Of a stretch of 64,000 nt of DNA, positions 1 to 64,000 are shown piece by piece. Both the position numbers and the translations under genes were made by a program. The first letter of the stretch is position 1. Every line of letters begins with the position of its first letter. The DNA lies in contig NZ_JACXAJ010000002.1 of assembly GCF_014773225.1 (NCBI RefSeq), forward strand, positions 124,001 to 188,000, in the 5' to 3' direction. Source of the DNA: Pontibacter aquaedesilientis (lineage in GTDB: Bacteria > Bacteroidota > Bacteroidia > Cytophagales > Hymenobacteraceae). The notes below the pieces were generated by a model, which had not been told where the DNA came from, did not search any database, and worked only from the letters and a program-made list of their open reading frames with translations.

Positions 1-1099
1 CCTGGCCATTGTAAAGGATGTTGCTGATCATACTCAGCACCAAAGCATCCTGAGAGCTAACACCCGGAAAGCGGTAGGCGATCGACACGTTCTCGGCGCT
101 TGGGCCCGTCACTTCTTTCACAATCGGTTTTGCGATAGGCTGCTCCTGTGCAACGGTAAAGGCAGGGGCCGGGGCTTGCTTCAACTTTCCGAAGTGCTTA
201 TCAATCACACGAATGGCTTGGTCAAAATCAATGTCACCGCTTAGCGCCACGGCCATGTTGTTTGGCACATAGTAGGCATCAAAGTATTTTTTGATCTCCG
301 TAATGGAAGGATTCTTCAGGTGCTCGATGGTGCCGATAGTGGTTTGGGTACCGTATTGGTGTTTCGGGAACATGGCCGCATTCAGCGTTTCCATCACCTT
401 CCAGCCATCGTTGTCCAGGGTGCGGTTTTTCTCTTCGTATACCGCTTCCAGCTCCGTGTGGAACAGGCGTGGCACCAGCTCGCCGAAGCGGTGCGCCTCC
501 AAGGCTACCCAGCGCTCCAGTTGGTTGCTTGGGATGTCGTTGGTGTAGACAGTCTGCTCAACAGAGGTATAGGCGTTGGTCCCTTTGGCTCCGATCGCGC
601 CCAGTATCTTGTCATACTCGTTGGCCACAGCATAGGTAGCCGCCACGCCCGAGATGGAGTCGATCTGGTGGTAGATCTTTTTGCGCATGGCCGGGTCGGT
701 AGTGTTGCGGTGCTGCTCGTAAAGCGCCTCAATCTTATCCAGCTCTGCTTTCTCTTTTTCCCAGTCCTGCGTGCCGAGCTTTGTAGTGCCTTTGAACACC
801 ATGTGCTCCAGGTAGTGGGCCAGGCCGGTGGCATCGGCAGGGTCGTTCTTGCTGCCCGCTTTCACGGCTATAAAAGTCTGGATACGCGGCGCGTCCTCAT
901 AATCCGTCAGGTATACCTTCAGACCGTTGTCCAGGGTATAGACACGGGCGTTGAGCGGGTCGTTGGGCACGGTTTCGTACTTGTATTCCTTCTGAGCCGT
1001 CGCTGTTTCGGTGGCCGATTGCGACTGGTAGGTTTCGTTTTTACATTGCGTGAACACGAGGGCAGACGCAACCAAAAACAACGATAATCCTTTTTTCAT
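1..1099 (-). CDS. M16 family zinc metallopeptidase, lipoprotein (3' end outside window)
   Basis: Insulinase-family protease; the reading frame stays open to the left edge, so only about the first 366 residues are visible. The start MKKGLSLFLVASALVFTQC is a lipoprotein signal peptide with the lipid-anchor Cys at residue 19. The inverted zinc motif HxxEH appears as HYLEH at residues 95-99, followed by the expected downstream acidic stretch (ELEAVYEEKNRTLDND) that carries the third metal ligand. After it the N-terminal M16 domain continues (NNMAVALSGDIDFDQAI), and the visible part ends in the next M16 segment (FPGVSSQDALVLSMI). Members degrade peptides in the periplasm or at the surface and often work as a two-domain clamshell. 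It lies downstream of dnaX in the same direction, separated by 132 bp with a long stem-loop. The family call is firm; the substrate is unknown. Confidence 0.93.
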   Translation of the reverse strand, partial: MKKGLSLFLVASALVFTQCKNETYQSQSATETATAQKEYKYETVPNDPLNARVYTLDNGLKVYLTDYEDAPRIQTFIAVKAGSKNDPADATGLAHYLEHMVFKGTTKLGTQDWEKEKAELDKIEALYEQHRNTTDPAMRKKIYHQIDSISGVAATYAVANEYDKILGAIGAKGTNAYTSVEQTVYTNDIPSNQLERWVALEAHRFGELVPRLFHTELEAVYEEKNRTLDNDGWKVMETLNAAMFPKHQYGTQTTIGTIEHLKNPSITEIKKYFDAYYVPNNMAVALSGDIDFDQAIRVIDKHFGKLKQAPAPAFTVAQEQPIAKPIVKEVTGPSAENVSIAYRFPGVSSQDALVLSMISNILYNGQ

Positions 1100-1137
1100 G
1101 GGTTTGTTTTTAGGGTATAGGGAATAAGGTATAGCAG

Positions 1138-1192
1138 CACCTTGTCAGGTGACGAAGCTTTTCGTTCAAAAACCTCATCACCTGAAAAGGTG
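1138..1192. repeat. Long inverted repeat between dnaX and the M16 gene
   Basis: The arms CACCTTGTCAGGTGA (1138-1152) and TCACCTGAAAAGGTG (1178-1192) are reverse complements with one mismatch over 15 bp. Each arm is itself a small palindrome (CACCT-N4-AGGTG), and the loop holds a third one (ACGAAGCTTTTCGT). In the direction of the flanking minus-strand genes no T-run follows, so it does not look like a standard terminator. It may be an mRNA processing or stability hairpin. Confidence 0.6.
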
Positions 1193-1231
1193 TTTTAACT
1201 ATAACTTTACAAATATAAAATTTTTCCTGAA

Positions 1232-3130
1232 TTAGAAATCAGTATCCAGGCCGAAGCGCTGTTTCATATCGACGAGCACCGGATATTTCTCGGCGAGGTA
1301 GTTGAATTTGTCCTGCGAAGTGTAGAGCTTGTTTCCTTCCTGTATCTCCATTACTTCGGCCTTCAGCTTGATACTGCGGTTTCCGGTCTCTTTTTTCAGT
1401 TCGCGGAGTATTTCCGGGCGCAGGCTGGTGAACTGGTCCATCATCACGTGGTTTTCCAGATGCAGGACGATCTCATTGTCTTCCCCGATGTGGAACTGGC
1501 GGTTAAGCAAGGTATACTCCATCATGTTCTCCGCCTTCTTGCGGCGCAGAATGGCATGCCAAACCGTATTCAGTCGGGTAGGGTCTACGGGCACCACGGT
1601 GCCATAGCCGGTTTCCTCTTCCTCTTCGGCAACGGCTATATCGGCCACAGCGGCAGGCTGATTCTGGATGTCTTTCAGGCTAGGCAGTTTTCCCAGCTTT
1701 TTCTGGGGTGGCACAGGTATAGAAGGTCGCTGCATGGTTGGTGCCGGAGCTGTCTTGGCCTCAGGCGGCGACAGATGGGCATCCGGTGTAACCTGTTGTG
1801 GCTTGTGCGGCTGTTGCAGATCCTGCGAAGGCACCGTGCCCTGCTGGTTTGGCTGCTGCAAACCTACAGAAGGTATACCGCCGCCTTGCATGGCAGCTGA
1901 TGGCACCGTGCCAGCCGTCGGCTGCTGCATAGCCGCCGAAGGTATGACAGGGGCACCTGCAGGTTTGGTAGCGGCTGGTGCCGGGGCTACTACCTTAGCT
2001 TTTTTTAACTCAGCTCCTTCCTGCGCAAAGCTAAAGGCCGCGTTGAGGTGCGCCATTTTCATCAGGCACAGCTCCACATGCAGGCGCTGGTTTTTGCTGC
2101 TCTTATAGTTGGTGTCGCAGACGCTCACCAAATTCAGTCCCGAAAGCAGGAAAGACACCGATGACTTCTGCGACTGCTCGGCATACCTGGCTTTGATGTT
2201 GTCCGATACCTCCAGCAGTTGCACCGTTTGTGGGTCTTTGCACACCAGCAGGCTGCGGAAATGCTCGCCTATACCTATAAGGAAGTTGTGCGCATCGAAA
2301 CCGTTCTTCAGAATCTCATCAAAGAGCAGCAGCGAGCCCGACAGGTTCTGGTCCAGCAGGTGATCCGTGAGTCTGAAATAGTAGTCGTAATCCAGAATGT
2401 GCAGGTTCTCGACTGTGGCCTTGTAGGTTACGTTATGGCCCGAGAAAGTCACCATCTGGTCAAAGATCGACAGAGCGTCGCGCAGGGCACCGTCGGCTTT
2501 CTGCGAGATCAGATGCAGGGCGTCTGGCTCGGCCTGTATGTTTTCTTTTTGGGCGATGTTGCCCAGGTGGCGTACCATGTCCTCGATCCGGATGCGGTTG
2601 AAGTCGAAGATCTGGCAGCGCGACAGGATGGTCGGGATAATCTTGTGGCGCTCGGTGGTCGCCAGAATGAAGATGGCATAGGCAGGCGGCTCCTCCAGGG
2701 TCTTCAGGAAAGCATTGAAGGCCTGGTTCGAGAGCATGTGCACCTCATCTATGATGTAGATCTTGTACTTGCCGGTCTGGGGGGCGTAGCGCACCTGCTC
2801 TACCAGGTTCCGGATGTCCTCTACCGAGTTGTTGGATGCGGCATCGAGCTCATGTATGTTAAAAGAACTGTTGCTGTTGAAGCTGCGGCAGGACTCACAT
2901 TCGTTGCAGGCTTCTACTTCCGGAGTGATGTTCTGGCAGTTAATGGTCTTTGCCAAAATACGGGCACAGGTTGTCTTGCCTACGCCACGCGGCCCGCAGA
3001 ACAGGAATGCCTGGGCCAGGTGATGGCTGCTGATGGCGTTCTTCAGGGTGTTGGTGATATGGTGCTGCCCCACCACGCTATCGAACGTGGCCGGTCGGTA
3101 TTTACGCGCTGATACTACAAAGTTTTCCAT
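1232..3130 (-). CDS. dnaX: DNA polymerase III subunit gamma/tau
   Basis: AAA+ clamp-loader subunit of the replicative polymerase. Visible elements in order: Walker A GPRGVGKTT (residues 46-54), a four-Cys zinc module (C65, C75, C78, C81), Walker B IIDEVH (126-131), sensor I around T158-T159, and the SRC arginine-finger motif (170-172). Domain III follows to about residue 370. A Pro/Gln/Ala-rich linker (about 385-500) leads to a C-terminal tau-like domain that should contact the polymerase alpha subunit. At 632 residues the length is normal for Bacteroidota dnaX. I saw no clear internal frameshift signal for a separate gamma form, but I did not search exhaustively. The next gene upstream is divergent, so transcription begins in the AT-rich gap 3131-3483. 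Confidence 0.97.
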   Translation of the reverse strand: MENFVVSARKYRPATFDSVVGQHHITNTLKNAISSHHLAQAFLFCGPRGVGKTTCARILAKTINCQNITPEVEACNECESCRSFNSNSSFNIHELDAASNNSVEDIRNLVEQVRYAPQTGKYKIYIIDEVHMLSNQAFNAFLKTLEEPPAYAIFILATTERHKIIPTILSRCQIFDFNRIRIEDMVRHLGNIAQKENIQAEPDALHLISQKADGALRDALSIFDQMVTFSGHNVTYKATVENLHILDYDYYFRLTDHLLDQNLSGSLLLFDEILKNGFDAHNFLIGIGEHFRSLLVCKDPQTVQLLEVSDNIKARYAEQSQKSSVSFLLSGLNLVSVCDTNYKSSKNQRLHVELCLMKMAHLNAAFSFAQEGAELKKAKVVAPAPAATKPAGAPVIPSAAMQQPTAGTVPSAAMQGGGIPSVGLQQPNQQGTVPSQDLQQPHKPQQVTPDAHLSPPEAKTAPAPTMQRPSIPVPPQKKLGKLPSLKDIQNQPAAVADIAVAEEEEETGYGTVVPVDPTRLNTVWHAILRRKKAENMMEYTLLNRQFHIGEDNEIVLHLENHVMMDQFTSLRPEILRELKKETGNRSIKLKAEVMEIQEGNKLYTSQDKFNYLAEKYPVLVDMKQRFGLDTDF

Positions 3131-3483
3131 TACTACAAAGATAACGAATCTGAAGCTCAGATGGGAAAGCTTTTTATCCAGTAGTTTTCCAGAGGGTTAT
3201 CCACCAAAGCCCGTCCGGGTTCAGGCTGAGTGATGTAAATGCACAGGTATAACTATGCGAAGTCTGCGTGCTGATCTGACTTGAATCGCCTGTAATGAAT
3301 AGAGGTATATATTTAAATTCATATATATCTTTATTACAGTCAGTTGTGTAAATATATTGTTAAATAATTAAAATAAAAAATATTTAATTTTATACTTTAA
3401 TCTATATAACTATCCTGATATGTCAGCGTACTCATAAGCCTGTGTGTACATAAAGTCTAATTTAACCTTAAACAAATCTACTT
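3131..3483. other. AT-rich divergent intergenic region with DnaA-box-like words
   Basis: No gene seen. Near the dnaX side there are three similar 9-mers on the plus strand: TTATCCAGT (3174-3182), TTTTCCAGA (3185-3193) and TTATCCACC (3197-3205); the last is one base from the DnaA consensus TTATCCACA. About 100 bp further lies a very AT-rich stretch (about 3301-3420). The region must also carry the promoters for dnaX and for the protease gene. Whether the DnaA-like words mean anything is uncertain. Confidence 0.4.
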
Positions 3484-6285
3484 ATGAAGCGAAATCTACG
3501 CTACGTGACGCAGCTGACATTGCTCATGATGTTGCTGCTAGGAACCAGCCTGGCTTACGGTCAGGGAAAAAGTAACCCTCAGAAGAAACCTGTCCCGCAG
3601 GTAGCGCTTGATCACATCAAGGCCAACAAGCAGAAGTTTAAGGTAAACGACAGAGACATCGCCGACCTGAAGCTCAGCAGTGAATCCAGGGGCAAGAAAA
3701 GCGGCGTAACGCACCTCTACATCATTCAGCAACACGAAGGGATAGAGATACACGGTGCCATCACGAACATGGCAATTGCCAGCGACGGGAAAGTAGTGCA
3801 TATCGGCGAGAGGCTCTATAATGGCCTGGATGGGAAAGTGAACAGCAAGCAGCCAACACTGGACGCAGCCGGAGCCATCGCCGCTGCCGCCAGACATCTG
3901 GGCACGGCCATAAAAGAGCCATTGACTGTATTGGAGGCTGCCCATGGTAACAACCGGGAGGCCCTGTTATCGAAAGGTGGCATTTCACTGGAGCCTATAC
4001 CTGCCAAGCTGGTTTACCAGCCCATGTTTGATGGCAGTCTGCGACTTGCCTGGGAAGTGTCCATCTACGAGCTGGACGCCCAAAACTGGTGGAACATCCG
4101 GGTAGACGCTAACACAGGTGAGCTTTTGGACAAGGATAACATGGTGGTGCATTGCCAGTTTGAGAACGACGGAGCGGGTGGCAGATTCCTGCACGAAACG
4201 CACAGCCACACGGCAGCCGCAGCTCCACTGGACGAAGACATGGATATGGCGCCTTATGCCCCAATGGCTGGCCCGCTAAACAATGGCAAGGCGCCTGGTG
4301 TGTATGAGGTTTATCCGATGCCGATCGAAAGCCCAAGCCACGGTTCCCGTAAACCCATGAACGCGGCTGCTGTCGTAGACGGAATGGCATCGCCTACTGG
4401 CTGGCATACCGACGACAAGAAGAGCTATACTATTACCAGAGGTAACAACGTGTATGCCTATGAAGACCCCAATAACACAGGCTTTATTGTCAGCAACTCC
4501 GACAACGGTTCCGATGTAGTGTACGGTTACAGCCCCGACGGCGGAACGCAGCGTGTGTTCAAGCATCAGTTTGACTTTTCCAAGGGTCCTGAATCCTACA
4601 AAGATGCGGCCATTACCAACCTCTTTTACTGGAACAACATCATCCACGACATGTGGTACAAGTATGGCTTCGACGAGGAAAGCGGTAACTTCCAGGCCAG
4701 TAACTTTGGCAAAGATGGTCTAGGCAACGATTATGTAATGGCTGAAGCCCAGGACGGAAGAAATGTTTCTACTATCCGCAACAATGCCAACTTCGCCACT
4801 CCTATAGATGGCAGAAGACCCAGAATGCAGATGTACCTTTGGAGCGGCGTGCCAGATCCGGACAAATTCAGGGTAACAGCTCCTGCGTCTATTGCCGGAA
4901 GCTACCCGACAGGTACTGCAGCTTTTGGGCCAGCCCTTACACCAACTCCGATTACCGGCAAGTTAGTGCTCGTAAACAGTGAGGGGGCTAACGCTGTGGA
5001 AGGATGCGGCGCGGTGCTAAATGCGGCCGCGGTGGCAGGCAACATCGCCGTTGTGTACAGAGGCTCGTGTGGTTTTGCAGTTAAAGTGAAGAACGCCCAA
5101 AATGCTGGTGCCATTGCCGTTGTGGTAATTAACAACACGTCGGGCGCACCAGGTAACATGGGTGGGGCAGATGCCACTATCACGATCCCTTCCGTCATGA
5201 TCAGCGATGTGACCGGTGCCAGCATCAGAGCCTTGCTGGATGCCAACCAAGAGGTTGTGGTGATGCTGAAGGATGATGGTTCTGGCCCTGAAATTGACGG
5301 TGATTTTGACAACGGTATCATCGTGCACGAATACGGCCACGGTATTTCCAACAGACTAACAGGTGGTCGTAACACGACTTCCTGTTTGCCAACTCAGGTG
5401 CTTGCCAGCGGGCAGGTATTGACAACCGAACAAATGGGTGAGGGCTGGAGCGATTGGTTTGGTTTGATGATGACCATGAAGAAAGGCGATACCCGTGAAA
5501 AGATCAGAGGGATAGGCACCTATGCCGTAGGGCAACCAACAAATGGCCGCGGTATCCGACCGGCACCATACTCCACTGATTTCAGTGTGAACAACTATAC
5601 CTATGGTGCCACCAACAACCCATCGCTCAGTGCTCCGCATGGCATAGGTTTCGTGTTTGCCACTATTCTTTGGGAGATGACCTGGGACCTGATTGATAAA
5701 TATGGTTTTGATCCGGATCTCTACAACGGCAATGGCGGTAACAACATGGCCATGCAACTGGTTATCGATGGATTGAAGCTACAGCCTTGCTACCCGGGCT
5801 TCGTGGATGGCCGAAATGCCATTCTGTTGGCCGATCAGCTGAACAACGGCGGAGCTAACCAGGAGCTTATCTGGAGAGCCTTTGCCAGAAGAGGGGTAGG
5901 CTACAGCGCCAGCCAAGGATTGAGCTACTACAGGTTCGACCAGGTGGAGGCATTTGATCTGCCAGCTTCTATAGCCGCGGTCAACGTCAGCAACGTGCTT
6001 TCTCCTGCTGAGTTGGGCAACGACAAAGAGCTGCTGCTGAGCTACCCAAACCCATTCTCCGAAAGCACCACCATTAGCTTCAAAGCCAGAGAGTCTGGTC
6101 ACACGGTGCTCAAGGTATATGATATAACAGGCCGCGAGGTGGAGACACTCTTTGAAGGTAATGTGAAGGGTGGTGAGACCTACAAGCATGAATTCAAAGC
6201 GGCTGGCCGGGAAAACGGCATGTACATTTACAGAATCGTAAATGGAGGTACTACCCGATCCGGTACCATGCTCCTGATCAAATAG
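3484..6285 (+). CDS. Secreted M36 (fungalysin-type) metalloprotease with PA domain and T9SS sorting tail
   Basis: Extracellular zinc protease of 933 residues. The layout is a Sec signal peptide (to about residue 26, ending AYGQG), an FTP-like propeptide (about 30-210), a catalytic region with the zinc motif HEYGH at 615-619 and the third ligand Glu in GEGWSDW (E653), and a PA (protease-associated) domain inserted before the active site (about 480-600). The C-terminal type A sorting domain of the type IX secretion system begins at SYPNPFSESTTISF and ends GTMLLIK. The propeptide presumably keeps the enzyme inactive until after secretion, and the tail directs it across the outer membrane through T9SS. 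It is a single-gene unit with a strong terminator behind it. Confidence 0.95.
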   Translation: MKRNLRYVTQLTLLMMLLLGTSLAYGQGKSNPQKKPVPQVALDHIKANKQKFKVNDRDIADLKLSSESRGKKSGVTHLYIIQQHEGIEIHGAITNMAIASDGKVVHIGERLYNGLDGKVNSKQPTLDAAGAIAAAARHLGTAIKEPLTVLEAAHGNNREALLSKGGISLEPIPAKLVYQPMFDGSLRLAWEVSIYELDAQNWWNIRVDANTGELLDKDNMVVHCQFENDGAGGRFLHETHSHTAAAAPLDEDMDMAPYAPMAGPLNNGKAPGVYEVYPMPIESPSHGSRKPMNAAAVVDGMASPTGWHTDDKKSYTITRGNNVYAYEDPNNTGFIVSNSDNGSDVVYGYSPDGGTQRVFKHQFDFSKGPESYKDAAITNLFYWNNIIHDMWYKYGFDEESGNFQASNFGKDGLGNDYVMAEAQDGRNVSTIRNNANFATPIDGRRPRMQMYLWSGVPDPDKFRVTAPASIAGSYPTGTAAFGPALTPTPITGKLVLVNSEGANAVEGCGAVLNAAAVAGNIAVVYRGSCGFAVKVKNAQNAGAIAVVVINNTSGAPGNMGGADATITIPSVMISDVTGASIRALLDANQEVVVMLKDDGSGPEIDGDFDNGIIVHEYGHGISNRLTGGRNTTSCLPTQVLASGQVLTTEQMGEGWSDWFGLMMTMKKGDTREKIRGIGTYAVGQPTNGRGIRPAPYSTDFSVNNYTYGATNNPSLSAPHGIGFVFATILWEMTWDLIDKYGFDPDLYNGNGGNNMAMQLVIDGLKLQPCYPGFVDGRNAILLADQLNNGGANQELIWRAFARRGVGYSASQGLSYYRFDQVEAFDLPASIAAVNVSNVLSPAELGNDKELLLSYPNPFSESTTISFKARESGHTVLKVYDITGREVETLFEGNVKGGETYKHEFKAAGRENGMYIYRIVNGGTTRSGTMLLIK

Positions 6286-6308
6286 CTTTTCTGATTAGGG
6301 GATAATTT

Positions 6309-6350
6309 AAAAATCCTGGCTGCAGCCCACATACTGCAGCCAGGATTTTT
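6309..6350. terminator. Bidirectional rho-independent terminator
   Basis: The perfect 17-bp stem AAAAATCCTGGCTGCAG / CTGCAGCCAGGATTTTT with an 8-nt loop lies between the convergent protease and cfa genes. The A and T runs at the two ends allow it to work in both directions. Confidence 0.93.
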
Positions 6351-6448
6351 GCTTTTTATGCTGCGTGACGGCCACACAATGGAATCAGCTCCAGCTCAGG
6401 TATAGCGGGAGTTCATCAAGCAGGCAAATGGATAATCTTATGCCTATG

Positions 6449-7579
6449 CTACCGCACTGCATCATACCCGCCCAGTAGTCCTTTTTTGGAGAGCACAAAC
6501 TGCCATAGCTGGTTGTTGCGGGACCGGAAAGAGCCGGCGCTGGAGAGCAGGTAGTAGGTCCACATCCGGTAGAAGCGCTCCCCATACTCGCCCTGTAGCT
6601 CGGGCCAGTGTTGGTTGAAGTTTTGGAGCCAGGCCAGGAGGGTAAGGTCGTAATCAGGCCCGAAGTTGTGCAGGTCCTCCACCACAAATGTGTGCTCCAT
6701 GGCAGTAGACAATTGGCGCAGGGAAGGTATCAGGCAATTGGGGAAAATGTATTTGTCGATGAAAGGGTCGGGGGAGGTTTTGGAGAAGTTGACACCGATG
6801 GTGTGCAGCAGGAACAGGCCGTCGTCCTTTAGGCAGCGGGCCGCCGTTTGCATGTAAGTGCGGTGGTTTCGGTAGCCGACGTGCTCAGCCATACCGATCG
6901 ATACCACATGGTCGAACTGCTCCCGCACGTCGCGGTAATCCTGCAGCCTGATGTCTACCGGCAGCCCTTGGCAGATCTCTCTGGCCAGTGCCGCCTGCTC
7001 ACGCGAGACGGTGACGCCAACCACTTCGGCACCATACCTTTCTGCCGCGAACCTGGCAAAGCCACCCCAGCCGCAGCCAATGTCTAGCACACGCTGCCCA
7101 GGCTGTAGCCGTATTTTGCGGCAGACCAGGTCGAGCTTGTTTTCCTGTGCCTGGTCCAGGTTGTCAGCGTTTTTCCAGTAGCCGCAGCTGTAGATCATGC
7201 GTTTATCGAGCATGAGTTGGTAAAGCCTGTTGCCGATGTCGTAGTGCCGTTGCGCATTGCGTGAGGCTTTGCGCCTGGTTTGCAGGTTGAGCACTTTGGC
7301 GATCAGTACTTCCAGCACGGTCCGCCAGCCAAACCGGGCTTGCTTGTACAGGTCGGCCCGTATCGCCCGGAAAACAAATTCATCGATGCGCTCACAATCC
7401 CACCAGCCTTCCATGTAGGACTCGCCAAGCCCCAGAGAGCCCTGGGTGAGCACCCGCTTGAAGAAGCGCCCGTCATGCACCTGCAGGTCCCACGGGTCGG
7501 GGCCATTCACTTTGATATTGGCGGTTGCCAGCATGGCGGTTACTTGCCGCTGTAGGCTTTGCTGTTCCATGGTGCTCAA
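6449..7579 (-). CDS. cfa: Cyclopropane-fatty-acyl-phospholipid synthase
   Basis: SAM-dependent enzyme that converts cis-unsaturated acyl chains of membrane phospholipids to cyclopropane chains. The SAM-binding motif VLDIGCGWGG is at residues 164-173. The family hallmarks YDIGNRLYQLMLD and MIYSCGYW precede it, and GMAEHVGYRNHRTYM and TYYLLSSAGSFRSRNNQLWQ follow. At 376 residues it matches the usual length (about 380). An alternative start three codons downstream (MEQQ) is equally possible. It is monocistronic, convergent with the M36 protease gene and divergent from the FAS1 gene. Such genes are often induced in stationary phase or under acid stress; the sequence does not show this directly. 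Confidence 0.96.
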   Translation of the reverse strand: MSTMEQQSLQRQVTAMLATANIKVNGPDPWDLQVHDGRFFKRVLTQGSLGLGESYMEGWWDCERIDEFVFRAIRADLYKQARFGWRTVLEVLIAKVLNLQTRRKASRNAQRHYDIGNRLYQLMLDKRMIYSCGYWKNADNLDQAQENKLDLVCRKIRLQPGQRVLDIGCGWGGFARFAAERYGAEVVGVTVSREQAALAREICQGLPVDIRLQDYRDVREQFDHVVSIGMAEHVGYRNHRTYMQTAARCLKDDGLFLLHTIGVNFSKTSPDPFIDKYIFPNCLIPSLRQLSTAMEHTFVVEDLHNFGPDYDLTLLAWLQNFNQHWPELQGEYGERFYRMWTYYLLSSAGSFRSRNNQLWQFVLSKKGLLGGYDAVR

Positions 7580-8100
7580 TAGGAGGTGTAAGTTTGTGAC
7601 ACAGAATGTATTATACCTGTTTTGACTTTGAACGGAAACACGCTATGATGGTTGATTTTGTTAGCCCATACCTGTTTTGGGACCCTTATTGCGGCTTGCA
7701 AAACGGTGGTTTCGGTCGGGTTGACCTGTCTGCAAAAGGTTGCGGGATGAAGCCATGAATTTTCAATTTCTGCTGGTAGTCTCTGCGCAATCCGAATCAG
7801 CTTTAGCGTGTAGGTAACATGCCGGTTAGCATGCCTAGTGTCAAGGGTTTGGAGCTGTGCATACTTGGCTTTATTCAGGAAAGCTTTGCTTAAGGTTGAT
7901 AGGTATAGGCCTGTGTTTTTGCAAACAAATCCATTCGGGTTGCTCCTCGTTTACGCTTTGTTAAAAAAAATATAAATAAATAATCTACTGAATAATAGCG
8001 TGTTGTTGTATCTGTATTAACTTTTTCTAATATTTTTTCAGGTACCGGAAATCCAGTTGCGCTGGCAGGGGCGTAAGTGAGACATAACAATATACAAAAC
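7580..8100. other. Divergent intergenic region, 521 bp
   Basis: No coding or RNA gene recognised. It holds two copies of the AGGTATA word (near 7615 and 7900). The 130 bp in front of the FAS1 gene are AT-rich and probably contain its promoter, although no clean TAnnTTTG box could be picked. Confidence 0.4.
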
Positions 8101-8661
8101 ATGAAAAAGTTAATCTTATCGGTAATGTTCGTAGCTGGTGTTGCAGCATTATCTCCAGTAGTTGCACAGAGCAACAAAACAGTAATGGTAGGTGGTGAGA
8201 CCATGTACCCGACTAAGGACATCGTGGACAACGCCGTGAACTCCAAAGACCACACAACGCTCGTGGCAGCAGTAAAGGCAGCAGGCCTGGTAGAGACACT
8301 AAAAGGAAAAGGTCCTTTCACAGTGTTCGCTCCTACGAACGATGCTTTCGAAAACCTTCCGGACGGTACAGTAGAAACCCTGCTGAAGCCAGAGAACAAA
8401 GCAACCTTAACGAAAGTGCTTACCTACCATGTAGTACCAGGCAGACTGGATGGCTCTAAAATCATGAGCGAGATCAAGGCCGGTAAAGGCAAAGCTACTT
8501 TCACAACTGTGAGCGGTGGCAAGTTAATGGCTACCATGAACGGTGACAGAAACATTGTGATTCAGGACGAGAGTGGCAACAAAGCCAATATCTCTGTTTA
8601 TGATGTGCACCAGTCCAATGGCGTGATCCATGTGTTGGATAAAGTAATGCTTCCGAAATAA
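8101..8661 (+). CDS. Secreted fasciclin (FAS1) domain protein
   Basis: A 186-residue protein with a Sec signal peptide (MKKLILSVMFVAGVAALSPVVAQ) and one FAS1 domain (about residues 40-186). Both conserved FAS1 blocks are present: H1 as GPFTVFAPTNDAFENLP and H2 near the end as NGVIHVLDKVMLP. FAS1 domains are adhesion modules found on cell surfaces and in matrix proteins; the partner here is unknown. I chose the ATG at 8101 because it gives a proper signal peptide; an upstream in-frame GTG at 8077 would add eight residues in front of it. The next gene, for a CHRD lipoprotein, lies 84 bp away in the same direction. Confidence 0.93.
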   Translation: MKKLILSVMFVAGVAALSPVVAQSNKTVMVGGETMYPTKDIVDNAVNSKDHTTLVAAVKAAGLVETLKGKGPFTVFAPTNDAFENLPDGTVETLLKPENKATLTKVLTYHVVPGRLDGSKIMSEIKAGKGKATFTTVSGGKLMATMNGDRNIVIQDESGNKANISVYDVHQSNGVIHVLDKVMLPK

Positions 8662-8745
8662 TCAGTTAAACACCTCTTCTAATAGCTATACAGTTCCGCT
8701 GTATAGCTCTAATTTCCTCACCCTTCAATCCATTTTATTTTCCCG

Positions 8746-9894
8746 ATGAAAAATTTATCAATAGCTAACAAGCTACTTGCCTCCGCTGCCCTTTTCGGTA
8801 TGGTGATTACAGGAACCAGCTGCGACGACGACAAAGAAACCATGACCCCTGCCGCAGACATGGTTATGATGAACAACATCATGCTGAGCAGCCAGCAGGA
8901 AGTACCGGCAAACACTTCCAACGCGTCTGGAACATACTCAATCCAGTACGACAAAACGAGTAATCAGCTGGCCTATACCATCAATTACTCTGGCATAACG
9001 CCAACAGCCATGCACTTCCATAAAGGAGATCTGGGTGTAGCAGGTGGCGTAGAAGCTGAAGTGGTAGGCCCTTTCAGCTCTGGCATGAAAGGAAACATCA
9101 AACTGACAGAAGCCCAGGAGGCAGACTTGCTGGCGGGTAAGTTTTACCTGAACGTACACAGCGCCACTTTCGCTGCCGGTGAACTAAGAGGCCAGGCGGT
9201 TTCGGAAGACAAGGTTGTGTTGAGCAACATCAAGCTAAGCGGAAAGCAAGAGGTTCCGAGCAACGCTTCTGCCGCAACCGGCACGTTCAATGGCCTGTAT
9301 GACAAGAAAAGCAAAATGCTGGATTACACTATCGTTCTCAACGGGGTTACTTCCGCCGGTATGCACTTGCACAAGGGCGCTCCGGGCGCTAACGGTGACG
9401 TGGTGATGGCCATCGCTAACATGAAAGGCATGACGGCTGCTTTCACTGCTGCTCAGGAAGTTGACCTGCTGGCAGGAAACCTATACCTGAACGTACACAG
9501 CGCGGGTCAGCCAGGTGGCGAGATCAGAGGACAAGTGGTTTCTGATCAGAAAGTGGTATTCGCAAACAGAATCACAGGTGATCAGGAAGTTGGCCCGACC
9601 AATTCAGTTGCCAATGGCACTATCTACGCTGTGTACGACAAGTCTAACAAGAAACTGACTTACACCATCACGTATACTGGCGTGGCCCCTACAGCCATGC
9701 ACTTCCACAAGGGTGCAGCGGGTACCAATGGCGGTGTAGAGGCAGAGGTAGTTGGACCTTACTCGTCTGGCATGACAGGTTCGGTTACCCTGACAGCTGC
9801 GCAGGAAGCAGACTTGCTGAAAGGCTTATGGTACCTGAATGTGCACAGCACTGCTTTTGCAGGCGGTGAGATCCGTGCTCAGTTAGTAAAGTAA
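8746..9894 (+). CDS. Lipoprotein with three tandem CHRD domains
   Basis: 382 residues. The signal peptide ends in the lipobox TGTSC (Cys at about residue 27). Three CHRD repeats follow at about 40-150, 155-265 and 270-382. Each repeats the pattern sLSGxQEVP...GT...YD..t..L.YTI.y.GvtptamHxHKG and ends in YLNVHSaxxxgGEiRgQ. Repeats 1 and 3 are nearly identical in places (AMHFHKG, VEAEVVGP.SSGM), which suggests an internal duplication. CHRD modules, named after chordin, are extracellular and of unknown biochemical function in bacteria. The conserved His residues might bind metal, but that is only inference. A strong terminator closes the unit. Confidence 0.93.
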   Translation: MKNLSIANKLLASAALFGMVITGTSCDDDKETMTPAADMVMMNNIMLSSQQEVPANTSNASGTYSIQYDKTSNQLAYTINYSGITPTAMHFHKGDLGVAGGVEAEVVGPFSSGMKGNIKLTEAQEADLLAGKFYLNVHSATFAAGELRGQAVSEDKVVLSNIKLSGKQEVPSNASAATGTFNGLYDKKSKMLDYTIVLNGVTSAGMHLHKGAPGANGDVVMAIANMKGMTAAFTAAQEVDLLAGNLYLNVHSAGQPGGEIRGQVVSDQKVVFANRITGDQEVGPTNSVANGTIYAVYDKSNKKLTYTITYTGVAPTAMHFHKGAAGTNGGVEAEVVGPYSSGMTGSVTLTAAQEADLLKGLWYLNVHSTAFAGGEIRAQLVK

Positions 9895-9907
9895 AGCTCA
9901 TAAACTC

Positions 9908-9947
9908 AAAGGGCATTGATTCAGCAAAAGATCAATGCCCTTTTTTT
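9908..9947 (+). terminator. Rho-independent terminator after the CHRD gene
   Basis: The stem AAAGGGCATTGAT / ATCAATGCCCTTT (13 bp) has a 10-nt loop and is followed by a T-run. Confidence 0.93.
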
Positions 9948-9969
9948 ACCATAACACGATTTGCTTTAA

Positions 9970-10386
9970 ATGGAAACAAGCTTACACGTTCAGAGAGGGT
10001 ATTTAAAAACACTCGTTTATTCCCTGGGTATAACATTAGCTGTAGGGGTAAGTGCCTGTACCTACGACAGGGCTCCTGAAGCAGTCCCGAATACGCTGCA
10101 GGTGAGTTATCAAATAGATATCAAGCCTATCATCGCCACTAATTGTTACTCTTGCCACACTGCCAACTCTACCGATCCGCACAAGGCTGGCTATGCCTTT
10201 TTGGATAACTATGAAGAGCTGAAGAGCTATGCCTTACGACCTAGCAACGCAAGTCCGAATCTTACAAAGCTTCAGGCCCGGATCAGGTTTGTGGAAACAC
10301 CCGGCATGCCCCTGAAAGGACCAATGCCGGAAGATGATATTAAGAAGATTGAGGCATGGATCAAGGCTGGCGCACCCAACAACTAG
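9970..10386 (+). CDS. Small c-type cytochrome lipoprotein
   Basis: 138 residues with one heme-attachment motif, CYSCH (C59, C62, H63), in the context I.PIIATNCYSCHTANS. The probable distal Met lies in the GMPLKGPMP segment, followed by a KIEAWIKAGAPNN end typical of small cytochrome c domains. The signal region ends VSAC (Cys 30), so the protein is probably lipid-anchored with the heme domain in the periplasm or at the surface. It is the first gene of a tight operon with a YceI protein and a DUF5777 protein and may accept or donate electrons for them. The in vivo partner is unknown. Confidence 0.9.
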   Translation: METSLHVQRGYLKTLVYSLGITLAVGVSACTYDRAPEAVPNTLQVSYQIDIKPIIATNCYSCHTANSTDPHKAGYAFLDNYEELKSYALRPSNASPNLTKLQARIRFVETPGMPLKGPMPEDDIKKIEAWIKAGAPNN

Positions 10387-10412
10387 CCCAATCATTTACA
10401 TTTTTTAACACC

Positions 10413-10967
10413 ATGCTTATGAAGCTATACCTGCTTACTCTTCTTTTCTTGCTCACCGCTTTTTCTGGTGTTAAGGGGCAGGACCTGTACTATGCCAAAA
10501 AGGTGGAAACAGGGTTTTTCTCAGAAGCCAGGTTTGAAAACATAGAAGCTGCATCAAATGCAGGTATATCCGTCCTGAATACCCGCTCCGGAGAGATCGC
10601 CTTCAAAATTCCCATTCGCTCGTTTGTGTTCGCCAACGGCTTGATGCAGGAGCATTTTAACGAGACCTACCTCGAAAGCGACAAATACCCCAACGCTACT
10701 TTCAGCGGCAAACTGGTCGAGCGTATTGACTTTGCTATACCTGGTTCTTACCCTGTAAAAGCAACGGGCACACTCACGGTACATGGCGTCCCGCAGAAAC
10801 GCACAATAGCCGGAACTGTACAGGTGTTGGGAAACAGCATTGTGCTGACAGCAAATTTCTTAGTGCCGGTGGCAGACCATGAGATAGACATTCCGAAGGA
10901 CAAACTTTCCAATATATCCCAGGAAATAAAAATAAACCTAAAAGCAAGTTATGAGCCTAAGAAATAA
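10413..10967 (+). CDS. YceI-family lipid-binding protein, exported
   Basis: 184 residues. The Sec signal peptide (MLMKLYLLTLLFLLTAFSGVKGQ) is followed by a YceI lipocalin-like beta barrel with the typical segments SEARFENIEAAS, IRSFVFANGLMQEHFNETYLESDKYPNATFSG and TGTLTVHGVPQKRTIAGTV. YceI proteins bind long isoprenoid-type lipids. The ATG at 10413 was chosen because it opens the signal peptide; a second Met is two codons further on. It overlaps the next gene by 17 bp, so the two are likely translationally coupled. Confidence 0.92.
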   Translation: MLMKLYLLTLLFLLTAFSGVKGQDLYYAKKVETGFFSEARFENIEAASNAGISVLNTRSGEIAFKIPIRSFVFANGLMQEHFNETYLESDKYPNATFSGKLVERIDFAIPGSYPVKATGTLTVHGVPQKRTIAGTVQVLGNSIVLTANFLVPVADHEIDIPKDKLSNISQEIKINLKASYEPKK

Positions 10968-11853
10968 ACTATGGTTGGCAGTTTTGCTAAACCTGTTCTT
11001 TTGCACGGGCTCATTTGCGCAGGACCAGGAACTGTTGGCCTTGTTAGAGGACAGTGTGGCAGATAACGGGCAGGACGTTTTTGCAACGTTCAAGACTACC
11101 CGCATTGTGAACAGCCACTCCATCGAGACTGTGAAGCACCGGGGTCTGGACTTTCGGGTAACACACCACTTCGGAGATGTGGCCGGAGGGGCAGGCGGCA
11201 TACATTCACTGTATGGGTTGGATCAGGCATCTGACATACGCATTGCTTTTGAGTATGGCATCAACGATAAACTGACCGCCGGATTTGGGAGGAGTAAGGT
11301 TAACGAGTTGTTGGATGGCTACCTGAAATACAGGCTGCTTTCTCAGACGCTGGATAACCGCCTACCAGTATCTGCCACAGTGATGTTGGGTGGTGCCCTT
11401 AACCCTCAAAAAGCAAGCGAAGGAGGATATAACAGTCTGGAGCAGCGGTTGTCTTATACTTTTCAGCTGTTGCTGGCCAGAAAGTTTGAGCGGATTTCGG
11501 TTCAGCTCATGCCTACTTTGCTGCACAGAAACTATGTGTTTGGCCCGGATGAAAAAAACGATGTGTTTGCGTTAGGAGTTGGGGGCAGATGGAAAATGAC
11601 CAAACGCTTTGCTTTGCTGGCAGACTACTTTTATAGCTTCCATGATGATAGAAGAACTGGGACTGTCGAACAATATAACCCTTTGGGTATCGGAATTGAG
11701 ATTGAGACAGGAGGGCACGTTTTTCACATGTTTTTTACCAACAATGCAGGTATAGCGGAAAGCAACTTCCTGTCTAACACGAACTCATCCTGGCGAAAGG
11801 GCGAGTTCAAGTTTGGCTTCAATATCTCGCGTGTATTCAATATAGGCAGCTAA
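10951..11853 (+). CDS. DUF5777 family beta-barrel-like protein
   Basis: 300 residues with a signal peptide ending SFAQ. After about residue 45 the sequence is made of alternating amphipathic strands typical of an outer-membrane barrel (RVTHHFGDVAGGAGGIHSLYGLDQASDIRIAFEYGINDKLTAGFGRS...). It ends in a strand, FKFGFNISRVFNIGS. This matches the DUF5777 family, which in Bacteroidota is often found beside YceI and small cytochrome c genes, as here. The function is unknown. A role in an outer-membrane electron or lipid path with the two preceding genes is plausible but unproven. Confidence 0.85.
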   Translation: MSLRNKLWLAVLLNLFFCTGSFAQDQELLALLEDSVADNGQDVFATFKTTRIVNSHSIETVKHRGLDFRVTHHFGDVAGGAGGIHSLYGLDQASDIRIAFEYGINDKLTAGFGRSKVNELLDGYLKYRLLSQTLDNRLPVSATVMLGGALNPQKASEGGYNSLEQRLSYTFQLLLARKFERISVQLMPTLLHRNYVFGPDEKNDVFALGVGGRWKMTKRFALLADYFYSFHDDRRTGTVEQYNPLGIGIEIETGGHVFHMFFTNNAGIAESNFLSNTNSSWRKGEFKFGFNISRVFNIGS

Positions 11854-12010
11854 TGTGCAAGTTTAGAGATGCTGACGATGTATCCGGGCACCTAAGTTGT
11901 GCAACATAATAGGGAGGCATTGGCAATGAAATTAGTCCGGGCTAATGAAACCCGGCAAGAAGGAAATTTGTTTTAGGTGAGAGAACTGATAGAAGTGTGC
12001 CGCAAATTTG

Positions 12011-12039
12011 TATATTTGTGGTATACTTCTTGAAGTATA
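12011..12039 (+). promoter_or_regulatory. Candidate ssrA promoter -7 box with adjoining inverted repeat
   Basis: TATATTTG (12011-12018) fits the Bacteroidota -7 consensus TAnnTTTG. It is followed at once by the perfect inverted repeat TATACTTC-TT-GAAGTATA (12022-12039). The mature tmRNA begins about 50 nt downstream, so the repeat could be an operator or a hairpin in the 5' leader that is trimmed off. No good -33 TTG was found. Confidence 0.45.
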
Positions 12040-12070
12040 AGCCGTAGAAAAACGACGTTCTTTAACTTAT

Positions 12071-12440
12071 GGGGTAGACTGGAATTGACAGCTTGTGCAG
12101 ATTGCGTGTAAGCATGTCGGGTGATGAACGTACCACCTGTTAAAAATCCGTTCGAACAATAACTGGCGAATATAACTACGCCATGGCTGCTTAATCTAGG
12201 TATTAAGCACTAGCCATAGTCTCGTGCAGGTTTCGTGAATCTGCTTGCACATCAGAGGCTTCGACTCGATTGACTAGTCTGTGTAAGGGTGCGGTACACA
12301 GGCGAAACAAAGCATCTAAGGAGTGCGCATAAGTCTGACTTATACTTGCAAGCTCCCGACAATCCGAATAAGTCTAAGCATGTAGAAAGCCCGTTGATTT
12401 CCTTGTCTGGACCAGGGTTCGAATCCCTGCTACTCCACCA
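12071..12440 (+). ncRNA. ssrA: Transfer-messenger RNA (tmRNA)
   Basis: A 370-nt one-piece tmRNA. The 5' end GGGGTAG pairs with CTACTCC before the terminal CCA (12438-12440), and a T-arm with GTTCGAATC precedes it. The tag reading frame starts at GGC (12165) and reads GEYNYAMAA before TAA (12192-12194). Pseudoknot-forming segments follow. It rescues stalled ribosomes and tags the truncated protein for proteolysis. The final Ala-Ala is the protease signal; the Met before it (NYAMAA) differs from the more common NYALAA ending. A strong terminator follows. Confidence 0.96.
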
Positions 12441-12450
12441 CCCTAAGCGA

Positions 12451-12487
12451 AAAGCCTTGTAAGTGTATCACTTGCAAGGCTTTTTTT
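12451..12487 (+). terminator. Rho-independent terminator of ssrA
   Basis: The 15-bp stem AAAGCCTTGTAAGTG / CACTTGCAAGGCTTT has one G-U pair, a 3-nt loop (TAT) and a T-run. Confidence 0.93.
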
Positions 12488-12638
12488 GTTTGAAGAATTT
12501 TTCTCTCAGAATGATATTTGCTTATTGACAGGTATACAAATCGTATAAAGAGTGCTGATGTATCATGCCTCGAATCATTCAGTAGTTATTTCTCGTCCTC
12601 ACCATATAAGTTTGTCTAAGGTTGCAGAAAGCTTCCTT

Positions 12639-13970
12639 TTAAATAAACCGGTTAATCAGATTCTCCAGGTATTCCTGCCGGCCGCTTCTCGCCTCAGGCT
12701 CGCCATGCGTAATGGCGTAATCGCGTAACGCCTCCATAGTCAGCTTGCCCTGCTCAAACTCCCGGCCTTTGCCACTGTCAAAGGAGGCGTAGCGTTCCTG
12801 GCGCAGCTTTCTGTAATCGGAGTTTTGCAGGATGTTGTCTGCCGTAATGAGGGCACGGGCGAAAGTATCAGCACCGCCAATATGGGCGTAGAAAAGGTCT
12901 GCCGGGTCGGTGGAGTTTCTCCGGATCTTGGCGTCGAAGTTAATGCCGCCGCCCTGCATACCGCCTACTTCCAGCAATACCAGCATGGCCTCTGTGAGTT
13001 CGTTGAGGTTGTTCGGGAACTGGTCGGTGTCCCAGCCGTTTTGGTAATCGCCGCGGTTGGCGTCTATAGAACCGAGCAGTCCGGCGTCGGCTGCCACTTG
13101 CAGCTCGTGCTGGAAGGTATGACCGGCCAGTGTGGCGTGGTTCACTTCAATGTTGAGCTTGAAATCGTCGAGCAGGTCGTACTGGCGCAGGAAGCCGACA
13201 ACGGTTGCGGCATCATAATCATACTGGTGCTTGGTTGGCTCCATGGGCTTTGGCTCGATGAAGAAGTTTCCTCTGAAACCCTGGCTGCGGGCATAGTCTT
13301 TGGCGGTGTGCAGGAAACGGGCAAAATGCTCCTGCTCACGTTTCATGTCTGTGTTGAGCAGCGTCATGTAGCCCTCGCGTCCTCCCCAGAACACATAATT
13401 CTCGCCACCCAGCGCAATGGTGGCATCCAAAGCAGCCTTCACCTGGGCGGCCGCATGCGTCAGCACATGAAAATCCGGATTGGTGGCCGCACCGTTCATG
13501 TAGCGGCTATGCGAGAACACATTGGCCGTGCCCCAAAGTAACTTCACGCCAGTTTCTTTCTGCTTTTGCCGGGCATATTCTACAAGCGTCTGTAGCCTGC
13601 GTTCGTTCTCCCGGATGTCGTTGCCAAAGTCCACCACATCCACGTCGTGGAAGCAATAGTAGGGCAGGCCCAGTTTGGTGATGAACTCAAAGGCAGCGTC
13701 CATTTTGTCCTTTGCTCTGCCGATCACGTCTTGCTTTTGGTTCCAGGTATACTGCAGGGTAGGTCCACCAAAGGGATCGGATCCATCGGCATTGAAGGAG
13801 TGCCAGTAGGCCACGGCAAAGCGCAAATGCTCTTTCAGTGTTTTTCCGGCTACCACACGGCTCTCGTCGTACCAGCGGTAAGCCAGCGGATTGTCAGACG
13901 CCAGCCCTTCGAATTTGATGGTGCTTATACCTTTGAAATATTCTGTTGGAGATCCTGTCGTGTTGGCCAT
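12639..13970 (-). CDS. xylA: Xylose isomerase
   Basis: Interconverts D-xylose and D-xylulose in the cytoplasm. At 443 residues it is a class II enzyme. The catalytic His and its Asp partner are in [11 protein letters not shown] (H108, D111). The metal-binding carboxylates lie in [18 protein letters not shown], and the conserved [18 protein letters not shown] and [18 protein letters not shown] blocks are present. It is the second gene of an operon with xylB, 33 bp downstream of it. No xylose transporter or XylR is seen in the window, so uptake must be encoded elsewhere. Confidence 0.98.
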
Positions 13971-14003
13971 AAGGTATAGGTGTTAGCTGATTTGCGGTTA
14001 AGG

Positions 14004-15488
14004 TTATGCTTCGTTCAGATGTTTTTCGAGCAAGGCTTTCCATTCCTGGTATACCGGCTCGTATTGGTCAATGGCTTGGGGCTCTACAATGCGCAGCCTT
14101 TTGCTATTGGCAAAAGCTTCTTTTTCAGAGGCAAAAGCCTTCACGCCGATGCCGGCCCCCAGCGCCGCGCCTATGCTGCCATCGCTCAGGTATAACTCGA
14201 CGGGCACGTGGGTGGCGTTCACAAACGCTTCGGTGAAGAGGTTGCTCTGGAAGAGATTGGCCTGCCCAGCCCGGATAATGCCGGGGTTCATGCCGTTCTC
14301 GCGCAGGATGTCCAGTCCGTAGCGGAAAGCAAAGGCTATACCTTCCTGCGCTGCCCGGAACAGATGGGCCTTGGAGTGGAGGTTGAGGTCGATGTGGTGA
14401 AAGTGCGTGCCGACGATCTTGTTGTGGAGCATGCGCTCGGCCCCGTTTCCGAAAGGAATCACGCGCAGGCCTTCGCTGCCGACAGGTATAGCAGCAGCCA
14501 TCTCGTTCATGTCCGCATAGCTTATACCTGAGCCGGCAACCTGTTTCATCCAGCGGTTCAGGCTGCCGGTGCCGTTGATGCAAAGCAACATGCCCAGCCT
14601 TTTCCGGGAGTCGCTGTAATTAACGTGGGCAAAGGTATTTACCCGCGATTCCGGGTCGTAGAGCAGCTTGTCGCTCACGCCATAAATCACACCCGAAGTG
14701 CCGGCTGTGGCCGCTACCTCGCCGGGTTGCAGTACATTCAGCGACAGGGCATTGTTGGGCTGGTCGCCCGATTTATAGGTGACGGGTATACCTGCCTGCA
14801 GGCCAAGCTCATCGGCTATGTGTTGCTGAACCCTGCCGTGCTCTGAGAAAACAGGGTGAATGGCAGGTATAAGCTCTCTGTCGAATTGGAAGTAGCCGAG
14901 CACGTCGCTGGAAAGTTCGTTCTCCTGAAAATCCCAGAAGACACCCTCTGACAAAGCCGAGACGCTGGTGGTTACTTCGCCTGTGAGGCGCATGCCAACG
15001 TAGTCGCCCGGTAGCATGATCTTGTCGATGTTTCCGTACACCGCCGGTTCATTCTCCTTTACCCAAGCCAGTTTGGAAGCCGTGAAATTGCCCGGGGAGT
15101 TGAGCAGCCGGGTCAGGCTCCGTTCTTCCCCGATGGCTTTGAATGCTCTATTGCCGATTTCCACCGCCCGGCTGTCGCACCAGATAATGGCGTTGCGCAG
15201 GGCTTTCTGTTCTTTGTCCACCACCACCAGGCCGTGCATCTGGTAGGCTATCCCTATCGCGCCAATGTCTTTGGGGTTATACCTGCCTGTTGCGTGTGCT
15301 TTCAGGATGGCAACTTTAGCGTGCTCCCACCACATCGCTGGGGCCTGCTCTGCCCAACCTGCATTGGGAGCCAGGATGCCCGATTCTTCCTCCGGGTGCT
15401 GGGCCGAAGCCAGGCAAACCTGCGTCTGGGCATCCACTACCGACACCTTGATCGAAGAAGTACCTATGTCTATACCTAGTAGGAGCAT
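14004..15488 (-). CDS. xylB: Xylulokinase (FGGY family)
   Basis: Phosphorylates D-xylulose to xylulose 5-phosphate, the step after XylA. The 494-residue protein starts MLLLGIDIGTSSIKVSVVD, the actin-fold phosphate-1 motif. This start is preferred to one 14 codons upstream because it gives the standard N-terminus. The substrate segment GWAEQAPAMWWEHAK, the ATP-site motifs TAGTSGVIYGVSD and the C-terminal IIRAGQANLFQSNLFTEAFVNA are present. In this family the catalytic Asp lies in the LPGDYVGMRLTGE block. It is the first gene of the xylB-xylA operon, transcribed away from the YceI/dioxygenase operon. Confidence 0.97.
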   Translation of the reverse strand: MLLLGIDIGTSSIKVSVVDAQTQVCLASAQHPEEESGILAPNAGWAEQAPAMWWEHAKVAILKAHATGRYNPKDIGAIGIAYQMHGLVVVDKEQKALRNAIIWCDSRAVEIGNRAFKAIGEERSLTRLLNSPGNFTASKLAWVKENEPAVYGNIDKIMLPGDYVGMRLTGEVTTSVSALSEGVFWDFQENELSSDVLGYFQFDRELIPAIHPVFSEHGRVQQHIADELGLQAGIPVTYKSGDQPNNALSLNVLQPGEVAATAGTSGVIYGVSDKLLYDPESRVNTFAHVNYSDSRKRLGMLLCINGTGSLNRWMKQVAGSGISYADMNEMAAAIPVGSEGLRVIPFGNGAERMLHNKIVGTHFHHIDLNLHSKAHLFRAAQEGIAFAFRYGLDILRENGMNPGIIRAGQANLFQSNLFTEAFVNATHVPVELYLSDGSIGAALGAGIGVKAFASEKEAFANSKRLRIVEPQAIDQYEPVYQEWKALLEKHLNEA

Positions 15489-15659
15489 ATTATGTAGCGA
15501 TTCATGTTGATGGCCAAGGCGCTGAGACACCTTGCAAGCCCGGCTCTGGCCTATCCATACGGGTATAGCGTGTCAGTTGGCTGGGTTTTTCGGCGTCTTT
15601 CAAGTTGATAAGATATAAAAAACGGGCGAGCTTTCAGCTGCCGATGGCCGTATCTATGT

Positions 15660-15673
15660 CTTGATTTATCAAG
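15660..15673. promoter_or_regulatory. 14-bp inverted repeat in the xylB/YceI divergent region
   Basis: CTTGAT-TT-ATCAAG is a perfect palindrome about 170 bp upstream of xylB and 130 bp upstream of the YceI gene. It is a candidate operator; the bound regulator is unknown. Confidence 0.4.
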
Positions 15674-15720
15674 CGTGTATCCAAGTAGATAGTTATGCTG
15701 GCTGAACCTTTTACAAATAA

Positions 15721-15753
15721 TTAATGTATATACATTAAAGGTTTATACATTTG
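15721..15753 (+). promoter_or_regulatory. 18-bp palindromic operator overlapping a TAnnTTTG promoter
   Basis: TTAATGTATATACATTAA (15721-15738) is a perfect 18-bp palindrome. Seven bases after it lies TACATTTG (15746-15753), a full match to the Bacteroidota -7 box, 47 nt ahead of the YceI start codon. The palindrome takes the place of the -33 element, as expected for a repressor site. Its size and AT-rich core suit a MarR/DUF24-type dimer; that is inference from shape and gene context. Confidence 0.65.
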
Positions 15754-15800
15754 TTGTAAATTTGAACCGGAATCATCATTAACCTTAAAAAATAAGAATC

Positions 15801-16337
15801 ATGGCAAACGTAAAATGGGCAGTAGACCCGATGCACAGCGAAGTACAGTTCAAAGTAAAACACCTGATGATCACCACCGTGACAGGTTATTTCGAAAAAT
15901 TTTCGGTTGAGGCAGAGAGCGAAGACGAGGACTTTAACGGAGCGGGCAACATCGTGTTCACCGCCGATGTGAACTCCATCAGCACCAACAACGAGCAGCG
16001 CGACACGCACCTGAAGTCAGCAGACTTCTTTGACGCGGAGAAGCACGATGAGATCCGTTTTGTGGGCAAGAGCTACGAGCAAAACGGCAATGGGGAAGCC
16101 AAACTGCATGGCGACCTGACCATACGCGACATCACCAAGCCGGTAACCGTGAACGTGGAGTTTGGCGGCACGGTGGTAGATCCCTACGGTCAGCACAAGG
16201 CCGGATTTACTGTAACAGGAAAGATCAGCCGCAAAGAGTTTGGCCTGACCTGGAACGCCGTGACCGAGGCCGGAAGCGTGGTCGTGAGCGATGAGATCAA
16301 GCTACAGGCCGAAGTGCAGTTGGTGAAGCAGGGTTAA
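15801..16337 (+). CDS. YceI-family protein, cytoplasmic
   Basis: 178 residues, full YceI lipocalin-like domain without a signal peptide: MANVKWAVDPMHSEVQFKVKHLMITTVTGYFEKF at the N-terminus, then DTHLKSADFFDAEKHDEIRFV and LTIRDITKPVTVNVEFGG. Lack of export suggests it binds an isoprenoid or quinone-like ligand inside the cell. Its first place behind a palindromic operator, in front of a ring-cleaving dioxygenase and an esterase, points to a response to quinones or aromatic electrophiles. The role is inferred; the family assignment is firm. Confidence 0.95.
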   Translation: MANVKWAVDPMHSEVQFKVKHLMITTVTGYFEKFSVEAESEDEDFNGAGNIVFTADVNSISTNNEQRDTHLKSADFFDAEKHDEIRFVGKSYEQNGNGEAKLHGDLTIRDITKPVTVNVEFGGTVVDPYGQHKAGFTVTGKISRKEFGLTWNAVTEAGSVVVSDEIKLQAEVQLVKQG

Positions 16338-16348
16338 GGTTCCACATT

Positions 16349-16410
16349 GTCATTTCGAAGGCCATGAGAAATCTGGATAATCAATAATTTCCAGGTTTAT
16401 CGCCAGCGTT
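16349..16410. repeat. Fragment of a dispersed TGTCATYTCGA repeat
   Basis: TGTCATTTCGA followed by a GAGAAATCTGGAT segment resembles the inner part of the repeat at 45286-45320 (TGTCATCTCGAC...GAGAGATCTGGAT). It looks like a degenerate member of the same intergenic repeat family. Confidence 0.45.
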
Positions 16411-16471
16411 CGGCATGGCATATAATTTTCAGCTTCCCGTATACCTTATCATTCGCTAAATCTTTATCATC

Positions 16472-17407
16472 ATGGAAGACAGAATCTTAGGAATTCACCA
16501 TATCACGGCAATCGCTGGTTCGGCCAAAAAGAACCTGGACTTTTATACCAACGTGTTGGGTCTGCGCCTGCTTAAGAAAACGGTCAATTTCGACGACCCC
16601 GGCACCTACCACCTTTACTACGGCGATGAGGAGGGCAGCCCGGGTACGATCCTGACGTTTTTCCCTTACGAAACAGCCCGCCGTGGCAAGGCCGGCACAG
16701 GGATGGCCACGCACATCGGTTACGCCGTGCCCGAGGGTAGCTTCGACTTTTGGATGAAGCGATTCGAGGAGAATAACGTTGACTTCGGTCGTCCGTCGGA
16801 AAAGTTCGGGGAGCAGTATTTGCCGTTCCGCGATCCGGATGGCTTGTTCCTGGAATTGGTTATCCCTAAAAACGCAGATAACCGCAAACCTTGGGAAACC
16901 GACGAGGTGAAAGCCGACGTGGCAACGAAGGGCTTCCACAGCGTAACCCTGACCTTGCAAAAGGCGGATAAGACAGCGGCGATCCTGACCGATATCTTCG
17001 GTTATACCTTGCAGGACCAGACCGGCAGCAGCTACAGGTATAGCACCGACGCGGTAGAGGGAGCCAACATCATCGATATCGTGGAAAATCCGAGTATCGA
17101 CCGTGCTGTAGGCGGTGCGGGTACCAACCACCACATTGCCTTCCGGGTGAAGAACGAGGAGGTGCTGATGAAATTCCGGGAGAAGGTAGCCAGCAGAGGG
17201 TATAACATCACCGAGAAGATCGACCGCAACTACTTTTATTCTCTTTATTTCCGGGAGCCGGGCGGCGTGCTGTTCGAGATCGCGACGGACAACCCGGGCT
17301 TCGCCATAGACGAGTCGGTAGCCGAATTGGGCAAAAAGCTGTTGCTGCCGCCGCAGTACGAGCCGCAACGCGCCCAGATAGAGGCGGTGCTGCCGCGTTT
17401 GGACTAG
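16472..17407 (+). CDS. VOC-family ring-cleaving dioxygenase (MhqO-like)
   Basis: 311 residues with two glyoxalase/VOC modules (about 5-145 and 155-290). Module 1 begins ILGIHHITAIAGSAKKNLDFYTNVLGLRL, with the first metal His at position 9 or 10, and ends PFRDPDGLFLELV with a Glu ligand. Module 2 has GTNHHIAFRV and EPGGVLFEIA. This pattern is that of the MhqO/LinE-type extradiol dioxygenases that act on hydroquinones. It is followed 32 bp later by an esterase of the MhqD type. The same pair is controlled by the MarR repressor MhqR in Bacillus subtilis, so a quinone-detoxification role is likely but not proven here. Confidence 0.9.
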   Translation: MEDRILGIHHITAIAGSAKKNLDFYTNVLGLRLLKKTVNFDDPGTYHLYYGDEEGSPGTILTFFPYETARRGKAGTGMATHIGYAVPEGSFDFWMKRFEENNVDFGRPSEKFGEQYLPFRDPDGLFLELVIPKNADNRKPWETDEVKADVATKGFHSVTLTLQKADKTAAILTDIFGYTLQDQTGSSYRYSTDAVEGANIIDIVENPSIDRAVGGAGTNHHIAFRVKNEEVLMKFREKVASRGYNITEKIDRNYFYSLYFREPGGVLFEIATDNPGFAIDESVAELGKKLLLPPQYEPQRAQIEAVLPRLD

Positions 17408-17439
17408 GCGGCTATACCTACTAACTAAACCAAGCGCGC

Positions 17440-18063
17440 ATGTATACACACGAAAAGAAAGTCCTGACGCAGGGCAAGCCACTGGAACAGTCAGGCAAAG
17501 CAATCATCCTGATCCATGGGAGAGGAGCGACTGCCGCCAGCATACTGCCATTGGCGCATGAACTGGGTGCGGATGACTTCACATTGTACGCACCGCAGGC
17601 TACCAACAACACCTGGTATCCCTATAGCTTCATGGTACCCGTGGCACAAAACCAACCCGCGCTGGACTCGGCGCTGGCGTTAATCGACGAAACGGTGAAA
17701 AGCATAGAGGCCCAAGGTATAGCCAGCAAGGATATCTACCTGCTGGGCTTCTCGCAGGGTGCCTGCCTCACGGCTGAGTATGCCACCCGAAATGCCAGGC
17801 GCTATGGCGGTCTGCTCATCTTGACGGGTGGCCTGATCGGTCAGCAACTGGACACGGGCCACTATTCCGGAGATTTTGAAGGAACCCCGGTATTGATCAC
17901 AACCGGTGACCCGGACCCGCACGTGCCGGTAAGCCGTGTAGACGAAACCGTGCAGCAGATGGAAGGGAGGGGAGCCACCGTAACCCGCCAGGTATACCCG
18001 GGCAGACCGCATACCATTTTGGAGGAAGAACTGGCGCTGGCCCGGAAGGTACTGACTAGCTGA
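17440..18063 (+). CDS. Alpha/beta hydrolase, carboxylesterase/phospholipase family (MhqD-like)
   Basis: 207 residues. The oxyanion-side segment ILIHGRGATAASILPLAHEL is followed by the nucleophile elbow GFSQGACL (Ser). The acid lies near TTGDPDPHVPVSRVDE and the catalytic His near the C-terminus in GRPHTILEEEL. The size and motifs fit the small carboxylesterase family that includes MhqD. It is the last gene of the YceI/dioxygenase operon. It probably hydrolyses an ester or adduct formed during electrophile detoxification; the substrate is unknown. Confidence 0.9.
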   Translation: MYTHEKKVLTQGKPLEQSGKAIILIHGRGATAASILPLAHELGADDFTLYAPQATNNTWYPYSFMVPVAQNQPALDSALALIDETVKSIEAQGIASKDIYLLGFSQGACLTAEYATRNARRYGGLLILTGGLIGQQLDTGHYSGDFEGTPVLITTGDPDPHVPVSRVDETVQQMEGRGATVTRQVYPGRPHTILEEELALARKVLTS

Positions 18064-18083
18064 GGTATGATCTGATTGGAAAC

Positions 18084-18126
18084 AAAAAAGCTGAAAGCAC
18101 CGCTGTGGATCGCTTTCAGCTTTTTT
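18084..18126. terminator. Bidirectional terminator
   Basis: The stem AAAAAAGCTGAAAGC / GCTTTCAGCTTTTTT lies between the esterase and the convergent Ig-like protein gene, with A and T runs on both sides. Confidence 0.92.
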
Positions 18127-18200
18127 GTTTTAATGATTGACAGGTACGGACAGGAAGCTGCTGTGAAAAGTTGCCTGGCCCTTATTGGCCAGGTATAGCC

Positions 18201-19784
18201 TTAATTCTGACTCTCATACCCAAAATCCTTGAAGGTTTTGGAGATGTTCTCGTCGGAGGCCTTGTTCTTGTTTTTCCAGTTGGCGTCGAGTTCCAGGGCC
18301 ACCAAGCCTTTCAAATTCATAAGCGCCACGAAGTCGTCAGCGTCCTTTAAGAACTCCGGTTTGCGGCGCGACGATTTGAGGGCGTACTTCCGGGCAAACA
18401 CATCGCCCTTGGTCTGCAGTTCGTTCCGTTTCTCGATGATGTAGTTCAGACGTTCTACCAGGTCTTTGGTGGAGCGGCCGATTACCTCTGTCGCTTCCAG
18501 CGTGCCGATGGTCATAACGGTAGTGCCGCCAATGGTCGTGATTTTCTTGCTGGTGGCCGGCGTCTCCACAATCACGGGCGCGATACCGGTAATGGCACCC
18601 ATCGAGGCATTGGCCAGCGAGCGCCCTTTCTTGCCTTTGCGGGCACGGTTGTACTTCTTTTTGAGGTCCTTTTCGGTTTCCTTGAGTTGCTCCATCAGGT
18701 CCCAGGCACGTACCAGCGAAGCGCGGTATTCATTGTAAAGCTTCTGGTCCTTCTCGCCTTCATTCACGGCATTAAGGATGGTAAAAGACACGGTGCGTTC
18801 ATCGCGTTTGTTGGACTTGTCCAGCACAAAGAACGTGATGTCAAACGCCAGCGAGTCCAGGGGGTCGCGCACAAAGTCATAACCCGGCTTCCAGATAAAC
18901 TCATATTGCGAGGGCGTGTTCTTCACCAAGGCGCCTACCGGAACGGTGGGGTTGGTCGAAATGAAGCTGAACGAAGCAATGTCAGCCTCACCGTTCGGGT
19001 CGTAGATCTGAAATTTCAAATTGACGGTAGCGTCCTCCTTGTAGACAAAGCGCTTCTGGGACGGAATCATCTGCAAGCTAGGGGGCAGGTCCTGCTGCGT
19101 CACTTCCACTTTAAAAGAGCCTTTGGTGCGGGCCTTGGCAGGCTGGTCTTCTACGTAAAATTCTACTTTGAGTGGGTTGTTGCGCAGCCGGTTGAATTGC
19201 GTGAGCGAAGGCTTCCAGGTAAATTCGCCCTGAGCCGACAGCTTGGCGCCTTCCGGCATGCCATCAGGTATAGCCACGAACACAATCGGGTCATCGTCCT
19301 CATCTAGCACTGCCGACGACTCGATGGTGTAGGTGTTTTGAGCATTATAGCGAACGTAAAGTGGCTTGAGCTCCCCCACAACAGGCGGGCGATTCACGTG
19401 GGCTACCTTAAAGTCTATCACCTGGCTGGCGCTTTCTCCGCTGGCATGGCTGGCCTTGAAAATGATCTGCAAATTGCGCTCCTTGCTCAGGCGGTCTACA
19501 AAGTCGTAATTGGGGATCCACGAAAAGTGGCCCAGCGAATCGAACGAAATGCCCTCCACCATGCCTTGCGTAATGGCATAGGTATACAGGCTGTCGGTGC
19601 CGCCCGTTGCCTTCAGCGTAAACTCCAGCTTTTGCCCTTCCTTCAAGATGTTCCAGCCCGGCGTTTCAGGGAACGAAAGCTTCAGGGCAGGGCCTTTGGC
19701 CTTTTTCCTGGAAGAGGCATCCTGGGCAGTTACCTGGGTGATGAGCAGTAGAAAAACAGAAAAAAGAAGGAGACTCTTTCTCAT
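18201..19784 (-). CDS. Secreted protein with cadherin/Ig-like repeats and a helical C-terminus
   Basis: 527 residues counted from MRKSLLLFSVFLLLITQVTAQ, a clean signal peptide; a longer frame to 19877 would bury it behind 31 extra residues. Three cadherin-like putative-Ig repeats follow (about 45-350), each with the pattern PxGaxlsxxGxFxWxPxxdfvdr and linkers such as VNRPPVVGEL. After about residue 360 the sequence becomes charged and helical (LYNEYRASLVRAWDLMEQLKETEKDLKKKYNRARKGKKG). Its architecture is seen in Bacteroidota exported proteins of unknown function. There is no sorting tail, so it is probably periplasmic. It stands alone between terminators and is divergent from the galactoside operon. 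Confidence 0.8.
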   Translation of the reverse strand: MRKSLLLFSVFLLLITQVTAQDASSRKKAKGPALKLSFPETPGWNILKEGQKLEFTLKATGGTDSLYTYAITQGMVEGISFDSLGHFSWIPNYDFVDRLSKERNLQIIFKASHASGESASQVIDFKVAHVNRPPVVGELKPLYVRYNAQNTYTIESSAVLDEDDDPIVFVAIPDGMPEGAKLSAQGEFTWKPSLTQFNRLRNNPLKVEFYVEDQPAKARTKGSFKVEVTQQDLPPSLQMIPSQKRFVYKEDATVNLKFQIYDPNGEADIASFSFISTNPTVPVGALVKNTPSQYEFIWKPGYDFVRDPLDSLAFDITFFVLDKSNKRDERTVSFTILNAVNEGEKDQKLYNEYRASLVRAWDLMEQLKETEKDLKKKYNRARKGKKGRSLANASMGAITGIAPVIVETPATSKKITTIGGTTVMTIGTLEATEVIGRSTKDLVERLNYIIEKRNELQTKGDVFARKYALKSSRRKPEFLKDADDFVALMNLKGLVALELDANWKNKNKASDENISKTFKDFGYESQN

Positions 19785-20216
19785 AAAGAAACGGGATGCA
19801 CAATTCGGGTGAATAGAAGCCCCTAAATTAGTAAAGTATTGAGCGTTAAACAAAGTGGTTAAATTGCAAAACAGCAAAAAACCGCTTACGTAATGTGGCT
19901 AGCCGATGTTTAGCCATTGGTATAGTGTAAGTGTAGGGTTAAGAGGGCTATTTTTAGTGGGCTTGAATGAGGGTAACGCCTGTTGGCAATCGCCTTGCGC
20001 TTTAGGAATAAGCCCTGGTTTGGGGAAGCGGTACTAGTCTGAGGCTTTGCAAGGAACCGCCTGCAGTTTAACAGATATATTGTTACATTTACTGGTGGCT
20101 GTACTGGGCGGCATCCAAGTAGTTGGTTCAACCGTACTATCATCTCTCCAAACACCGGGGCTAAGCGTCTTGCATATTTTCTGACTACAGTCAGGTTGGC
20201 CGCTAAAAGAAGAAAC
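19785..20216. other. Divergent intergenic region, 432 bp
   Basis: No gene seen. The perfect inverted repeat CTGACT-AC-AGTCAG (20181-20194) ends 22 bp before the GH2 start codon and is a candidate operator or mRNA hairpin. A weaker GTTG-GTT-CAAC palindrome lies near 20123. Confidence 0.4.
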
Positions 20217-22637
20217 ATGCTGAAACATCTCCTATACCTTGTTCCCTTCACTTGCCTGCTATTGCTGGCAGGCTGCTCCGAAAAAATCAACGGAAAGGCA
20301 GCCACGAGCGGCACTCAGACGGAAACCGTGCAGAATTTTAACGAGGACTGGGGTTTTGTGCTGAACCTGGATACCAGTAATTTTCTGTCCAGACTGCCCG
20401 AGTTCGCCAGCGGCCAGACTTCCTGGGAACAAGTGACACTTCCGCATACCGCCCGTCTTGAGCCAATCCAAAAAAAAGAGCAACAATGGCAGGGCACGGC
20501 GCTCTACCGCAAACTGTTCAGCCTGCCCGTTACCGACAAAGGCAAGCACATCGCCATACAGTTTGAGGCGGCCATGCAAGTGGCCGATGTCTACCTTAAC
20601 GGCAAGCATGTGTTTCGGCACCTGGGCGGCTACCTGCCTTTTTATGTCGACATTTCGGACCAGGCCCGTTTTGGGGAGGAAAATGTGCTACTCGTTTTAT
20701 TAAACAATGAGGACAATCCTGTGGTGCCGCCCGGCAAACCCATCGCCGACCTCGACTTCAACTACTACAGTGGTCTATACCGCCATGTATACCTGATAAC
20801 CGAGGACAAACTGCACATCTCAAACGCCATTGCGGCAAACCGTGTGGCAGGCGGTGGCGTGCTGCTGCACTATGAAAACGTAAACTCCAAAAACGCCACA
20901 CTGCTGGTGCAGACGGAGATAAAAAACGACCACACCGAGCAGCGGGAAGGCCAGGTGCGTCTGGTGCTTTCAGACAAGGACGGCCAAAAAGTGGGTGAAT
21001 CGCTCTCCGAACCGATTTCTGTAGCATCCAATCAGTACGGTACTTTCCGGCAGCAGATAGACATCACGAATCCCCGGCTTTGGTCGCCGGACCAGCCATA
21101 CCTTTATACCTTGTCAGTTGAGTTGCTGCGGGATGGGCAGGTGTTGGAGCGACAGCAGATTAAAACCGGCGTCCGGACAATCCGGTTTGCGGCAGACGGT
21201 TTTTACCTGAACGGCGAGAAGCTATACCTGCGTGGCACCAACCGTCACCAGGAATACCCCTACCTGGGCTACGCCCTGTCGGACAACGCCAACTACCGTG
21301 ATGCCTGGAAGATCAAAGAAGCGGGGTTCAACTTCGTGCGCCTGTCGCACTACCCGCAGTCTCCCGCCTTTATGAAAGCCTGCGATGAACTGGGGCTGCT
21401 GGTGATGGACGCGATACCTGGCTGGCAGTTCTTCGGCAACGAGGAATTTCAGAAAAACAGTCTGCAGGATGTGCGCGACATGGTGCGCCGCAACCGCAAC
21501 CATCCCTCCATTATCTTATGGGAGGCCTCTCTGAATGAGTCCGCCATGACCAAAGAGTTTATGCAGAAAGCGCACGATGCCGTGCATGAAGAACTTCCTT
21601 TCGGCGAAACCTATACCTGTGGTTGGCTCGATGAGGTATACGATGGGTTCATACCTGCCCGCCAGCATGGCAAGGCACCTCATTATTGGAACAAGTATGA
21701 TAAGGGCAAGCCGCTTTTGATAGCGGAGTATGGCGATTGGGAGTACTATGCCCAGAATGCCGGTTTTAACCAGAAAGAGTTTGCCAACCTGAAAGAAGAG
21801 GAACGTACCTCACGGCAGTTGCGCGGTGCCGGTCAGAAACGCCTGTTGCAACAAGCCCTCAACTACCAGGAGGCGCACAACAGCAACCTGCAGGGGCCGG
21901 CCGTGGGCGATGCCAACTGGCTGATGTTTGACTACAAGCGGGGCTACGCCGACGACATCGAGTCTTCCGGCATCATGGACATTGTGCGTCTGCCCAAATT
22001 CGCCTATTACTTTTACCAGAGCCAATCTGGGCCCGACCTCCGGGACCAGGCTACTTTCCATAAGCCCATGGTATTTATCGCCAATTACTGGAACGATCCG
22101 GAACAGAAAACAGTGAAGGTATACAGCAACTGCGACGAAGTGGAGCTCCTGCTGAACGGAAAGGTAATTGCCCGTCAGAAACCGGATAAGGATGCGAATG
22201 CCACACACCTGACCCATCCGCCCTTCACGTTCGTGGTGCCACAATATGCCCCGGGCACACTTACCGCCAAAGCCTACATCGGCAATCGCCAGGTGGTGCA
22301 GGCAGAGCAAAGAACGCCCGGTAAACCTGCTAAACTCATACTTCAAATTGATAGGAGCGGCAAAGAATTACAGGCCGGTCAAAACGATATTGTATTTGTG
22401 TACGCCAGCATCACGGACAGAAACGGAACAGTTGTACCGGATGCCATGCACAATGTGACATTCAGCGTGGAAGGGGATGCGGAAATAGTGGGAGAACAGC
22501 TCGTTCAGGCAGAGGCAGGTATAGCGGCCATTGTGTTAAAAGCCGGGAAAAACGCCGGCACCATCCGGGTACGGGCACAGGCCGATGGCATGAAAGCGGG
22601 AAGCTATACCTTGAAATCGGTTCCGAAAGAAAAGTAA
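20217..22637 (+). CDS. Glycoside hydrolase family 2 lipoprotein, probable beta-galactosidase
   Basis: 806 residues. The lipoprotein signal MLKHLLYLVPFTCLLLLAGC places it in the periplasm or on the surface. The GH2 order is visible: jelly-roll sugar-binding domain (about 40-220), Ig-like domain (to about 320), then the TIM barrel with GTNRHQEYPYLGYA, the acid/base Glu in WEASLNES (E441) and the nucleophile Glu in LLIAEYGDWEYY (E504). A DUF4982-like domain and an Ig-like C-terminal domain follow (about 610-806). It is the first gene of an operon with galK, galT and a sugar/Na+ symporter, so it probably releases galactose from beta-galactosides. Confidence 0.92.
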   Translation: MLKHLLYLVPFTCLLLLAGCSEKINGKAATSGTQTETVQNFNEDWGFVLNLDTSNFLSRLPEFASGQTSWEQVTLPHTARLEPIQKKEQQWQGTALYRKLFSLPVTDKGKHIAIQFEAAMQVADVYLNGKHVFRHLGGYLPFYVDISDQARFGEENVLLVLLNNEDNPVVPPGKPIADLDFNYYSGLYRHVYLITEDKLHISNAIAANRVAGGGVLLHYENVNSKNATLLVQTEIKNDHTEQREGQVRLVLSDKDGQKVGESLSEPISVASNQYGTFRQQIDITNPRLWSPDQPYLYTLSVELLRDGQVLERQQIKTGVRTIRFAADGFYLNGEKLYLRGTNRHQEYPYLGYALSDNANYRDAWKIKEAGFNFVRLSHYPQSPAFMKACDELGLLVMDAIPGWQFFGNEEFQKNSLQDVRDMVRRNRNHPSIILWEASLNESAMTKEFMQKAHDAVHEELPFGETYTCGWLDEVYDGFIPARQHGKAPHYWNKYDKGKPLLIAEYGDWEYYAQNAGFNQKEFANLKEEERTSRQLRGAGQKRLLQQALNYQEAHNSNLQGPAVGDANWLMFDYKRGYADDIESSGIMDIVRLPKFAYYFYQSQSGPDLRDQATFHKPMVFIANYWNDPEQKTVKVYSNCDEVELLLNGKVIARQKPDKDANATHLTHPPFTFVVPQYAPGTLTAKAYIGNRQVVQAEQRTPGKPAKLILQIDRSGKELQAGQNDIVFVYASITDRNGTVVPDAMHNVTFSVEGDAEIVGEQLVQAEAGIAAIVLKAGKNAGTIRVRAQADGMKAGSYTLKSVPKEK

Positions 22638-22661
22638 GAAGAACACTTTGCACAACTCAAG

Positions 22662-23816
22662 ATGCTACAAGAGATAAAAGATAAGTTTAAGGCTTTGTAC
22701 AGTCAGGAGCCGGTCGTGGTGCGATCGCCGGGGCGGGTGAACCTGATTGGCGAGCACACCGATTACAACGACGGGTTTGTATTGCCAGCCGCTATCAACA
22801 AGGAGATATACTTTGCTGTGGCATCCAACCAGACCAACACCTTCCGGGCCTATGCTTATGACCTGCAGCAAGAGGCAGAGTTTGACCTGAACCAGGTACA
22901 GCCCTCCGACAGCAGTTGGGCCAACTACCTACTGGGCGTTGTGGCGCAGCTGCAAAAAGCCAACTTCGACGTAAAGGGCTTCGATCTGGTGTATGGCGGC
23001 AACATTCCGATCGGGGCAGGACTTTCTTCATCGGCGGCCGTAGAGTGCGGCCTGGCTTATGCGCTCAATCATATCTTCGGGTTTGCTATACCTAAGTTTG
23101 ATCTGGTGAAGATGGCGCAGCAGGCGGAGCACGAGTACGCTGGCGTGAAGTGCGGCATCATGGACCAGTTCGCCAGCATGTACGGTCGGCAGGACTACGC
23201 CGTGAAGCTTGACTGCCGCTCGCTCGATTTTGACTACTACCACCTCGAGATGGCCGACTATCGCATTGTGCTTTGCGACACACAGGTGAAGCATAACCTG
23301 GCGTCTTCTGAGTATAACACCCGGCGGCAGGAGTGTGAGGCAGGCGTAGCCCATCTGCAGCGGCACTATCCGGAGGTGAAAAGCCTGCGCGACGTAACCG
23401 TGGCCATGCTGGAGCAGCACCAGGAGGAGTTTGAGTCTACCGTTTACAAGCGATGCACCTATGTGGTGCATGAGAACATCCGGGTAGAGGAAGCCTGCCG
23501 GGCATTGGAACAAGGCGACATGAAAACCTTTGGCGAAAAAATGTATGCCTCGCATCGGGGCCTGCAGCACAACTACGAAGTGAGCTGCGAAGAGCTGGAT
23601 TTTCTGGTGGACCAGGCAAAAGATATGGATGCGGTGCTGGGTGCCCGCATGATGGGCGGAGGCTTTGGCGGCTGCACCATCAACCTTGTGCAACTTGATG
23701 CGCTGGATACTTTTACCCAGCAAATGGAAGAGGCCTACAAACTGCAGTTTGGTATCCACCTCAAAACCTATGTAGCCGAGATTGTGGATGGCAGCAGCCT
23801 GGTGGAGCCGAGCTAA
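22662..23816 (+). CDS. galK: Galactokinase (GHMP family)
   Basis: Phosphorylates galactose to galactose 1-phosphate, first step of the Leloir pathway. The three GHMP motifs are present: the galactokinase signature GRVNLIGEHTDYNDGFVLP near residue 26, the ATP loop GAGLSSSAAVECGLAYAL, and GGGFGGCTINLV near the C-terminus. The catalytic Asp is in YAGVKCGIMDQFASM. At 384 residues it is the standard length. It sits 24 bp after the GH2 gene and 51 bp before galT, in one operon. Confidence 0.97.
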   Translation: MLQEIKDKFKALYSQEPVVVRSPGRVNLIGEHTDYNDGFVLPAAINKEIYFAVASNQTNTFRAYAYDLQQEAEFDLNQVQPSDSSWANYLLGVVAQLQKANFDVKGFDLVYGGNIPIGAGLSSSAAVECGLAYALNHIFGFAIPKFDLVKMAQQAEHEYAGVKCGIMDQFASMYGRQDYAVKLDCRSLDFDYYHLEMADYRIVLCDTQVKHNLASSEYNTRRQECEAGVAHLQRHYPEVKSLRDVTVAMLEQHQEEFESTVYKRCTYVVHENIRVEEACRALEQGDMKTFGEKMYASHRGLQHNYEVSCEELDFLVDQAKDMDAVLGARMMGGGFGGCTINLVQLDALDTFTQQMEEAYKLQFGIHLKTYVAEIVDGSSLVEPS

Positions 23817-23867
23817 CGATTACATGACAACGCCCTGCCGGGCATCACCTTTATTTACAGTATACCC

Positions 23868-24893
23868 ATGCCTACTTTTGATTTAGCAGAACACCCGCAC
23901 CGCAGGTATAACCCGCTCACCGGCGAGTGGGTGCTGGTCTCGCCGCACCGGTCCAAGCGACCCTGGCAAGGCCAGCAGGAAGAAACGGTTTGCGATGAAC
24001 GCCTGGCTTACGACGAAACCTGCTACCTATGCCCTACCAATACCCGAGCCAACGGCGAACAGAACCCGGATTACCCCGCTACCTATGTGTTTGATAACGA
24101 TTTCGGGGCACTGCAGGAAGCTACGCCAGTTGGGTCTTTTGAGAAAGGGGGTCTGATTCGGGCAGAGAGTGAGCGGGGCATCTGCCGCGTCATCTGCTTC
24201 TCGCCGCGCCACGACCTCACGCTGGCCGACATGGAAGTAGCTGACATCCGCAAAGTAGTAGACCTGTGGCAGCAGCAGTACCTCGAATTGGGCAGCCTGG
24301 ACTTTATCCGTTACGTGCAGATATTCGAGAACAAAGGCGCTATCATGGGCTGCAGCAACCCGCACCCGCACGGACAGATCTGGGCACAGAGCACTGTACC
24401 TGTAGAGCCTGCCAAGGAAACAAAACAACAGGAGGCCTACTTCGAAGTGAACCGGCGCAGCCTTTTGCAGGATTATCTGACTCTGGAACTGGAGGAAAAG
24501 TCCCGGGTTATCAGCGAGAATGACCACTTCGTGGCGCTGGTGCCTTTCTGGGCGGTCTGGCCTTTCGAAACTATAATTATCAGCAAACGGCACTTTCAGC
24601 ACATCGGGCAGATGGACGAAGCCGAGAAAGACGCTTATAGCCACATAATAAAATCGGTTACCACGACCTACGACCGGGTGTTTGGTGTGTCCTTCCCTTA
24701 CTCATCGGGCATCCACCAAAGCCCTACTGACGGGCAGGACTATCCGGGCTGGCACTTCCACATGCACTTTTACCCGCCACTGCTGCGCTCGGCCACTGTC
24801 AAAAAGTTTATGGTAGGCTACGAGATGATGGGCAATCCGCAGCGGGACATCACGCCCGAAGCGGCTGCTGACCTGCTGCGAAGCCTGTTGTAA
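23868..24893 (+). CDS. galT: UDP-glucose-hexose-1-phosphate uridylyltransferase
   Basis: Exchanges UMP between UDP-glucose and galactose 1-phosphate. The catalytic HPH triplet is in [13 protein letters not shown] (residues 166-168), and the N-terminal segment [23 protein letters not shown] and C-terminal [11 protein letters not shown]...[14 protein letters not shown] carry the other conserved His and zinc-site positions. 341 residues, as expected. galE and galM are not in the window, so the remaining pathway steps are encoded elsewhere. Confidence 0.97.
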
Positions 24894-24960
24894 GCCAATC
24901 AGCGCCTCAGTAAATTAGCCTTCTTGAAATAAGTGAGGTGCTTTTTGCCTTTAATCAAAA

Positions 24961-24977
24961 CTAATATTATATATTAG
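24961..24977. promoter_or_regulatory. 17-bp inverted repeat upstream of the symporter gene
   Basis: CTAATAT-TAT-ATATTAG is perfect on both sides of a 3-bp centre and lies 20 bp before the symporter start codon. It could be an operator or part of an internal promoter. Confidence 0.4.
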
Positions 24978-24997
24978 CTATCCTAAATCATTATGCG

Positions 24998-26575
24998 ATG
25001 AATTTTTCTACTCTCGATTTCGCCATTTTTATTGGCTATTGTGTGCTCATCATTGCGGTTGGTATCTGGGTGTCCCGCGAAAAGAAAGGACACATCAAAA
25101 ACTCAACCGACTACTTTTTGGCAAGTAAGTCCCTGCCTTGGTGGGCGATAGGGGCCTCCCTGATTGCCTCCAATATCTCGGCGGAGCAGTTTATCGGTAT
25201 GTCCGGCTCTGGTTTCGCTATTGGTTTGGGTATAGCCAGTTACGAATTTATGGCGGCGGCTACTCTTATCATCGTGGCCAAGTTCTTCCTGCCGATCTAC
25301 ATCAAAGAGGGTATTTTCACAATGCCGCAGTTCCTGAAGTTGCGCTACGATGACCGTATCCGCACGAGCTTGGCTATTTTCTGGATCATGCTCTACATTT
25401 TCGTGAACCTCACTACGGTGCTATACCTGTCGGCCTTGGCCCTGAGTGTGGTATTTGGTGTCAGTACCATGTGGGCGATCATAGGCCTGGCCGTAGTGGC
25501 CGTTTCCTACTCGATTTATGGTGGTCTGAAGGCGGTGGCCTGGACAGACGTAATCCAAGTGGTGTTCCTGATCATGGGTGGTCTTGTTACCACTTTCCTG
25601 GCACTTGACGCGGTAAGCGGCGGTGACGGTGCCCTGAAAGGGATGGGCATGCTACTGGAAAAAGCGCCCGAGAAGTTTGACATGATTCTGTCAGAGGAGA
25701 ACCCATTCTATAAAGACCTGCCGGGTATGACGGTACTTTTTGGTGGTATGTGGATCGCCAACATCAGCTACTGGGGCTTTAACCAGTACATTGTGCAGCG
25801 TGCCCTGGCTGCTAAGAGCCTGAAAGAAGTACAGTGGGGCCTGGTGTTTGCCGCCTTCCTGAAACTGCTTATTCCGTTGGTAGTGGTAATCCCAGGTATA
25901 GCCGCCTTTGCGCTTAACGCCGAGATCAGCCGTTATGACGAGGCGTACCCTTGGTTGCTCAGCAACCTGGTGCCAACCGGACTGAAAGGCCTGGCCTTTG
26001 CGGCACTGATGGCGGCGGCATTGTCCTCGCTCAGCTCCATGATGAACTCGACAGCGACCATCTTTACAATGGATATTTACAAAGCGCACCTGAAGCCAGA
26101 TGCCAACGAGAAGCAACTTGTAATCATTGGTCGATTGGTTAGTTTGGTAGCAATCATTATTGCAGTGGTGGTGGCAGAACCACTCTTGGGTGGCGAGGAG
26201 CAGATCTTCCAGTTCATTCAGAAATACACCGGCTATGTGAGCCCTGGTATTGTGGTGCTGTTTGTGTTCGGTCTGTTCTGGAAAAAAGCGACCTCCAATG
26301 CGGCCCTTGCCACGGCTATCGCTTCGGTGCCATTCAGTATCATCATCGACCAGTTATTCCCGGCCATGCCGTTCCTAGATCAGATGGGGCTCGTGTTCTT
26401 GTTGCTGGCTACCCTGATGGTGGTGTATTCGCTCTATGAGAACAAGGCACGGGGCATCATCCCGGCAAACCCGATCCAATACGAAAAAAGCCTGTTCAAG
26501 ACCGATATGATTTTCAACGTGGCCTCTTTCGCTATCGTGCTGGCTTTGGGAGCTGTGTACATTATCTTCTGGTAA
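24998..26575 (+). CDS. Sodium/sugar symporter (SSS family, SGLT-like)
   Basis: 525 residues with about 13-14 hydrophobic helices. It closely follows the bacterial SGLT pattern: STDYFLASKSLPWWAIGASLIASNISAEQFIGMSGSGFA, a conserved second helix region, then MWIANISYWGFNQYIVQRALAAKSLKE and FAALMAAALSSLSSMMNSTATIFTMDIY, which contains the sodium-site Ser/Ala region. The best studied relative is the Na+/galactose transporter of Vibrio. Its place behind galT supports galactose as the substrate. It is the last gene of the operon, with a terminator after it. Confidence 0.94.
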   Translation: MNFSTLDFAIFIGYCVLIIAVGIWVSREKKGHIKNSTDYFLASKSLPWWAIGASLIASNISAEQFIGMSGSGFAIGLGIASYEFMAAATLIIVAKFFLPIYIKEGIFTMPQFLKLRYDDRIRTSLAIFWIMLYIFVNLTTVLYLSALALSVVFGVSTMWAIIGLAVVAVSYSIYGGLKAVAWTDVIQVVFLIMGGLVTTFLALDAVSGGDGALKGMGMLLEKAPEKFDMILSEENPFYKDLPGMTVLFGGMWIANISYWGFNQYIVQRALAAKSLKEVQWGLVFAAFLKLLIPLVVVIPGIAAFALNAEISRYDEAYPWLLSNLVPTGLKGLAFAALMAAALSSLSSMMNSTATIFTMDIYKAHLKPDANEKQLVIIGRLVSLVAIIIAVVVAEPLLGGEEQIFQFIQKYTGYVSPGIVVLFVFGLFWKKATSNAALATAIASVPFSIIIDQLFPAMPFLDQMGLVFLLLATLMVVYSLYENKARGIIPANPIQYEKSLFKTDMIFNVASFAIVLALGAVYIIFW

Positions 26576-26600
26576 AATTCTTAATCAATCAGACTGTCTG

Positions 26601-26636
26601 AAAAGGCAGGTATGGCATCCGCTATACCTGCCTTTT
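26601..26636 (+). terminator. Terminator built from the AGGTATA word
   Basis: The 13-bp stem AAAAGGCAGGTAT / ATACCTGCCTTTT has a 10-nt loop and a T-run. Its right arm carries TATACCT, the window-wide over-represented word; the left arm reads AGGTATG, one base off. Confidence 0.9.
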
Positions 26637-26681
26637 TGTTTATGGGTAATTATCAGTTTGATAATTTAGAGGCTTTTGAAA

Positions 26682-26717
26682 TGCGTTTTTTTGCGGATTT
26701 AATAAAATAGTGTGCAT
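26682..26717. promoter_or_regulatory. Putative shared operator, copy 1 (upstream of the NamZ-like gene)
   Basis: TGCGTTTTTTTGCGG at 26682-26696 is followed by an AAAATAGTGTGCA right half. It resembles the elements at 28522-28560 and 36776-36810 (TGCGTGTTTTTGC plus a partly complementary A-rich arm). All three lie upstream of genes in the peptidoglycan locus. This is the weakest of the three. Confidence 0.35.
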
Positions 26718-26938
26718 AAAATTTGGTTTTAAGAACTAAAATTGAGTTACTTAGTGTAGAGAAACGCAAGTATCGGCATATGGCAACCAAATGAATGCGC
26801 CTTTATGCTTTTATGAGTTTCTGAATCGGCCACCAAATAGCCGTAGGCGTCAGGTAGGAAGCAGGGGAGGATGGAGAACGCAAATCGAGCACGGCAAGCA
26901 GAAGCCAGGTTGTCGAACTATAATGTAATTGATAGACC

Positions 26939-28210
26939 ATGCATACTTCCTTTCGACTGAAAGTGCTTTTCCCGGGGTTTATGTCGGTGCTACTCGCTGC
27001 GGCAGCCTGTAAGTCTCCGCAACAAGGGGTAAACGCCGCCGAAGCGCAAGCCCAACAGCCGCATACAGCCGAGGCGCACAGCCAAGCCATTGTGACCGGC
27101 GCAGACCAGACCGCGGCATACCTGCCTTACCTCAGAGGCAAGCGGGTGGGCATGGTGGTGAACCCGACTTCTGTTATCGGAAGAACGCTAAGCGTGGATA
27201 GCCTGCAAGCCTTAGGGGTTAACATTGTCAAGGTATTTGGCCCGGAGCACGGTTTCCGGGGAGATGCCAGCGCCGGTGTGAAGGTAGACGACAGCGTGGA
27301 CCCAAAAACAGGTATACAGGTGGTGTCGCTATACGGCAAGCGCAACAAGCCTACCCAAGAAGACCTGGCCGATATCGATCTGATGATCTTCGATATTCAG
27401 GATGTGGGTGCCCGTTTCTATACCTATACCATCACCCTGCATCGTGTGATGGAGGCCTGTGCTGAAAACGGCATTGAGCTGATGGTGCTGGACCGTCCGA
27501 ACCCGAACGGGTTTTTGGTGGACGGCCCGATTCTGGAGCCGGAGTTGAAGTCAGGTATAGGCATGAACCCGATCCCGATTTCACACGGCCTGACAGTGGG
27601 CGAGTTTGCCCAGATGGTGAACGGAGAGGGCTGGCTGGCCAACGGCATACAGTGCAAGCTCAACATCGTGAAGGTGATGAACTATACCCACGACATGCCT
27701 TATACCTTGCCAGTAGCGCCTTCGCCTAACCTCAACACACAACAATCCATTCTGCTATACCCCTCCATCTGTCTCTTCGAAGGCACCATCATCAGTCAGG
27801 GCAGAGGCACCTACTTCCCGTTCACGGTGCTAGGCAACCCAGACCTGAAAGACAAATATGCATTCAACTTCACGCCGAAGGGCATCAATGGGATGAGCGA
27901 GACGCCGTTGCACCAGGACCAGGCCTGCTACGGATTGGATCTGAGAGAATTCGACACGCAGGTTTTCCGGAACACTGGGAAGCTCAACCTGAGCTGGCTG
28001 ATGGAGCTGTACAAGGCATACCCGGAGAAGGAAAAGTTCTTCGACTTCAAGCAAAGCAACCAGATCGGCAACTTCGACAAGTTGGCCGGTACTAAAAAAC
28101 TGAAAGAGCAGATCATAGCCGGAGCCACGGAGGAAGAGATTCGCCAAAGCTGGGAGCCAGGTCTGAGCCAATACAAGCAGAAACGCGAGAAGTACCTGAT
28201 CTATCCATGA
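26939..28210 (+). CDS. Exo-beta-N-acetylmuramidase, NamZ-like (DUF1343)
   Basis: 423 residues. The N-terminus is a lipoprotein signal ending LAAAAC, so the enzyme is anchored outside the cytoplasm. The DUF1343 core has GKRVGMVVNPTSVIGR, the strongly conserved VKVFGPEHGFRGDASAG, DLMIFDIQDVGARFYTYT and LDRPNPNG. The Bacillus subtilis member NamZ removes terminal MurNAc from the non-reducing end of peptidoglycan fragments. Here the gene opens a cluster with SusC/D, amidases, MurQ and a hexosaminidase, which fits that activity well. The exact substrate is inferred from family and context. It is alone in its transcription unit, preceded by a 360-bp gap holding a terminator and an operator-like repeat. 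Confidence 0.88.
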   Translation: MHTSFRLKVLFPGFMSVLLAAAACKSPQQGVNAAEAQAQQPHTAEAHSQAIVTGADQTAAYLPYLRGKRVGMVVNPTSVIGRTLSVDSLQALGVNIVKVFGPEHGFRGDASAGVKVDDSVDPKTGIQVVSLYGKRNKPTQEDLADIDLMIFDIQDVGARFYTYTITLHRVMEACAENGIELMVLDRPNPNGFLVDGPILEPELKSGIGMNPIPISHGLTVGEFAQMVNGEGWLANGIQCKLNIVKVMNYTHDMPYTLPVAPSPNLNTQQSILLYPSICLFEGTIISQGRGTYFPFTVLGNPDLKDKYAFNFTPKGINGMSETPLHQDQACYGLDLREFDTQVFRNTGKLNLSWLMELYKAYPEKEKFFDFKQSNQIGNFDKLAGTKKLKEQIIAGATEEEIRQSWEPGLSQYKQKREKYLIYP

Positions 28211-28806
28211 GGCCAGGGTTGAGCGGGATGGTAAAATAGCAAGAAACCGCCAAAGCTCTGAAGAAATAGATGGGCTGCATGCATAATATGTTATGGGCTA
28301 AGCGGTTACTCGATGCGGTTGACAACTTATATTTTGATAGCGCTGCGTTGCTTTCTAACTGTTTGAATTAATTTGCCTGATTTTGCAGGTTTTGTAAATG
28401 ATTGGACCTTAGGCAGGGTAGTGTAAATGCAGGTTTAAAAGCCATTAAAGCATGTTTGGTGCTATAATCTGTTCAATTAAGTTAAATTTTAAACTATTTA
28501 TAAAATAAATTAAATTTATTATGCGTGTTTTTGCGGTTGTTCGTATAAAGAACACTTGCAGATTTGATCTCTTTTAATCAAAATCATTGCAATAACCTGT
28601 GTGCTGTTCGGGATTTTTACTAGCTTTAATGTAAGTTTAATATATTCCGAAATTCAAGTGAATCAATTTGGCAGGCTGAATTGCACTTTGCGAATGCTGT
28701 TTGCATAAGTGCCTGGCCGCTGGATTGCGAGGAATGAATGCTATGTTTCACCAAATAACCTATAATCAATCTACCCACCATAATCTTAACCATTAGCTAC
28801 GCTGTT
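28211..28806. other. Intergenic region upstream of susC-like gene, 596 bp
   Basis: No coding gene. It is AT-rich (especially 28480-28640) and holds the operator-like element at 28522-28560. It should contain the promoter of the SusC/SusD/DUF4397 operon and a long 5' leader; no unique -7 box was picked. Confidence 0.45.
28522..28560. promoter_or_regulatory. Putative shared operator, copy 2 (upstream of susC-like gene)
   Basis: TGCGTGTTTTTGC (28522-28534) is followed by AAAGAACACTTGCA (28547-28560). The halves form an imperfect inverted repeat (GTGTTTTT against AAAGAACAC). The left half is identical over 13 bases to 36776-36788. Confidence 0.45.
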
Positions 28807-31800
28807 ATGATGAAAAAATTACAATGTTACTTATGGGGAATGTGTTTTCTCCTGTTTCACTTTACAGTCAATGCGCAGAGCACGACTGTGACCGGCACGG
28901 TAACTGCCGCCTCCGACAACTCGGCCTTACCCGGGGTTTCTGTTGTAGTAAAAGGGACTACCCGAGGAACGGCCACCGGTGTGGATGGAGCCTACACCAT
29001 TTCTGCAACACCCACTGATGTACTGGTTTTCAGATTTATTGGCATGCAGACAGTGGAACGAACTGTCGGTACGAACACTGCAATCAATATAGCGCTGAAG
29101 GCCGACTCCAAAAACCTGAATGAAGTGGTGGTAACCGCCCTTGGTATCAAGCAGGAGAAGAAAGCCCTTGGCTATGCCGTAACAGAGGTTAAAGGTGCTA
29201 CCATTGCCCAGACCCAACGCGAGAACTTCGTGAACGGCCTGGCTGGTCGTGTGGCGGGTGTGGAAGTGAATGCTTCTTCTGGCCTGCCTGGTTCATCTTC
29301 TTCTATCGTGATCCGTGGCATCAGCTCCCTGAGTGGTAGCAACCAGCCACTGTTCGTGGTAGATGGTTTGCCGATCAGCAACAACACAACTTCTACCGGG
29401 GTGTTTGCTTCTTCTATCGGCGGCGGTTCCCGCTCTTTCGAAAACAGAGGCGTTGACTTCACAAACCGTGCAGCCGACATCAACCCAGAGGATATCGAAA
29501 GCATCACGGTTCTGAAAGGCCCTGAAGCCGCGGCACTTTATGGTATCGAGGCAGCATCCGGTGCTATCGTAATCACTACGAAGCGTGGTCAGGCCGGCAA
29601 AGCCCGTATCAACTACAGCAACAGCTTCCGTATGGACCGCATCGTGCGCTACCCTGAAATTCAGCAGAAGTACGACAGAGGTGCCAATGGCTATACCATT
29701 GAAGGGGACGAGAACCTGGCCTATTTTGGAGCGCCATTCCCGTCTGAAGTTCAGTTTTACGACAACGTGAAGAATTTCTTCCAGGACGCCTTCACTCAGA
29801 AACACAACTTGTCCTTTACAGGAGGAAACGAGTCCGCTCAGTACCGTATCTCCGGTTCCTATACCGATGCCGAGGGCTTTATCCCGAATACAGGACTGGA
29901 AAAACTGACGCTTTCTTCGGCTATTACAGCCAAGCTGAATAAGTTCCTTTCCACAGATGTGACGTTCGACTATACCCGTTCTGATAACGACCAGGCTTTT
30001 AGAGGTGCTGGTGGTCCTTTGTTGCAACTACTTCGTTGGCCTTCTAATGACGATGCCAGCGTATACCTGACGCCAAGCGGCAACAGAAGAGATTTCGGGG
30101 CCTATTCTATTGCCATAGAAAACCCATTCTTCAATGTGAACAAAAACATCTTCAACTCGCTTACTGACCGCTACAGACTGAACACAAGTCTGACTGCTGA
30201 TGTAACGGATTGGATGAAGCTTGTAGGGCAGGCTGGTATTGATTACTATACTGAGAAAAACACGATCGTGCGTCATCCGGAATCCAATGCAGGCCGTTCA
30301 TTCGGCGGTATTTTCGATCAGGCCGTGATCACGAACCGTAACCTCACATTCCAGTACTACGCGCAATTTACGGCACCAACGTTTTTCAACGACAAGTTGC
30401 GCACAGACCTGAAATTGGGTAGCACAGTATACGACTGGAATACCTTCAGCTCAGCAGCTTCTGGTGAGCAGTTCATGGCGCCAGACTTGTACTCGATCAA
30501 CAACACGACGCTAACTACGCAGCGTGCCTACAACAACCTGACGCAGCGCCGCCTGGTAGGTGCCTGGGGTAGCTTCAATGCCAGCTACAACGACATGCTA
30601 TACCTGACGTTGACGGGTCGTAACGACTGGACTTCTACACTTCCGGTGCAGAACAACTCTTTCTTCTACCCATCTGCCGCCATGAGCTTTGTCTTCACGG
30701 AGCTGGAGCCATTCCAGGGAATCAGAGAAGTGCTTTCTTTCGGTAAACTGAGAGGCTCTATCGCTCAGGTAGGTAAAGACGCCAGACCATACAGCCTGCG
30801 TCCGTTCTACGAGTCGGCACAGACAACGGGTGGTGGCTTCCGTTACGGTTTCACGGGTCCAAGCCTGAACCTGCGTCCTGAAATGACCACCTCTTACGAG
30901 TTCGGTACAGAGTTGAAGTTCTTTAACGATCGTTTGGGTATCGATGCGACTTACTTCAAAAAGAAGTCTGTTGACCAGATCGTGCAAAACCTGCGTCTGA
31001 GCTATGCGACAGGCTTTATCCTGATGACCTTCAATGCCGGTGAGATGGAAAACTCAGGTATAGAACTTCAACTGAACGGTACGCCAATCCAGAACAACGA
31101 CTTTACCTGGGATGTGCTGATGAACTACACCAAGAACAACAGCAAGCTAACCAAGTTGCCTGGCGACGTGCAGGAGTTCTACAACTCTGACACCTGGTTG
31201 TATGGCAACGTGCGCGTAGGTTCACGTGTAGATGGCCCGTTGACAACTTTCACCGGGTATGACTACCAGCGCAACGACAACGGCGACGTGCTGATCAACC
31301 CATCTACTGGTTTGCCAATGCTGAATACCAGCGAGTGGAAAATAGTAGGTGACCGTAACCCGGACTTCAACATCGGCCTGACAAACACCTTCACTTACAA
31401 GAACCTGTCGCTTAACTTCCTGCTCGACATCCGCAAAGGTGGCGACGTGTACAACGCGACAGAGCACTTCCTGACTGTAAATGGTCTGAGCAAGCGCACG
31501 CTGAATAGAGAGGAGCCACGCATTGTAACAGGTGTACTGAAGGATGGTCTGGAAAACACGGCCAACCCAACGCATAACAACATTCCAATCGACCTTTACA
31601 GAAACTCAACTTACTGGGCTTCTATCTATCCGCACCACAGCTTCATTGAGAAAGACGTGAACTGGGTACGTCTGCGCGACGTGACCTTGAACTACCGCCT
31701 GCCTGCCAGCGTGATGCAGCGCGCCAAGTTCATCGACGATGTGAGCGTATTTGTGACAGGTACAGACCTGTTCCTGCTTACGAACTACTCAGGTCTTGAC

Positions 31801-31914
31801 CCGGTAGCGAATGGCAACTCTGCTGCAGTGGGTGGTGCCGGTGGTACTGGCCTTGACTATGGTAACTTCCCGTTGCCAAGAGGAATTAACTTTGGAATTA
31901 GAGCAGGATTTTAA
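28807..31914 (+). CDS. SusC/RagA-type TonB-dependent outer-membrane transporter
   Basis: 1035 residues. After a signal peptide ending NAQS there is a carboxypeptidase-regulatory-like domain (about 28-105, TVTGTVTAASDNSALPGVSVVVKGTTRGTATGVDGAYTI). A TonB-box-like NEVVVTALG comes next, then the plug (about 118-235, with IVIRGISSLSGSNQPLFVVDGLPISN and ITVLKGPEAAALYGIEAASGAIVITT). The rest is a 22-strand type barrel ending in LPRGINFGIRAGF. With its SusD partner 11 bp downstream it forms a pedal-bin importer. In this context the cargo is likely a peptidoglycan fragment, but SusC sequences alone do not reveal the ligand. Confidence 0.95.
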   Translation: MMKKLQCYLWGMCFLLFHFTVNAQSTTVTGTVTAASDNSALPGVSVVVKGTTRGTATGVDGAYTISATPTDVLVFRFIGMQTVERTVGTNTAINIALKADSKNLNEVVVTALGIKQEKKALGYAVTEVKGATIAQTQRENFVNGLAGRVAGVEVNASSGLPGSSSSIVIRGISSLSGSNQPLFVVDGLPISNNTTSTGVFASSIGGGSRSFENRGVDFTNRAADINPEDIESITVLKGPEAAALYGIEAASGAIVITTKRGQAGKARINYSNSFRMDRIVRYPEIQQKYDRGANGYTIEGDENLAYFGAPFPSEVQFYDNVKNFFQDAFTQKHNLSFTGGNESAQYRISGSYTDAEGFIPNTGLEKLTLSSAITAKLNKFLSTDVTFDYTRSDNDQAFRGAGGPLLQLLRWPSNDDASVYLTPSGNRRDFGAYSIAIENPFFNVNKNIFNSLTDRYRLNTSLTADVTDWMKLVGQAGIDYYTEKNTIVRHPESNAGRSFGGIFDQAVITNRNLTFQYYAQFTAPTFFNDKLRTDLKLGSTVYDWNTFSSAASGEQFMAPDLYSINNTTLTTQRAYNNLTQRRLVGAWGSFNASYNDMLYLTLTGRNDWTSTLPVQNNSFFYPSAAMSFVFTELEPFQGIREVLSFGKLRGSIAQVGKDARPYSLRPFYESAQTTGGGFRYGFTGPSLNLRPEMTTSYEFGTELKFFNDRLGIDATYFKKKSVDQIVQNLRLSYATGFILMTFNAGEMENSGIELQLNGTPIQNNDFTWDVLMNYTKNNSKLTKLPGDVQEFYNSDTWLYGNVRVGSRVDGPLTTFTGYDYQRNDNGDVLINPSTGLPMLNTSEWKIVGDRNPDFNIGLTNTFTYKNLSLNFLLDIRKGGDVYNATEHFLTVNGLSKRTLNREEPRIVTGVLKDGLENTANPTHNNIPIDLYRNSTYWASIYPHHSFIEKDVNWVRLRDVTLNYRLPASVMQRAKFIDDVSVFVTGTDLFLLTNYSGLDPVANGNSAAVGGAGGTGLDYGNFPLPRGINFGIRAGF

Positions 31915-31925
31915 TTAAGATAAAG

Positions 31926-33515
31926 ATGAGAAAGATAGTTTTTGCTTCTCTTATAGCGGCCAGCGTGTTTTCGGCAACTGGCTGTAAAGATTACCTCGAT
32001 GTAAACACAAACCCGAACGGTCCGGATGCCTTGTTGCAGCCGGAGCTGTTCCTCCCTCAGATACAGTCTGAAATGGCGGTAGCCGTGCAGTGGGACGGTC
32101 GTTTTGCCGGTCAGTATGTGCAGAACTGGGCTTCTACAGCTGCCAACAATGCACTAGACCTACATGCCAACCCGCTGTCTGACTCTTATGCACAGATGTG
32201 GAGAGCCGTGTACTGGAGCATGGGTTACAACCTGTCCGACATGATCGAGAGCGGTGCGCGCAGTAAGAAATACGACTTCGTGGGCGTGGGCCAGATCATG
32301 CGTGCTTATGGCTGGCAGAACCTGACCGACTATCATGGTCCGGTTATCATGAAAGAAGCCTTTGATTCTGACAAGCGAGTGTTCAACTTTGACGACCAGC
32401 AGGAGGTGTATCCAGAGATCAAGCGTCTGCTGGAAGAAGGCATCAAAAGCCTGGAAAGAACGGATGGTCTTGATGCTGCCAACTCTGGCCTGAGCAAAGG
32501 CGACCTGATCTACGCCGGTAACAGAGATAAATGGAAGAAATTCGCTAATGGTTTGCTGGCGATCAACGCCCACCGTCTGACGAACAAGGCTTCTTACGAC
32601 CCGAACAAAGTGATCGAGTATGTGGATAAATCGCTTGCCAGCAACGCCGACAATGCCATGATCCGTTTCGAAGGGGCCGTAAGCTCTAACACGAACTTCT
32701 ACGGACCGATTCGTAACAACATCGCTTCTTATCGTCAGACTAACTACATCGTAGGCTTGCTGGATGGCACCAACCCTGCGTTGAGAGACGAGAACCTGGC
32801 AGCGGCTGACCCTATATTCACAGGCCAGCACCTGAAAGACCCGCGTTTGACGGCCATGCTGGCACCATCGCCAGACGGTAAATACAGAGGGGTTCGTTCC
32901 GGTGCAGGTATAGTTGGTATTCCAACTGCCGAAATTCCGAACAACCTGTGGGGTGCCGTAGGTACTTCGACAGCACAGGTTCGTCAGATCTACATCTTTG
33001 GCAACGCAGCCCTATTCCCGCTGATGACTTACTCGCAGCTGCAGTTTATTAAAGCAGAGGCTGCCTGGATTGCCGGTAAGAAAGATCTGGCACTGGAGGC
33101 CTACAGAAAAGGCGTAACAGCCCATATCGACTTTGCACGCACCTATGCACCTGATCCGGCTGTATACGACCAGCGCAAGGCGACGTACCTGGCCAGCGAA
33201 TCCATGATGCCGACCACGGCTGCCGGGCTGACGCTTTCTAAGATCATGCTGCAGAAGTATATCGCAACATGGGGCTGGGGCTTTATGGATACCTGGTCTG
33301 ATATGAGAAGATACCACTACAACAAGGATGGCGAAGTGTACACAGGCTTTACCTTGCCAGAGGAGTTGCACGTGTCTAACCAGGGTGTGCCGGCTTACAG
33401 GGCGCGTCCGAGATACAACTCAGAATACATGTGGAATCAGGAAGCTCTCCGCGCCATGGGAGGTTTTGATGAGAACTACCACACTTATGAAACCTGGTTT
33501 AGCAAAAAACAATAA
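31926..33515 (+). CDS. SusD/RagB-family surface lipoprotein
   Basis: 529 residues with the lipobox SATGC (Cys 20) followed by KDYLDVNTNPNGPDAL, the hallmark N-terminus of the SusD-like group. The helical core contains WRAVYWSMGYNLSDMIE and IKAEAAWIAGKKDLALEAYRKGV (TPR-like). It acts as the lid and ligand-binding partner of the SusC barrel encoded just upstream. A DUF4397 lipoprotein gene follows 12 bp later in the same operon. Confidence 0.95.
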   Translation: MRKIVFASLIAASVFSATGCKDYLDVNTNPNGPDALLQPELFLPQIQSEMAVAVQWDGRFAGQYVQNWASTAANNALDLHANPLSDSYAQMWRAVYWSMGYNLSDMIESGARSKKYDFVGVGQIMRAYGWQNLTDYHGPVIMKEAFDSDKRVFNFDDQQEVYPEIKRLLEEGIKSLERTDGLDAANSGLSKGDLIYAGNRDKWKKFANGLLAINAHRLTNKASYDPNKVIEYVDKSLASNADNAMIRFEGAVSSNTNFYGPIRNNIASYRQTNYIVGLLDGTNPALRDENLAAADPIFTGQHLKDPRLTAMLAPSPDGKYRGVRSGAGIVGIPTAEIPNNLWGAVGTSTAQVRQIYIFGNAALFPLMTYSQLQFIKAEAAWIAGKKDLALEAYRKGVTAHIDFARTYAPDPAVYDQRKATYLASESMMPTTAAGLTLSKIMLQKYIATWGWGFMDTWSDMRRYHYNKDGEVYTGFTLPEELHVSNQGVPAYRARPRYNSEYMWNQEALRAMGGFDENYHTYETWFSKKQ

Positions 33516-33527
33516 GCAGACATCGAG

Positions 33528-34331
33528 ATGAAAAAGATATTTAAAAGAGCATTAGTGTTTTTAGCGGCAGGCTTCATGCTGGGAGCCTGCGAAAAGAATG
33601 CCATTCCTGAAGTGACAGAGCCGGTAGCGGAAGGCGCTTTTGTTAAATTTTTCTTCCACGTAGACGGTGCCCCGCGCACTAACTTCTTCCTGGACAGCAA
33701 AAAGGTGACAGGCGTAGCGCCGACGACATCTGGTATTGTGCTGGGCAATTTGTATGGATCTGCTTACCCTAGCAATGCCTATGCGCTGCTTCCTGCAGGA
33801 AATTACAAGATGAGCGCTGTGGACACTGTGGCCGGTAAAGGTACTGCCGAGACTCTGGCTAGTACTTCTGTGAGCCTTGCCAGCAACAAGCACTACTCTG
33901 CTTACCTGGTAGGGACAACAACGAGTTACGAAGTGTTTTTGGCTGAAGATAAGCTGCCTCCTGCCGACTATACCAAGATCTGGTGGAGATTCATGAACAC
34001 GATGGCGAACATGCCATTTGCTGTGGATGTGTATGCTGTGCGTGCCGCAATTGCCGCAACTGAAACCAAGCCAGCTGAGCCAATGGAAATCATTGAGCTG
34101 GGTAAGAACCTGGGTTTCAAGCAGCATGGCTCTTACGTGGAGCTGAAGCCGGGTAGCTATACCTTCAAGGTATACCCAACAGGCACAGCCTATGATCCTG
34201 CCACAACGAAGCCTTATATCCAGAACGCGATCGTACTCGGAACACTTGGCCGTGTGTATACCACCCAGATCAGAGGTGCTTATGCCGAAACGCCTAAGAC
34301 CAGTCAGATTGACTATTGGAGAGACAGATAA
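33528..34331 (+). CDS. DUF4397 domain lipoprotein, third gene of the SusC/D operon
   Basis: 267 residues. The lipoprotein signal ends LGAC. The sequence after it is beta-rich, with the DUF4397 pattern VKFFFHVDGAPRTNFFLDSKKVTG... LPAGNYKMSAVDT. A second similar segment follows (FAVDVYAVRA... VELKPGSYTFKVYPTGT). Surface glycan-binding proteins usually occupy this place in SusC/D operons, so a binding role is plausible. No catalytic motif is visible. A strong terminator ends the operon. Confidence 0.8.
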   Translation: MKKIFKRALVFLAAGFMLGACEKNAIPEVTEPVAEGAFVKFFFHVDGAPRTNFFLDSKKVTGVAPTTSGIVLGNLYGSAYPSNAYALLPAGNYKMSAVDTVAGKGTAETLASTSVSLASNKHYSAYLVGTTTSYEVFLAEDKLPPADYTKIWWRFMNTMANMPFAVDVYAVRAAIAATETKPAEPMEIIELGKNLGFKQHGSYVELKPGSYTFKVYPTGTAYDPATTKPYIQNAIVLGTLGRVYTTQIRGAYAETPKTSQIDYWRDR

Positions 34332-34336
34332 TGCTG

Positions 34337-34370
34337 ATTGGCCGGGGCCTCCGGTTCCGGCCAATTTTTT
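34337..34370 (+). terminator. Terminator of the SusC/D operon
   Basis: The stem ATTGGCCGG / CCGGCCAAT has an 11-nt loop and is followed by TTTTT. Confidence 0.93.
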
Positions 34371-34470
34371 AGTTGCAATTACCCGGGTGATGCGGCGCTT
34401 CATTTGAAACCACCCGGAAAATCCAAGTTGAATAGATTAGTAGTACATTAGTTTTTTTTTCATTATGCTG

Positions 34471-34510
34471 ACAGCCCTCCTTTACTAAACCTATCGGAGG
34501 GCTGTTTTTT
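34471..34510 (+). terminator. Second terminator, directly ahead of the GHL10 gene
   Basis: The 10-bp stem ACAGCCCTCC / GGAGGGCTGT is followed by a T6 run. It ends at the base before an in-frame ATG (34511). This makes the later ATG at 34538 the more likely start, and it may act as an attenuator for the next gene. Confidence 0.85.
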
Positions 34511-34537
34511 ATGCTACCATTTTACCTGACCTTCACC

Positions 34538-36079
34538 ATGATCAGAAACTTTACCCTATTGCTTGCCTTGCTGCTCGGTTCTGCCAACCTGTTTGCGCAA
34601 CAGACAAAGCAACCCCCGAAACGCGAGTTCAGGGGTGTGTGGATTGCCACCGTGCAAAACATCGACTGGCCCTCCAAACCCAAAGCTGGTGTAGACTCGC
34701 GGGAGCAAATGCAGGAGTTGATCGACATCTTCGACTCCCACCAAAAGACAGGTATAAATGCCATTATGCTGCAGGTGCGCCCATCGGCAGATGCTTTTTA
34801 CGCCAAAGGGCGTGAGCCGTGGAGCATGTTCCTGACCGGCAAGCAGGGCACTCTGCCACAGCCGTTTTACGATCCGCTGGAGTTCGCTATCCAAGAAGCC
34901 CACAAACGCGGCATGGAACTGCATGCTTGGATAAACCCTTACCGCGCCTCCACCAGCCTCGTGGATTCGCTGGTTAGCCCGGAGCACATCTCACGCGTGC
35001 AACCGGACTGGTTCTTTACCTACGGCGACAAAAAATACTTTAACCCCGGACTGCCGGAGGTTCGCCACTACCTCGTGGATGTGATCATGGACGTGGTGCG
35101 CAACTACGACATCGACGGCATCCATTTCGACGACTACTTTTACCCCTACCCGGGCAAAGCGGCGCTGCCTGATTCCATCACGTACCAGTTGCACACGCAG
35201 GGTTTTAAAAACATAGAAGACTGGCGCCGCCATAATGTGGACCAGTTGATCAAAGATCTTTCTGAATCTATCAAGCAGGAGAAGAAACATGTGAAGTTCG
35301 GCATTAGCCCCTTCGGTATCTGGCGCAACAAGTCCCAGGACCCTGAGGGATCTGAAAGCAATGGCCTGTCAGGTTATAGCGCCCTGTATGCCGATGCCCG
35401 CAAGTGGGTGCAGGAGGGTTGGGTGGACTACATCAATCCCCAGCTGTACTTTCCGTTTGGCTATGCTCCGGCTCCATACGAAAAACTGCTGGACTGGTGG
35501 GCGGCCAACGCCAATGGCAAACATGTGTACATAGGCCAGGGCGCCTACCGGGCCATGGAAGACCGCGAGGGCTGGCGCGACCGTCAGCAATTGCCGAACC
35601 AGGTGCGCTATCTCCGCCAAAACCCGAGGGTGCAGGGCAGTGTGTACTTCAGCTCCCGCTCCCTGACCAACAACCTGGCCGGCTTCCGCGACTCTTTGCA
35701 GCACGACCTATACCGCTACCCGGCGCTGCAACCTGTGATGCCCTGGATGGGCACGGCAAAACCTTCGAAGCCCATGCAGCTGCGCGAAGACAAGTTTTTG
35801 TTCTTCTTTCCCAGATGGCGCAAATCGATCATGAAATGGGAATACCCGGATCAGGAAGAGGATGTGTACGGTTATGTGATTTATCGCTTTGATGAGAATG
35901 AACCCATTAACCTGGAGCATGCTCAGAACATCATCAAGATCAGTTTTGATGACTCCCTGCATACCTTCCATGACGAAACGGCTGAACGTGGCAAGACCTA
36001 CCAGTATGTGGTGACTTCTATCGACAGATTGAAGAACGAGAGCGTTCCCTCTAATGTGTTCAGGAAGAAGTTGTTGTAA
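34538..36079 (+). CDS. GHL10-family glycoside hydrolase (DUF187, DigH/YddW-like)
   Basis: 513 residues with a Sec signal (MIRNFTLLLALLLGSANLFAQ). The TIM-barrel GHL10 domain opens with REFRGVWIATVQNIDWPSKP and contains GINAIMLQVRPSADAFY, LHAWINPYRAS, DGIHFDDYFYPYP and WVDYINPQLYFPFG; an Ig/FN3-like end follows (about 420-513). The Escherichia coli relative DigH (YddW) cleaves glycan strands stripped of peptides by amidases. Here the very next gene, 10 bp away, encodes an amidase, which fits that pairing closely. The peptidoglycan role is inferred from family and neighbours. Confidence 0.88.
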   Translation: MIRNFTLLLALLLGSANLFAQQTKQPPKREFRGVWIATVQNIDWPSKPKAGVDSREQMQELIDIFDSHQKTGINAIMLQVRPSADAFYAKGREPWSMFLTGKQGTLPQPFYDPLEFAIQEAHKRGMELHAWINPYRASTSLVDSLVSPEHISRVQPDWFFTYGDKKYFNPGLPEVRHYLVDVIMDVVRNYDIDGIHFDDYFYPYPGKAALPDSITYQLHTQGFKNIEDWRRHNVDQLIKDLSESIKQEKKHVKFGISPFGIWRNKSQDPEGSESNGLSGYSALYADARKWVQEGWVDYINPQLYFPFGYAPAPYEKLLDWWAANANGKHVYIGQGAYRAMEDREGWRDRQQLPNQVRYLRQNPRVQGSVYFSSRSLTNNLAGFRDSLQHDLYRYPALQPVMPWMGTAKPSKPMQLREDKFLFFFPRWRKSIMKWEYPDQEEDVYGYVIYRFDENEPINLEHAQNIIKISFDDSLHTFHDETAERGKTYQYVVTSIDRLKNESVPSNVFRKKLL

Positions 36080-36089
36080 AGGCCGTGTG

Positions 36090-36704
36090 ATGAAACTGGT
36101 GATCCTGCTCGTGCTAGTTGGCGCTTTTTTCAGCTGCCAGCGACCGGCTGCTGCCACAGAACCGCTCATACCCGAAGGGATAACCTACCTCACACGCGAG
36201 GCTTGGGGAGCCCATGCGCCTGTGCTGTCGATGCGACCTCATCAGTTGACTCGCCTAACTATCCATCATACGGCCACCTCACAGCTGCCCGACCGGACTT
36301 TGGCAGATAAGCTGCGAAGTCTGCAGAAGTTCTCGCAGCAGGAGAGTCCGTTGGCGGATGGGCGCATGAAACCGGCCTGGGCTGATATACCTTACCACTT
36401 GTATGTGGATGTGCACGGGGAAGTAGGGGAGGCCCGGGACCTGAACTATGCCGGCGACTCCAACACAAGCTATGACCCCGCCGGGCATTTACTGATCGTG
36501 GTAGAGGGCAATTTTGAAAAGGAAGACATTACGCCAGCCCAAATGAAAACCCTGGAAAAGTTGTTGCCGGCACTGGCCAAAAAGTATGGTATAACGGCCG
36601 ACAGTCTAGGCGCTCACAAGGATTTTGCCGACACTGCCTGCCCCGGCGCACGATTGTATGGCGAGTTGCCGCACTTCCGGCGACTTTTGACCGGGCAGCA
36701 GTAA
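36090..36704 (+). CDS. N-acetylmuramoyl-L-alanine amidase (Amidase_2/PGRP fold), lipoprotein
   Basis: 204 residues counted from MKLVILLVLVGAFFSC, a lipoprotein signal; the frame extends upstream but overlaps the previous gene. The zinc ligands are visible: His in LTIHHTATS, a later His in LGAHKDF and the Cys in DTACPGARLY. The segment IPYHLYVDVHGEVGEARDLNYAGDSNTSYDPAGHLLIVVEGNF carries the substrate site. It cuts the bond between MurNAc and L-alanine, yielding peptide and bare glycan. It is the second gene after the DigH-like hydrolase. Confidence 0.93.
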   Translation: MKLVILLVLVGAFFSCQRPAAATEPLIPEGITYLTREAWGAHAPVLSMRPHQLTRLTIHHTATSQLPDRTLADKLRSLQKFSQQESPLADGRMKPAWADIPYHLYVDVHGEVGEARDLNYAGDSNTSYDPAGHLLIVVEGNFEKEDITPAQMKTLEKLLPALAKKYGITADSLGAHKDFADTACPGARLYGELPHFRRLLTGQQ

Positions 36705-36775
36705 GAGTTCTGAATTCCATTTGGGCTTAACCGGGATCATCTGCCGAGCGATTTGCAGGTATAAAACCTAATAAT

Positions 36776-36810
36776 TGCGTGTTTTTGCAGGTTTAAATAA
36801 AAAACATGCG
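36776..36810. promoter_or_regulatory. Putative shared operator, copy 3
   Basis: TGCGTGTTTTTGC (36776-36788) is followed by AAAAAACATGCG (36799-36810); the two halves are nearly reverse complements (GCGTGTTTTT against AAAAACATGC). It lies about 190 bp upstream of the metallophosphoesterase/MurQ transcription unit. Confidence 0.5.
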
Positions 36811-36996
36811 AATTATTTTGAACTTTAATGAGACATTTCGTATTTTTAACTAAAATAAAGGGACAGTATTCGTTTTGCTCATGCGACTTTGTGCGGTTTT
36901 CTGCGCTAGTTCTCCAAGCAAAGGCCGCATGGGCAGGATGAGTACGTTACAGGTATAGCCTGATGGGTTCTTTTGTTTTACCAATGCCATAACCAA

Positions 36997-38853
36997 ATGA
37001 ATATACAAAGGTATGTAGCGCTCGTCGCGGTGATGCTGGTATGTAGTTTATGCCAGGCCCAGTCCTTTCAGTTCGCCTTTGTATCCGACACCCATATCGG
37101 CAATCCCACTGCTCAGGAAGACCTGGAGCGCACCATCTCCGATATTAATGCCAATCCCAATCTTGCGTTTGTCGTCGTAACCGGTGACATTACAGAATTC
37201 GGTTCTGATGAAGAGCTCCAGCTGGCCAGGCAAATCTTCAATACCCTTAACAAACCCTGGTACATCGTGCCAGGTAATCACGACTCCAATTGGTCGGAAA
37301 GCGGCAGCAACAGTTTTGGGGTAGTTTTCGGTGCAGAAACGTTTGCCTTCACGCATAAAGGCTACCTGTTTGCCGGTACGGGCTCTGGACCGAACATGCG
37401 TATGGGGCCGGGGCAAATCCCGCGCGAGAACATCGTGTGGCTCGACTCCGTGCTGACTCACATGCCCGATCCGAATATGCCGGTTGTCTTCCTGAACCAC
37501 TATCCGCAGGACTCCTCGCTGAACAACTGGTACGACGTGACCGACCGCCTGAAAACCCGCAATACACAGCTGATCCTGCACGGCCACGGCCACAACAACC
37601 GTGCGTACCACTACGATGGTATACCTGCCGTGATGGGACGCTCTAACCTTCGCGCCAAAAATCCGGTGGGAGGGTACAATATCGTAACCTTTGCAGATGG
37701 GAAAGCCAGTTTCGAGATCCGGAAGCCAGGTATGGAGACCCAGCCAAAGTGGATGGAAGTGCCGTTGGTAAAACACGATTTCGCCAACGACCCAGTGAAG
37801 CACCACCGTCCTTCTTTTGCGGTGAACAAGCTATACCCGAATGTGAAGCTGGTATGGGAATTCCAAGACGACAGCGACGTGGGAGCAGGGACAGCCTCGT
37901 TCAAAAACCTGGTAATTGCCACCAACACAAGCGGGGAAGTGTATGCCCTGGATCAAAAAAACGGCAAGCGCAAATGGGCCTACCGCACCAACGGTAAAAT
38001 TTACTCCACACCGGCTGTAGCCAATGGTTACGTAGTAGTGGGCTCCTCCGATAACAATATTTACTGCCTCTCTGCCGCCACGGGCAAACTGGTTTGGAAA
38101 TTCGCAGCCAACAGGCCTGTGCTTGGTTCACCGTTGATTGATAAGGGTATAGTTTACATTGGAGCTTCGGATAGTCACTTCCGGGCTTTGAATTTAAAGA
38201 GCGGAAAGCTAATTTGGGACTTCGAACAGGTCAATAACTTTGTCGTAACGAAGCCACTGCTATACCAGGGCAAGGTGTATTTCGGAAGCTGGGGCAACGA
38301 ATTCTACGCCCTCGACGCCCAAACCGGTCAGCTGTCCTGGAAGTGGAGCAACGGCTCCAGCAACCGCATGTTTTCCCCGGCCGCCTGTTACCCTGTGGCC
38401 GCCAATGGACGTGTCTTTATCGTCGCCCCCGACCGTTTTATGACCGCTTTGGATGCCAACACCGGTGAAGTGGTGTGGCGTGAGCAGCTCAAAGAAGGCC
38501 GCGTGCGCGAGTCGATGGGGATATCCAATGACGGCAAGCTGGTTTTTGTGAAGACAATGGACGGGCAGGTATACGGGGTGTCCACTTCGGCCAATGCCTT
38601 GCAGGTGGACTGGAAATCGACGCTGCAGTTGCCTTATGAGCTGGCACCGTCGGCTATCATCGAACACAACGGAATCGTATGGGTACCCTCACACGCTGGT
38701 ATGGTAAGCGCTGCTGACCGCCAGAGTGGAGAAGTGCTTTGGAAATACAAGAGTTCAAACAGCCTCATGAACCCGGTGATGTCGCTTGGCAAAAACAGGG
38801 TGGTCGTGAGCACGATGGATGGGAAGATCGCCTGCCTGGAGTATACAAAGTAA
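36997..38853 (+). CDS. Metallophosphoesterase fused to a PQQ-like beta-propeller, exported
   Basis: 618 residues. The ATG at 36997 gives a signal peptide (MNIQRYVALVAVMLVCSLCQAQ); an earlier ATG adds eight residues. The first half (about 24-265) is a calcineurin-like phosphoesterase with SDTHIGN, TGDITEFG, PGNHDSNW and LILHGHGHNN, all metal ligands being present. The second half (about 290-618) has PQQ/WD40-like blades (GEVYALDQKNGKRKWAYRTNGKIYS, NIYCLSAATGKLVWKF and further repeats). It lacks signs of a methanol-dehydrogenase active site, so the propeller is probably a binding scaffold. It is 50 bp ahead of murQ. The substrate is unknown; a phosphorylated cell-wall fragment such as a wall glycopolymer or lipid-phosphate is only a guess. 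Confidence 0.88.
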   Translation: MNIQRYVALVAVMLVCSLCQAQSFQFAFVSDTHIGNPTAQEDLERTISDINANPNLAFVVVTGDITEFGSDEELQLARQIFNTLNKPWYIVPGNHDSNWSESGSNSFGVVFGAETFAFTHKGYLFAGTGSGPNMRMGPGQIPRENIVWLDSVLTHMPDPNMPVVFLNHYPQDSSLNNWYDVTDRLKTRNTQLILHGHGHNNRAYHYDGIPAVMGRSNLRAKNPVGGYNIVTFADGKASFEIRKPGMETQPKWMEVPLVKHDFANDPVKHHRPSFAVNKLYPNVKLVWEFQDDSDVGAGTASFKNLVIATNTSGEVYALDQKNGKRKWAYRTNGKIYSTPAVANGYVVVGSSDNNIYCLSAATGKLVWKFAANRPVLGSPLIDKGIVYIGASDSHFRALNLKSGKLIWDFEQVNNFVVTKPLLYQGKVYFGSWGNEFYALDAQTGQLSWKWSNGSSNRMFSPAACYPVAANGRVFIVAPDRFMTALDANTGEVVWREQLKEGRVRESMGISNDGKLVFVKTMDGQVYGVSTSANALQVDWKSTLQLPYELAPSAIIEHNGIVWVPSHAGMVSAADRQSGEVLWKYKSSNSLMNPVMSLGKNRVVVSTMDGKIACLEYTK

Positions 38854-38903
38854 GGTATAGCGCAGGCATTCGGTCATTTTAGAAGGAATTATAATTACAC
38901 AAA

Positions 38904-39716
38904 ATGGAAATTACAACCGAGAAAGACTCGAACTATAACAACTTGGAAAAGATGTCGGTGAGGGAAGTGCTGGAGAACATCAACCAGGAAGATAAAACAG
39001 TTCCCCTTGCCGTTGAGAAAGCATTGCCGCAGATTGAAAAACTAGCCGAAGTGGTAGCCGACTGCATGAAAAAAGGCGGACGATTATTTTACATCGGGGC
39101 CGGCACCAGTGGCCGTTTGGGCGTAGTGGATGCCTCGGAGTGCCCACCGACATTCGGCGTGCCGTTTGATATGGTGGTAGGCTTGATCGCCGGTGGCGAC
39201 ACGGCCATCCGCAAAGCGGTGGAGTTTGCCGAAGACGACGCCGAGCAAGCCTGGGAAGACTTGAAGGAATATGGCTTGGGTGAGCACGATGTGATCGTAG
39301 GTCTTGCCGCCTCCGGCACGACACCCTACGTGATCGGCGGTCTGCGCACAGCCAACGAGCATGGCCTGGCAACTGGCTGTATCGTGTGCAATACCGGCAG
39401 CCCGGTAGCCGCCGAAGCACAATACCCGGTAGAGGTAGTAGTGGGCCCTGAGTTTGTGACAGGCAGCACCCGTATGAAGGCAGGCACTGCGCAGAAACTC
39501 GTGCTCAACATGCTCAGCACCACCGTAATGATTCAGTTGGGGCGTGTGCGCGGCAACAAGATGGTGGACATGCAGCTGACAAACCACAAGCTGTACAACC
39601 GTGGTGTCCGCATGGTGATGGCGGAGACCGGCGCCGACGAGCCAACGGCTTCTGCCTTGCTGGAGAAGCATGGGAGTGTGCGGAAAGCAGTAGCGAGTGT
39701 GCTGGTTTCGAAGTAA
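38904..39716 (+). CDS. murQ: N-acetylmuramic acid 6-phosphate etherase
   Basis: Cytoplasmic lyase that splits MurNAc 6-phosphate into GlcNAc 6-phosphate and D-lactate. At 270 residues it has a SIS fold with GAGTSGRLGVVDASECPPTFG (catalytic Glu near E79), the motif LAASGTTPYVIGGLRTA and the family-specific VVVGPEFVTGSTRMKAGTAQKLVLNMLST. This is the diagnostic enzyme for MurNAc catabolism and anchors the interpretation of the surrounding 37 kb. A Na+ symporter and a D-lactate dehydrogenase are the next two genes. Confidence 0.97.
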   Translation: MEITTEKDSNYNNLEKMSVREVLENINQEDKTVPLAVEKALPQIEKLAEVVADCMKKGGRLFYIGAGTSGRLGVVDASECPPTFGVPFDMVVGLIAGGDTAIRKAVEFAEDDAEQAWEDLKEYGLGEHDVIVGLAASGTTPYVIGGLRTANEHGLATGCIVCNTGSPVAAEAQYPVEVVVGPEFVTGSTRMKAGTAQKLVLNMLSTTVMIQLGRVRGNKMVDMQLTNHKLYNRGVRMVMAETGADEPTASALLEKHGSVRKAVASVLVSK

Positions 39717-39737
39717 AAGCCAAAGTTACCCTAGAGT

Positions 39738-39808
39738 AAATCATCCTCCTGCCCCCTTCGAAACCGAAGATACCGAGCTTGAATCGGGAGGGGCAGGGAG
39801 ATGACATT
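39738..39808. repeat. GC-rich imperfect inverted repeat
   Basis: TCATCCTCCTGCCCCC at 39741-39756 faces GGAGGGGCAGGGAGATGA at 39787-39804. The same GGGGCAGGG-GATGAC word occurs at 61565-61581, so this is probably a dispersed intergenic repeat. Confidence 0.55.
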
Positions 39809-39945
39809 TGTGCACTAAGTTCTCCGAGCAGCTAACATTGCCTACATTTCGACAAAACTTAGTAACTTACCATCATGTGCGGAAGCGAAAGGTAGAGGCA
39901 GAGGTGCTTTTTACCTTCTTTCGCTGATGACCAACTAATCAAACT

Positions 39946-41472
39946 ATGTCTCCAATCGTTCTTCTGTCTTTCCTGATCGGCTATTTTGCGGTGCTGATAG
40001 GTATATCCTATTTTACCTCAAGAGGATCGTCCGACAACTCCAGTTTCTTTATCGCTAACCGCAACTCGAAGTGGTACTTTGTGGCTTTCGGTATGATCGG
40101 AACCGCCCTGTCCGGGGTGACGTTTATCTCGGTGCCGGGAGCGGTGGTGAACAGCAGCTTTGGCTATTTTCAGTTTGTGCTCGGCAACACGGTCGGTTTT
40201 GTGCTGATCGCTTTTGTGCTATTGCCGCTCTACTACCGGATGAACCTGATCTCCATCTATACCTATTTGGAGAAACGCTTCGGCTACTGGAGTTACAAGA
40301 CCGGAGCCATGATCTTCCTGGTGTCGCGCACCATCGGTTCGGCGTTCCGACTATACCTGGTGGCCATCGTGTTGCAGCGTTTTATATTTGATGCCTGGGA
40401 TGTGCCGTTTGTGGCCACAGTGGCCATCTGTTTGGTGCTTATCTGGCTTTATACCCACAAAGGCGGACTCAAGACCATCGTCATTACCGATACTTTGCAG
40501 ACCGTGTTCATCATTGGGTCTGTTATTTTTTCCATCATCTTTATCGCCAACAGCCTCGACCTGAATGTGGTGCAGACTTTTGAGGCCGTGAAAAACAGTT
40601 CCTACTCCAAGATGATCTTCTGGGAGGATTTCCTGGGCACCAAGAGCCACTTCCTGAAGCACTTTATCGGCGGTGTTTTTGTAACGATTGCTATGACCGG
40701 CCTTGATCAGGACCTGATGCAGAAGAACCTGAGCTGCAAAAACATCGGCGAAGCGCAAAAGAATATGCTCACGTTCACAGGCGTTTTCGTATCGATCAAT
40801 ATCTTTTTCCTGAGTGTGGGTGCCTTGCTGTATATGTACGCCGAGGCCAACGGCATCGACGTGACGGCGCTGGCAACACCAGACCACCTGTTCCCGGAGA
40901 TCGCCCTGAACCACATGGCCATGATTCCGGCTATTATCTTCATGCTGGGTCTTACGGCAGCTACTTTTGCCACTACCGACTCGGCCCTCACGGCACTTAC
41001 CACCTCCTTCTGCGTGGACTTCCTGAACTTCACCAAAAAGGCTAATCACGACGATATCAAACTCATCCGTACGCGCCACTGGGTGCACGTAGGCTTCTCG
41101 GTGGTGATGCTGCTGGTAATCCTGGTGTTCAAGATCATCAACGATGACTCGGTGGTGAACGCTATCTTCAAAGCGGCCGGCTATACCTATGGCCCGTTGC
41201 TGGGTCTGTTTGCTTTCGGAATGGCCAACAAACGTGCCGTAGCCGACAAGCTGGTACCGTACATCTGCATTGTTTCCCCTATCCTAACGTATGTTTTCGA
41301 TAGCAATTCAGTGGATTGGACGGGTTACGCCATGGGTTTTGAGCTGATTGTGGTGAATGCTGCGATTACGTTTATCCTGTTGCTGGTAACGAGTAAGCCT
41401 GGCGGCGGCATGATGATGGACGCCCTGGAAGAGGCCGAGCGTGGCCCCAAAGTAAAACAGACAACTTATTAA
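39946..41472 (+). CDS. Sodium:solute symporter, candidate MurNAc/aminosugar importer
   Basis: 508 residues with about 13 hydrophobic helices. SSS hallmarks are present: DNSSFFIANRNSKWYFVAFGMIGTALSGVTFISVPG, IYTYLEKRFGYWSYKTGA, and the late-helix segment IPAIIFMLGLTAATFATTDSALTALTTSFCVDF with the sodium-site residues. It is distinct from the galactose-operon symporter. Its position between murQ and a D-lactate dehydrogenase points to import of MurNAc, a MurNAc-GlcNAc fragment or lactate. Many Bacteroidota aminosugar loci use SSS carriers rather than PTS. The substrate is inferred. Confidence 0.9.
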   Translation: MSPIVLLSFLIGYFAVLIGISYFTSRGSSDNSSFFIANRNSKWYFVAFGMIGTALSGVTFISVPGAVVNSSFGYFQFVLGNTVGFVLIAFVLLPLYYRMNLISIYTYLEKRFGYWSYKTGAMIFLVSRTIGSAFRLYLVAIVLQRFIFDAWDVPFVATVAICLVLIWLYTHKGGLKTIVITDTLQTVFIIGSVIFSIIFIANSLDLNVVQTFEAVKNSSYSKMIFWEDFLGTKSHFLKHFIGGVFVTIAMTGLDQDLMQKNLSCKNIGEAQKNMLTFTGVFVSINIFFLSVGALLYMYAEANGIDVTALATPDHLFPEIALNHMAMIPAIIFMLGLTAATFATTDSALTALTTSFCVDFLNFTKKANHDDIKLIRTRHWVHVGFSVVMLLVILVFKIINDDSVVNAIFKAAGYTYGPLLGLFAFGMANKRAVADKLVPYICIVSPILTYVFDSNSVDWTGYAMGFELIVVNAAITFILLLVTSKPGGGMMMDALEEAERGPKVKQTTY

Positions 41473-41485
41473 GCCTATACCTGCT

Positions 41486-44311
41486 ATGAACATAGCCATG
41501 CTTTTGGAAAGCATTTTGCCAAAAGCGCGCATTCGGGCACGCCTGATTGATGTGGTGTCCTACGCTTCTGATGCGGGTTTTTATTACCTGAGGCCCAAGG
41601 CCGTGGTGCAGCCTGTGTCGGAGGAGGAGATCAAACAGCTTTTCGCTTTTTCGCAGGAGCATAAAACTCCCCTGACCTTTCGCACAGCCGGTACCAGCCT
41701 TTCGGGGCAGTCCATAACAGACGGCATATTAGTAGACCTGAGCCAGTACTGGAACAAAGTACAGGCGGAGAATGAGGGAGCGCAGGTACGGGTACAGCCC
41801 GGCGTGATTGGTGCCATCGTAAACGCGCATCTACGCCCGTTTAAGCGCAAGATCGGTCCGGACCCGGCCAGTATCAACTCGGCCATGATGGGCGGCATTC
41901 TTTCCAACAACGCCAGTGGCATGTGCTGCGGCGTGAGCAAAAATTCCTACCATACCACCAAGTACATTCGTTTTGTGCTGCCCAACGGGCAATGTTACAC
42001 AACTGAGAAACAGATCGATTACCTGCGTTTCAGCGAAGAATGCCCTGAGCTATACCTGACGTTGCAGAAACTCAAGCAGCAGATACGCAACAACCCGGAA
42101 CTGCACTACCTGATCCGGCACAAGTATAAGACCAAGAACACAGTTGGCTACTCCGTCAACGCGTTTATCGACTATGAGCACCCGCTCGACATCATGGCGC
42201 ATTTGCTCATCGGGGCGGAGGGTACGCTGGGTTTTATCGCCGAAGCTGTGCTGCAAACCGTGCCTGATTATCCAGCCAAGTCGACGGCGCTACTTTATTT
42301 CCCCGACATCTACGCTGCCTGCCAAGCCATTGTGCCGCTGACAGAGGCGGGTGCCGAGGCCGTCGAGCTCATGGATCGGGCCTCGCTGCGCTCTATTGAG
42401 CACATGGCAGGTGTGCCGGCTGTTATCAAAACGCTGCCTGACACAGCCGCCGCTTTGCTGGTTGAATTTCAGGCGAACACGCATGAAGAGGTGCAGGAGA
42501 AGATTCTGAAATTCATGACGCTGGCACCAGAGCTGGCTTTACTGGAACAACCTGTTTTCACGACTGACCCGGTGGAGCAGGCTTTTTTGTGGAAAGTGCG
42601 CAAAGGCATGTTTCCGGCTGTGGGCGCGGTACGGGCCAGCGGTACCACGGTACTGCTCGAAGACATTGCGGTGCCGGTCGCTCAGCTCGGCGATGCCATA
42701 CTCGATCTGCAGGAGCTTTTCCGCAAGCACGGGTATAGCAGCGCGATTATCTTTGGTCACGCCAAGGACGGCAATATTCACTTTGTGGTCACCCAGGCTT
42801 TTGATACGCCGGAAGAAGTTGCCCGCTACGATCGCTTCCTGAAAGAAGTGGTGAAGCTGGTAGTGAAGAAGTATGACGGCGCCCTGAAAGCTGAGCACGG
42901 GACCGGCCGGAACATGGCCCCTTTTGTGGAGACGGAATGGGGGCCGGAGGTATACCGGATCATGAAAACCCTCAAACAGGTAGTTGATCCTGAGAATCTG
43001 TTGAACCCTGGCGTCATTATCAACCACGACCAGAACGCCCACATCCAAAACCTGAAAGCCCTGCCGAAGGTGGAGGAAGAGGTAGACCGCTGCATGGAGT
43101 GCGGTTTCTGCGAACACAAATGCCCGAGCCGCAATATCACGCTCACGCCGCGCCAGCGCATTGTGGTGCGCCGCGAATTGCTCAACCTGAAACGGAAAGG
43201 AGAAAAGAAACAGCACAAAGAGCTCCTGAACCAATACCAATATGACGGTCTCGATACCTGCGCCGTAGACGGACTCTGCGCAACAGCCTGCCCGGTTGAC
43301 ATCAACACCGGCGATCTGATCAAGCGTCTGCGCCGTGAGAGCCACAACGGCTTCTCCAACAATGTCGCTTTGCTGGTTGCCAGGAACTTCAAGCCTGTGG
43401 TCTCGGTAGTGAAGCTTGGATTACAGGCTGGCGCGGGTGTGAACAAATTGCTGGGTGCAAACACGCTGGCCAGTCTGACAGAGGAAGTAAAAGACATGAT
43501 TCCGGGCTTTCCGCTCTGGACGAAGCAATTAGCACCAGCGGCAGGTATAGATAAATCCATCGCCAATGCGCACTCAGCTGCAGACGAAGCAGCCGTTGTC
43601 TACTTCCCAACCTGTATTTCCCGCACGATGGGCACTGCCGGGTCAGGGAAGAAGAACATCATCGACACTTTTAAAAGCGTGTCAGATAAAGCAGGCATCA
43701 GATTCACGATTCCGCAGGAAGTAAAGAGCGCCTGCTGCGGACAGATTTTCTCGTCCAAAGGGTATAGCCAGGCTTTTGCCTACACGGCTAACGAAACCAT
43801 TGAAAAGGTGTGGCTCTGGACTGACAAAGGCCGTTTGCCGCTCGTGCTCGACATTACCTCTTGCACCCAAACCCTGCAAAGTTGCCGCCCTGTGCTCACG
43901 CCGGAGAACAAGCAGAAGTTCGACAGCCTTAAGATCATCGATAGCATCGATTACATCGCGGACTTTATCTTGCCGAAAGCTACTGTGCTGCGCAAAAAAG
44001 CGAATGTAGTACTGCACCCGGTTTGCTCGCTGCAAAAAATGGGGCTGGAAGGGCGCTTTGTAGGTATAGCCAGGCAACTGGCCGAGGAAGTAACTGTGCC
44101 GATGCACGCCGGTTGCTGCGGTATGGCCGGCGACCGCGGCTTCTTAGTGCCGGAACTCACGGCCTCTGCTACCGCTCCTGAGGCGGCGGAAGTGAAACAG
44201 CGCGAATTTGACGGGTATTATTCGTCTGGCAAAACCTGCGAAATGGCCATGACGGAAGCCGTTGGTCGAAACTACGAGTCGATTATTTATCTATTGGATG
44301 AGTGTTTGTAG
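41486..44311 (+). CDS. D-lactate dehydrogenase-type FAD / iron-sulfur oxidoreductase
   Basis: 941 residues joining a GlcD/Dld-like FAD part (about 1-510) to a GlpC-like iron-sulfur part. The FAD region has RTAGTSLSGQSITDGILVDLS, GPDPASINSAMMGGILSNNASGMCCG and the substrate-side ALKAEHGTGRNMAPFVE. Two 4Fe-4S motifs begin at C536 (CMECGFCEHKCP) and C592 (CAVDGLCATACP). Two CCG-type domains follow (SACCGQIFSSKGY, HAGCCGMAGDRGF). The protein passes electrons from a 2-hydroxy acid to the respiratory chain. MurQ, two genes upstream, releases D-lactate, so D-lactate is the natural substrate here. It is 13 bp after the symporter gene. Confidence 0.92.
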   Translation: MNIAMLLESILPKARIRARLIDVVSYASDAGFYYLRPKAVVQPVSEEEIKQLFAFSQEHKTPLTFRTAGTSLSGQSITDGILVDLSQYWNKVQAENEGAQVRVQPGVIGAIVNAHLRPFKRKIGPDPASINSAMMGGILSNNASGMCCGVSKNSYHTTKYIRFVLPNGQCYTTEKQIDYLRFSEECPELYLTLQKLKQQIRNNPELHYLIRHKYKTKNTVGYSVNAFIDYEHPLDIMAHLLIGAEGTLGFIAEAVLQTVPDYPAKSTALLYFPDIYAACQAIVPLTEAGAEAVELMDRASLRSIEHMAGVPAVIKTLPDTAAALLVEFQANTHEEVQEKILKFMTLAPELALLEQPVFTTDPVEQAFLWKVRKGMFPAVGAVRASGTTVLLEDIAVPVAQLGDAILDLQELFRKHGYSSAIIFGHAKDGNIHFVVTQAFDTPEEVARYDRFLKEVVKLVVKKYDGALKAEHGTGRNMAPFVETEWGPEVYRIMKTLKQVVDPENLLNPGVIINHDQNAHIQNLKALPKVEEEVDRCMECGFCEHKCPSRNITLTPRQRIVVRRELLNLKRKGEKKQHKELLNQYQYDGLDTCAVDGLCATACPVDINTGDLIKRLRRESHNGFSNNVALLVARNFKPVVSVVKLGLQAGAGVNKLLGANTLASLTEEVKDMIPGFPLWTKQLAPAAGIDKSIANAHSAADEAAVVYFPTCISRTMGTAGSGKKNIIDTFKSVSDKAGIRFTIPQEVKSACCGQIFSSKGYSQAFAYTANETIEKVWLWTDKGRLPLVLDITSCTQTLQSCRPVLTPENKQKFDSLKIIDSIDYIADFILPKATVLRKKANVVLHPVCSLQKMGLEGRFVGIARQLAEEVTVPMHAGCCGMAGDRGFLVPELTASATAPEAAEVKQREFDGYYSSGKTCEMAMTEAVGRNYESIIYLLDECL

Positions 44312-44330
44312 AATGCACACGTTGTAGCAT

Positions 44331-44368
44331 AAAAAAAGAGGCCCTTACTTGAAAGGGCCTCTTTTTTT
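44331..44368. terminator. Bidirectional terminator
   Basis: AGAGGCCCTT / AAGGGCCTCT with flanking A7 and T7 runs and a 6-nt loop, between the dehydrogenase gene and the convergent deoR-type gene. Confidence 0.95.
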
Positions 44369-44382
44369 ATATCGTATGATGA

Positions 44383-45126
44383 TTAAACTGCCTCAATCAC
44401 AGTTGCATACTCCCTTAAACTCGCGTCTTCCGGATTCAGATCGGTCACCAGGTAATGGATCGAGTTGAGGTCGCATACCTTCATGTTCTGGTCAGATCCG
44501 AGTTTTTCGGCAATACTCATGATAGCTGTTTTCTTGGCGGATCGGATCATCGCTTTCTTCACCTGCACCACTTCCCAGTCAGAGTCGGTGAGGCCATCTT
44601 CTACGGAGAGTGAGTTGGTGCCAAGTATGCAAAGGTCCACTTTGATCTCGGTGAGTTGGTTGACAACCTGGGCTCCGATCATGATGTGGGAATTTTTGGA
44701 GAGCTGTCCGCCCAGCAAAATCACGCTGATGTTTGGGCGCTCCGCCAGCTCCAGGGCCACCAGTGGGCTCACCGTAAAGAAGGTGCAACGCAGGGTGTCG
44801 GGTATCATGCGGGCCACTTCGATCATGGTGGTGCCGCCGCCTACGAGAATACTCATACCATCCTTCAGCAGGTTGATGACCTTGCGGGCAATCTCCTTTT
44901 TGGACTCCTTGGCGTATACCTCGGACTGGCTGAAGGGGTAATGGAAGGACTTCGACAAAGCACCACCATGCACCTTCAGAATCTGGCCGCTTTCTGCCAG
45001 TTCGTTCAAATCTCTTCTAACTGTATCCTCCGATACATTGAGCTTCAAACTCAAATCCGATGAAAGCACCTTGTTGTGCAGATTGATCTGCTTGATGATA
45101 AAAGCCTGCCGTTCTTCCTTAAGCAT
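44383..45126 (-). CDS. DeoR-family transcriptional regulator
   Basis: 247 residues. The winged HTH occupies about 1-57 (MLKEERQAFIIKQINLHNKVLSSDLSLKLNVSEDTVRRDLNELAESG), followed by the DeoR effector domain with SILVGGGTTMIEVARMIP, VILLGGQLSKNSHIMIG and CILGTNSLSVEDGLTD. DeoR proteins bind phosphorylated sugars. It is encoded in the middle of the peptidoglycan cluster, convergent with the murQ unit. It is therefore a candidate repressor that senses MurNAc 6-phosphate or GlcNAc 6-phosphate. Its operator may be the TGCGTGTTTTTGC-type element, but no evidence ties them directly. Confidence 0.93.
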   Translation of the reverse strand: MLKEERQAFIIKQINLHNKVLSSDLSLKLNVSEDTVRRDLNELAESGQILKVHGGALSKSFHYPFSQSEVYAKESKKEIARKVINLLKDGMSILVGGGTTMIEVARMIPDTLRCTFFTVSPLVALELAERPNISVILLGGQLSKNSHIMIGAQVVNQLTEIKVDLCILGTNSLSVEDGLTDSDWEVVQVKKAMIRSAKKTAIMSIAEKLGSDQNMKVCDLNSIHYLVTDLNPEDASLREYATVIEAV

Positions 45127-45180
45127 TCTGGTCGTATTTAATCTGTAAAAGTCAAATATAGATTTTTTTCTGAAAAAATG

Positions 45181-45479
45181 TTTGTCTGAATCAAGATTTA
45201 CAGGATTTAAGGATTTGCAGGATTGGGGTCTGCTGCGACAGGTTGCAACCCAACACTGTCAGCTCAAGGTATAACATTCCCGATTTGTCATCTCGACAGA
45301 ATGGAGAGATCTGGATTAAATTAGAGCAACGGCGCAATTTCAGGTTTTTCCCCAGGGTCGAAATGACAGGAAAACACTTATGTTCACGAAATCGGATCGC
45401 CCCTACAGGACACAATCCTGTTAATCCTTAAATTCTGTAAATCCTTGGGGTAGGGGCCCTATATTTAGATTCAGACAAA
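45181..45479. repeat. 299-bp nested inverted-repeat element
   Basis: Perfect 12-bp terminal inverted repeats bound the element: TTTGTCTGAATC (45181-45192) and GATTCAGACAAA (45468-45479). Inside, 45195-45225 and 45413-45444 are a second inverted pair (GATTTACAGGATTTAAGGATT against AATCCTTAAATTCTGTAAATC). Inside that, TGTCATCTCGAC (45286-45297) faces GTCGAAATGACA (45357-45368). No open frame of note is present. The three-level palindrome suggests a non-autonomous mobile repeat with other repeats inserted in its middle. The outer sequence type is, from memory, common in Bacteroidota intergenic DNA. Confidence 0.75.
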
Positions 45480-45530
45480 AAAGCCTGCCCCGTTTCCGGA
45501 ACAGGCTTTTAAAATCAGGCAGGTTATACC

Positions 45531-46706
45531 TTATACCTTCACATAGATCTTTTTCCTGTCCATCCAGAAGCCAACCACCCACATGGTTAGCATGTAAGCC
45601 AGCGCGAACAGGAGCGAGGCCGTCTCCCCCTCTGACCAACTCAGGAACAGGTGGGTATAGAGCCACTTCTGCAAACTCATGTCATCAATTCTAATGAAGT
45701 TAAGTAGCTTGATGACCAGTGTGGCGAAGGCGAAAATAAAGAGCGGATTTTTACCAAAGGCTTCGAAAAAATAAGACCACTTCACAAAACCCAGCACTTC
45801 GATAACCAGCATCAGCGCAGCTATCAGCATCACGCTCAGGCCAACCGAGTGCAGCACGTAGGAGCTTGTCCAGATGGGCTTGTTGATCGGGAAGGCGAAG
45901 TCCCATACAAAGGCAATGGCCACCAGCGCGGCACCAGCCAGATTAAGCTTGAAGACCGTGCTCAGGTTGTTGCCGTTTTTCTGAATGAACAGACCGGCAA
46001 AGTAACCTGCCAGCACATTCACAGCGGCAGGGAGCGTACTCAGCAACCCTTCCGGATCGAACGGTAGGCCGAAGCCTTTGTAGAGGTTTGCCTCTGGTAT
46101 GATCAGGTCGTCGAACTTGCGGGCGGCATTACCAGCGAGGCTATACGGATCAGCGGAATCACCGAAGAAATACATGACAGCCCAGTAGCCCAATAGCACG
46201 ACCACGCTGAAGATGGCAGCCCCTCTCAACTTGAGGTAATGCACCGCCAGCGATGCGATGAAATAACAAAGCGCGATACGCTGCAGTACGCCCATAATAC
46301 GAACAGCAGTGAAATCTTTCATCACAATAGTACCCTCCGGATCACGCGTGATAAAGGGGAAGAGGTTGAGGAATAGGCCGATCAGGAAAATAAGGGCGGT
46401 GCGCTTGAAAACTTTGCGCAGGAACACGCTGTCGGGTTGCGTTTCGAACTTGCGCATGCTAAAGCTCATGGCATTGCCCACCACAAACAGGAAAGACGGA
46501 AACACCAGATCGGTGACCGTGAAGCCGTGCCAGGCCGCATGCTTGAAGGGCGCGTAAATGCTGCCCCAACTGCCGGGATTGTTCACGACGACCATCAAGG
46601 CAATGGTGAGGCCGCGGAGAACGTCGAGTGAGAGGTAGCGCTTATACGTTTGAGATCTGAGTAAACCAGCATCTGTCAGGGGAGAGGCTGTCGAGAGTTT
46701 AGTCAT
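45531..46706 (-). CDS. Membrane acyltransferase, NagX/HGSNAT-like (DUF5009)
   Basis: 391 residues, about ten hydrophobic helices. The family signature is clear: YLSLDVLRGLTIALMVVVNNPGSWGSIYAPFKHAAWHGFTVTDLVFPSFLFVVGNAMSFSM, then VLQRIALCYFIASL and a C-terminal FGKNPLFIFAFATLVIKLL. Human HGSNAT transfers acetyl from cytosolic acetyl-CoA to glucosamine on the far side of a membrane. Bacterial NagX genes lie in aminosugar loci. Here it could re-acetylate glucosamine residues of wall fragments in the periplasm. It is 90 bp downstream of the GH3 gene, behind a hairpin terminator. Confidence 0.88.
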   Translation of the reverse strand: MTKLSTASPLTDAGLLRSQTYKRYLSLDVLRGLTIALMVVVNNPGSWGSIYAPFKHAAWHGFTVTDLVFPSFLFVVGNAMSFSMRKFETQPDSVFLRKVFKRTALIFLIGLFLNLFPFITRDPEGTIVMKDFTAVRIMGVLQRIALCYFIASLAVHYLKLRGAAIFSVVVLLGYWAVMYFFGDSADPYSLAGNAARKFDDLIIPEANLYKGFGLPFDPEGLLSTLPAAVNVLAGYFAGLFIQKNGNNLSTVFKLNLAGAALVAIAFVWDFAFPINKPIWTSSYVLHSVGLSVMLIAALMLVIEVLGFVKWSYFFEAFGKNPLFIFAFATLVIKLLNFIRIDDMSLQKWLYTHLFLSWSEGETASLLFALAYMLTMWVVGFWMDRKKIYVKV

Positions 46707-46721
46707 GTGTAGAAGGCGGTT

Positions 46722-46790
46722 AAGGTATAGCGTATATCCTACAGGTATAAAAATATAGCTGTCCCGCTGCTGGCAGGACGGCTATACCTT
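46722..46790 (-). terminator. Hairpin terminator after the GH3 gene, framed by AGGTATA words
   Basis: Read on the minus strand, ATAGCCGTCC / GGACAGCTAT (46755-46764 with 46776-46785, one wobble) is followed by ATATTTTTATA. The hairpin lies between an inverted pair of the over-represented word, AAGGTATAGC (46722-46731) and GCTATACCTT (46781-46790). Confidence 0.75.
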
Positions 46791-46796
46791 CGTCCG

Positions 46797-49700
46797 TTAC
46801 TTCACGGATGCCTCAGCAGGCTGTTTGTTTTTGCTCTTATCCAGGGCGTCGTACACCACTTGCAGCACGTTGGTGCGGGTGTTGAGTTTGCCGAGCTTGC
46901 TGTTCTCGCGGGTCGGGTTCACGCGGTTGCTCAGGAACACGTACACGAGGTTGTTCACCGGGTCGATCCAGGTATAGGTGCCCGTAAAGCCGGAATGTCC
47001 AAAGCTTTCCACAGGGGCGCTTGGGGCAGCGTTGCTGTTCTGCTCACCTGGCTTTGCCGGGCGGTCGAAGCCGATGGCGCGGTAGTTGCCCTGGTCACAG
47101 AACTGGCACTGGCTGTATTCCTTCACCACATTCTCGGCGATGTAGCGCTTGTTGGCGTATAGGCCGTCGTTCAGGTATAGGTGCATGAGTTTGGCTACGT
47201 CGTTGGAGTTGCCAAACAAACCCGCGTGGCCGCTAACACCACCCAGCATGGCAGCGCCCTCGTCGTGCACCGTGGCGTGCAGCAATTGCTTACGGAAGTG
47301 CGGCTCAAATTCAGTCGGAACAACACGGGATGCTGGATAATGCTTGTAGGGGTTGAATGTGAGCGTTGTCGCGCCCAGCGGTTTGTAGATGGAGTGCTGC
47401 AGGTATGTCTCAAAGCCTACACCGGTGATATTCTCTACTACCTTTGGGGCCAGAATAAACGACAGGTCGCTGTACACATAACCCGGCTTTTCGTTCAGCG
47501 GCGACTCCATGATCTCTTTGTAAATCTTATCGGCGTACTTGCGGTGGATGTACAGGTTGTTGGCCACTTTGATCGGGAACCTCCTGGTAGAATCCGTCTT
47601 GAAAGTGCGCCACTTGAAGTTGCCGTTTTTCTTCACTGTCTCTTTCCAGAACGGAATCCAGGACTTGAGACGGGCCTGATGCGTTAGAATGTCGCGGTAG
47701 TTCAGGTCGGCTTTGTTCGTGCCAGCCGCCATTGGCAGATAGGTACCTAACGTCTTGTTTTCGTCGAAACGCCCTTCGCCTTTCAAACGCATGAGTGCGG
47801 CCATCGAGGTGCTGATCTTGGTGACAGAAGCCAGGTCGTACAGGTCGTCGATTCGGACCGGTTGAGCTTTGTCGTAGGTATGGTGACCGAAGGCTTTGTG
47901 ATAGATCACTTTGCCGTCTTTTGCTACCAGCACCTGCGCACCCGGCGCGGCTTCCTCACGAATAGCCTGGTGCACGAGCGAGTCTATACCTGCCAGGTCT
48001 TGTGATTTGATGCCTACGGCTTCGGGCATAGCGTAAGCCATGCGCCAGCCGCCGCGCGTCAGCAGACCATCATCAATCTTGAAGTTATTACTCACCGTAA
48101 CCGGCAGTTTTCCTGTCGCGCCTATACCTCCGAAAATCATTTGCGAAACAAGGTCCTGCGTGGTGGCATTCTCCTGATAAGCGGCGATCACGGCATCGGC
48201 TTTGTCGAGGCTTTCCATTTCGGCAAGGCTATACACGTTGCCAAACACACTCACGATGGTTTTCTTGTTGCGGATAAGTTCTTTGAGGAACAGATTCATT
48301 TCGGCAGTGATACCGAAATTGCTACTGCCTGCCTTGAGCTGCAGCGAGTGCACACCTGCGATGATGAGGTTGTAATCCTTCAGTTTTTCCTTCATCGCCC
48401 ACAGCTCTTCAATGGAGTTGGTCGGTTGCAGGAAGAAGGTGTCTACCTGGGTATAGCGGGCCAGATCACGCTGGAAAGCGGTTGCTTTTTTTGTGCCAAT
48501 TGCCAATGCCGCTACTTTTAATGTGTCGAGTGTTTGGATCGGCAGGATGTGGTTTTTGTTACGCAACAGCGTGAGCGAGGCCTCTGTCAGCTGGCGGTTG
48601 AGGTGCTGCGCATGCGGGTTATTCAGGTCGGCAACCAGGTTTTTGGTTTCAATCGGCTCCCATTTGTCGAGGCCCACCCATTGCTTGGCGGCCAGTACTT
48701 TGCGAACGCGGGCATCGATCTCAGCCTGCGTGATCTCTTTGTTGGCAATGGCTTTCTTCACTTCTTCAATGGTCGTTTTTACGTCCATGGTGTTGAGCAG
48801 GACATCATTACCAGCCAACAGAGCTTTCACATCCACAATGCCCGGCGGATAGAACTTAGCCACCCCCTGCATGTTGAGTGCGTCGGTAAACACGAGTCCT
48901 TTGTAGTTCAGCTCCTTCTTAAGCAGGTCCGTTACGATTGGCTTGGATAGGGTAGAGGCCAGGTTGGGTGTGTTGTCAAGCACAGGTATGTTCATGTGCG
49001 CCACCATGACGCTGCCCAGGCCTCTGTCCATCAGTTTGCGGAATGGGTATAGCTCGGTGGAGTCGAGGCGGATGCGGGAGAAGTTGATCAGCGGCAGCCC
49101 GTAGTGCGAGTCCACGTTTGTGTCGCCGTGGCCCGGGAAATGCTTGGCGCTCGCAATAATGTGGTTGTCCTGCATACCCTGCATATAGGCCAGTGATTTG
49201 CTGGCCACATTGTATTTGTTTTCGCCGAAAGAGCGGAAACCGATCACCGGGTTGTTGGCGTTGTTGTTGATGTCCACGGTCGGGGCGAAGTTTACGTGCA
49301 CACCCAGTCGCTTGCACTGGCGGGCAATCTCGGCCCCCATTTCATAGATCAGCCTTTCGTTGTCGATACCGCCCAGCGCCATCTGGTATGGGAAACGAAC
49401 CGTGCTGTCGAGGCGCATGGCCAATCCCCACTCGCCGTCAATGGATACCATCAGCGGCACTTTGCTTTCCTGCTGGTAGCGGTTGGTCATTTTGGCCTGG
49501 CGTACCGGGCCACCCTGGAAGAAAATAACACCCCCTACTTTATAAGTTTTAATGATGTTGCTGATCGAGTCGATGTGCGCCTGGTTCTTGTTGGAGTACA
49601 CCGGAATCATGATGAGCTGCGCGATGCGCTCTTCCGGTGTCAGGGTTTTCATCACGGAATTGACCCAGCGTTGGTTGGTAAGTTGCAGGAAGTCAGCGTC

Positions 49701-49844
49701 GCGGCCGGGCATAAAAGTGGCTGCGCTGGCTTTTTTAGCAGCGGCTTTGCCGGAGTTTGCTTTGTTGGTCTGGCCCTGTAGGGTGTTTGCGCTGAAAATC
49801 AGCAACAGCACAAAGGCCAGCGAGAAGTAGTGATAAGGTTTCAA
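46797..49844 (-). CDS. NagZ-like GH3 beta-N-acetylhexosaminidase fused to a beta-lactamase-fold domain
   Basis: 1015 residues with a signal peptide (ends LQGQ). The GH3 part (about 55-400) carries the NagZ signature KHFPGHGDTNVDSH at 234-247 with the His/Asp acid-base pair, and the nucleophile Asp in FTDALNMQG (D321). A GH3 C-terminal domain runs to about 600. The last 400 residues are a class C beta-lactamase/DD-peptidase fold with SVTK (S673, K676), a YSD triad position at 791-793 and HSGFTGTY near the end. NagZ enzymes remove GlcNAc from muropeptides; the second domain may act on their peptide or ester groups. The same fusion is seen elsewhere in Bacteroidota. Confidence 0.94.
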   Translation of the reverse strand: MKPYHYFSLAFVLLLIFSANTLQGQTNKANSGKAAAKKASAATFMPGRDADFLQLTNQRWVNSVMKTLTPEERIAQLIMIPVYSNKNQAHIDSISNIIKTYKVGGVIFFQGGPVRQAKMTNRYQQESKVPLMVSIDGEWGLAMRLDSTVRFPYQMALGGIDNERLIYEMGAEIARQCKRLGVHVNFAPTVDINNNANNPVIGFRSFGENKYNVASKSLAYMQGMQDNHIIASAKHFPGHGDTNVDSHYGLPLINFSRIRLDSTELYPFRKLMDRGLGSVMVAHMNIPVLDNTPNLASTLSKPIVTDLLKKELNYKGLVFTDALNMQGVAKFYPPGIVDVKALLAGNDVLLNTMDVKTTIEEVKKAIANKEITQAEIDARVRKVLAAKQWVGLDKWEPIETKNLVADLNNPHAQHLNRQLTEASLTLLRNKNHILPIQTLDTLKVAALAIGTKKATAFQRDLARYTQVDTFFLQPTNSIEELWAMKEKLKDYNLIIAGVHSLQLKAGSSNFGITAEMNLFLKELIRNKKTIVSVFGNVYSLAEMESLDKADAVIAAYQENATTQDLVSQMIFGGIGATGKLPVTVSNNFKIDDGLLTRGGWRMAYAMPEAVGIKSQDLAGIDSLVHQAIREEAAPGAQVLVAKDGKVIYHKAFGHHTYDKAQPVRIDDLYDLASVTKISTSMAALMRLKGEGRFDENKTLGTYLPMAAGTNKADLNYRDILTHQARLKSWIPFWKETVKKNGNFKWRTFKTDSTRRFPIKVANNLYIHRKYADKIYKEIMESPLNEKPGYVYSDLSFILAPKVVENITGVGFETYLQHSIYKPLGATTLTFNPYKHYPASRVVPTEFEPHFRKQLLHATVHDEGAAMLGGVSGHAGLFGNSNDVAKLMHLYLNDGLYANKRYIAENVVKEYSQCQFCDQGNYRAIGFDRPAKPGEQNSNAAPSAPVESFGHSGFTGTYTWIDPVNNLVYVFLSNRVNPTRENSKLGKLNTRTNVLQVVYDALDKSKNKQPAEASVK

Positions 49845-49906
49845 AGTGATTTAGGTTAATTTTATATCAGATACACTGCAATTTAACAGAATTCGGGGTA
49901 ATGTAT

Positions 49907-49945
49907 TTTTATTTGCGGTATTTTTTTAAATTCCTGCAAATAAAA
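49907..49945. promoter_or_regulatory. Perfect 10-bp inverted repeat in the GH3/amidase divergent promoter region
   Basis: TTTTATTTGC (49907-49916) and GCAAATAAAA (49936-49945) are exact reverse complements 19 bp apart, roughly two helical turns. They sit between two divergent cell-wall hydrolase genes. It is a candidate operator for a dimer or looping repressor, with an AT-rich surround. Confidence 0.5.
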
Positions 49946-50011
49946 GCAATATTAGGGGCGTCATCAGAATTTGATTTGAATTTATATATTTACTTCATAA
50001 GTAAAAAATAC

Positions 50012-50926
50012 ATGAAGCGTCTTTCCGTTCAGTTACTTAGTCTTTTGCTGTGCTGCGCCGCCTTTGCCAGCTGTACTACTAACCCGTATGCCGCCACCAA
50101 CAAGTCGTATAAGAAGCAGGCCAAAGCCTATGCCAAATCGCTGCGTGCTATACCTGCCGCCCCGACCGGCGAGTATACCTATCCGCAAGGCGACCATTGG
50201 GTGGGAACCACCAACTTCAACCTACGCAAACCAAATTATGTGATCATTCACCACACGGCCCAAAACTCCACCGAGCAAACCCTGAAGACGTTCACCATGC
50301 CGTCCACCAAAGTGAGCTCGCACTACGTGATTGGCCGCGATGGCAAGGTATACCAGATGTTACACGACCACATGCGCGCCTGGCACGGCGGGGCAGCCAA
50401 GTGGGGCAACAACACCGATCTCAATTCTTCTTCCATCGGTATAGAACTCGACAACAACAGCTCCGAGCCTTTTCCGGAGGAGATGATCACCAGCCTGATC
50501 GCTGTATTGGGCAAGCTTAAAAAAGAACACGGTATACCTACTGAGAACTTCGTTGGCCACGCTGACATCGCCCCGGTGCGCAAAGTAGACCCGAGTCCGC
50601 TGTTCCCCTGGAAGACGCTGGCCGACAACGGCTTTGGGCTGTGGTATGACGAAGATGTGCTGGATAAGGAACAAGTGCTGCGCGAAGTGCCTGTTGGAGG
50701 AGAGAATGACACAACTCCTTTGCTCGTGATGGAGACAGTGCCGAAGTACACGCTGCCTGAGCACTTTAACCCACTCGACGCCCTGCGCATTATCGGCTAC
50801 GATGTGCGTAATCCGGAGGCGGCCGTGCGTGCCTTCAAGATTCACTTCATCCAGACCGATGTTAATGCGCCACTGACGGAGGATGAGAAACTGATTCTGT
50901 ATAACCTGTATCAGAAGTATTTGTAA
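50012..50926 (+). CDS. N-acetylmuramoyl-L-alanine amidase, AmiD-like lipoprotein
   Basis: 304 residues from MKRLSVQLLSLLLCCAAFASC, a lipoprotein signal with Cys 21; the frame opens 37 codons earlier in AT-rich DNA without a credible start. The Amidase_2 domain (about 60-230) shows the zinc His in NYVIIHHTAQNS, the substrate segments SSHYVIGRDGKVYQML and RAWHGGAAKWGNNTDLNSSSIGIELDN, and a late His-containing block FVGHADIAPVRKVDPSPLFPWK that is typical of AmiD. A C-terminal helical region resembling a peptidoglycan-binding domain follows. It is 30 bp ahead of dacB, so the two are likely co-transcribed. Confidence 0.94.
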   Translation: MKRLSVQLLSLLLCCAAFASCTTNPYAATNKSYKKQAKAYAKSLRAIPAAPTGEYTYPQGDHWVGTTNFNLRKPNYVIIHHTAQNSTEQTLKTFTMPSTKVSSHYVIGRDGKVYQMLHDHMRAWHGGAAKWGNNTDLNSSSIGIELDNNSSEPFPEEMITSLIAVLGKLKKEHGIPTENFVGHADIAPVRKVDPSPLFPWKTLADNGFGLWYDEDVLDKEQVLREVPVGGENDTTPLLVMETVPKYTLPEHFNPLDALRIIGYDVRNPEAAVRAFKIHFIQTDVNAPLTEDEKLILYNLYQKYL

Positions 50927-50956
50927 ATTGGGATATTAAACCGACGCACCTTGATT

Positions 50957-52306
50957 ATGACCAAACCCCCACTCACCCGCTATACCTTGCGACTCATCCC
51001 TTACCTCAGCCTGCTCTTCCTATTCGGCTGTGGAGCGGCCAAACCTGTGGCGGAAGCGCCTGCGCCTTACGGACCGGCGGAGATTCAGCGACAGGTGATG
51101 GAGGTAGCGGCTTTGCAGCAAAGTTTTGTGGGCTTTGTGCTGTATGACCCGGAACTGGGCAAGGCAGTGGTGGAGCACAACGCCGATAAGTATTTTGTGC
51201 CGGCTTCCAACACGAAGCTGTTTACGTTTTATGCGGCTTCCAAAATGCTGGGCGACTCTATACCTGCGCTCAAGTACGTGGCCAAAGGCGACTCGCTGCT
51301 CTTCTGGGGTACCGGCGACCCGACCTTCACGCACATGGACCTGCAGAACAACATCGCCTACGACTTTCTGAAAAACCGCAAGGAGAAACTCTACTACATC
51401 GAGGCACCCATGACCAGCACGCCCTTCGCCACCAACTGGGGCTGGGATGACTACAATTACTACTACCAACCGGAGCGCAGCCCTTTCCCGGTTCACGGCA
51501 ACATCGTGAAATTCAAAAAAGACAGCACCACGACCTATACCACCACGCCGTCTTTCTTCAAAAAGCACGTTAAGCCCGATACCTCCAAAAATGCGCACCG
51601 TGACACCTTCCGCAGGGCTTGGCGCACCAACGACATTGCTTACAACCCGAAGCGTGCTGCTGTTGCCTTCTCGCAGGAAGTGCCATTTATCACCTCCCCT
51701 GAGCTGACGGTGCAGCTACTCGCCGACACGCTGAAGCGCCCCGTGAAACTGGTGAAGCGGCCTATACCTGCCAATGCCAAAACACTTTATGGTCTGCCTG
51801 CCGATACCGTATTCAAACGCATGCTGCAGGTAAGCGACAACCTGATGGCCGAGCAATTGCTGGTTTTGAGCTCCGGCACTTTGTCTGACACGCTGTCGGT
51901 AGAACGGGCCATCAAACACGCTATGAAAACCTACCTGTCTGATTTGCCGGACGCACCGGTATGGATAGACGGCTCGGGCCTCTCGTCCATGAATATGTTC
52001 ACGCCACGCAGCATTATTGCCCTTTTGCAGAAAATGCATGCCGAACGCCCACGGGGAAAATTACTTCCTATGCTGGCAGTAGGCGGCAGACCGGGTACTT
52101 TCCGGAACATTTACAAAGCCGATGTGCCGTTTGTCTTCGGTAAGTCTGGCACACTCTCGCACGTTCACAACCAAAGCGGGTACATCCTCACGAAGAGCGG
52201 GAAATTGTTGCTATACAGTTTTATGAACAACAACTTTAAAACATCCTCGTCTGAAATCAGAAGCGCCATGGAACGTATTATGACGGAGGTGCATGAGAAG
52301 TATTAA
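50957..52306 (+). CDS. dacB: D-alanyl-D-alanine carboxypeptidase/endopeptidase (PBP4, class C type 4)
   Basis: 449 residues. The ATG at 50957 leads into a lipoprotein signal ending LFLFGC. The three penicillin-binding motifs are in order: SxxK as SNTK (S84-K87), SxN as VSDNLMAEQ and KTG as KSGTLS. The large insertion between motifs one and two typical of PBP4 (DacB) is present. It removes terminal D-Ala and cuts peptide cross-links in the periplasm. It forms a natural pair with the AmiD-like amidase upstream. Confidence 0.94.
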   Translation: MTKPPLTRYTLRLIPYLSLLFLFGCGAAKPVAEAPAPYGPAEIQRQVMEVAALQQSFVGFVLYDPELGKAVVEHNADKYFVPASNTKLFTFYAASKMLGDSIPALKYVAKGDSLLFWGTGDPTFTHMDLQNNIAYDFLKNRKEKLYYIEAPMTSTPFATNWGWDDYNYYYQPERSPFPVHGNIVKFKKDSTTTYTTTPSFFKKHVKPDTSKNAHRDTFRRAWRTNDIAYNPKRAAVAFSQEVPFITSPELTVQLLADTLKRPVKLVKRPIPANAKTLYGLPADTVFKRMLQVSDNLMAEQLLVLSSGTLSDTLSVERAIKHAMKTYLSDLPDAPVWIDGSGLSSMNMFTPRSIIALLQKMHAERPRGKLLPMLAVGGRPGTFRNIYKADVPFVFGKSGTLSHVHNQSGYILTKSGKLLLYSFMNNNFKTSSSEIRSAMERIMTEVHEKY

Positions 52307-52403
52307 TATAAACAGGAAGCCCTCGCTTGCGTGAGCAGAGTAAACAAAGAAATAACAACCAACAATTACAACCCATACCTGACCACACAAACAGATAGAT
52401 ACT

Positions 52404-53423
52404 ATGGTGAAACTAACGATACGCTCCTTTGACCTGCCGCTGCGGCATACCTTTACCATTTCCTACGACTCGCGCGACGTGCAGCCGACCCTGATTGTCG
52501 AGCTGCAGCATGGCGAGCACAAGGGTTATGGCGAGGCCACCAGCAATCCGTACTATGGCTTCACCATCGAGAGTATGACCGAAGCGCTGGAGAACATCCG
52601 TGAGCAAATCGAGTCTGCCGATCTGACTTCGCCAGAGGAGTTCTGGGCACAGATGCAGCCTTTGCTGGCTGATAATCCGTTTGCCCTGTGTGCGCTGGAT
52701 TTGGCAGCAAACGACCTGTTCGGCAAAATGAAAGGGCAGCCGCTCTACAAAATCTGGGGGCTCGAGGCAAAGAACATGCCGCTCACGAACTATACGATCG
52801 GCATCGACACGGTGGACAACATGGTGAAAAAGCTGCAGGAAATGCCCTGGCCGCTTTACAAAATCAAGCTGGGCACCAAAGAAGATGTAGCTATCATCAA
52901 AGAGCTGCGCAAGCATACCGACGCGATTTTCCGTGTAGACGCCAACTGCGCATGGGGTGTGGAGGAAACCATTGAGAACTCAAAGCAACTCAAAGAGTTA
53001 GGTGTGCAGTTTATCGAACAGCCCATGAAAGCCGATGATCTGAAAGGCATGAAACAGGTATACGAGCGCTCCGAACTGCCCCTGATTGCCGACGAAAGCT
53101 GCATCACCGAATCCGATGTAGCCAAGTGCCATGGTCTGTTCCACGGCGTCAATATCAAACTGGTGAAGTGCGGCGGCCTGACGCCTGCCCGCCGTATGAT
53201 TGCTGAAGCGAAGAGTTTGGGTATGAAAGTGATGGTGGGTTGCATGACTGAATCCAGCATAGGTATATCGGCCATCGCACAGCTGCTGCCTATGCTCGAC
53301 TACGTGGACATGGACGGTGCCCTGTTGCTGAGCAAGGACATCGCCACGGGGGTGACCATTGAGCAAGGAAAGGTGAGCTACAGTGAAAACGTAAACGGCA
53401 CTGGTGCCACTCTGATAGGGTAA
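52404..53423 (+). CDS. L-Ala-D/L-Glu epimerase (enolase superfamily)
   Basis: 339 residues. Muconate-lactonizing-type fold: capping domain to about 125, then a barrel. The KxK motif is YKIKLG (K153, K155). The three metal-binding acids are in FRVDANCAW, FIEQPMKADD and IADESC, and the second catalytic Lys is in IKLVKCGGLTPA. The C-terminal DMDGALLL is diagnostic of dipeptide epimerases such as YcjG and YkfB. It converts the L-Ala-D-Glu released from murein peptides to L-Ala-L-Glu, which ordinary peptidases can cut. Its stop codon overlaps the next start (TAATG), so the next enzyme is likely produced in step with it. Confidence 0.94.
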   Translation: MVKLTIRSFDLPLRHTFTISYDSRDVQPTLIVELQHGEHKGYGEATSNPYYGFTIESMTEALENIREQIESADLTSPEEFWAQMQPLLADNPFALCALDLAANDLFGKMKGQPLYKIWGLEAKNMPLTNYTIGIDTVDNMVKKLQEMPWPLYKIKLGTKEDVAIIKELRKHTDAIFRVDANCAWGVEETIENSKQLKELGVQFIEQPMKADDLKGMKQVYERSELPLIADESCITESDVAKCHGLFHGVNIKLVKCGGLTPARRMIAEAKSLGMKVMVGCMTESSIGISAIAQLLPMLDYVDMDGALLLSKDIATGVTIEQGKVSYSENVNGTGATLIG

Positions 53424-54490
53424 TGGCGAATAAGGTATACACAGACCAACTGCCGGGTCGTACCTTGGTGGTAAATGGAGAGGAGTTCCTGTTTTTCAGC
53501 GGGACGTCCTACCTGGGTATACCTGTCAACGAACAATTCAGAAATTGCGTGCTGGAAGGGATGGCCCGCTACGGCACCAACTACTCCAGTTCACGCAACT
53601 CCAACCTGCAGCTGCGAGTGTTCGAGGAAGCAGAGGATTATCTGGCAACCTATACAGGATCTGAAGCCGCCTTCACCATGTCGTCAGGTTATCTGGCGGG
53701 TCAGGCGCTGGTGCAAACCTTGCAGGGAAGTGGATATTTTATCTATGCCCCCAACACGCACCCGGCCCTTTGGCGCAGCACCGCCGACGAAGTTATCGGC
53801 GACTACGATGCCTGGGTTGGACCCATGCTGGAGCAAGTGCAGGGTTCGAAGGAGGAGCATATCATACTTGTCTGCAACTCCCTCGATCCGCTCAAGGCCC
53901 GTAACCATGGGTTCAGCTGGCTAAGCGCTTTGCCAACCGACAAGCAAATTACCCTGGTTGTGGACGATTCGCATGGCTTTGGCGTGACGGGAGAAGACGG
54001 GGCTGGCATTTTCGCACAGCTAAAGGCTCGGCTGCAACCGAACGTGCGGTTGGTGGTGGCGAGCTCGATGGGCAAAGCTTTGGGTATACCTGCCGGCATG
54101 GTGCTGGGTGATAAAGCGTTAATAGATAAGCTGCGCCACAGTCATTATTTCGGCGGCGCTTCCCCGGCTATACCTGCCTATTTGTATGCTTTTCTGCGTT
54201 GTGAAACCGTTTTCAAAGAAGCCCGGCAAAAGCTGTTTTCGAATATTGAGTATTTTCTGAAGCATTTGGAGCACCCAGCGCAATTCAGTTACTTTGACAG
54301 ATATCCGGTATTCGGGGTACACGAGCATCGCTTAGCGGCATACTTGCAGGAGCGTGGGGTCATCATTTCCAGTTTTCGGTATCCGACACCTGCGGATGAC
54401 CCGATTACACGGGTTATTTTGAGTAGTGCGCATACGGAAGGGGATATTCAGCGAATAACGGGGTTGATTAATGAGTTTGTAAAGGTATAG
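53423..54490 (+). CDS. PLP-dependent alpha-oxoamine-synthase-like enzyme, coupled to the epimerase
   Basis: 355 residues, fold type I PLP enzyme of the AONS/KBL group. Visible are the substrate loop YGTNYSSSRNSNLQLRVFEEAEDYLATYTGSEAAFTMSSGYLAGQAL, the PLP-ring Asp/His in VVDDSHGFGVTGEDGAG and the Schiff-base Lys in ASSMGKALGIPAG (K218). It is shorter than typical AONS or KBL (about 385-400) because the N-terminal arm is missing. Family members join an acyl-CoA to a small amino acid; some act as simple aminotransferases. The one-base overlap with the dipeptide epimerase suggests a step acting on Ala, Glu or another murein amino acid. The reaction is unknown. Confidence 0.85.
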   Translation: MANKVYTDQLPGRTLVVNGEEFLFFSGTSYLGIPVNEQFRNCVLEGMARYGTNYSSSRNSNLQLRVFEEAEDYLATYTGSEAAFTMSSGYLAGQALVQTLQGSGYFIYAPNTHPALWRSTADEVIGDYDAWVGPMLEQVQGSKEEHIILVCNSLDPLKARNHGFSWLSALPTDKQITLVVDDSHGFGVTGEDGAGIFAQLKARLQPNVRLVVASSMGKALGIPAGMVLGDKALIDKLRHSHYFGGASPAIPAYLYAFLRCETVFKEARQKLFSNIEYFLKHLEHPAQFSYFDRYPVFGVHEHRLAAYLQERGVIISSFRYPTPADDPITRVILSSAHTEGDIQRITGLINEFVKV

Positions 54491-54535
54491 CTGATACCTA
54501 ATTGTAGCAATGGCAGTTTTGTCTGTCAACTAACC

Positions 54536-54760
54536 TTGTTTCATAGCTTCGCCTGTGCGGCGGGCACCTACTTTTTTTCTTGACAAAAAAAGTAAGCAAA
54601 AAAGTCAAGACGATTTTAAACTCGCTGACCGCTCAAACACAAAATCGTCGGTGGTGCAACTGGCTCAAGCTGTTCATTTCATAGCATGCGTGCAAGTTAG
54701 TCTTCTAATGTGTACTGTACCGGTGGTGTATGCTATAGAGCTTAAATCTGGTAACCGGTA
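54536..54760. repeat. Dispersed structured repeat, copy 1
   Basis: From TTGTTTCATAGCTTCGCC on, this copy matches 61321-61530 with only a few differences over the first 115 bp. It contains hairpin 1, CTTGAC / GTCAAG (54579-54584 with 54604-54609), and hairpin 2, GACGATTTT / AAAATCGTC (54609-54617 with 54641-54649). A 68-codon frame across it (FFLDKKSKQK...) is probably not a gene. Confidence 0.85.
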
Positions 54761-55134
54761 ACAGCGGAAAATTCCCCTATTGGGGTAGGGGCTCGCTAGA
54801 AAGAAAGGGGTAGGGGTATGTTAATTCAAGTTATATCCCACACAGATGCTATTGAATCTATACCCAGTCCTTGGGTGGGGGTAGGGGCCCTCGAAAAAGA
54901 GCGTCTTGTAGGTTTCCGGTATCGCGCAGCGATATTGCGACCGTCAGGGTAGCAAAGGAAAGATACACAGCGCGATGCCAAAGGACGATGCCCCGCGGCT
55001 TTGAGCGCATCAAATAAGAAATGAAATAATAGGTGTAATAGCACTGGATAGGCTGATACTAAAAGGAAAGACTTTATAGCTCAAGCAACAGTTAATTTAA
55101 ACAAAAGATCCCTTTACAGGAAACCGTCTACTTT
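54761..55134. other. Intergenic region with G-rich repeat words
   Basis: No gene seen. Related words TTGGGGTAGGGGCTC (about 54781) and GGGTGGGGGTAGGGGCCC (about 54875-54890) match TTGGGGTAGGGGCCC at 45445-45459, so they are part of a dispersed repeat. The stretch to about 55010 may be a further degenerate repeat. The last 100 bp are AT-rich and should hold the DUF819 gene promoter. Confidence 0.45.
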
Positions 55135-56397
55135 ATGGAAGAAACCACTACCCCAGCACCCCTCATCACCAACGATGCCGTTGTGCTGGGCATCCTCGTC
55201 GTCATCCTCGCCATCATTTTCAAAACTGCCTCCAGCGATAGGGCCGTATTCCGGAAATTCTACTCGGTAGTGCCTGCGCTGTTGCTGTGCTACCTCATTC
55301 CGAGCTTACTCAACTCACTCAATATTATCTCCGGCGAAAAATCTGCGCTGTATGGTGTCGCGTCAAGGTATCTGTTGCCGGCGAGTTTGGTGCTGTTCAC
55401 CATCAGCCTCGACTTAAAGGAGATCTGGAAGCTGCGTCACAAAGCAGGGCTCATGTTCATTACAGGTACGGTCGGCATTATGCTAGGCGGTCCGCTGGCG
55501 ATACTCATCGTCTCCACTTTTGCTCCTGATATTGTGGGTGGGCAAGGACCTGATGCCGTGTGGCGGGGGCTAACCACCATAGCCGGCAGCTGGATCGGGG
55601 GCGGTGCCAACCAGTTGGCGATGTTTGAAGTGTTTAAGCCTAGCCCCAATCTGTTCTCTGCCGTAATCGCCGTAGATGTGATCGTGGCCAATGTCTGGAT
55701 GGCAGTGTTGCTGTACGGAGCCGGTAAATCAGACCGGGTGGATAAATTCTTCAAAGCGGACAGCTCTGCCGTAGAGAACCTGAAAAATAAGATCGAGCGC
55801 TACCGTCAAAGCATTATGCGGGTTCCTTCGCTGCCCGACATCATGCTGATAGCGGGTATTGGGTTTGGCCTGACGGGCTTAGCGCATTTATTATCTGATA
55901 TGATTGCACCCTGGATCCAAACAAACGCTCCGAATTTAGCCCGTTTCAGCCTCACGTCCGGCTTCTTCTGGCTGGTAGTGCTGGCCACAACTTTTGGCAT
56001 GCTGCTGTCCACTACCAGGGCTCGCAACCTGGAAGGTGCCGGAGCCTCGCGTGTGGCAAGTGCCTTTCTATACATACTGGTGGCCACCATCGGTATGCAG
56101 ATGGACGTGACAGCCATTGTTAGTCAGCCTGGCCTGTTCCTGGTGGGATTAATCTGGATTTCTATGCACATGCTGCTGCTCTTTATCGTGGGCAAGCTCA
56201 TCAAAGCGCCGTTTTTCTTCTTGGCAGTGGGCAGTCAGGCCAATGTGGGCGGTGCTGCTTCGGCTCCAATTGTGGCTGCGGCGTTTCATCCGGCCCTGGC
56301 GCCGGTGGGCGTACTACTCTCGATCCTGGGATATGCAGTGGGAACCTACGGCGCTTACATATCAGGTATACTGATGCAGTTGGTTGCCCCCGAATAG
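55135..56397 (+). CDS. DUF819 family integral membrane protein, putative transporter
   Basis: 420 residues with about ten hydrophobic helices. The DUF819 pattern is visible: LPASLVLFTISLDLKEIW, TGTVGIMLGGPLAI, WRGLTTIAGSWIGGGANQLAM in the first half and ASAFLYILVATIGMQMD, VGSQANVGGAASAPIVAAAFHPALAPVGVLLSILGYAVGTYGAYI in the second. The two G/A-rich re-entrant segments resemble the inverted repeats of carboxylate and amino-acid carriers. No transport substrate is proven for the family. Between the epimerase/PLP pair and a murein endopeptidase, it could move a murein dipeptide or amino acid. Confidence 0.88.
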   Translation: MEETTTPAPLITNDAVVLGILVVILAIIFKTASSDRAVFRKFYSVVPALLLCYLIPSLLNSLNIISGEKSALYGVASRYLLPASLVLFTISLDLKEIWKLRHKAGLMFITGTVGIMLGGPLAILIVSTFAPDIVGGQGPDAVWRGLTTIAGSWIGGGANQLAMFEVFKPSPNLFSAVIAVDVIVANVWMAVLLYGAGKSDRVDKFFKADSSAVENLKNKIERYRQSIMRVPSLPDIMLIAGIGFGLTGLAHLLSDMIAPWIQTNAPNLARFSLTSGFFWLVVLATTFGMLLSTTRARNLEGAGASRVASAFLYILVATIGMQMDVTAIVSQPGLFLVGLIWISMHMLLLFIVGKLIKAPFFFLAVGSQANVGGAASAPIVAAAFHPALAPVGVLLSILGYAVGTYGAYISGILMQLVAPE

Positions 56398-56481
56398 CGA
56401 ATTTTTATAACGCGATAAGTGTTTAGTGTATAATGTTTCATCAAGGGCCTTGTGCGAACGATGCTATTTAGAACCAATACT

Positions 56482-57690
56482 ATGATTAAAAATAACCCGC
56501 TTGTGCTGTTGCTTTTACTGGTGCTGTCTTCCTGCGCCGGTATGCAAAGCACACCTTCCGAGTCTACTGTTGCGACCAACACAGCAGTTGCTGCCTCTCC
56601 TGCGCAAACATATATCGATGCCGTGCGCCAGCAGTTTGCTCCTGATAAGCGTGTGGCGCTGTTTGATGTTGAGACTAGTGGCAGTGTGCTGCGCGGCGAA
56701 ACCAACATACCCGAAGCGAAAACCGATCTGCTGAAGCGACTGCAAGCAGCCAATGTGTCGTTTGTGGACAGCATTCAGGTATTGCCGGAAAGCGAACTGG
56801 AAGGCAAAAACTTTGCGATCGTGACGATCTCGGTAGCTAACCTGCGCTCACAGCCAAAGCACTCAGCCGAACTGGCCACACAGGCCACCATGGGTACGCC
56901 GCTACAGGTATGGAAAAAGCAGGACGGCTGGTACCTGGTGCAGACACCTGACCAGTACCTGGCCTGGGTTGATTATGGCGGTATTGCACTGATGGACCAA
57001 GCCGCTTTCACCAATTGGCAGCAAGGCAAAAAGCTCATCTACACCAAGACCTACGGCTTTGCCCATGCCACGCCCGACAGAAAGGCCACCACCGTTTCGG
57101 ATATGGTGTATGGCGATGTGATGGTGCTGAAAAACAAGACGAAAGATTTTTATGAGGTCATGTTCCCGGATGGCCGCACAGGCTATGTGTCTGCTGCTGA
57201 AGCCATGGGCTTTAAAGAATGGGTAGCAAGCCGCAAGCCTAGCGAGGAGAATCTGGTAGCGTCGAGTAAGGAGCTTTTGGGTTTGCCATACCTGTGGGGT
57301 GGCACGTCCGTGAAAGGGATGGACTGCAGTGGTTTCACCAAAACCGTTTTCTTTATGAACGGGCTGGTACTGCCGCGAGACGCTTCGCAGCAAATACATA
57401 TTGGCGAACTGGTAAATACTGATAATGGCTGGGATGACCTGCGTCCGGGTGATCTGCTGTTTTTCGGCGTGCCTGCCAAAGACGGTAAGTCAGAGCGCGT
57501 AGTGCACGTAGGTATGTGGATCGGCGGTGACCAGGAGTTTATCCATTCCGCCGGCCGGGTGCGCATCAACAGCATGAATCCTTCGGCAGCCAACCACGAT
57601 GCCTATGAGCTGGGCCGCTTCCTGCGTGCTAAGCGTGTTTCTCCGGAAGCAACCTTAGTGGATTTGCGTGAAAAGCCGCTTTACGAATAA
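56482..57690 (+). CDS. NlpC/P60 murein peptidase with SH3-like domains, lipoprotein (YkfC-like)
   Basis: 402 residues from MIKNNPLVLLLLLVLSSC, a lipoprotein signal. Two SH3-like regions (about 100-165 and 185-245) precede the NlpC/P60 domain. The Cys-His-His triad is C282 in GMDCSGF, H342 in VVHVGMW and H355 in FIHSAGRV. This layout matches the YkfC group, which cuts the gamma-D-Glu-diaminopimelate bond and frees L-Ala-D-Glu. That dipeptide is the substrate of the epimerase encoded 3 kb upstream, so the genes make a linear path. A terminator follows. Confidence 0.93.
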   Translation: MIKNNPLVLLLLLVLSSCAGMQSTPSESTVATNTAVAASPAQTYIDAVRQQFAPDKRVALFDVETSGSVLRGETNIPEAKTDLLKRLQAANVSFVDSIQVLPESELEGKNFAIVTISVANLRSQPKHSAELATQATMGTPLQVWKKQDGWYLVQTPDQYLAWVDYGGIALMDQAAFTNWQQGKKLIYTKTYGFAHATPDRKATTVSDMVYGDVMVLKNKTKDFYEVMFPDGRTGYVSAAEAMGFKEWVASRKPSEENLVASSKELLGLPYLWGGTSVKGMDCSGFTKTVFFMNGLVLPRDASQQIHIGELVNTDNGWDDLRPGDLLFFGVPAKDGKSERVVHVGMWIGGDQEFIHSAGRVRINSMNPSAANHDAYELGRFLRAKRVSPEATLVDLREKPLYE

Positions 57691-57713
57691 GGTATAGAAT
57701 CAATGCATGTGAG

Positions 57714-57744
57714 AGGCAGTGGCGAAAGTCACTGCCTTTTTTTA
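57714..57744 (+). terminator. Rho-independent terminator after the NlpC/P60 gene
   Basis: AGGCAGTG / CACTGCCT with an 8-nt loop and a T7 run. Confidence 0.93.
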
Positions 57745-57961
57745 TGCGTCATTTCGTGCGTAACGAGAAAGCTGTTATTAGTAATAAATCAGAAATCCCT
57801 ATAATAGCTAACATCGTAATTAATTATTTTTTGATAGAATTCGAAGATGATTCATAAAATATTTTTTCAATTAAATTATGCTTTTATAAAAAAATAGCAA
57901 AAGTATTTGGTTTTGTTTGTCGAATCGCCGTATTTTATGTTATCACACGGAACAATAAGGC

Positions 57962-59215
57962 ATGAGCGCATTCCTGGCATTGGAAGAAGGATATCTGGAG
58001 AAGCTGAACCACGTGGAGCGGAAGAAGCATCTGCAGAAGATAAAGATCGTGCGCCACCTGTATGTGAAAGGTGCACGCTCCAATGCAGAGATCTGCAATC
58101 GGTTTAGTATCAGTTCGCCAACCTCCATGGCTTTGCTCAACGAACTGCTGGCCGAAGGCCTCGTTGAAAAGCAGGGAAGAGGCGAATCGGTGGGCGGGCG
58201 CAAGCCGGAACTGTATGGGTTGCGCAACAACTCGCTTTTCGTGCTGAGCATCGAAATGGAGAAGTTCAGTACCCGCATGGCCATTTTTGATGGCAACAAC
58301 CACAACATCACAGGTTCCCATACCTTCCCGATACGGCTTTCCAAAAACCTGACTGCAGTGGACGAGCTGCACCACCACGCCAATAGCCTGATCCTCTCAT
58401 CAGGTATAGATACCGACAAACTGATGGGGATTGGCTTGAGTCTGCCGGGGCTTGTATCTTCCAAGGAAGGGGCCAGCTATACCTACCTGTTGACCGGGCA
58501 AAATGAAATGCCTTTGCAGGATTTGCTGGCTCTGAAATTTAACAAACCGGTCTATATCCAGAATGACGTGAAAAGCGCCACACTGGCCGAGTACCGCTTT
58601 GGCGCAGCGCAGGGCAAGCGCGACGTGTTGGTGCTCACACTGGATTGGGGTATTGGCCTGGGCGTTATCACAGACGGAAAGCTGCGCATCGGCACCTCCG
58701 GTTTTGCAGGTGAGTTCGGTCACATTCCTTTCATAGACGACGGCGTGTTGTGCCATTGCGGTAAGCGGGGCTGTTTGGAAACAGTGGCTTCGGGCAGCGC
58801 TTTGGCTCGTATGGCCCGCGAAGGGATGCAGGCTGGGCAGGAAACCTTGCTGAAGGAACTTTCGGGGCAGGAATTGGAGAAAATAGAACCGCAGGCCATT
58901 ATACAGGCTGCCAACGAAGGCGATCAGTTCGCGATCAACATGCTGGCCGAAACAGGGCGTAATCTGGGCAAGGGCATTGCTATGCTGATTCAGCTTTTCA
59001 ACCCGGAGCTGATCATCATTGGCGGCAAAATAGCCGAAGCGCGACAGTACATCACCACCCCGATACAGCAATCCATCAACACCTACTGCATGACGCAGCT
59101 GCGGGAGCGCACCGAGGTCGCACTGTCCCAACTGGGGCAGGAGGCAGGTATACTGGGGCCGGTGGCCACGGTGATGGAGCGCATTTTTGAGCATCGCATT
59201 GAATCAACCAAATAA
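57962..59215 (+). CDS. ROK-family transcriptional regulator (NagC/Mlc-like)
   Basis: 417 residues. An N-terminal winged HTH (about 25-85; LYVKGARSNAEICNRFSISSPTSMALLNELLAEGLVEKQGRGESVGGRKPELYGL) precedes a ROK sugar-binding fold. The zinc signature is intact: EFGHIPFIDDGVLCHCGKRGCLETVASGSAL. NagC, the best known relative, senses GlcNAc 6-phosphate. It starts a run with the NagB-type gene 36 bp downstream, so it probably controls aminosugar catabolism. An AT-rich, promoter-like region lies upstream (57780-57960). Confidence 0.93.
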   Translation: MSAFLALEEGYLEKLNHVERKKHLQKIKIVRHLYVKGARSNAEICNRFSISSPTSMALLNELLAEGLVEKQGRGESVGGRKPELYGLRNNSLFVLSIEMEKFSTRMAIFDGNNHNITGSHTFPIRLSKNLTAVDELHHHANSLILSSGIDTDKLMGIGLSLPGLVSSKEGASYTYLLTGQNEMPLQDLLALKFNKPVYIQNDVKSATLAEYRFGAAQGKRDVLVLTLDWGIGLGVITDGKLRIGTSGFAGEFGHIPFIDDGVLCHCGKRGCLETVASGSALARMAREGMQAGQETLLKELSGQELEKIEPQAIIQAANEGDQFAINMLAETGRNLGKGIAMLIQLFNPELIIIGGKIAEARQYITTPIQQSINTYCMTQLRERTEVALSQLGQEAGILGPVATVMERIFEHRIESTK

Positions 59216-59251
59216 CGAAACACAACATCACATTATAGCACACTAGAAACT

Positions 59252-61171
59252 ATGGCTCGATTAAATCTTCTGGAAGAAACCCGATTTGAGAAGCTTCCGG
59301 TTACCATTTACCCCGATGAGTTTGTCGCCTCCGTGAAAGTCGCCCAGCGCATTGCGGAGCTGATCAGGTATAAGCAGGGACGAAACGAGAAAGCCGTGCT
59401 GGGTCTTGCCACCGGTGCCACGCCTGTTAAGGTATACGCCGAGCTGGTGCGCCTGCACCGCGAAGAGGGCCTTAGCTTCCGCAACGTCATCACGTTCAAC
59501 CTGGACGAGTACTACCCGATGCAGCCAACGGCGGTGCAGAGCTACGTGACGTTCATGAACGAGAACCTGTTCGATCACATCGACATCGACAAAAATAACG
59601 TGCATATACCGGACGGTACGCTACCGCTCGAAAGAATACATGACTACTGCCTGGAGTATGAGCGCAAAATAGAATCGCTTGGTGGCCTGGATCTTCAGAT
59701 TCTGGGTATCGGCCGTACCGGTCACATCGGTTTCAACGAGCCGGGTTCTGCACCAAACTCCGGTACGCGCCTGGTTACCCTCGACGACCTGACACGCCGC
59801 GATGCCTCCCGCGACTTCGGTGGCAAGGAGAACGTGCCGCGCAAAGCCATCACCATGGGCATCGGCACCATCTTCAAAGCCCGTGAGATCATCCTGATGG
59901 CTTGGAGCGGCAAGAAAGCGCCGATTATCAAAAAAGCAGTGGAAGGGGAGATATCGAGTGATGTGCCGGCTACCTACCTGCAGCTGTCGGACAACGTGGA
60001 GTTTGTGCTGGATGTGGACGCTGCTTCGGAGCTAACCCGCTTCAACACGCCATGGCTGGTGAAGGACTGCGTGTGGGATGAAGCCCTGATCAAGAAAGCG
60101 GTGATCTGGCTGTCGGAGGAGGTGCAAAAGCCGATCCTGAAGCTGACCGAAGAAGACTACAACAACCACGGGATGGCACAGCTGGCCACCGAAAAAGGTC
60201 CGGCTTACGACATCAACATAGATATTTTCAACAAACTGCAGCGCACGATCACCGGCTGGCCTGGTGGCAAGCCGGGAGCCGATGACAGGCAGCGCCCGGA
60301 ACGCGCCGAGCCGGCCCGCAAGCGTGTGGTGATCTTCTCGCCGCACCCGGATGATGATGTGATTTCGATGGGCGGGACTTTTATCCGCCTGGTAGACCAA
60401 GGGCATGACGTGCACGTGGCGTACCAAACGTCGGGCAATACCGCCGTTTGGGACGATGACGTGCTGCGTTACATGGAGTTCGCGATTGACTTCAATAACA
60501 GCATCGGGCAGGAAACCGCTCATTTGGAAGAGATATACGAGAACATGCGCACCTTCCTGGAAGACAAGCAGCCAAATCAGCTCGATTCGCAGGAGATACG
60601 GGATGTGAAAGGCTTTATCCGGAAGAGCGAGGCTATTGCAGGCGCCCGCTACGCTGGTCTGGAAGACGATCACATCCATTTCATGGCGCTGCCTTTCTAC
60701 GAGACCGGTAAAACTGTGAAGAAACCGGTAACGGATATCGACGTGGAGCTCACTATGGAGTTGCTACAGAAAGTGAAGCCGCACCAGGTGTTCGCCGCCG
60801 GCGACTTTGCTGACCCGCACGGCACGCACATTGTATGCTTCAACATTATACTGACTGCCCTGTCGCGACTGCGTGAAACCGAGGAGTGGGCCAAAGATTG
60901 CTGGCTGTGGATGTACCGCGGTGCCTGGCACGAGTTTGCGACGCACGAGATCGAGATGGCCGTGCCGTTGTCGCCGCAGGAAGTGGAACGCAAGCGCAAC
61001 GCCATTTTTAAGCACCAGTCGCAGAAGGACCATCCGGTGTTCCCGGGCGACGACGAGCGTGAGTTCTGGGTGCGTGCTGAGGAGCGCAACCGCGAAACCG
61101 CCAAGAGTTATGACGACCTGGGCCTTGCCAACTACGAGGCCATGGAGGCCTTTGTAAGGTGGAAGTTCTAA
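59252..61171 (+). CDS. Glucosamine 6-phosphate deaminase (NagB-like) fused to a PIG-L deacetylase
   Basis: 639 residues. The NagB-like half (about 1-325) has LGLATGATPVKVYAEL, the FNLDEYYPM motif with catalytic Asp (D85), and GIGRTGHIGFNEPGS. In the last motif the usual Asp before Gly-His is Thr (T156); His158 and Glu163 are kept. After a linker, the PIG-L/LmbE half (about 355-639) shows the zinc motif SPHPDDD (H365, D367, D368) and DPHGTHIV (H523, H526). PIG-L enzymes de-N-acetylate GlcNAc groups. No nagA is present in the window, so this protein could carry out both deacetylation and deamination. Similar fusions are known in Bacteroidota. Confidence 0.92.
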   Translation: MARLNLLEETRFEKLPVTIYPDEFVASVKVAQRIAELIRYKQGRNEKAVLGLATGATPVKVYAELVRLHREEGLSFRNVITFNLDEYYPMQPTAVQSYVTFMNENLFDHIDIDKNNVHIPDGTLPLERIHDYCLEYERKIESLGGLDLQILGIGRTGHIGFNEPGSAPNSGTRLVTLDDLTRRDASRDFGGKENVPRKAITMGIGTIFKAREIILMAWSGKKAPIIKKAVEGEISSDVPATYLQLSDNVEFVLDVDAASELTRFNTPWLVKDCVWDEALIKKAVIWLSEEVQKPILKLTEEDYNNHGMAQLATEKGPAYDINIDIFNKLQRTITGWPGGKPGADDRQRPERAEPARKRVVIFSPHPDDDVISMGGTFIRLVDQGHDVHVAYQTSGNTAVWDDDVLRYMEFAIDFNNSIGQETAHLEEIYENMRTFLEDKQPNQLDSQEIRDVKGFIRKSEAIAGARYAGLEDDHIHFMALPFYETGKTVKKPVTDIDVELTMELLQKVKPHQVFAAGDFADPHGTHIVCFNIILTALSRLRETEEWAKDCWLWMYRGAWHEFATHEIEMAVPLSPQEVERKRNAIFKHQSQKDHPVFPGDDEREFWVRAEERNRETAKSYDDLGLANYEAMEAFVRWKF

Positions 61172-61180
61172 ATTGATTTG

Positions 61181-61220
61181 AAACAGCTAAATTGGGGCAT
61201 TCGCTCTGATTTAGCTGTTT
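61181..61220. terminator. Terminator-like hairpin after the NagB fusion
   Basis: The perfect 12-bp stem AAACAGCTAAAT / ATTTAGCTGTTT has a 16-nt loop, 10 bp past the stop codon; only a short T-rich tail follows. Confidence 0.75.
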
Positions 61221-61231
61221 CGTTTAATACC

Positions 61232-61287
61232 GCCAGTTTAGCGGTAGCGCAACTGGTGGATGGGTATGAGGCCAGTTTGTAACTGGC
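61232..61287. repeat. Tandem GCCAGTT/AACTGGC palindromes
   Basis: GCCAGTT...AACTGG (61232-61256) and GCCAGTT-TGT-AACTGGC (61271-61287) are two successive inverted repeats of one word. They look like a palindromic intergenic repeat family. Confidence 0.6.
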
Positions 61288-61320
61288 GTAGTGACGGCTT
61301 TTAAGGTATAGCAACCAGTG

Positions 61321-61530
61321 TTGTTTCATAGCTTCGCCTGTGCGGCGGGCACTCACTTTTTTTCTTGATAAAAAAAGTAAGCAAAAAAATCAAGACGATT
61401 TTAAACTCGCTGACCGCTCAAACACAAAATCGTCATTAGCGCACCTGGCTAAGGTTGTCTATTTCATAGCTGTCGTGCGAGTTACTCTTTCAATGCGTGC
61501 CAGTGGTCTGTGCTACAGGGCTTATACCTT
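61321..61530. repeat. Dispersed structured repeat, copy 2
   Basis: Second copy of the element at 54536-54760. Hairpin 1 is CTTGAT / ATCAAG here (61364-61369 with 61389-61394) where copy 1 has CTTGAC / GTCAAG, a paired change that keeps the stem. Hairpin 2, GACGATTTT / AAAATCGTC (61394-61402 with 61426-61434), is identical. A 64-codon frame runs through it and is probably not translated. Confidence 0.85.
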
Positions 61531-61547
61531 TTAATTGGCAGCTACAC

Positions 61548-61581
61548 AAAAGTCCCCCTTTGAAGGGGGCAGGGGGATGAC
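61548..61581. repeat. CCCCCTT/AAGGGGG palindromic repeat
   Basis: CCCCCTT-TG-AAGGGGG (61554-61569) followed by CAGGGGGATGA. The final word also occurs at 39791-39804, so this is a dispersed family. It lies only about 20 bp before the kinase start codon. Confidence 0.6.
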
Positions 61582-61602
61582 AATCAGCCTTTACCATTTT
61601 TC

Positions 61603-62478
61603 ATGAGCAACTCGAAAGTACTGGGTATAGACATCGGAGCCACTAAAATGCACGCAGGCGTGGTGCAGAACGGCAGCATTTTACAGGAAGTGAAGTTCCA
61701 TACCTCGGCGCAGGCATCGCAAGCGCAGATCGTTGCGGAGCTGATTCAAGGTATAGCCCCGCTGGTAGATGCCGAGGTGACAGGTATAGGTATCGGTGTA
61801 CCGGGGCTGGTGGATGAAGCGAAGGGCATGGTGTGCGATGTGCAGAATATACCTGCCTGGAAAGAAGTACACCTGAAGCAGCACCTGGAGGAGCATTTTG
61901 GCATACCGGTATACCTGAGCAACGACGCGAACTCCTTTGCCGCCGGCGAGAAAATATACGGTCAGGGCAAAGCGTTTCGTAACCTGGTCGGCATAACACT
62001 GGGCAGCGGGCTGGGCGCTGGCATCATCATCGACCATAAACTTTACTCCGGAACGCTTTCTAGTGCCGGAGAACTGGGTGGTGTGCCATACCTCGACAAA
62101 ACCATAGAAGACTATTGCAGCGGCAAGTTTTTTGTGGCGGAGTACGGCATGGCGGGTGACGAGCTCTATACCCTGGCGCAACAGGGTCACGCTCCGGCGC
62201 TGGAGGCTTACAAAGTATATGGGCAGCACCTGGGTAGCGCCATCAAAGTGGTGCTATACCTGCTGTCGCCGCAGGCCATTTTCCTGGGCGGCTCCATCAG
62301 CAAGTGCTATCCTTTATTTAAAGAGACGATGCAGCAAAGTCTCGCTGACTTCCCGTTTAAAGCGGTGGCCAGTCAGTTGCATATCGGTGTTTCCGAATTG
62401 GACAATGCGGCCGTATTGGGTGCTGCGGCGCTCTTCGAACTCAAAAACCAACAGAAGCATCAACTACAATCCGCCTAG
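61603..62478 (+). CDS. ROK-family sugar kinase, candidate MurNAc/GlcNAc kinase
   Basis: 291 residues without HTH. The ATP motif DIGATKMHAGVV is at the N-terminus, then the sugar-site NDANSFAAGE and GITLGSGLGAGIIID. The usual ROK zinc signature (CxCGxxGC) is replaced by a short EDYCSGKFF segment after GELGGVPYLD. Such zinc-less ROK kinases occur in Bacteroidota. The genes around it need a cytoplasmic kinase to make MurNAc 6-phosphate for MurQ and GlcNAc 6-phosphate for the NagB fusion. This is the only sugar kinase gene in the locus. The start of the GH20 gene lies 2 bp after its stop codon. Confidence 0.88.
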   Translation: MSNSKVLGIDIGATKMHAGVVQNGSILQEVKFHTSAQASQAQIVAELIQGIAPLVDAEVTGIGIGVPGLVDEAKGMVCDVQNIPAWKEVHLKQHLEEHFGIPVYLSNDANSFAAGEKIYGQGKAFRNLVGITLGSGLGAGIIIDHKLYSGTLSSAGELGGVPYLDKTIEDYCSGKFFVAEYGMAGDELYTLAQQGHAPALEAYKVYGQHLGSAIKVVLYLLSPQAIFLGGSISKCYPLFKETMQQSLADFPFKAVASQLHIGVSELDNAAVLGAAALFELKNQQKHQLQSA

Positions 62479-62480
62479 GT

Positions 62481-64000
62481 ATGGACTTCAGAAAAAAACT
62501 ACTCACCCTTGCCTTCACATTTGCCAGCATGGCAGGTATAGCCGGGCTATCGCCAGCTCAGGCGCAAGTAAAACCGGAGTCGCTGGCGCTGATACCGCAG
62601 CCCGTAAAGCTCACCACCCAAAAAGGGAGCTTCCTGGTGCAGCCGGCTACCAAAATTTATGTAGACCCCAAGAACGAGGACCTGTTGCGGGTAGGCGAGT
62701 TCCTGGCGCAGCACATTGAGCAATCGATTGGCCACAAGCCGGAGTTGCTCCAGAAAAAGCCGAAGAAAAAGGACACGAACCTGATTTACCTGACTCTCGC
62801 TACAGAGAACGATACCCTGGGCTCCGAAGGCTATACCTTGAGCGTGAACCCAAGTCGCATCACACTGGCCGCCAAAAAGGCAAACGGGACTTTTGTAGGT
62901 ATACAAACTGTTCGCCAGTTGCTTCCAGCCAAAAAAACTTCACAGTCGGCGCTTATACCTGCGCTCCAGATCGTGGACAAGCCCCGCTATACCTGGCGCG
63001 GCATGCACCTCGACGTGACCCGGCATTTCTTCCCAGTGGAGTTTGTGAAGCAGTACATCGACTACCTGGCCATGCACAAGATGAACACCTTTCATTGGCA
63101 CCTGACCGATGACCAGGGTTGGCGCATCGAAATAAAGAAGCACCCGAAGCTGACCGAGGTTGGTGCCTGGCGCGACAGCACCCTGATCGGACATTACTGG
63201 GATCTGCCTCAGACCTACAAAAAGCAGCGCCACGGCGGTTACTATACCCAGGAGCAAATAAAAGAAGTGGTGGCGTATGCGCATGACCGGTTTATCAACG
63301 TGGTGCCTGAGATCGAAATGCCAGGCCATGCGCTGGCGGCCCTGACGGCTTATCCGGAGCTGTCGTGTAGCGGAGGACCTCACAAAGTTGAGTCGAAGTG
63401 GGGGATTTTTCCTGACATTTTCTGCGCTGGCAATGAGCAGAGCTTCACTTTTCTGGAAGATGTGCTGACCGAGGTGATGGATCTCTTCCCGAGCAAAATC
63501 ATCCATATTGGCGGCGACGAGGCACCCAAAACCCGCTGGAAGCAATGCCCGAAATGCCAAAAGCGCATCGCCGACCAGGGCCTGAAAGACGAACACGAGC
63601 TGCAGAGTTATTTCATTCAGCGGATTGAGAAATTCATGAACAAGCATGGCCGTACCATCATCGGCTGGGATGAAATCCTGGAAGGCGGCCTGGCGCCCAA
63701 TGCTTACGTCATGTCGTGGCGCGGCACCAAAGGCAGTATAGCCGCCGCCAAGCAAAAGCACTACGTGGTAATGTCTCCCGGTACCCACCTGTACTTCGAC
63801 CATTACCAGGGCGAACGCGACCTGGAGCCAGTTGCCATACATGGTTACAGCACATTGGAAAAGGTATATGGCTTTGAACCAACGCCCGCTGAACTTTCTG
63901 CTGAGGAAAAGAAGTACATTCTGGGAGCACAGGCCAACGTCTGGACCGAGTACATCCCCACAACAGAGCATGTCGAGTACATGGTGTTTCCGCGTATAGC
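62481..64000 (+). CDS. GH20 beta-N-acetylhexosaminidase (3' end outside window)
   Basis: The first 506 residues are visible and the frame is open at the right edge. It has a signal peptide (to about PAQAQ, residue 29) and a GH20b-type N-terminal domain (about 35-165). The catalytic barrel starts at YTWRGMHLDVTRHFFPVEFVKQYIDYLAMHKMNTFHWHLTDDQGWRIEIK. The Asp-Glu catalytic pair is in HIGGDEAPKTRW (D346, E347). It removes terminal GlcNAc or GalNAc by substrate-assisted catalysis. It can supply GlcNAc to the ROK kinase encoded just upstream; the pair is almost certainly one transcript. Confidence 0.95.
   Translation, partial: MDFRKKLLTLAFTFASMAGIAGLSPAQAQVKPESLALIPQPVKLTTQKGSFLVQPATKIYVDPKNEDLLRVGEFLAQHIEQSIGHKPELLQKKPKKKDTNLIYLTLATENDTLGSEGYTLSVNPSRITLAAKKANGTFVGIQTVRQLLPAKKTSQSALIPALQIVDKPRYTWRGMHLDVTRHFFPVEFVKQYIDYLAMHKMNTFHWHLTDDQGWRIEIKKHPKLTEVGAWRDSTLIGHYWDLPQTYKKQRHGGYYTQEQIKEVVAYAHDRFINVVPEIEMPGHALAALTAYPELSCSGGPHKVESKWGIFPDIFCAGNEQSFTFLEDVLTEVMDLFPSKIIHIGGDEAPKTRWKQCPKCQKRIADQGLKDEHELQSYFIQRIEKFMNKHGRTIIGWDEILEGGLAPNAYVMSWRGTKGSIAAAKQKHYVVMSPGTHLYFDHYQGERDLEPVAIHGYSTLEKVYGFEPTPAELSAEEKKYILGAQANVWTEYIPTTEHVEYMVFPRI

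Follow-up and report, generated by a model that had tools for sequence, protein, structure and literature searches.

A probable peptidoglycan-fragment utilisation locus with a SusC/SusD importer in Pontibacter aquaedesilientis

The window analysed here is a 64,000-nt stretch of the Pontibacter aquaedesilientis genome (GCF_014773225.1, NZ_JACXAJ010000002.1, positions 124,001-188,000), in which a 37-kb block of peptidoglycan (PG) genes at 26939-64000 holds a SusC-SusD-DUF4397 operon and an accessory MurQ, here MurQ2 (Table 1). All genes listed in a preliminary description of the block were found as intact frames, but some of its names were more specific than the profile matches allow. The gene described as a D-lactate dehydrogenase encodes an FAD/Fe-S oxidase that scores below the cut-offs of all listed NCBIfam models for lactate specificity, and the NagX-type gene is better called NagX-like. 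Similarly, the PBP4-type protein exceeds the PF02113 cut-off but not that of TIGR00666 (94 bits, cut-off 107.8), and the dipeptide epimerase belongs to the Ala-Glu/N-acetyl-Glu epimerase superfamily without reaching an equivalog cut-off. The metallophosphoesterase/PQQ-propeller, BioF-like PLP enzyme and DUF819 genes had been omitted. Proteins specific to MurNAc or wall peptides include MurQ (over cut-off), NamZ, amidases, NlpC and the epimerase superfamily member. The homology of the GHL10 protein to Cwp19 spans the catalytic domain; an enzyme of this type would act on PG as a lytic transglycosylase.

We placed the upstream edge of the block at NamZ, a boundary supported by the absence of the preceding GH2-GalK-GalT-symporter block from some relatives (e.g. 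G093, G046). At the other end, the GH20 gene crosses the window end and is followed by a NagP-like MFS gene (64912-66210; 425 bits, cut-off 625). A minus-strand ORF at 62940-63971 had no family match and was rejected as reading antisense to GH20. The families identified in the block by profile search included neither hybrid two-component nor ECF/anti-sigma genes.

Table 1. Features of the block, with window positions and supporting matches.
Feature	Position	Strand	Evidence
Operator-like direct repeat before NamZ	26682..26700	+	
NamZ-family exo-muramidase, predicted lipoprotein (C24)	26939..28210	+	PF07075, PF20732; nearest PDB 4jja; lipobox by pattern only
Operator-like direct repeat before SusC (distal)	28374..28392	+	
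Operator-like direct repeat before SusC (proximal)	28522..28540	+	
SusC TonB-linked transporter	28807..31914	+	TIGR04056 672 bits, over cut-off
SusD lid lipoprotein (SusD-like_2)	31926..33515	+	PF12771 165 bits; lipobox C20 by pattern; in clade of PG-linked SusD
DUF4397 lipoprotein, two tandem Ig/transthyretin-like domains	33528..34331	+	
Terminator-like hairpin after DUF4397	34336..34366	+	14 pairs, 8 G-C, T tail
GHL10, predicted exported wall glycan-cleaving enzyme	34538..36079	+	PF02638 239 bits; nearest PDB Cwp19 355 bits
Amidase_2 lipoprotein	36090..36704	+	PF01510 46 bits; start placed at lipobox Met
Operator-like direct repeat before phosphoesterase-MurQ2 unit	36776..36794	+	
Exported metallophosphoesterase/PQQ-propeller protein, opens the MurQ2 unit	36973..38853	+	PF00149, PF13360
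MurQ2, accessory MurNAc-6-phosphate etherase	38904..39716	+	TIGR00274 331 bits, over cut-off
Sodium:solute symporter	39946..41472	+	PF00474
FAD/Fe-S 2-hydroxyacid dehydrogenase (putatively D-lactate)	41486..44311	+	PF02913, PF01565, Fe-S
DeoR-family regulator	44383..45126	-	PF00455, PF08220
NagX-like transmembrane acyltransferase	45531..46706	-	NF046061 188 bits, cut-off 480; HGSNAT in PDB
GH3 N-acetylglucosaminidase-type protein fused to beta-lactamase fold	46797..49844	-	PF00933, PF00144
Weak operator-like site between divergent GH3-beta-lactamase and AmpD-like genes	49925..49948	-	PWM 21.0, fifth in window
AmpD-like Amidase_2	50012..50926	+	PF01510 115 bits; start chosen by eye
S13 (PBP4-type) carboxypeptidase lipoprotein	50951..52306	+	PF02113 133 bits
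L-Ala-D/L-Glu epimerase superfamily	52404..53423	+	Nearest PDB 3iji 240 bits
BioF-like PLP enzyme	53423..54490	+	TIGR00858 121 bits, below cut-off
DUF819 membrane protein	55135..56397	+	PF05684 289 bits
NlpC/P60 endopeptidase lipoprotein with SH3 domains (YkfC-like)	56452..57690	+	PF00877; nearest PDB 3npf/3pvq 238/231 bits
NagC-like ROK regulator	57962..59215	+	NF047937 210 bits, below cut-off
NagB-PIG-L fusion	59252..61171	+	NF002557 1065 bits, over cut-off
ROK sugar kinase	61603..62478	+	PF00480; below cut-off of every listed sugar-specific model
GH20 hexosaminidase	62481..64000 in window, runs to 64826	+	PF00728 406 bits on in-window part

The importer genes encode a SusC/RagA TonB-linked protein of full length, then a SusD lipoprotein and the DUF4397 lipoprotein; DUF4397 was also found in 79 of 80 named SusD-homologue loci. 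A terminator-like hairpin closes this predicted unit; the region has 28 such sites, compared with 19.5 in shuffled sequence.

Operator-like repeats precede NamZ, SusC and the phosphoesterase-MurQ2 unit, and four of the five genome sites with at most one motif mismatch lie within this locus, although such matches are partly circular since the window and close relatives supplied both motif and pattern. A strict TTTTGCRGNTT core pattern failed to match upstream of the window-type SusC genes in relatives, so a weight matrix was used instead. Sites similar to the weak one between the GH3-beta-lactamase and AmpD-like genes precede GH3-beta-lactamase in four relatives. In Pedobacter, a DeoR homologue is divergent from SusC, and the best motif match fell between DeoR and a SusC in 9/11 Sphingobacteriaceae loci with DeoR. 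Among 26 Hymenobacteraceae loci, motif scores of at least 20 were reached in 8/13 with DeoR versus 0/13 without, where some loci supplied training sites and the lower-scoring loci with DeoR (16.6-19.7) straddle the highest score without it (18.0). Neither the two Flavobacteriaceae loci that have DeoR nor the SusC upstream regions of L109, L112 and L116 showed a comparable site. Judging from these predicted sites, the SusC operon is apparently under a common switch with wall-digesting enzymes.

A PG-directed locus would be called into question if its genes were scattered in relatives; instead, the block is syntenic in Pontibacter. It recurs with changed gene order in Flavobacteriaceae, while a related SusC/D locus lies beside AnmK in Pedobacter and one Gemmatimonadota locus has GHL10/NamZ/GH3/NagB. 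A diagnostic PG gene was present within about 10 kb in 44/80 named SusD-homologue loci and in 33/35 loci of the window's SusD clade, versus 2/20 control SusD loci (Fisher p = 3 × 10−4 and 2 × 10−10, respectively, both optimistic because the loci are related). The 20 controls were hand-picked non-orthologous matches from a single genus, and the two that carry PG genes (L187, L189) were counted against the association, which in the window clade exceeds chance. Thresholds for diagnostic genes were our choice (GH3-beta-lactamase 300 bits, epimerase 150, MurQ 100); GH20, NagB, NagX, SSS and DeoR were not counted, so that L166 (NagB only) and L130/L131 (NagX only) scored negative. MurQ lies directly upstream of SusC in 3/11 Flavobacteriaceae loci (L109, L111, L112) and within 10 kb in 5/11, and AnmK lies within 10 kb of SusC/D in 9/16 Sphingobacteriaceae loci. 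Some relatives have GH9 and polysaccharide deacetylase genes between GHL10 and the amidase.

The association does not extend to the whole family. No diagnostic PG gene was found near SusC-SusD-DUF4397 relatives in any of nine Spirosomataceae/Cytophagaceae loci or two loci of other groups, and only 1 of 18 Gemmatimonadota loci, many on short contigs, had one; six of the 16 Sphingobacteriaceae loci also had none nearby. We therefore rejected the idea that this SusC-operon family is PG-specific everywhere: on this evidence, the family as a whole does not have PG as its cargo.

The preliminary description proposed a complete route from external PG to central metabolites. The etherase and NagB are indeed present, but no MurNAc or anhydro-MurNAc kinase (AnmK/BadF) was recognised in the locus and no NagA scored above cut-off anywhere in the genome, so the full kinase-etherase-NagA-NagB series was not recognised here. 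AnmK is encoded outside the block (C1:247160), and a second MurQ lies at C18 alongside a BadF-type kinase. Without a NagA over cut-off, the PIG-L half of the fusion, a single-copy gene in the genome, would have to deacetylate.

MurQ of the other type (53-74%) was found in 99/100 family genomes, the exception being G008, while MurQ2-type copies (about 80% identity or more) occur in 15/100. Four genomes have MurQ2 but lack the window-type SusD; in three of them (G038, G008, G095) a different SusC/D pair lies close by, and none was seen within 30 kb in G091. G139 carries a further SusC/D type. MurQ is not generally a neighbour of SusC/D, as only 2/20 MurQ loci sampled across the class had SusC or SusD nearby; these loci were hand-picked and non-random, from 110/119 genomes with a match, and include three of the best-scoring ones and a 16-kb contig (L222). 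The HMM scan alone gave one of the two (L240, SusC 204 bits); the other (L221) came from ORF reading and Pfam, its SusC being cut by the locus edge, and a 37-bit match in L235 was not counted.

Taken together, the block is probably a PG-fragment utilisation locus or regulon with a SusC/D importer, organised like a polysaccharide utilisation locus, in which a SusC/D pair and dedicated degradative genes lie together and are conserved across genomes. Synteny, re-ordered conservation in other families and the common predicted operator support this part of the earlier proposal, in contrast to the complete route. From the observed gene families, linkage, recurrence and conserved motif, we infer the following transport, enzymatic and regulatory steps. 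At the surface, SusD and the DUF4397 lipoprotein would bind soluble wall fragments that exceed the size limit of porins, and TonB-driven SusC would move them into the periplasm. There, the Cwp19-like GHL10 protein and NamZ may cleave the glycan, amidases may release peptides for trimming by the S13 carboxypeptidase and the YkfC-like NlpC/P60 protein, and GH3/GH20 may set GlcNAc free. Candidates for the inner-membrane step are the symporter, the NagP-like MFS protein and DUF819. In the cytosol, MurNAc or anhydro-MurNAc would be phosphorylated by the kinases encoded elsewhere (AnmK, BadF-type), after which MurQ2 would yield GlcNAc-6-P and D-lactate, the latter possibly oxidised by the FAD/Fe-S dehydrogenase. 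The NagB-PIG-L fusion would replace the missing NagA and then deaminate, and the epimerase would process Ala-Glu. DeoR is predicted to control NamZ, SusC-SusD-DUF4397 and phosphoesterase-MurQ2 via 10-bp direct repeats, and perhaps GH3-beta-lactamase.

Alternatively, the importer might recapture the cell's own turnover fragments, external PG being hardly used as food. We consider this somewhat unlikely, but it shares cargo and enzymes with the explanation above and differs in the source, so their probabilities are not exclusive, and the data fit both external feeding and own-fragment recapture. The same enzymes serve recycling, in the predicted hydrolase lipoproteins the residues following the cysteine do not obviously match a surface-export motif (judged by eye), and no endo-acting surface enzyme, such as an endo-muramidase, was recognised in the block. 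Conversely, the block's MurQ is the accessory copy, the near-universal type lies elsewhere with its adjacent BadF-type kinase, and a DeoR/ROK-regulated accessory block looks nutritional.

It is less likely still that SusC/D takes up free oligopeptides, from wall cross-bridges or protein, instead of sugar-bearing muropeptides, and owes its place among PG genes to their shared input into amino-acid use. The closest PDB relative of SusC is BT2264 (5fq6_B, 402 bits; next 173 bits), and the Bt2261-64 structures contain oligopeptide ligands according to the accessible text of PMC7782687, which keeps wall peptides or oligopeptides among the candidate cargoes. In a fold search, DUF4397 resembled the PepT1/PepT2 ectodomain, a match that implies no family membership and leaves room for other folds. 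Against a peptide importer, the linked genes include the sugar-side enzymes MurQ, AnmK, NamZ, GHL10, GH20 and NagB, with MurQ immediately before SusC in the three Flavobacteriaceae loci, and, judged by molecule names, the BT2263 lid did not appear among the 18 PDB sequences that SusD matched.

A locus for chitin-type or other GlcNAc glycans, placed in a PG block by chance, is very improbable: GH20, GH3, NagX, NagB and NagP-like genes would suit such glycans, as would the GH9 and deacetylase genes of some relatives and the SusC-operon relatives without PG genes, but the block recurs re-ordered in several families, GH18/GH19 were not among the families that the profile search found in it, and MurQ, epimerase, NlpC, amidases and, in relatives, AnmK are not known to act in chitin use.

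The conserved block and apparent common switch suggest, at the level of sequence, that the SusC/D class may also import cell-wall fragments. More tentatively, at least one SusC/SusD branch could be dedicated to them, with a muropeptide-specialised clade, a DUF4397 partner shaped like an animal peptide-transporter ectodomain, a DeoR-type switch common to Hymenobacteraceae and Sphingobacteriaceae, and an importer cassette swapped for other SusC/D types in an otherwise conserved locus. If so, PG would be an added cargo class for a large transporter family, which would account for how free-living Bacteroidota might live off dead bacteria. The DUF4397 partner, with its tandem domains, is a new candidate for a binding protein, and a concrete operon, regulator and operator would be on hand for testing.

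The pairing of epimerase and NlpC/P60 is familiar from the Bacillus ykf murein-peptide genes and E. coli murein-peptide recycling; here the pair lies beside an outer-membrane importer. We take YbbC of the Tannerella forsythia ampG/murTKQ cluster to be NamZ. There too, a single operon holds MurQ and YbbC together with inner-membrane transport of muropeptides or MurNAc, but the cluster differs in its regulator GppX and in including MurK (PMC5388701). The accessible text of the Tannerella studies (PMC5388701, PMC7670621) treats inner-membrane AmpG and MurT, with no occurrence of TonB and no SusC/D step. A SusC/D system for PG was not described in the accessible text of the open-access literature searched (subscription papers and non-PMC preprints lay outside the search), where outer-membrane passage of wall fragments in Bacteroidota seems unsettled. 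Rhodothermus marinus RmNag3 has the same GH3-beta-lactamase fusion and is active on acetyl-chitooligosaccharides, but its gene adjoins no other glycoside hydrolase gene, as far as the accessible text of PMC6987092 describes. BT2261-BT2264 includes the nearest solved SusC, while the present operon differs in its DUF4397 third gene, PG gene context and SusD matches. Compared with SusC/SusD polysaccharide utilisation loci such as Bt1762-63 (levan), the block has PG-degrading genes, DeoR/ROK-type regulators, no recognised surface endo-enzyme and a putative cargo, but it shares with them the clustering of a SusC-SusD pair with an additional lipoprotein, exported glycosidases and transporters.

With SusD as query against the 100 Hymenobacteraceae genomes, a homologue at about 49% identity or more was found in 23, counting the Pontibacter aquaedesilientis genome itself and one genome (G063) where it was in two pieces. 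Five genomes (G089, G079, G093, G099 and G069) kept the gene order of the window from NamZ through NagB at 69-97% identity: NamZ-SusC-SusD-DUF4397-GHL10-amidase-phosphoesterase-MurQ2-symporter-dehydrogenase-DeoR-NagX-GH3/beta-lactamase-amidase-PBP4-epimerase-BioF-DUF819-NlpC-ROK-NagB, with NagB only partly covered by the fetched stretches. In five others (G055, G067, G049, G071 and G061) the block lacked MurQ2; SusC/D still lay beside GH3-beta-lactamase, PBP4, epimerase, NlpC and NagB, in a changed order. The preliminary description had proposed a SusC/D-based peptidoglycan (PG) utilisation locus, and we checked whether its gene set was scattered in close relatives. Block order was conserved in five genomes and re-ordered in others. 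The SusC/D operon is genuinely linked to genes for wall degradation; this linkage is conserved and recurs in re-ordered form, with a shared predicted operator in support.

Most genes in the block probably take part in breaking down cell wall or amino sugars. The nearest solved structures were BT2264 for SusC (402 bits; next 173), 3fdh for SusD (68 bits), 4jja for NamZ (341 bits), 3iji for the epimerase (240 bits), 3npf for NlpC (238 bits) and Cwp19 for GHL10 (355 bits); the title of PMC6016235 calls Cwp19 a "novel lytic transglycosylase". SusC, SusD and DUF4397 are spaced by 11-12 nt and followed by a strong terminator-like hairpin. Signal-peptide methionines, placed by eye, would be better start codons for GHL10, the first amidase and the AmpD-like gene. 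SusD, DUF4397, NamZ, the first amidase, PBP4 and NlpC are predicted lipoproteins by pattern. A 187-nt intergenic repeat, 86% identical, occurs twice within the locus.

The direct repeat TGCRTGTTTTTGCRGRTTT lies upstream of NamZ, SusC (twice) and the phosphoesterase-MurQ2 unit. Its four matches in the window, vs 0.03 expected in shuffles, are descriptive, as the pattern was derived from the window itself. Genome-wide, five sites had at most one mismatch, four of them those just named, and 20 had at most two, vs nine for the reversed pattern. Among seven close relatives (the five that keep the window's order, G046 and G038), the site upstream of the MurQ2 unit was present in all seven and the NamZ-upstream site in all six having NamZ; in G038, without NamZ, the corresponding site precedes the replaced SusC. 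A weaker site upstream of SusC was found in five of the six relatives other than G038. In the window, a further related site, also weak, lies in the interval from GH3-beta-lactamase to the AmpD-like gene, with counterparts upstream of GH3-beta-lactamase in G043, G085, G008 and G091.

The independent part of the motif evidence comes from Sphingobacteriaceae. A weight matrix trained on eight Pontibacter sites only was run over complete loci, each at most 21.6 kb long. In nine of the 11 Sphingobacteriaceae loci that carry DeoR, its best match fell in the interval separating DeoR from a SusC. At L153 this match precedes the second SusC, and at L139 the mechanically called DeoR frame overlaps it. 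There were two misses: in L156 the best match was 69 nt upstream of AnmK and the DeoR-SusC gap ranked second, and in L161 the match in the gap was second and weak. The Sphingobacteriaceae DeoR proteins are 52-66% identical to that of the window. No comparable site was found in the two Flavobacteriaceae loci with DeoR.

We next looked beyond the family with a scan of genome contigs, taking the best 80 of 268 SusD relatives with flanks of 10 kb unless the contig ended sooner. Ten diagnostic PG genes were sought with HMMs built from window genes and relatives, plus AnmK and GH20 seeds. At least one was present in 44 of these 80 loci: 21/23 in Hymenobacteraceae, 11/11 in Flavobacteriaceae, 1/1 in Cesiribacteraceae, 10/16 in Sphingobacteriaceae (AnmK in nine, GHL10 in one), 0/9 in Spirosomataceae and Cytophagaceae, 1/18 in Gemmatimonadota and 0/2 in others. 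Of 20 control loci surrounding other Pontibacter SusD genes, two had one. An HMM recognised DUF4397 as the third gene in 79 of these 80 SusD-relative loci; tblastn with the window's protein did so in 74. In the SusD tree the window falls inside a supported group of 22 rows, every one PG-linked, which is nested in a group of 36, of which 34 are PG-linked. The PG-linked label requires 8 changes on this tree, vs 26.6 in shuffles, although near relatives cluster anyway. Gene order in Flavobacteriaceae is unlike the window's. One such locus (L112) carries MFS, GH20, MurQ, SusC, SusD, DUF4397, GHL10, symporter, epimerase and NlpC consecutively on one strand. MurQ is immediately upstream of SusC here and in L109 and L111, is separated from it by DeoR or more in L117 and L127, and was not seen within the flanks of the other six of the 11.

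MurQ was present in all 100 family genomes, and a copy at least about 80% identical to MurQ2 in 15. Of these, 14 also carry the other MurQ type, G008 being the exception; MurQ2 counts as an accessory copy. In 11 of these 15 genomes window-type SusD was linked to MurQ2 at a distance of no more than about 11 kb. Near the same MurQ2, the stretches fetched from G038, G095 and G008 show a SusC/D pair unlike the window's (27-40% identity), and no pair was seen within the 30 kb fetched from G091. Conversely, that MurQ usually adjoins SusC/D was rejected: among 20 MurQ loci hand-picked from genomes across the class, two had SusC or SusD nearby, both of types other than the window's.

The importer cassette varies within the conserved locus, as compared in L122, G038, G095 and G008. 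In Pontibacter sp. HSC-14F20 (L122) SusC, SusD and DUF4397 are 68%, 56% and 38% identical to the window's, vs 74-96% for other block genes; in G038 the slot is filled by a 39%/28% identical SusC/D. This variability suggests allelic or cassette exchange of the importer genes. In a relative (L041, and by eye L120) GHL10 is separated from the amidase by GH9 and polysaccharide deacetylase genes, both of which the window lacks.

The cargo of SusC/D is most likely PG-derived material, with muropeptides, wall peptides and denuded glycan as candidate forms; it may come from outside or from the cell's own wall turnover. PMC7782687 suggests a general size ceiling of about 5 kDa for SusCD, and a floor of five units in vitro in the levan system. 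Dimeric muropeptides and short oligomers of the wall would be within these sizes.

The complete route first proposed for the locus was not supported. AnmK and a BadF/BcrA-type kinase, the latter followed by the genome's other MurQ, lie outside the block, and NagA was not found genome-wide at the cut-off (best 30 bits vs 226). The NagB-PIG-L fusion is single-copy in the genome. With this distribution the block seems to rely on kinases encoded elsewhere, and the PIG-L half is a candidate deacetylase, making the fusion a candidate one-protein replacement of NagA plus NagB.

The window also contains 38 copies of the word CTATACCTG (extended GCTATACCTGCC), vs 0.26 expected, five of them outside genes; an inverted pair appears, by eye, to form a hairpin. 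GGCAGGTATAG occurs 221 times in the genome, vs once for the reversed word, 152 times in G038, 3-39 times in seven more Pontibacter and no more than six times in each of 32 genomes from other genera. It resembles a genome word of the HIP1 or uptake-signal kind, belonging to a single Pontibacter clade.

Coordinates of features (window positions, unless a contig C of the same genome or a locus L of another is named)
Feature	Position	Remark
Window	C11:124001-188000	genome of 4.12 Mb
PG gene block	26939-64826	
TGCRTGTTTTTGCRGRTTT, NamZ	26682	
TGCRTGTTTTTGCRGRTTT, SusC	28374, 28522	
TGCRTGTTTTTGCRGRTTT, MurQ2 unit	36776	
Importer cassette	28807-34331	
Terminator-like hairpin	34336-34366	3' of DUF4397
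GHL10 start	34538	predicted
First amidase start	36090	predicted
AmpD-like start	50012	predicted
GH9 and deacetylase genes	L041:12204-14773	
Corresponding place in window	36079-36090	
MurQ2	38904-39716	
187-nt repeat	54527-54713, 61312-61498	
NagB-PIG-L	59252-61171	
CTATACCTG	26622, 50148, 54168, 62533	examples
Genome-word hairpin	near 26600-26640	by eye
Kinase and other MurQ	C18:66401-68138	
AnmK	C1:247160	
SusD_RagB-type operon	L221:723-12331	
MFS to beta-lactamase-type run	L240:2448-12014	

Two MurQ loci from elsewhere bear on this setting. L221, from another family, has a SusD_RagB-type operon with DUF4623, GHL10, phosphoesterase, GH9, MurQ and symporter, and is a third importer type in the same PG gene setting. 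L240 has a run of MFS (AmpG-like by eye), NamZ, FAD/Fe-S dehydrogenase, NagX, BadF-type kinase, MurQ and a beta-lactamase-type gene, which resembles the Tannerella cluster.
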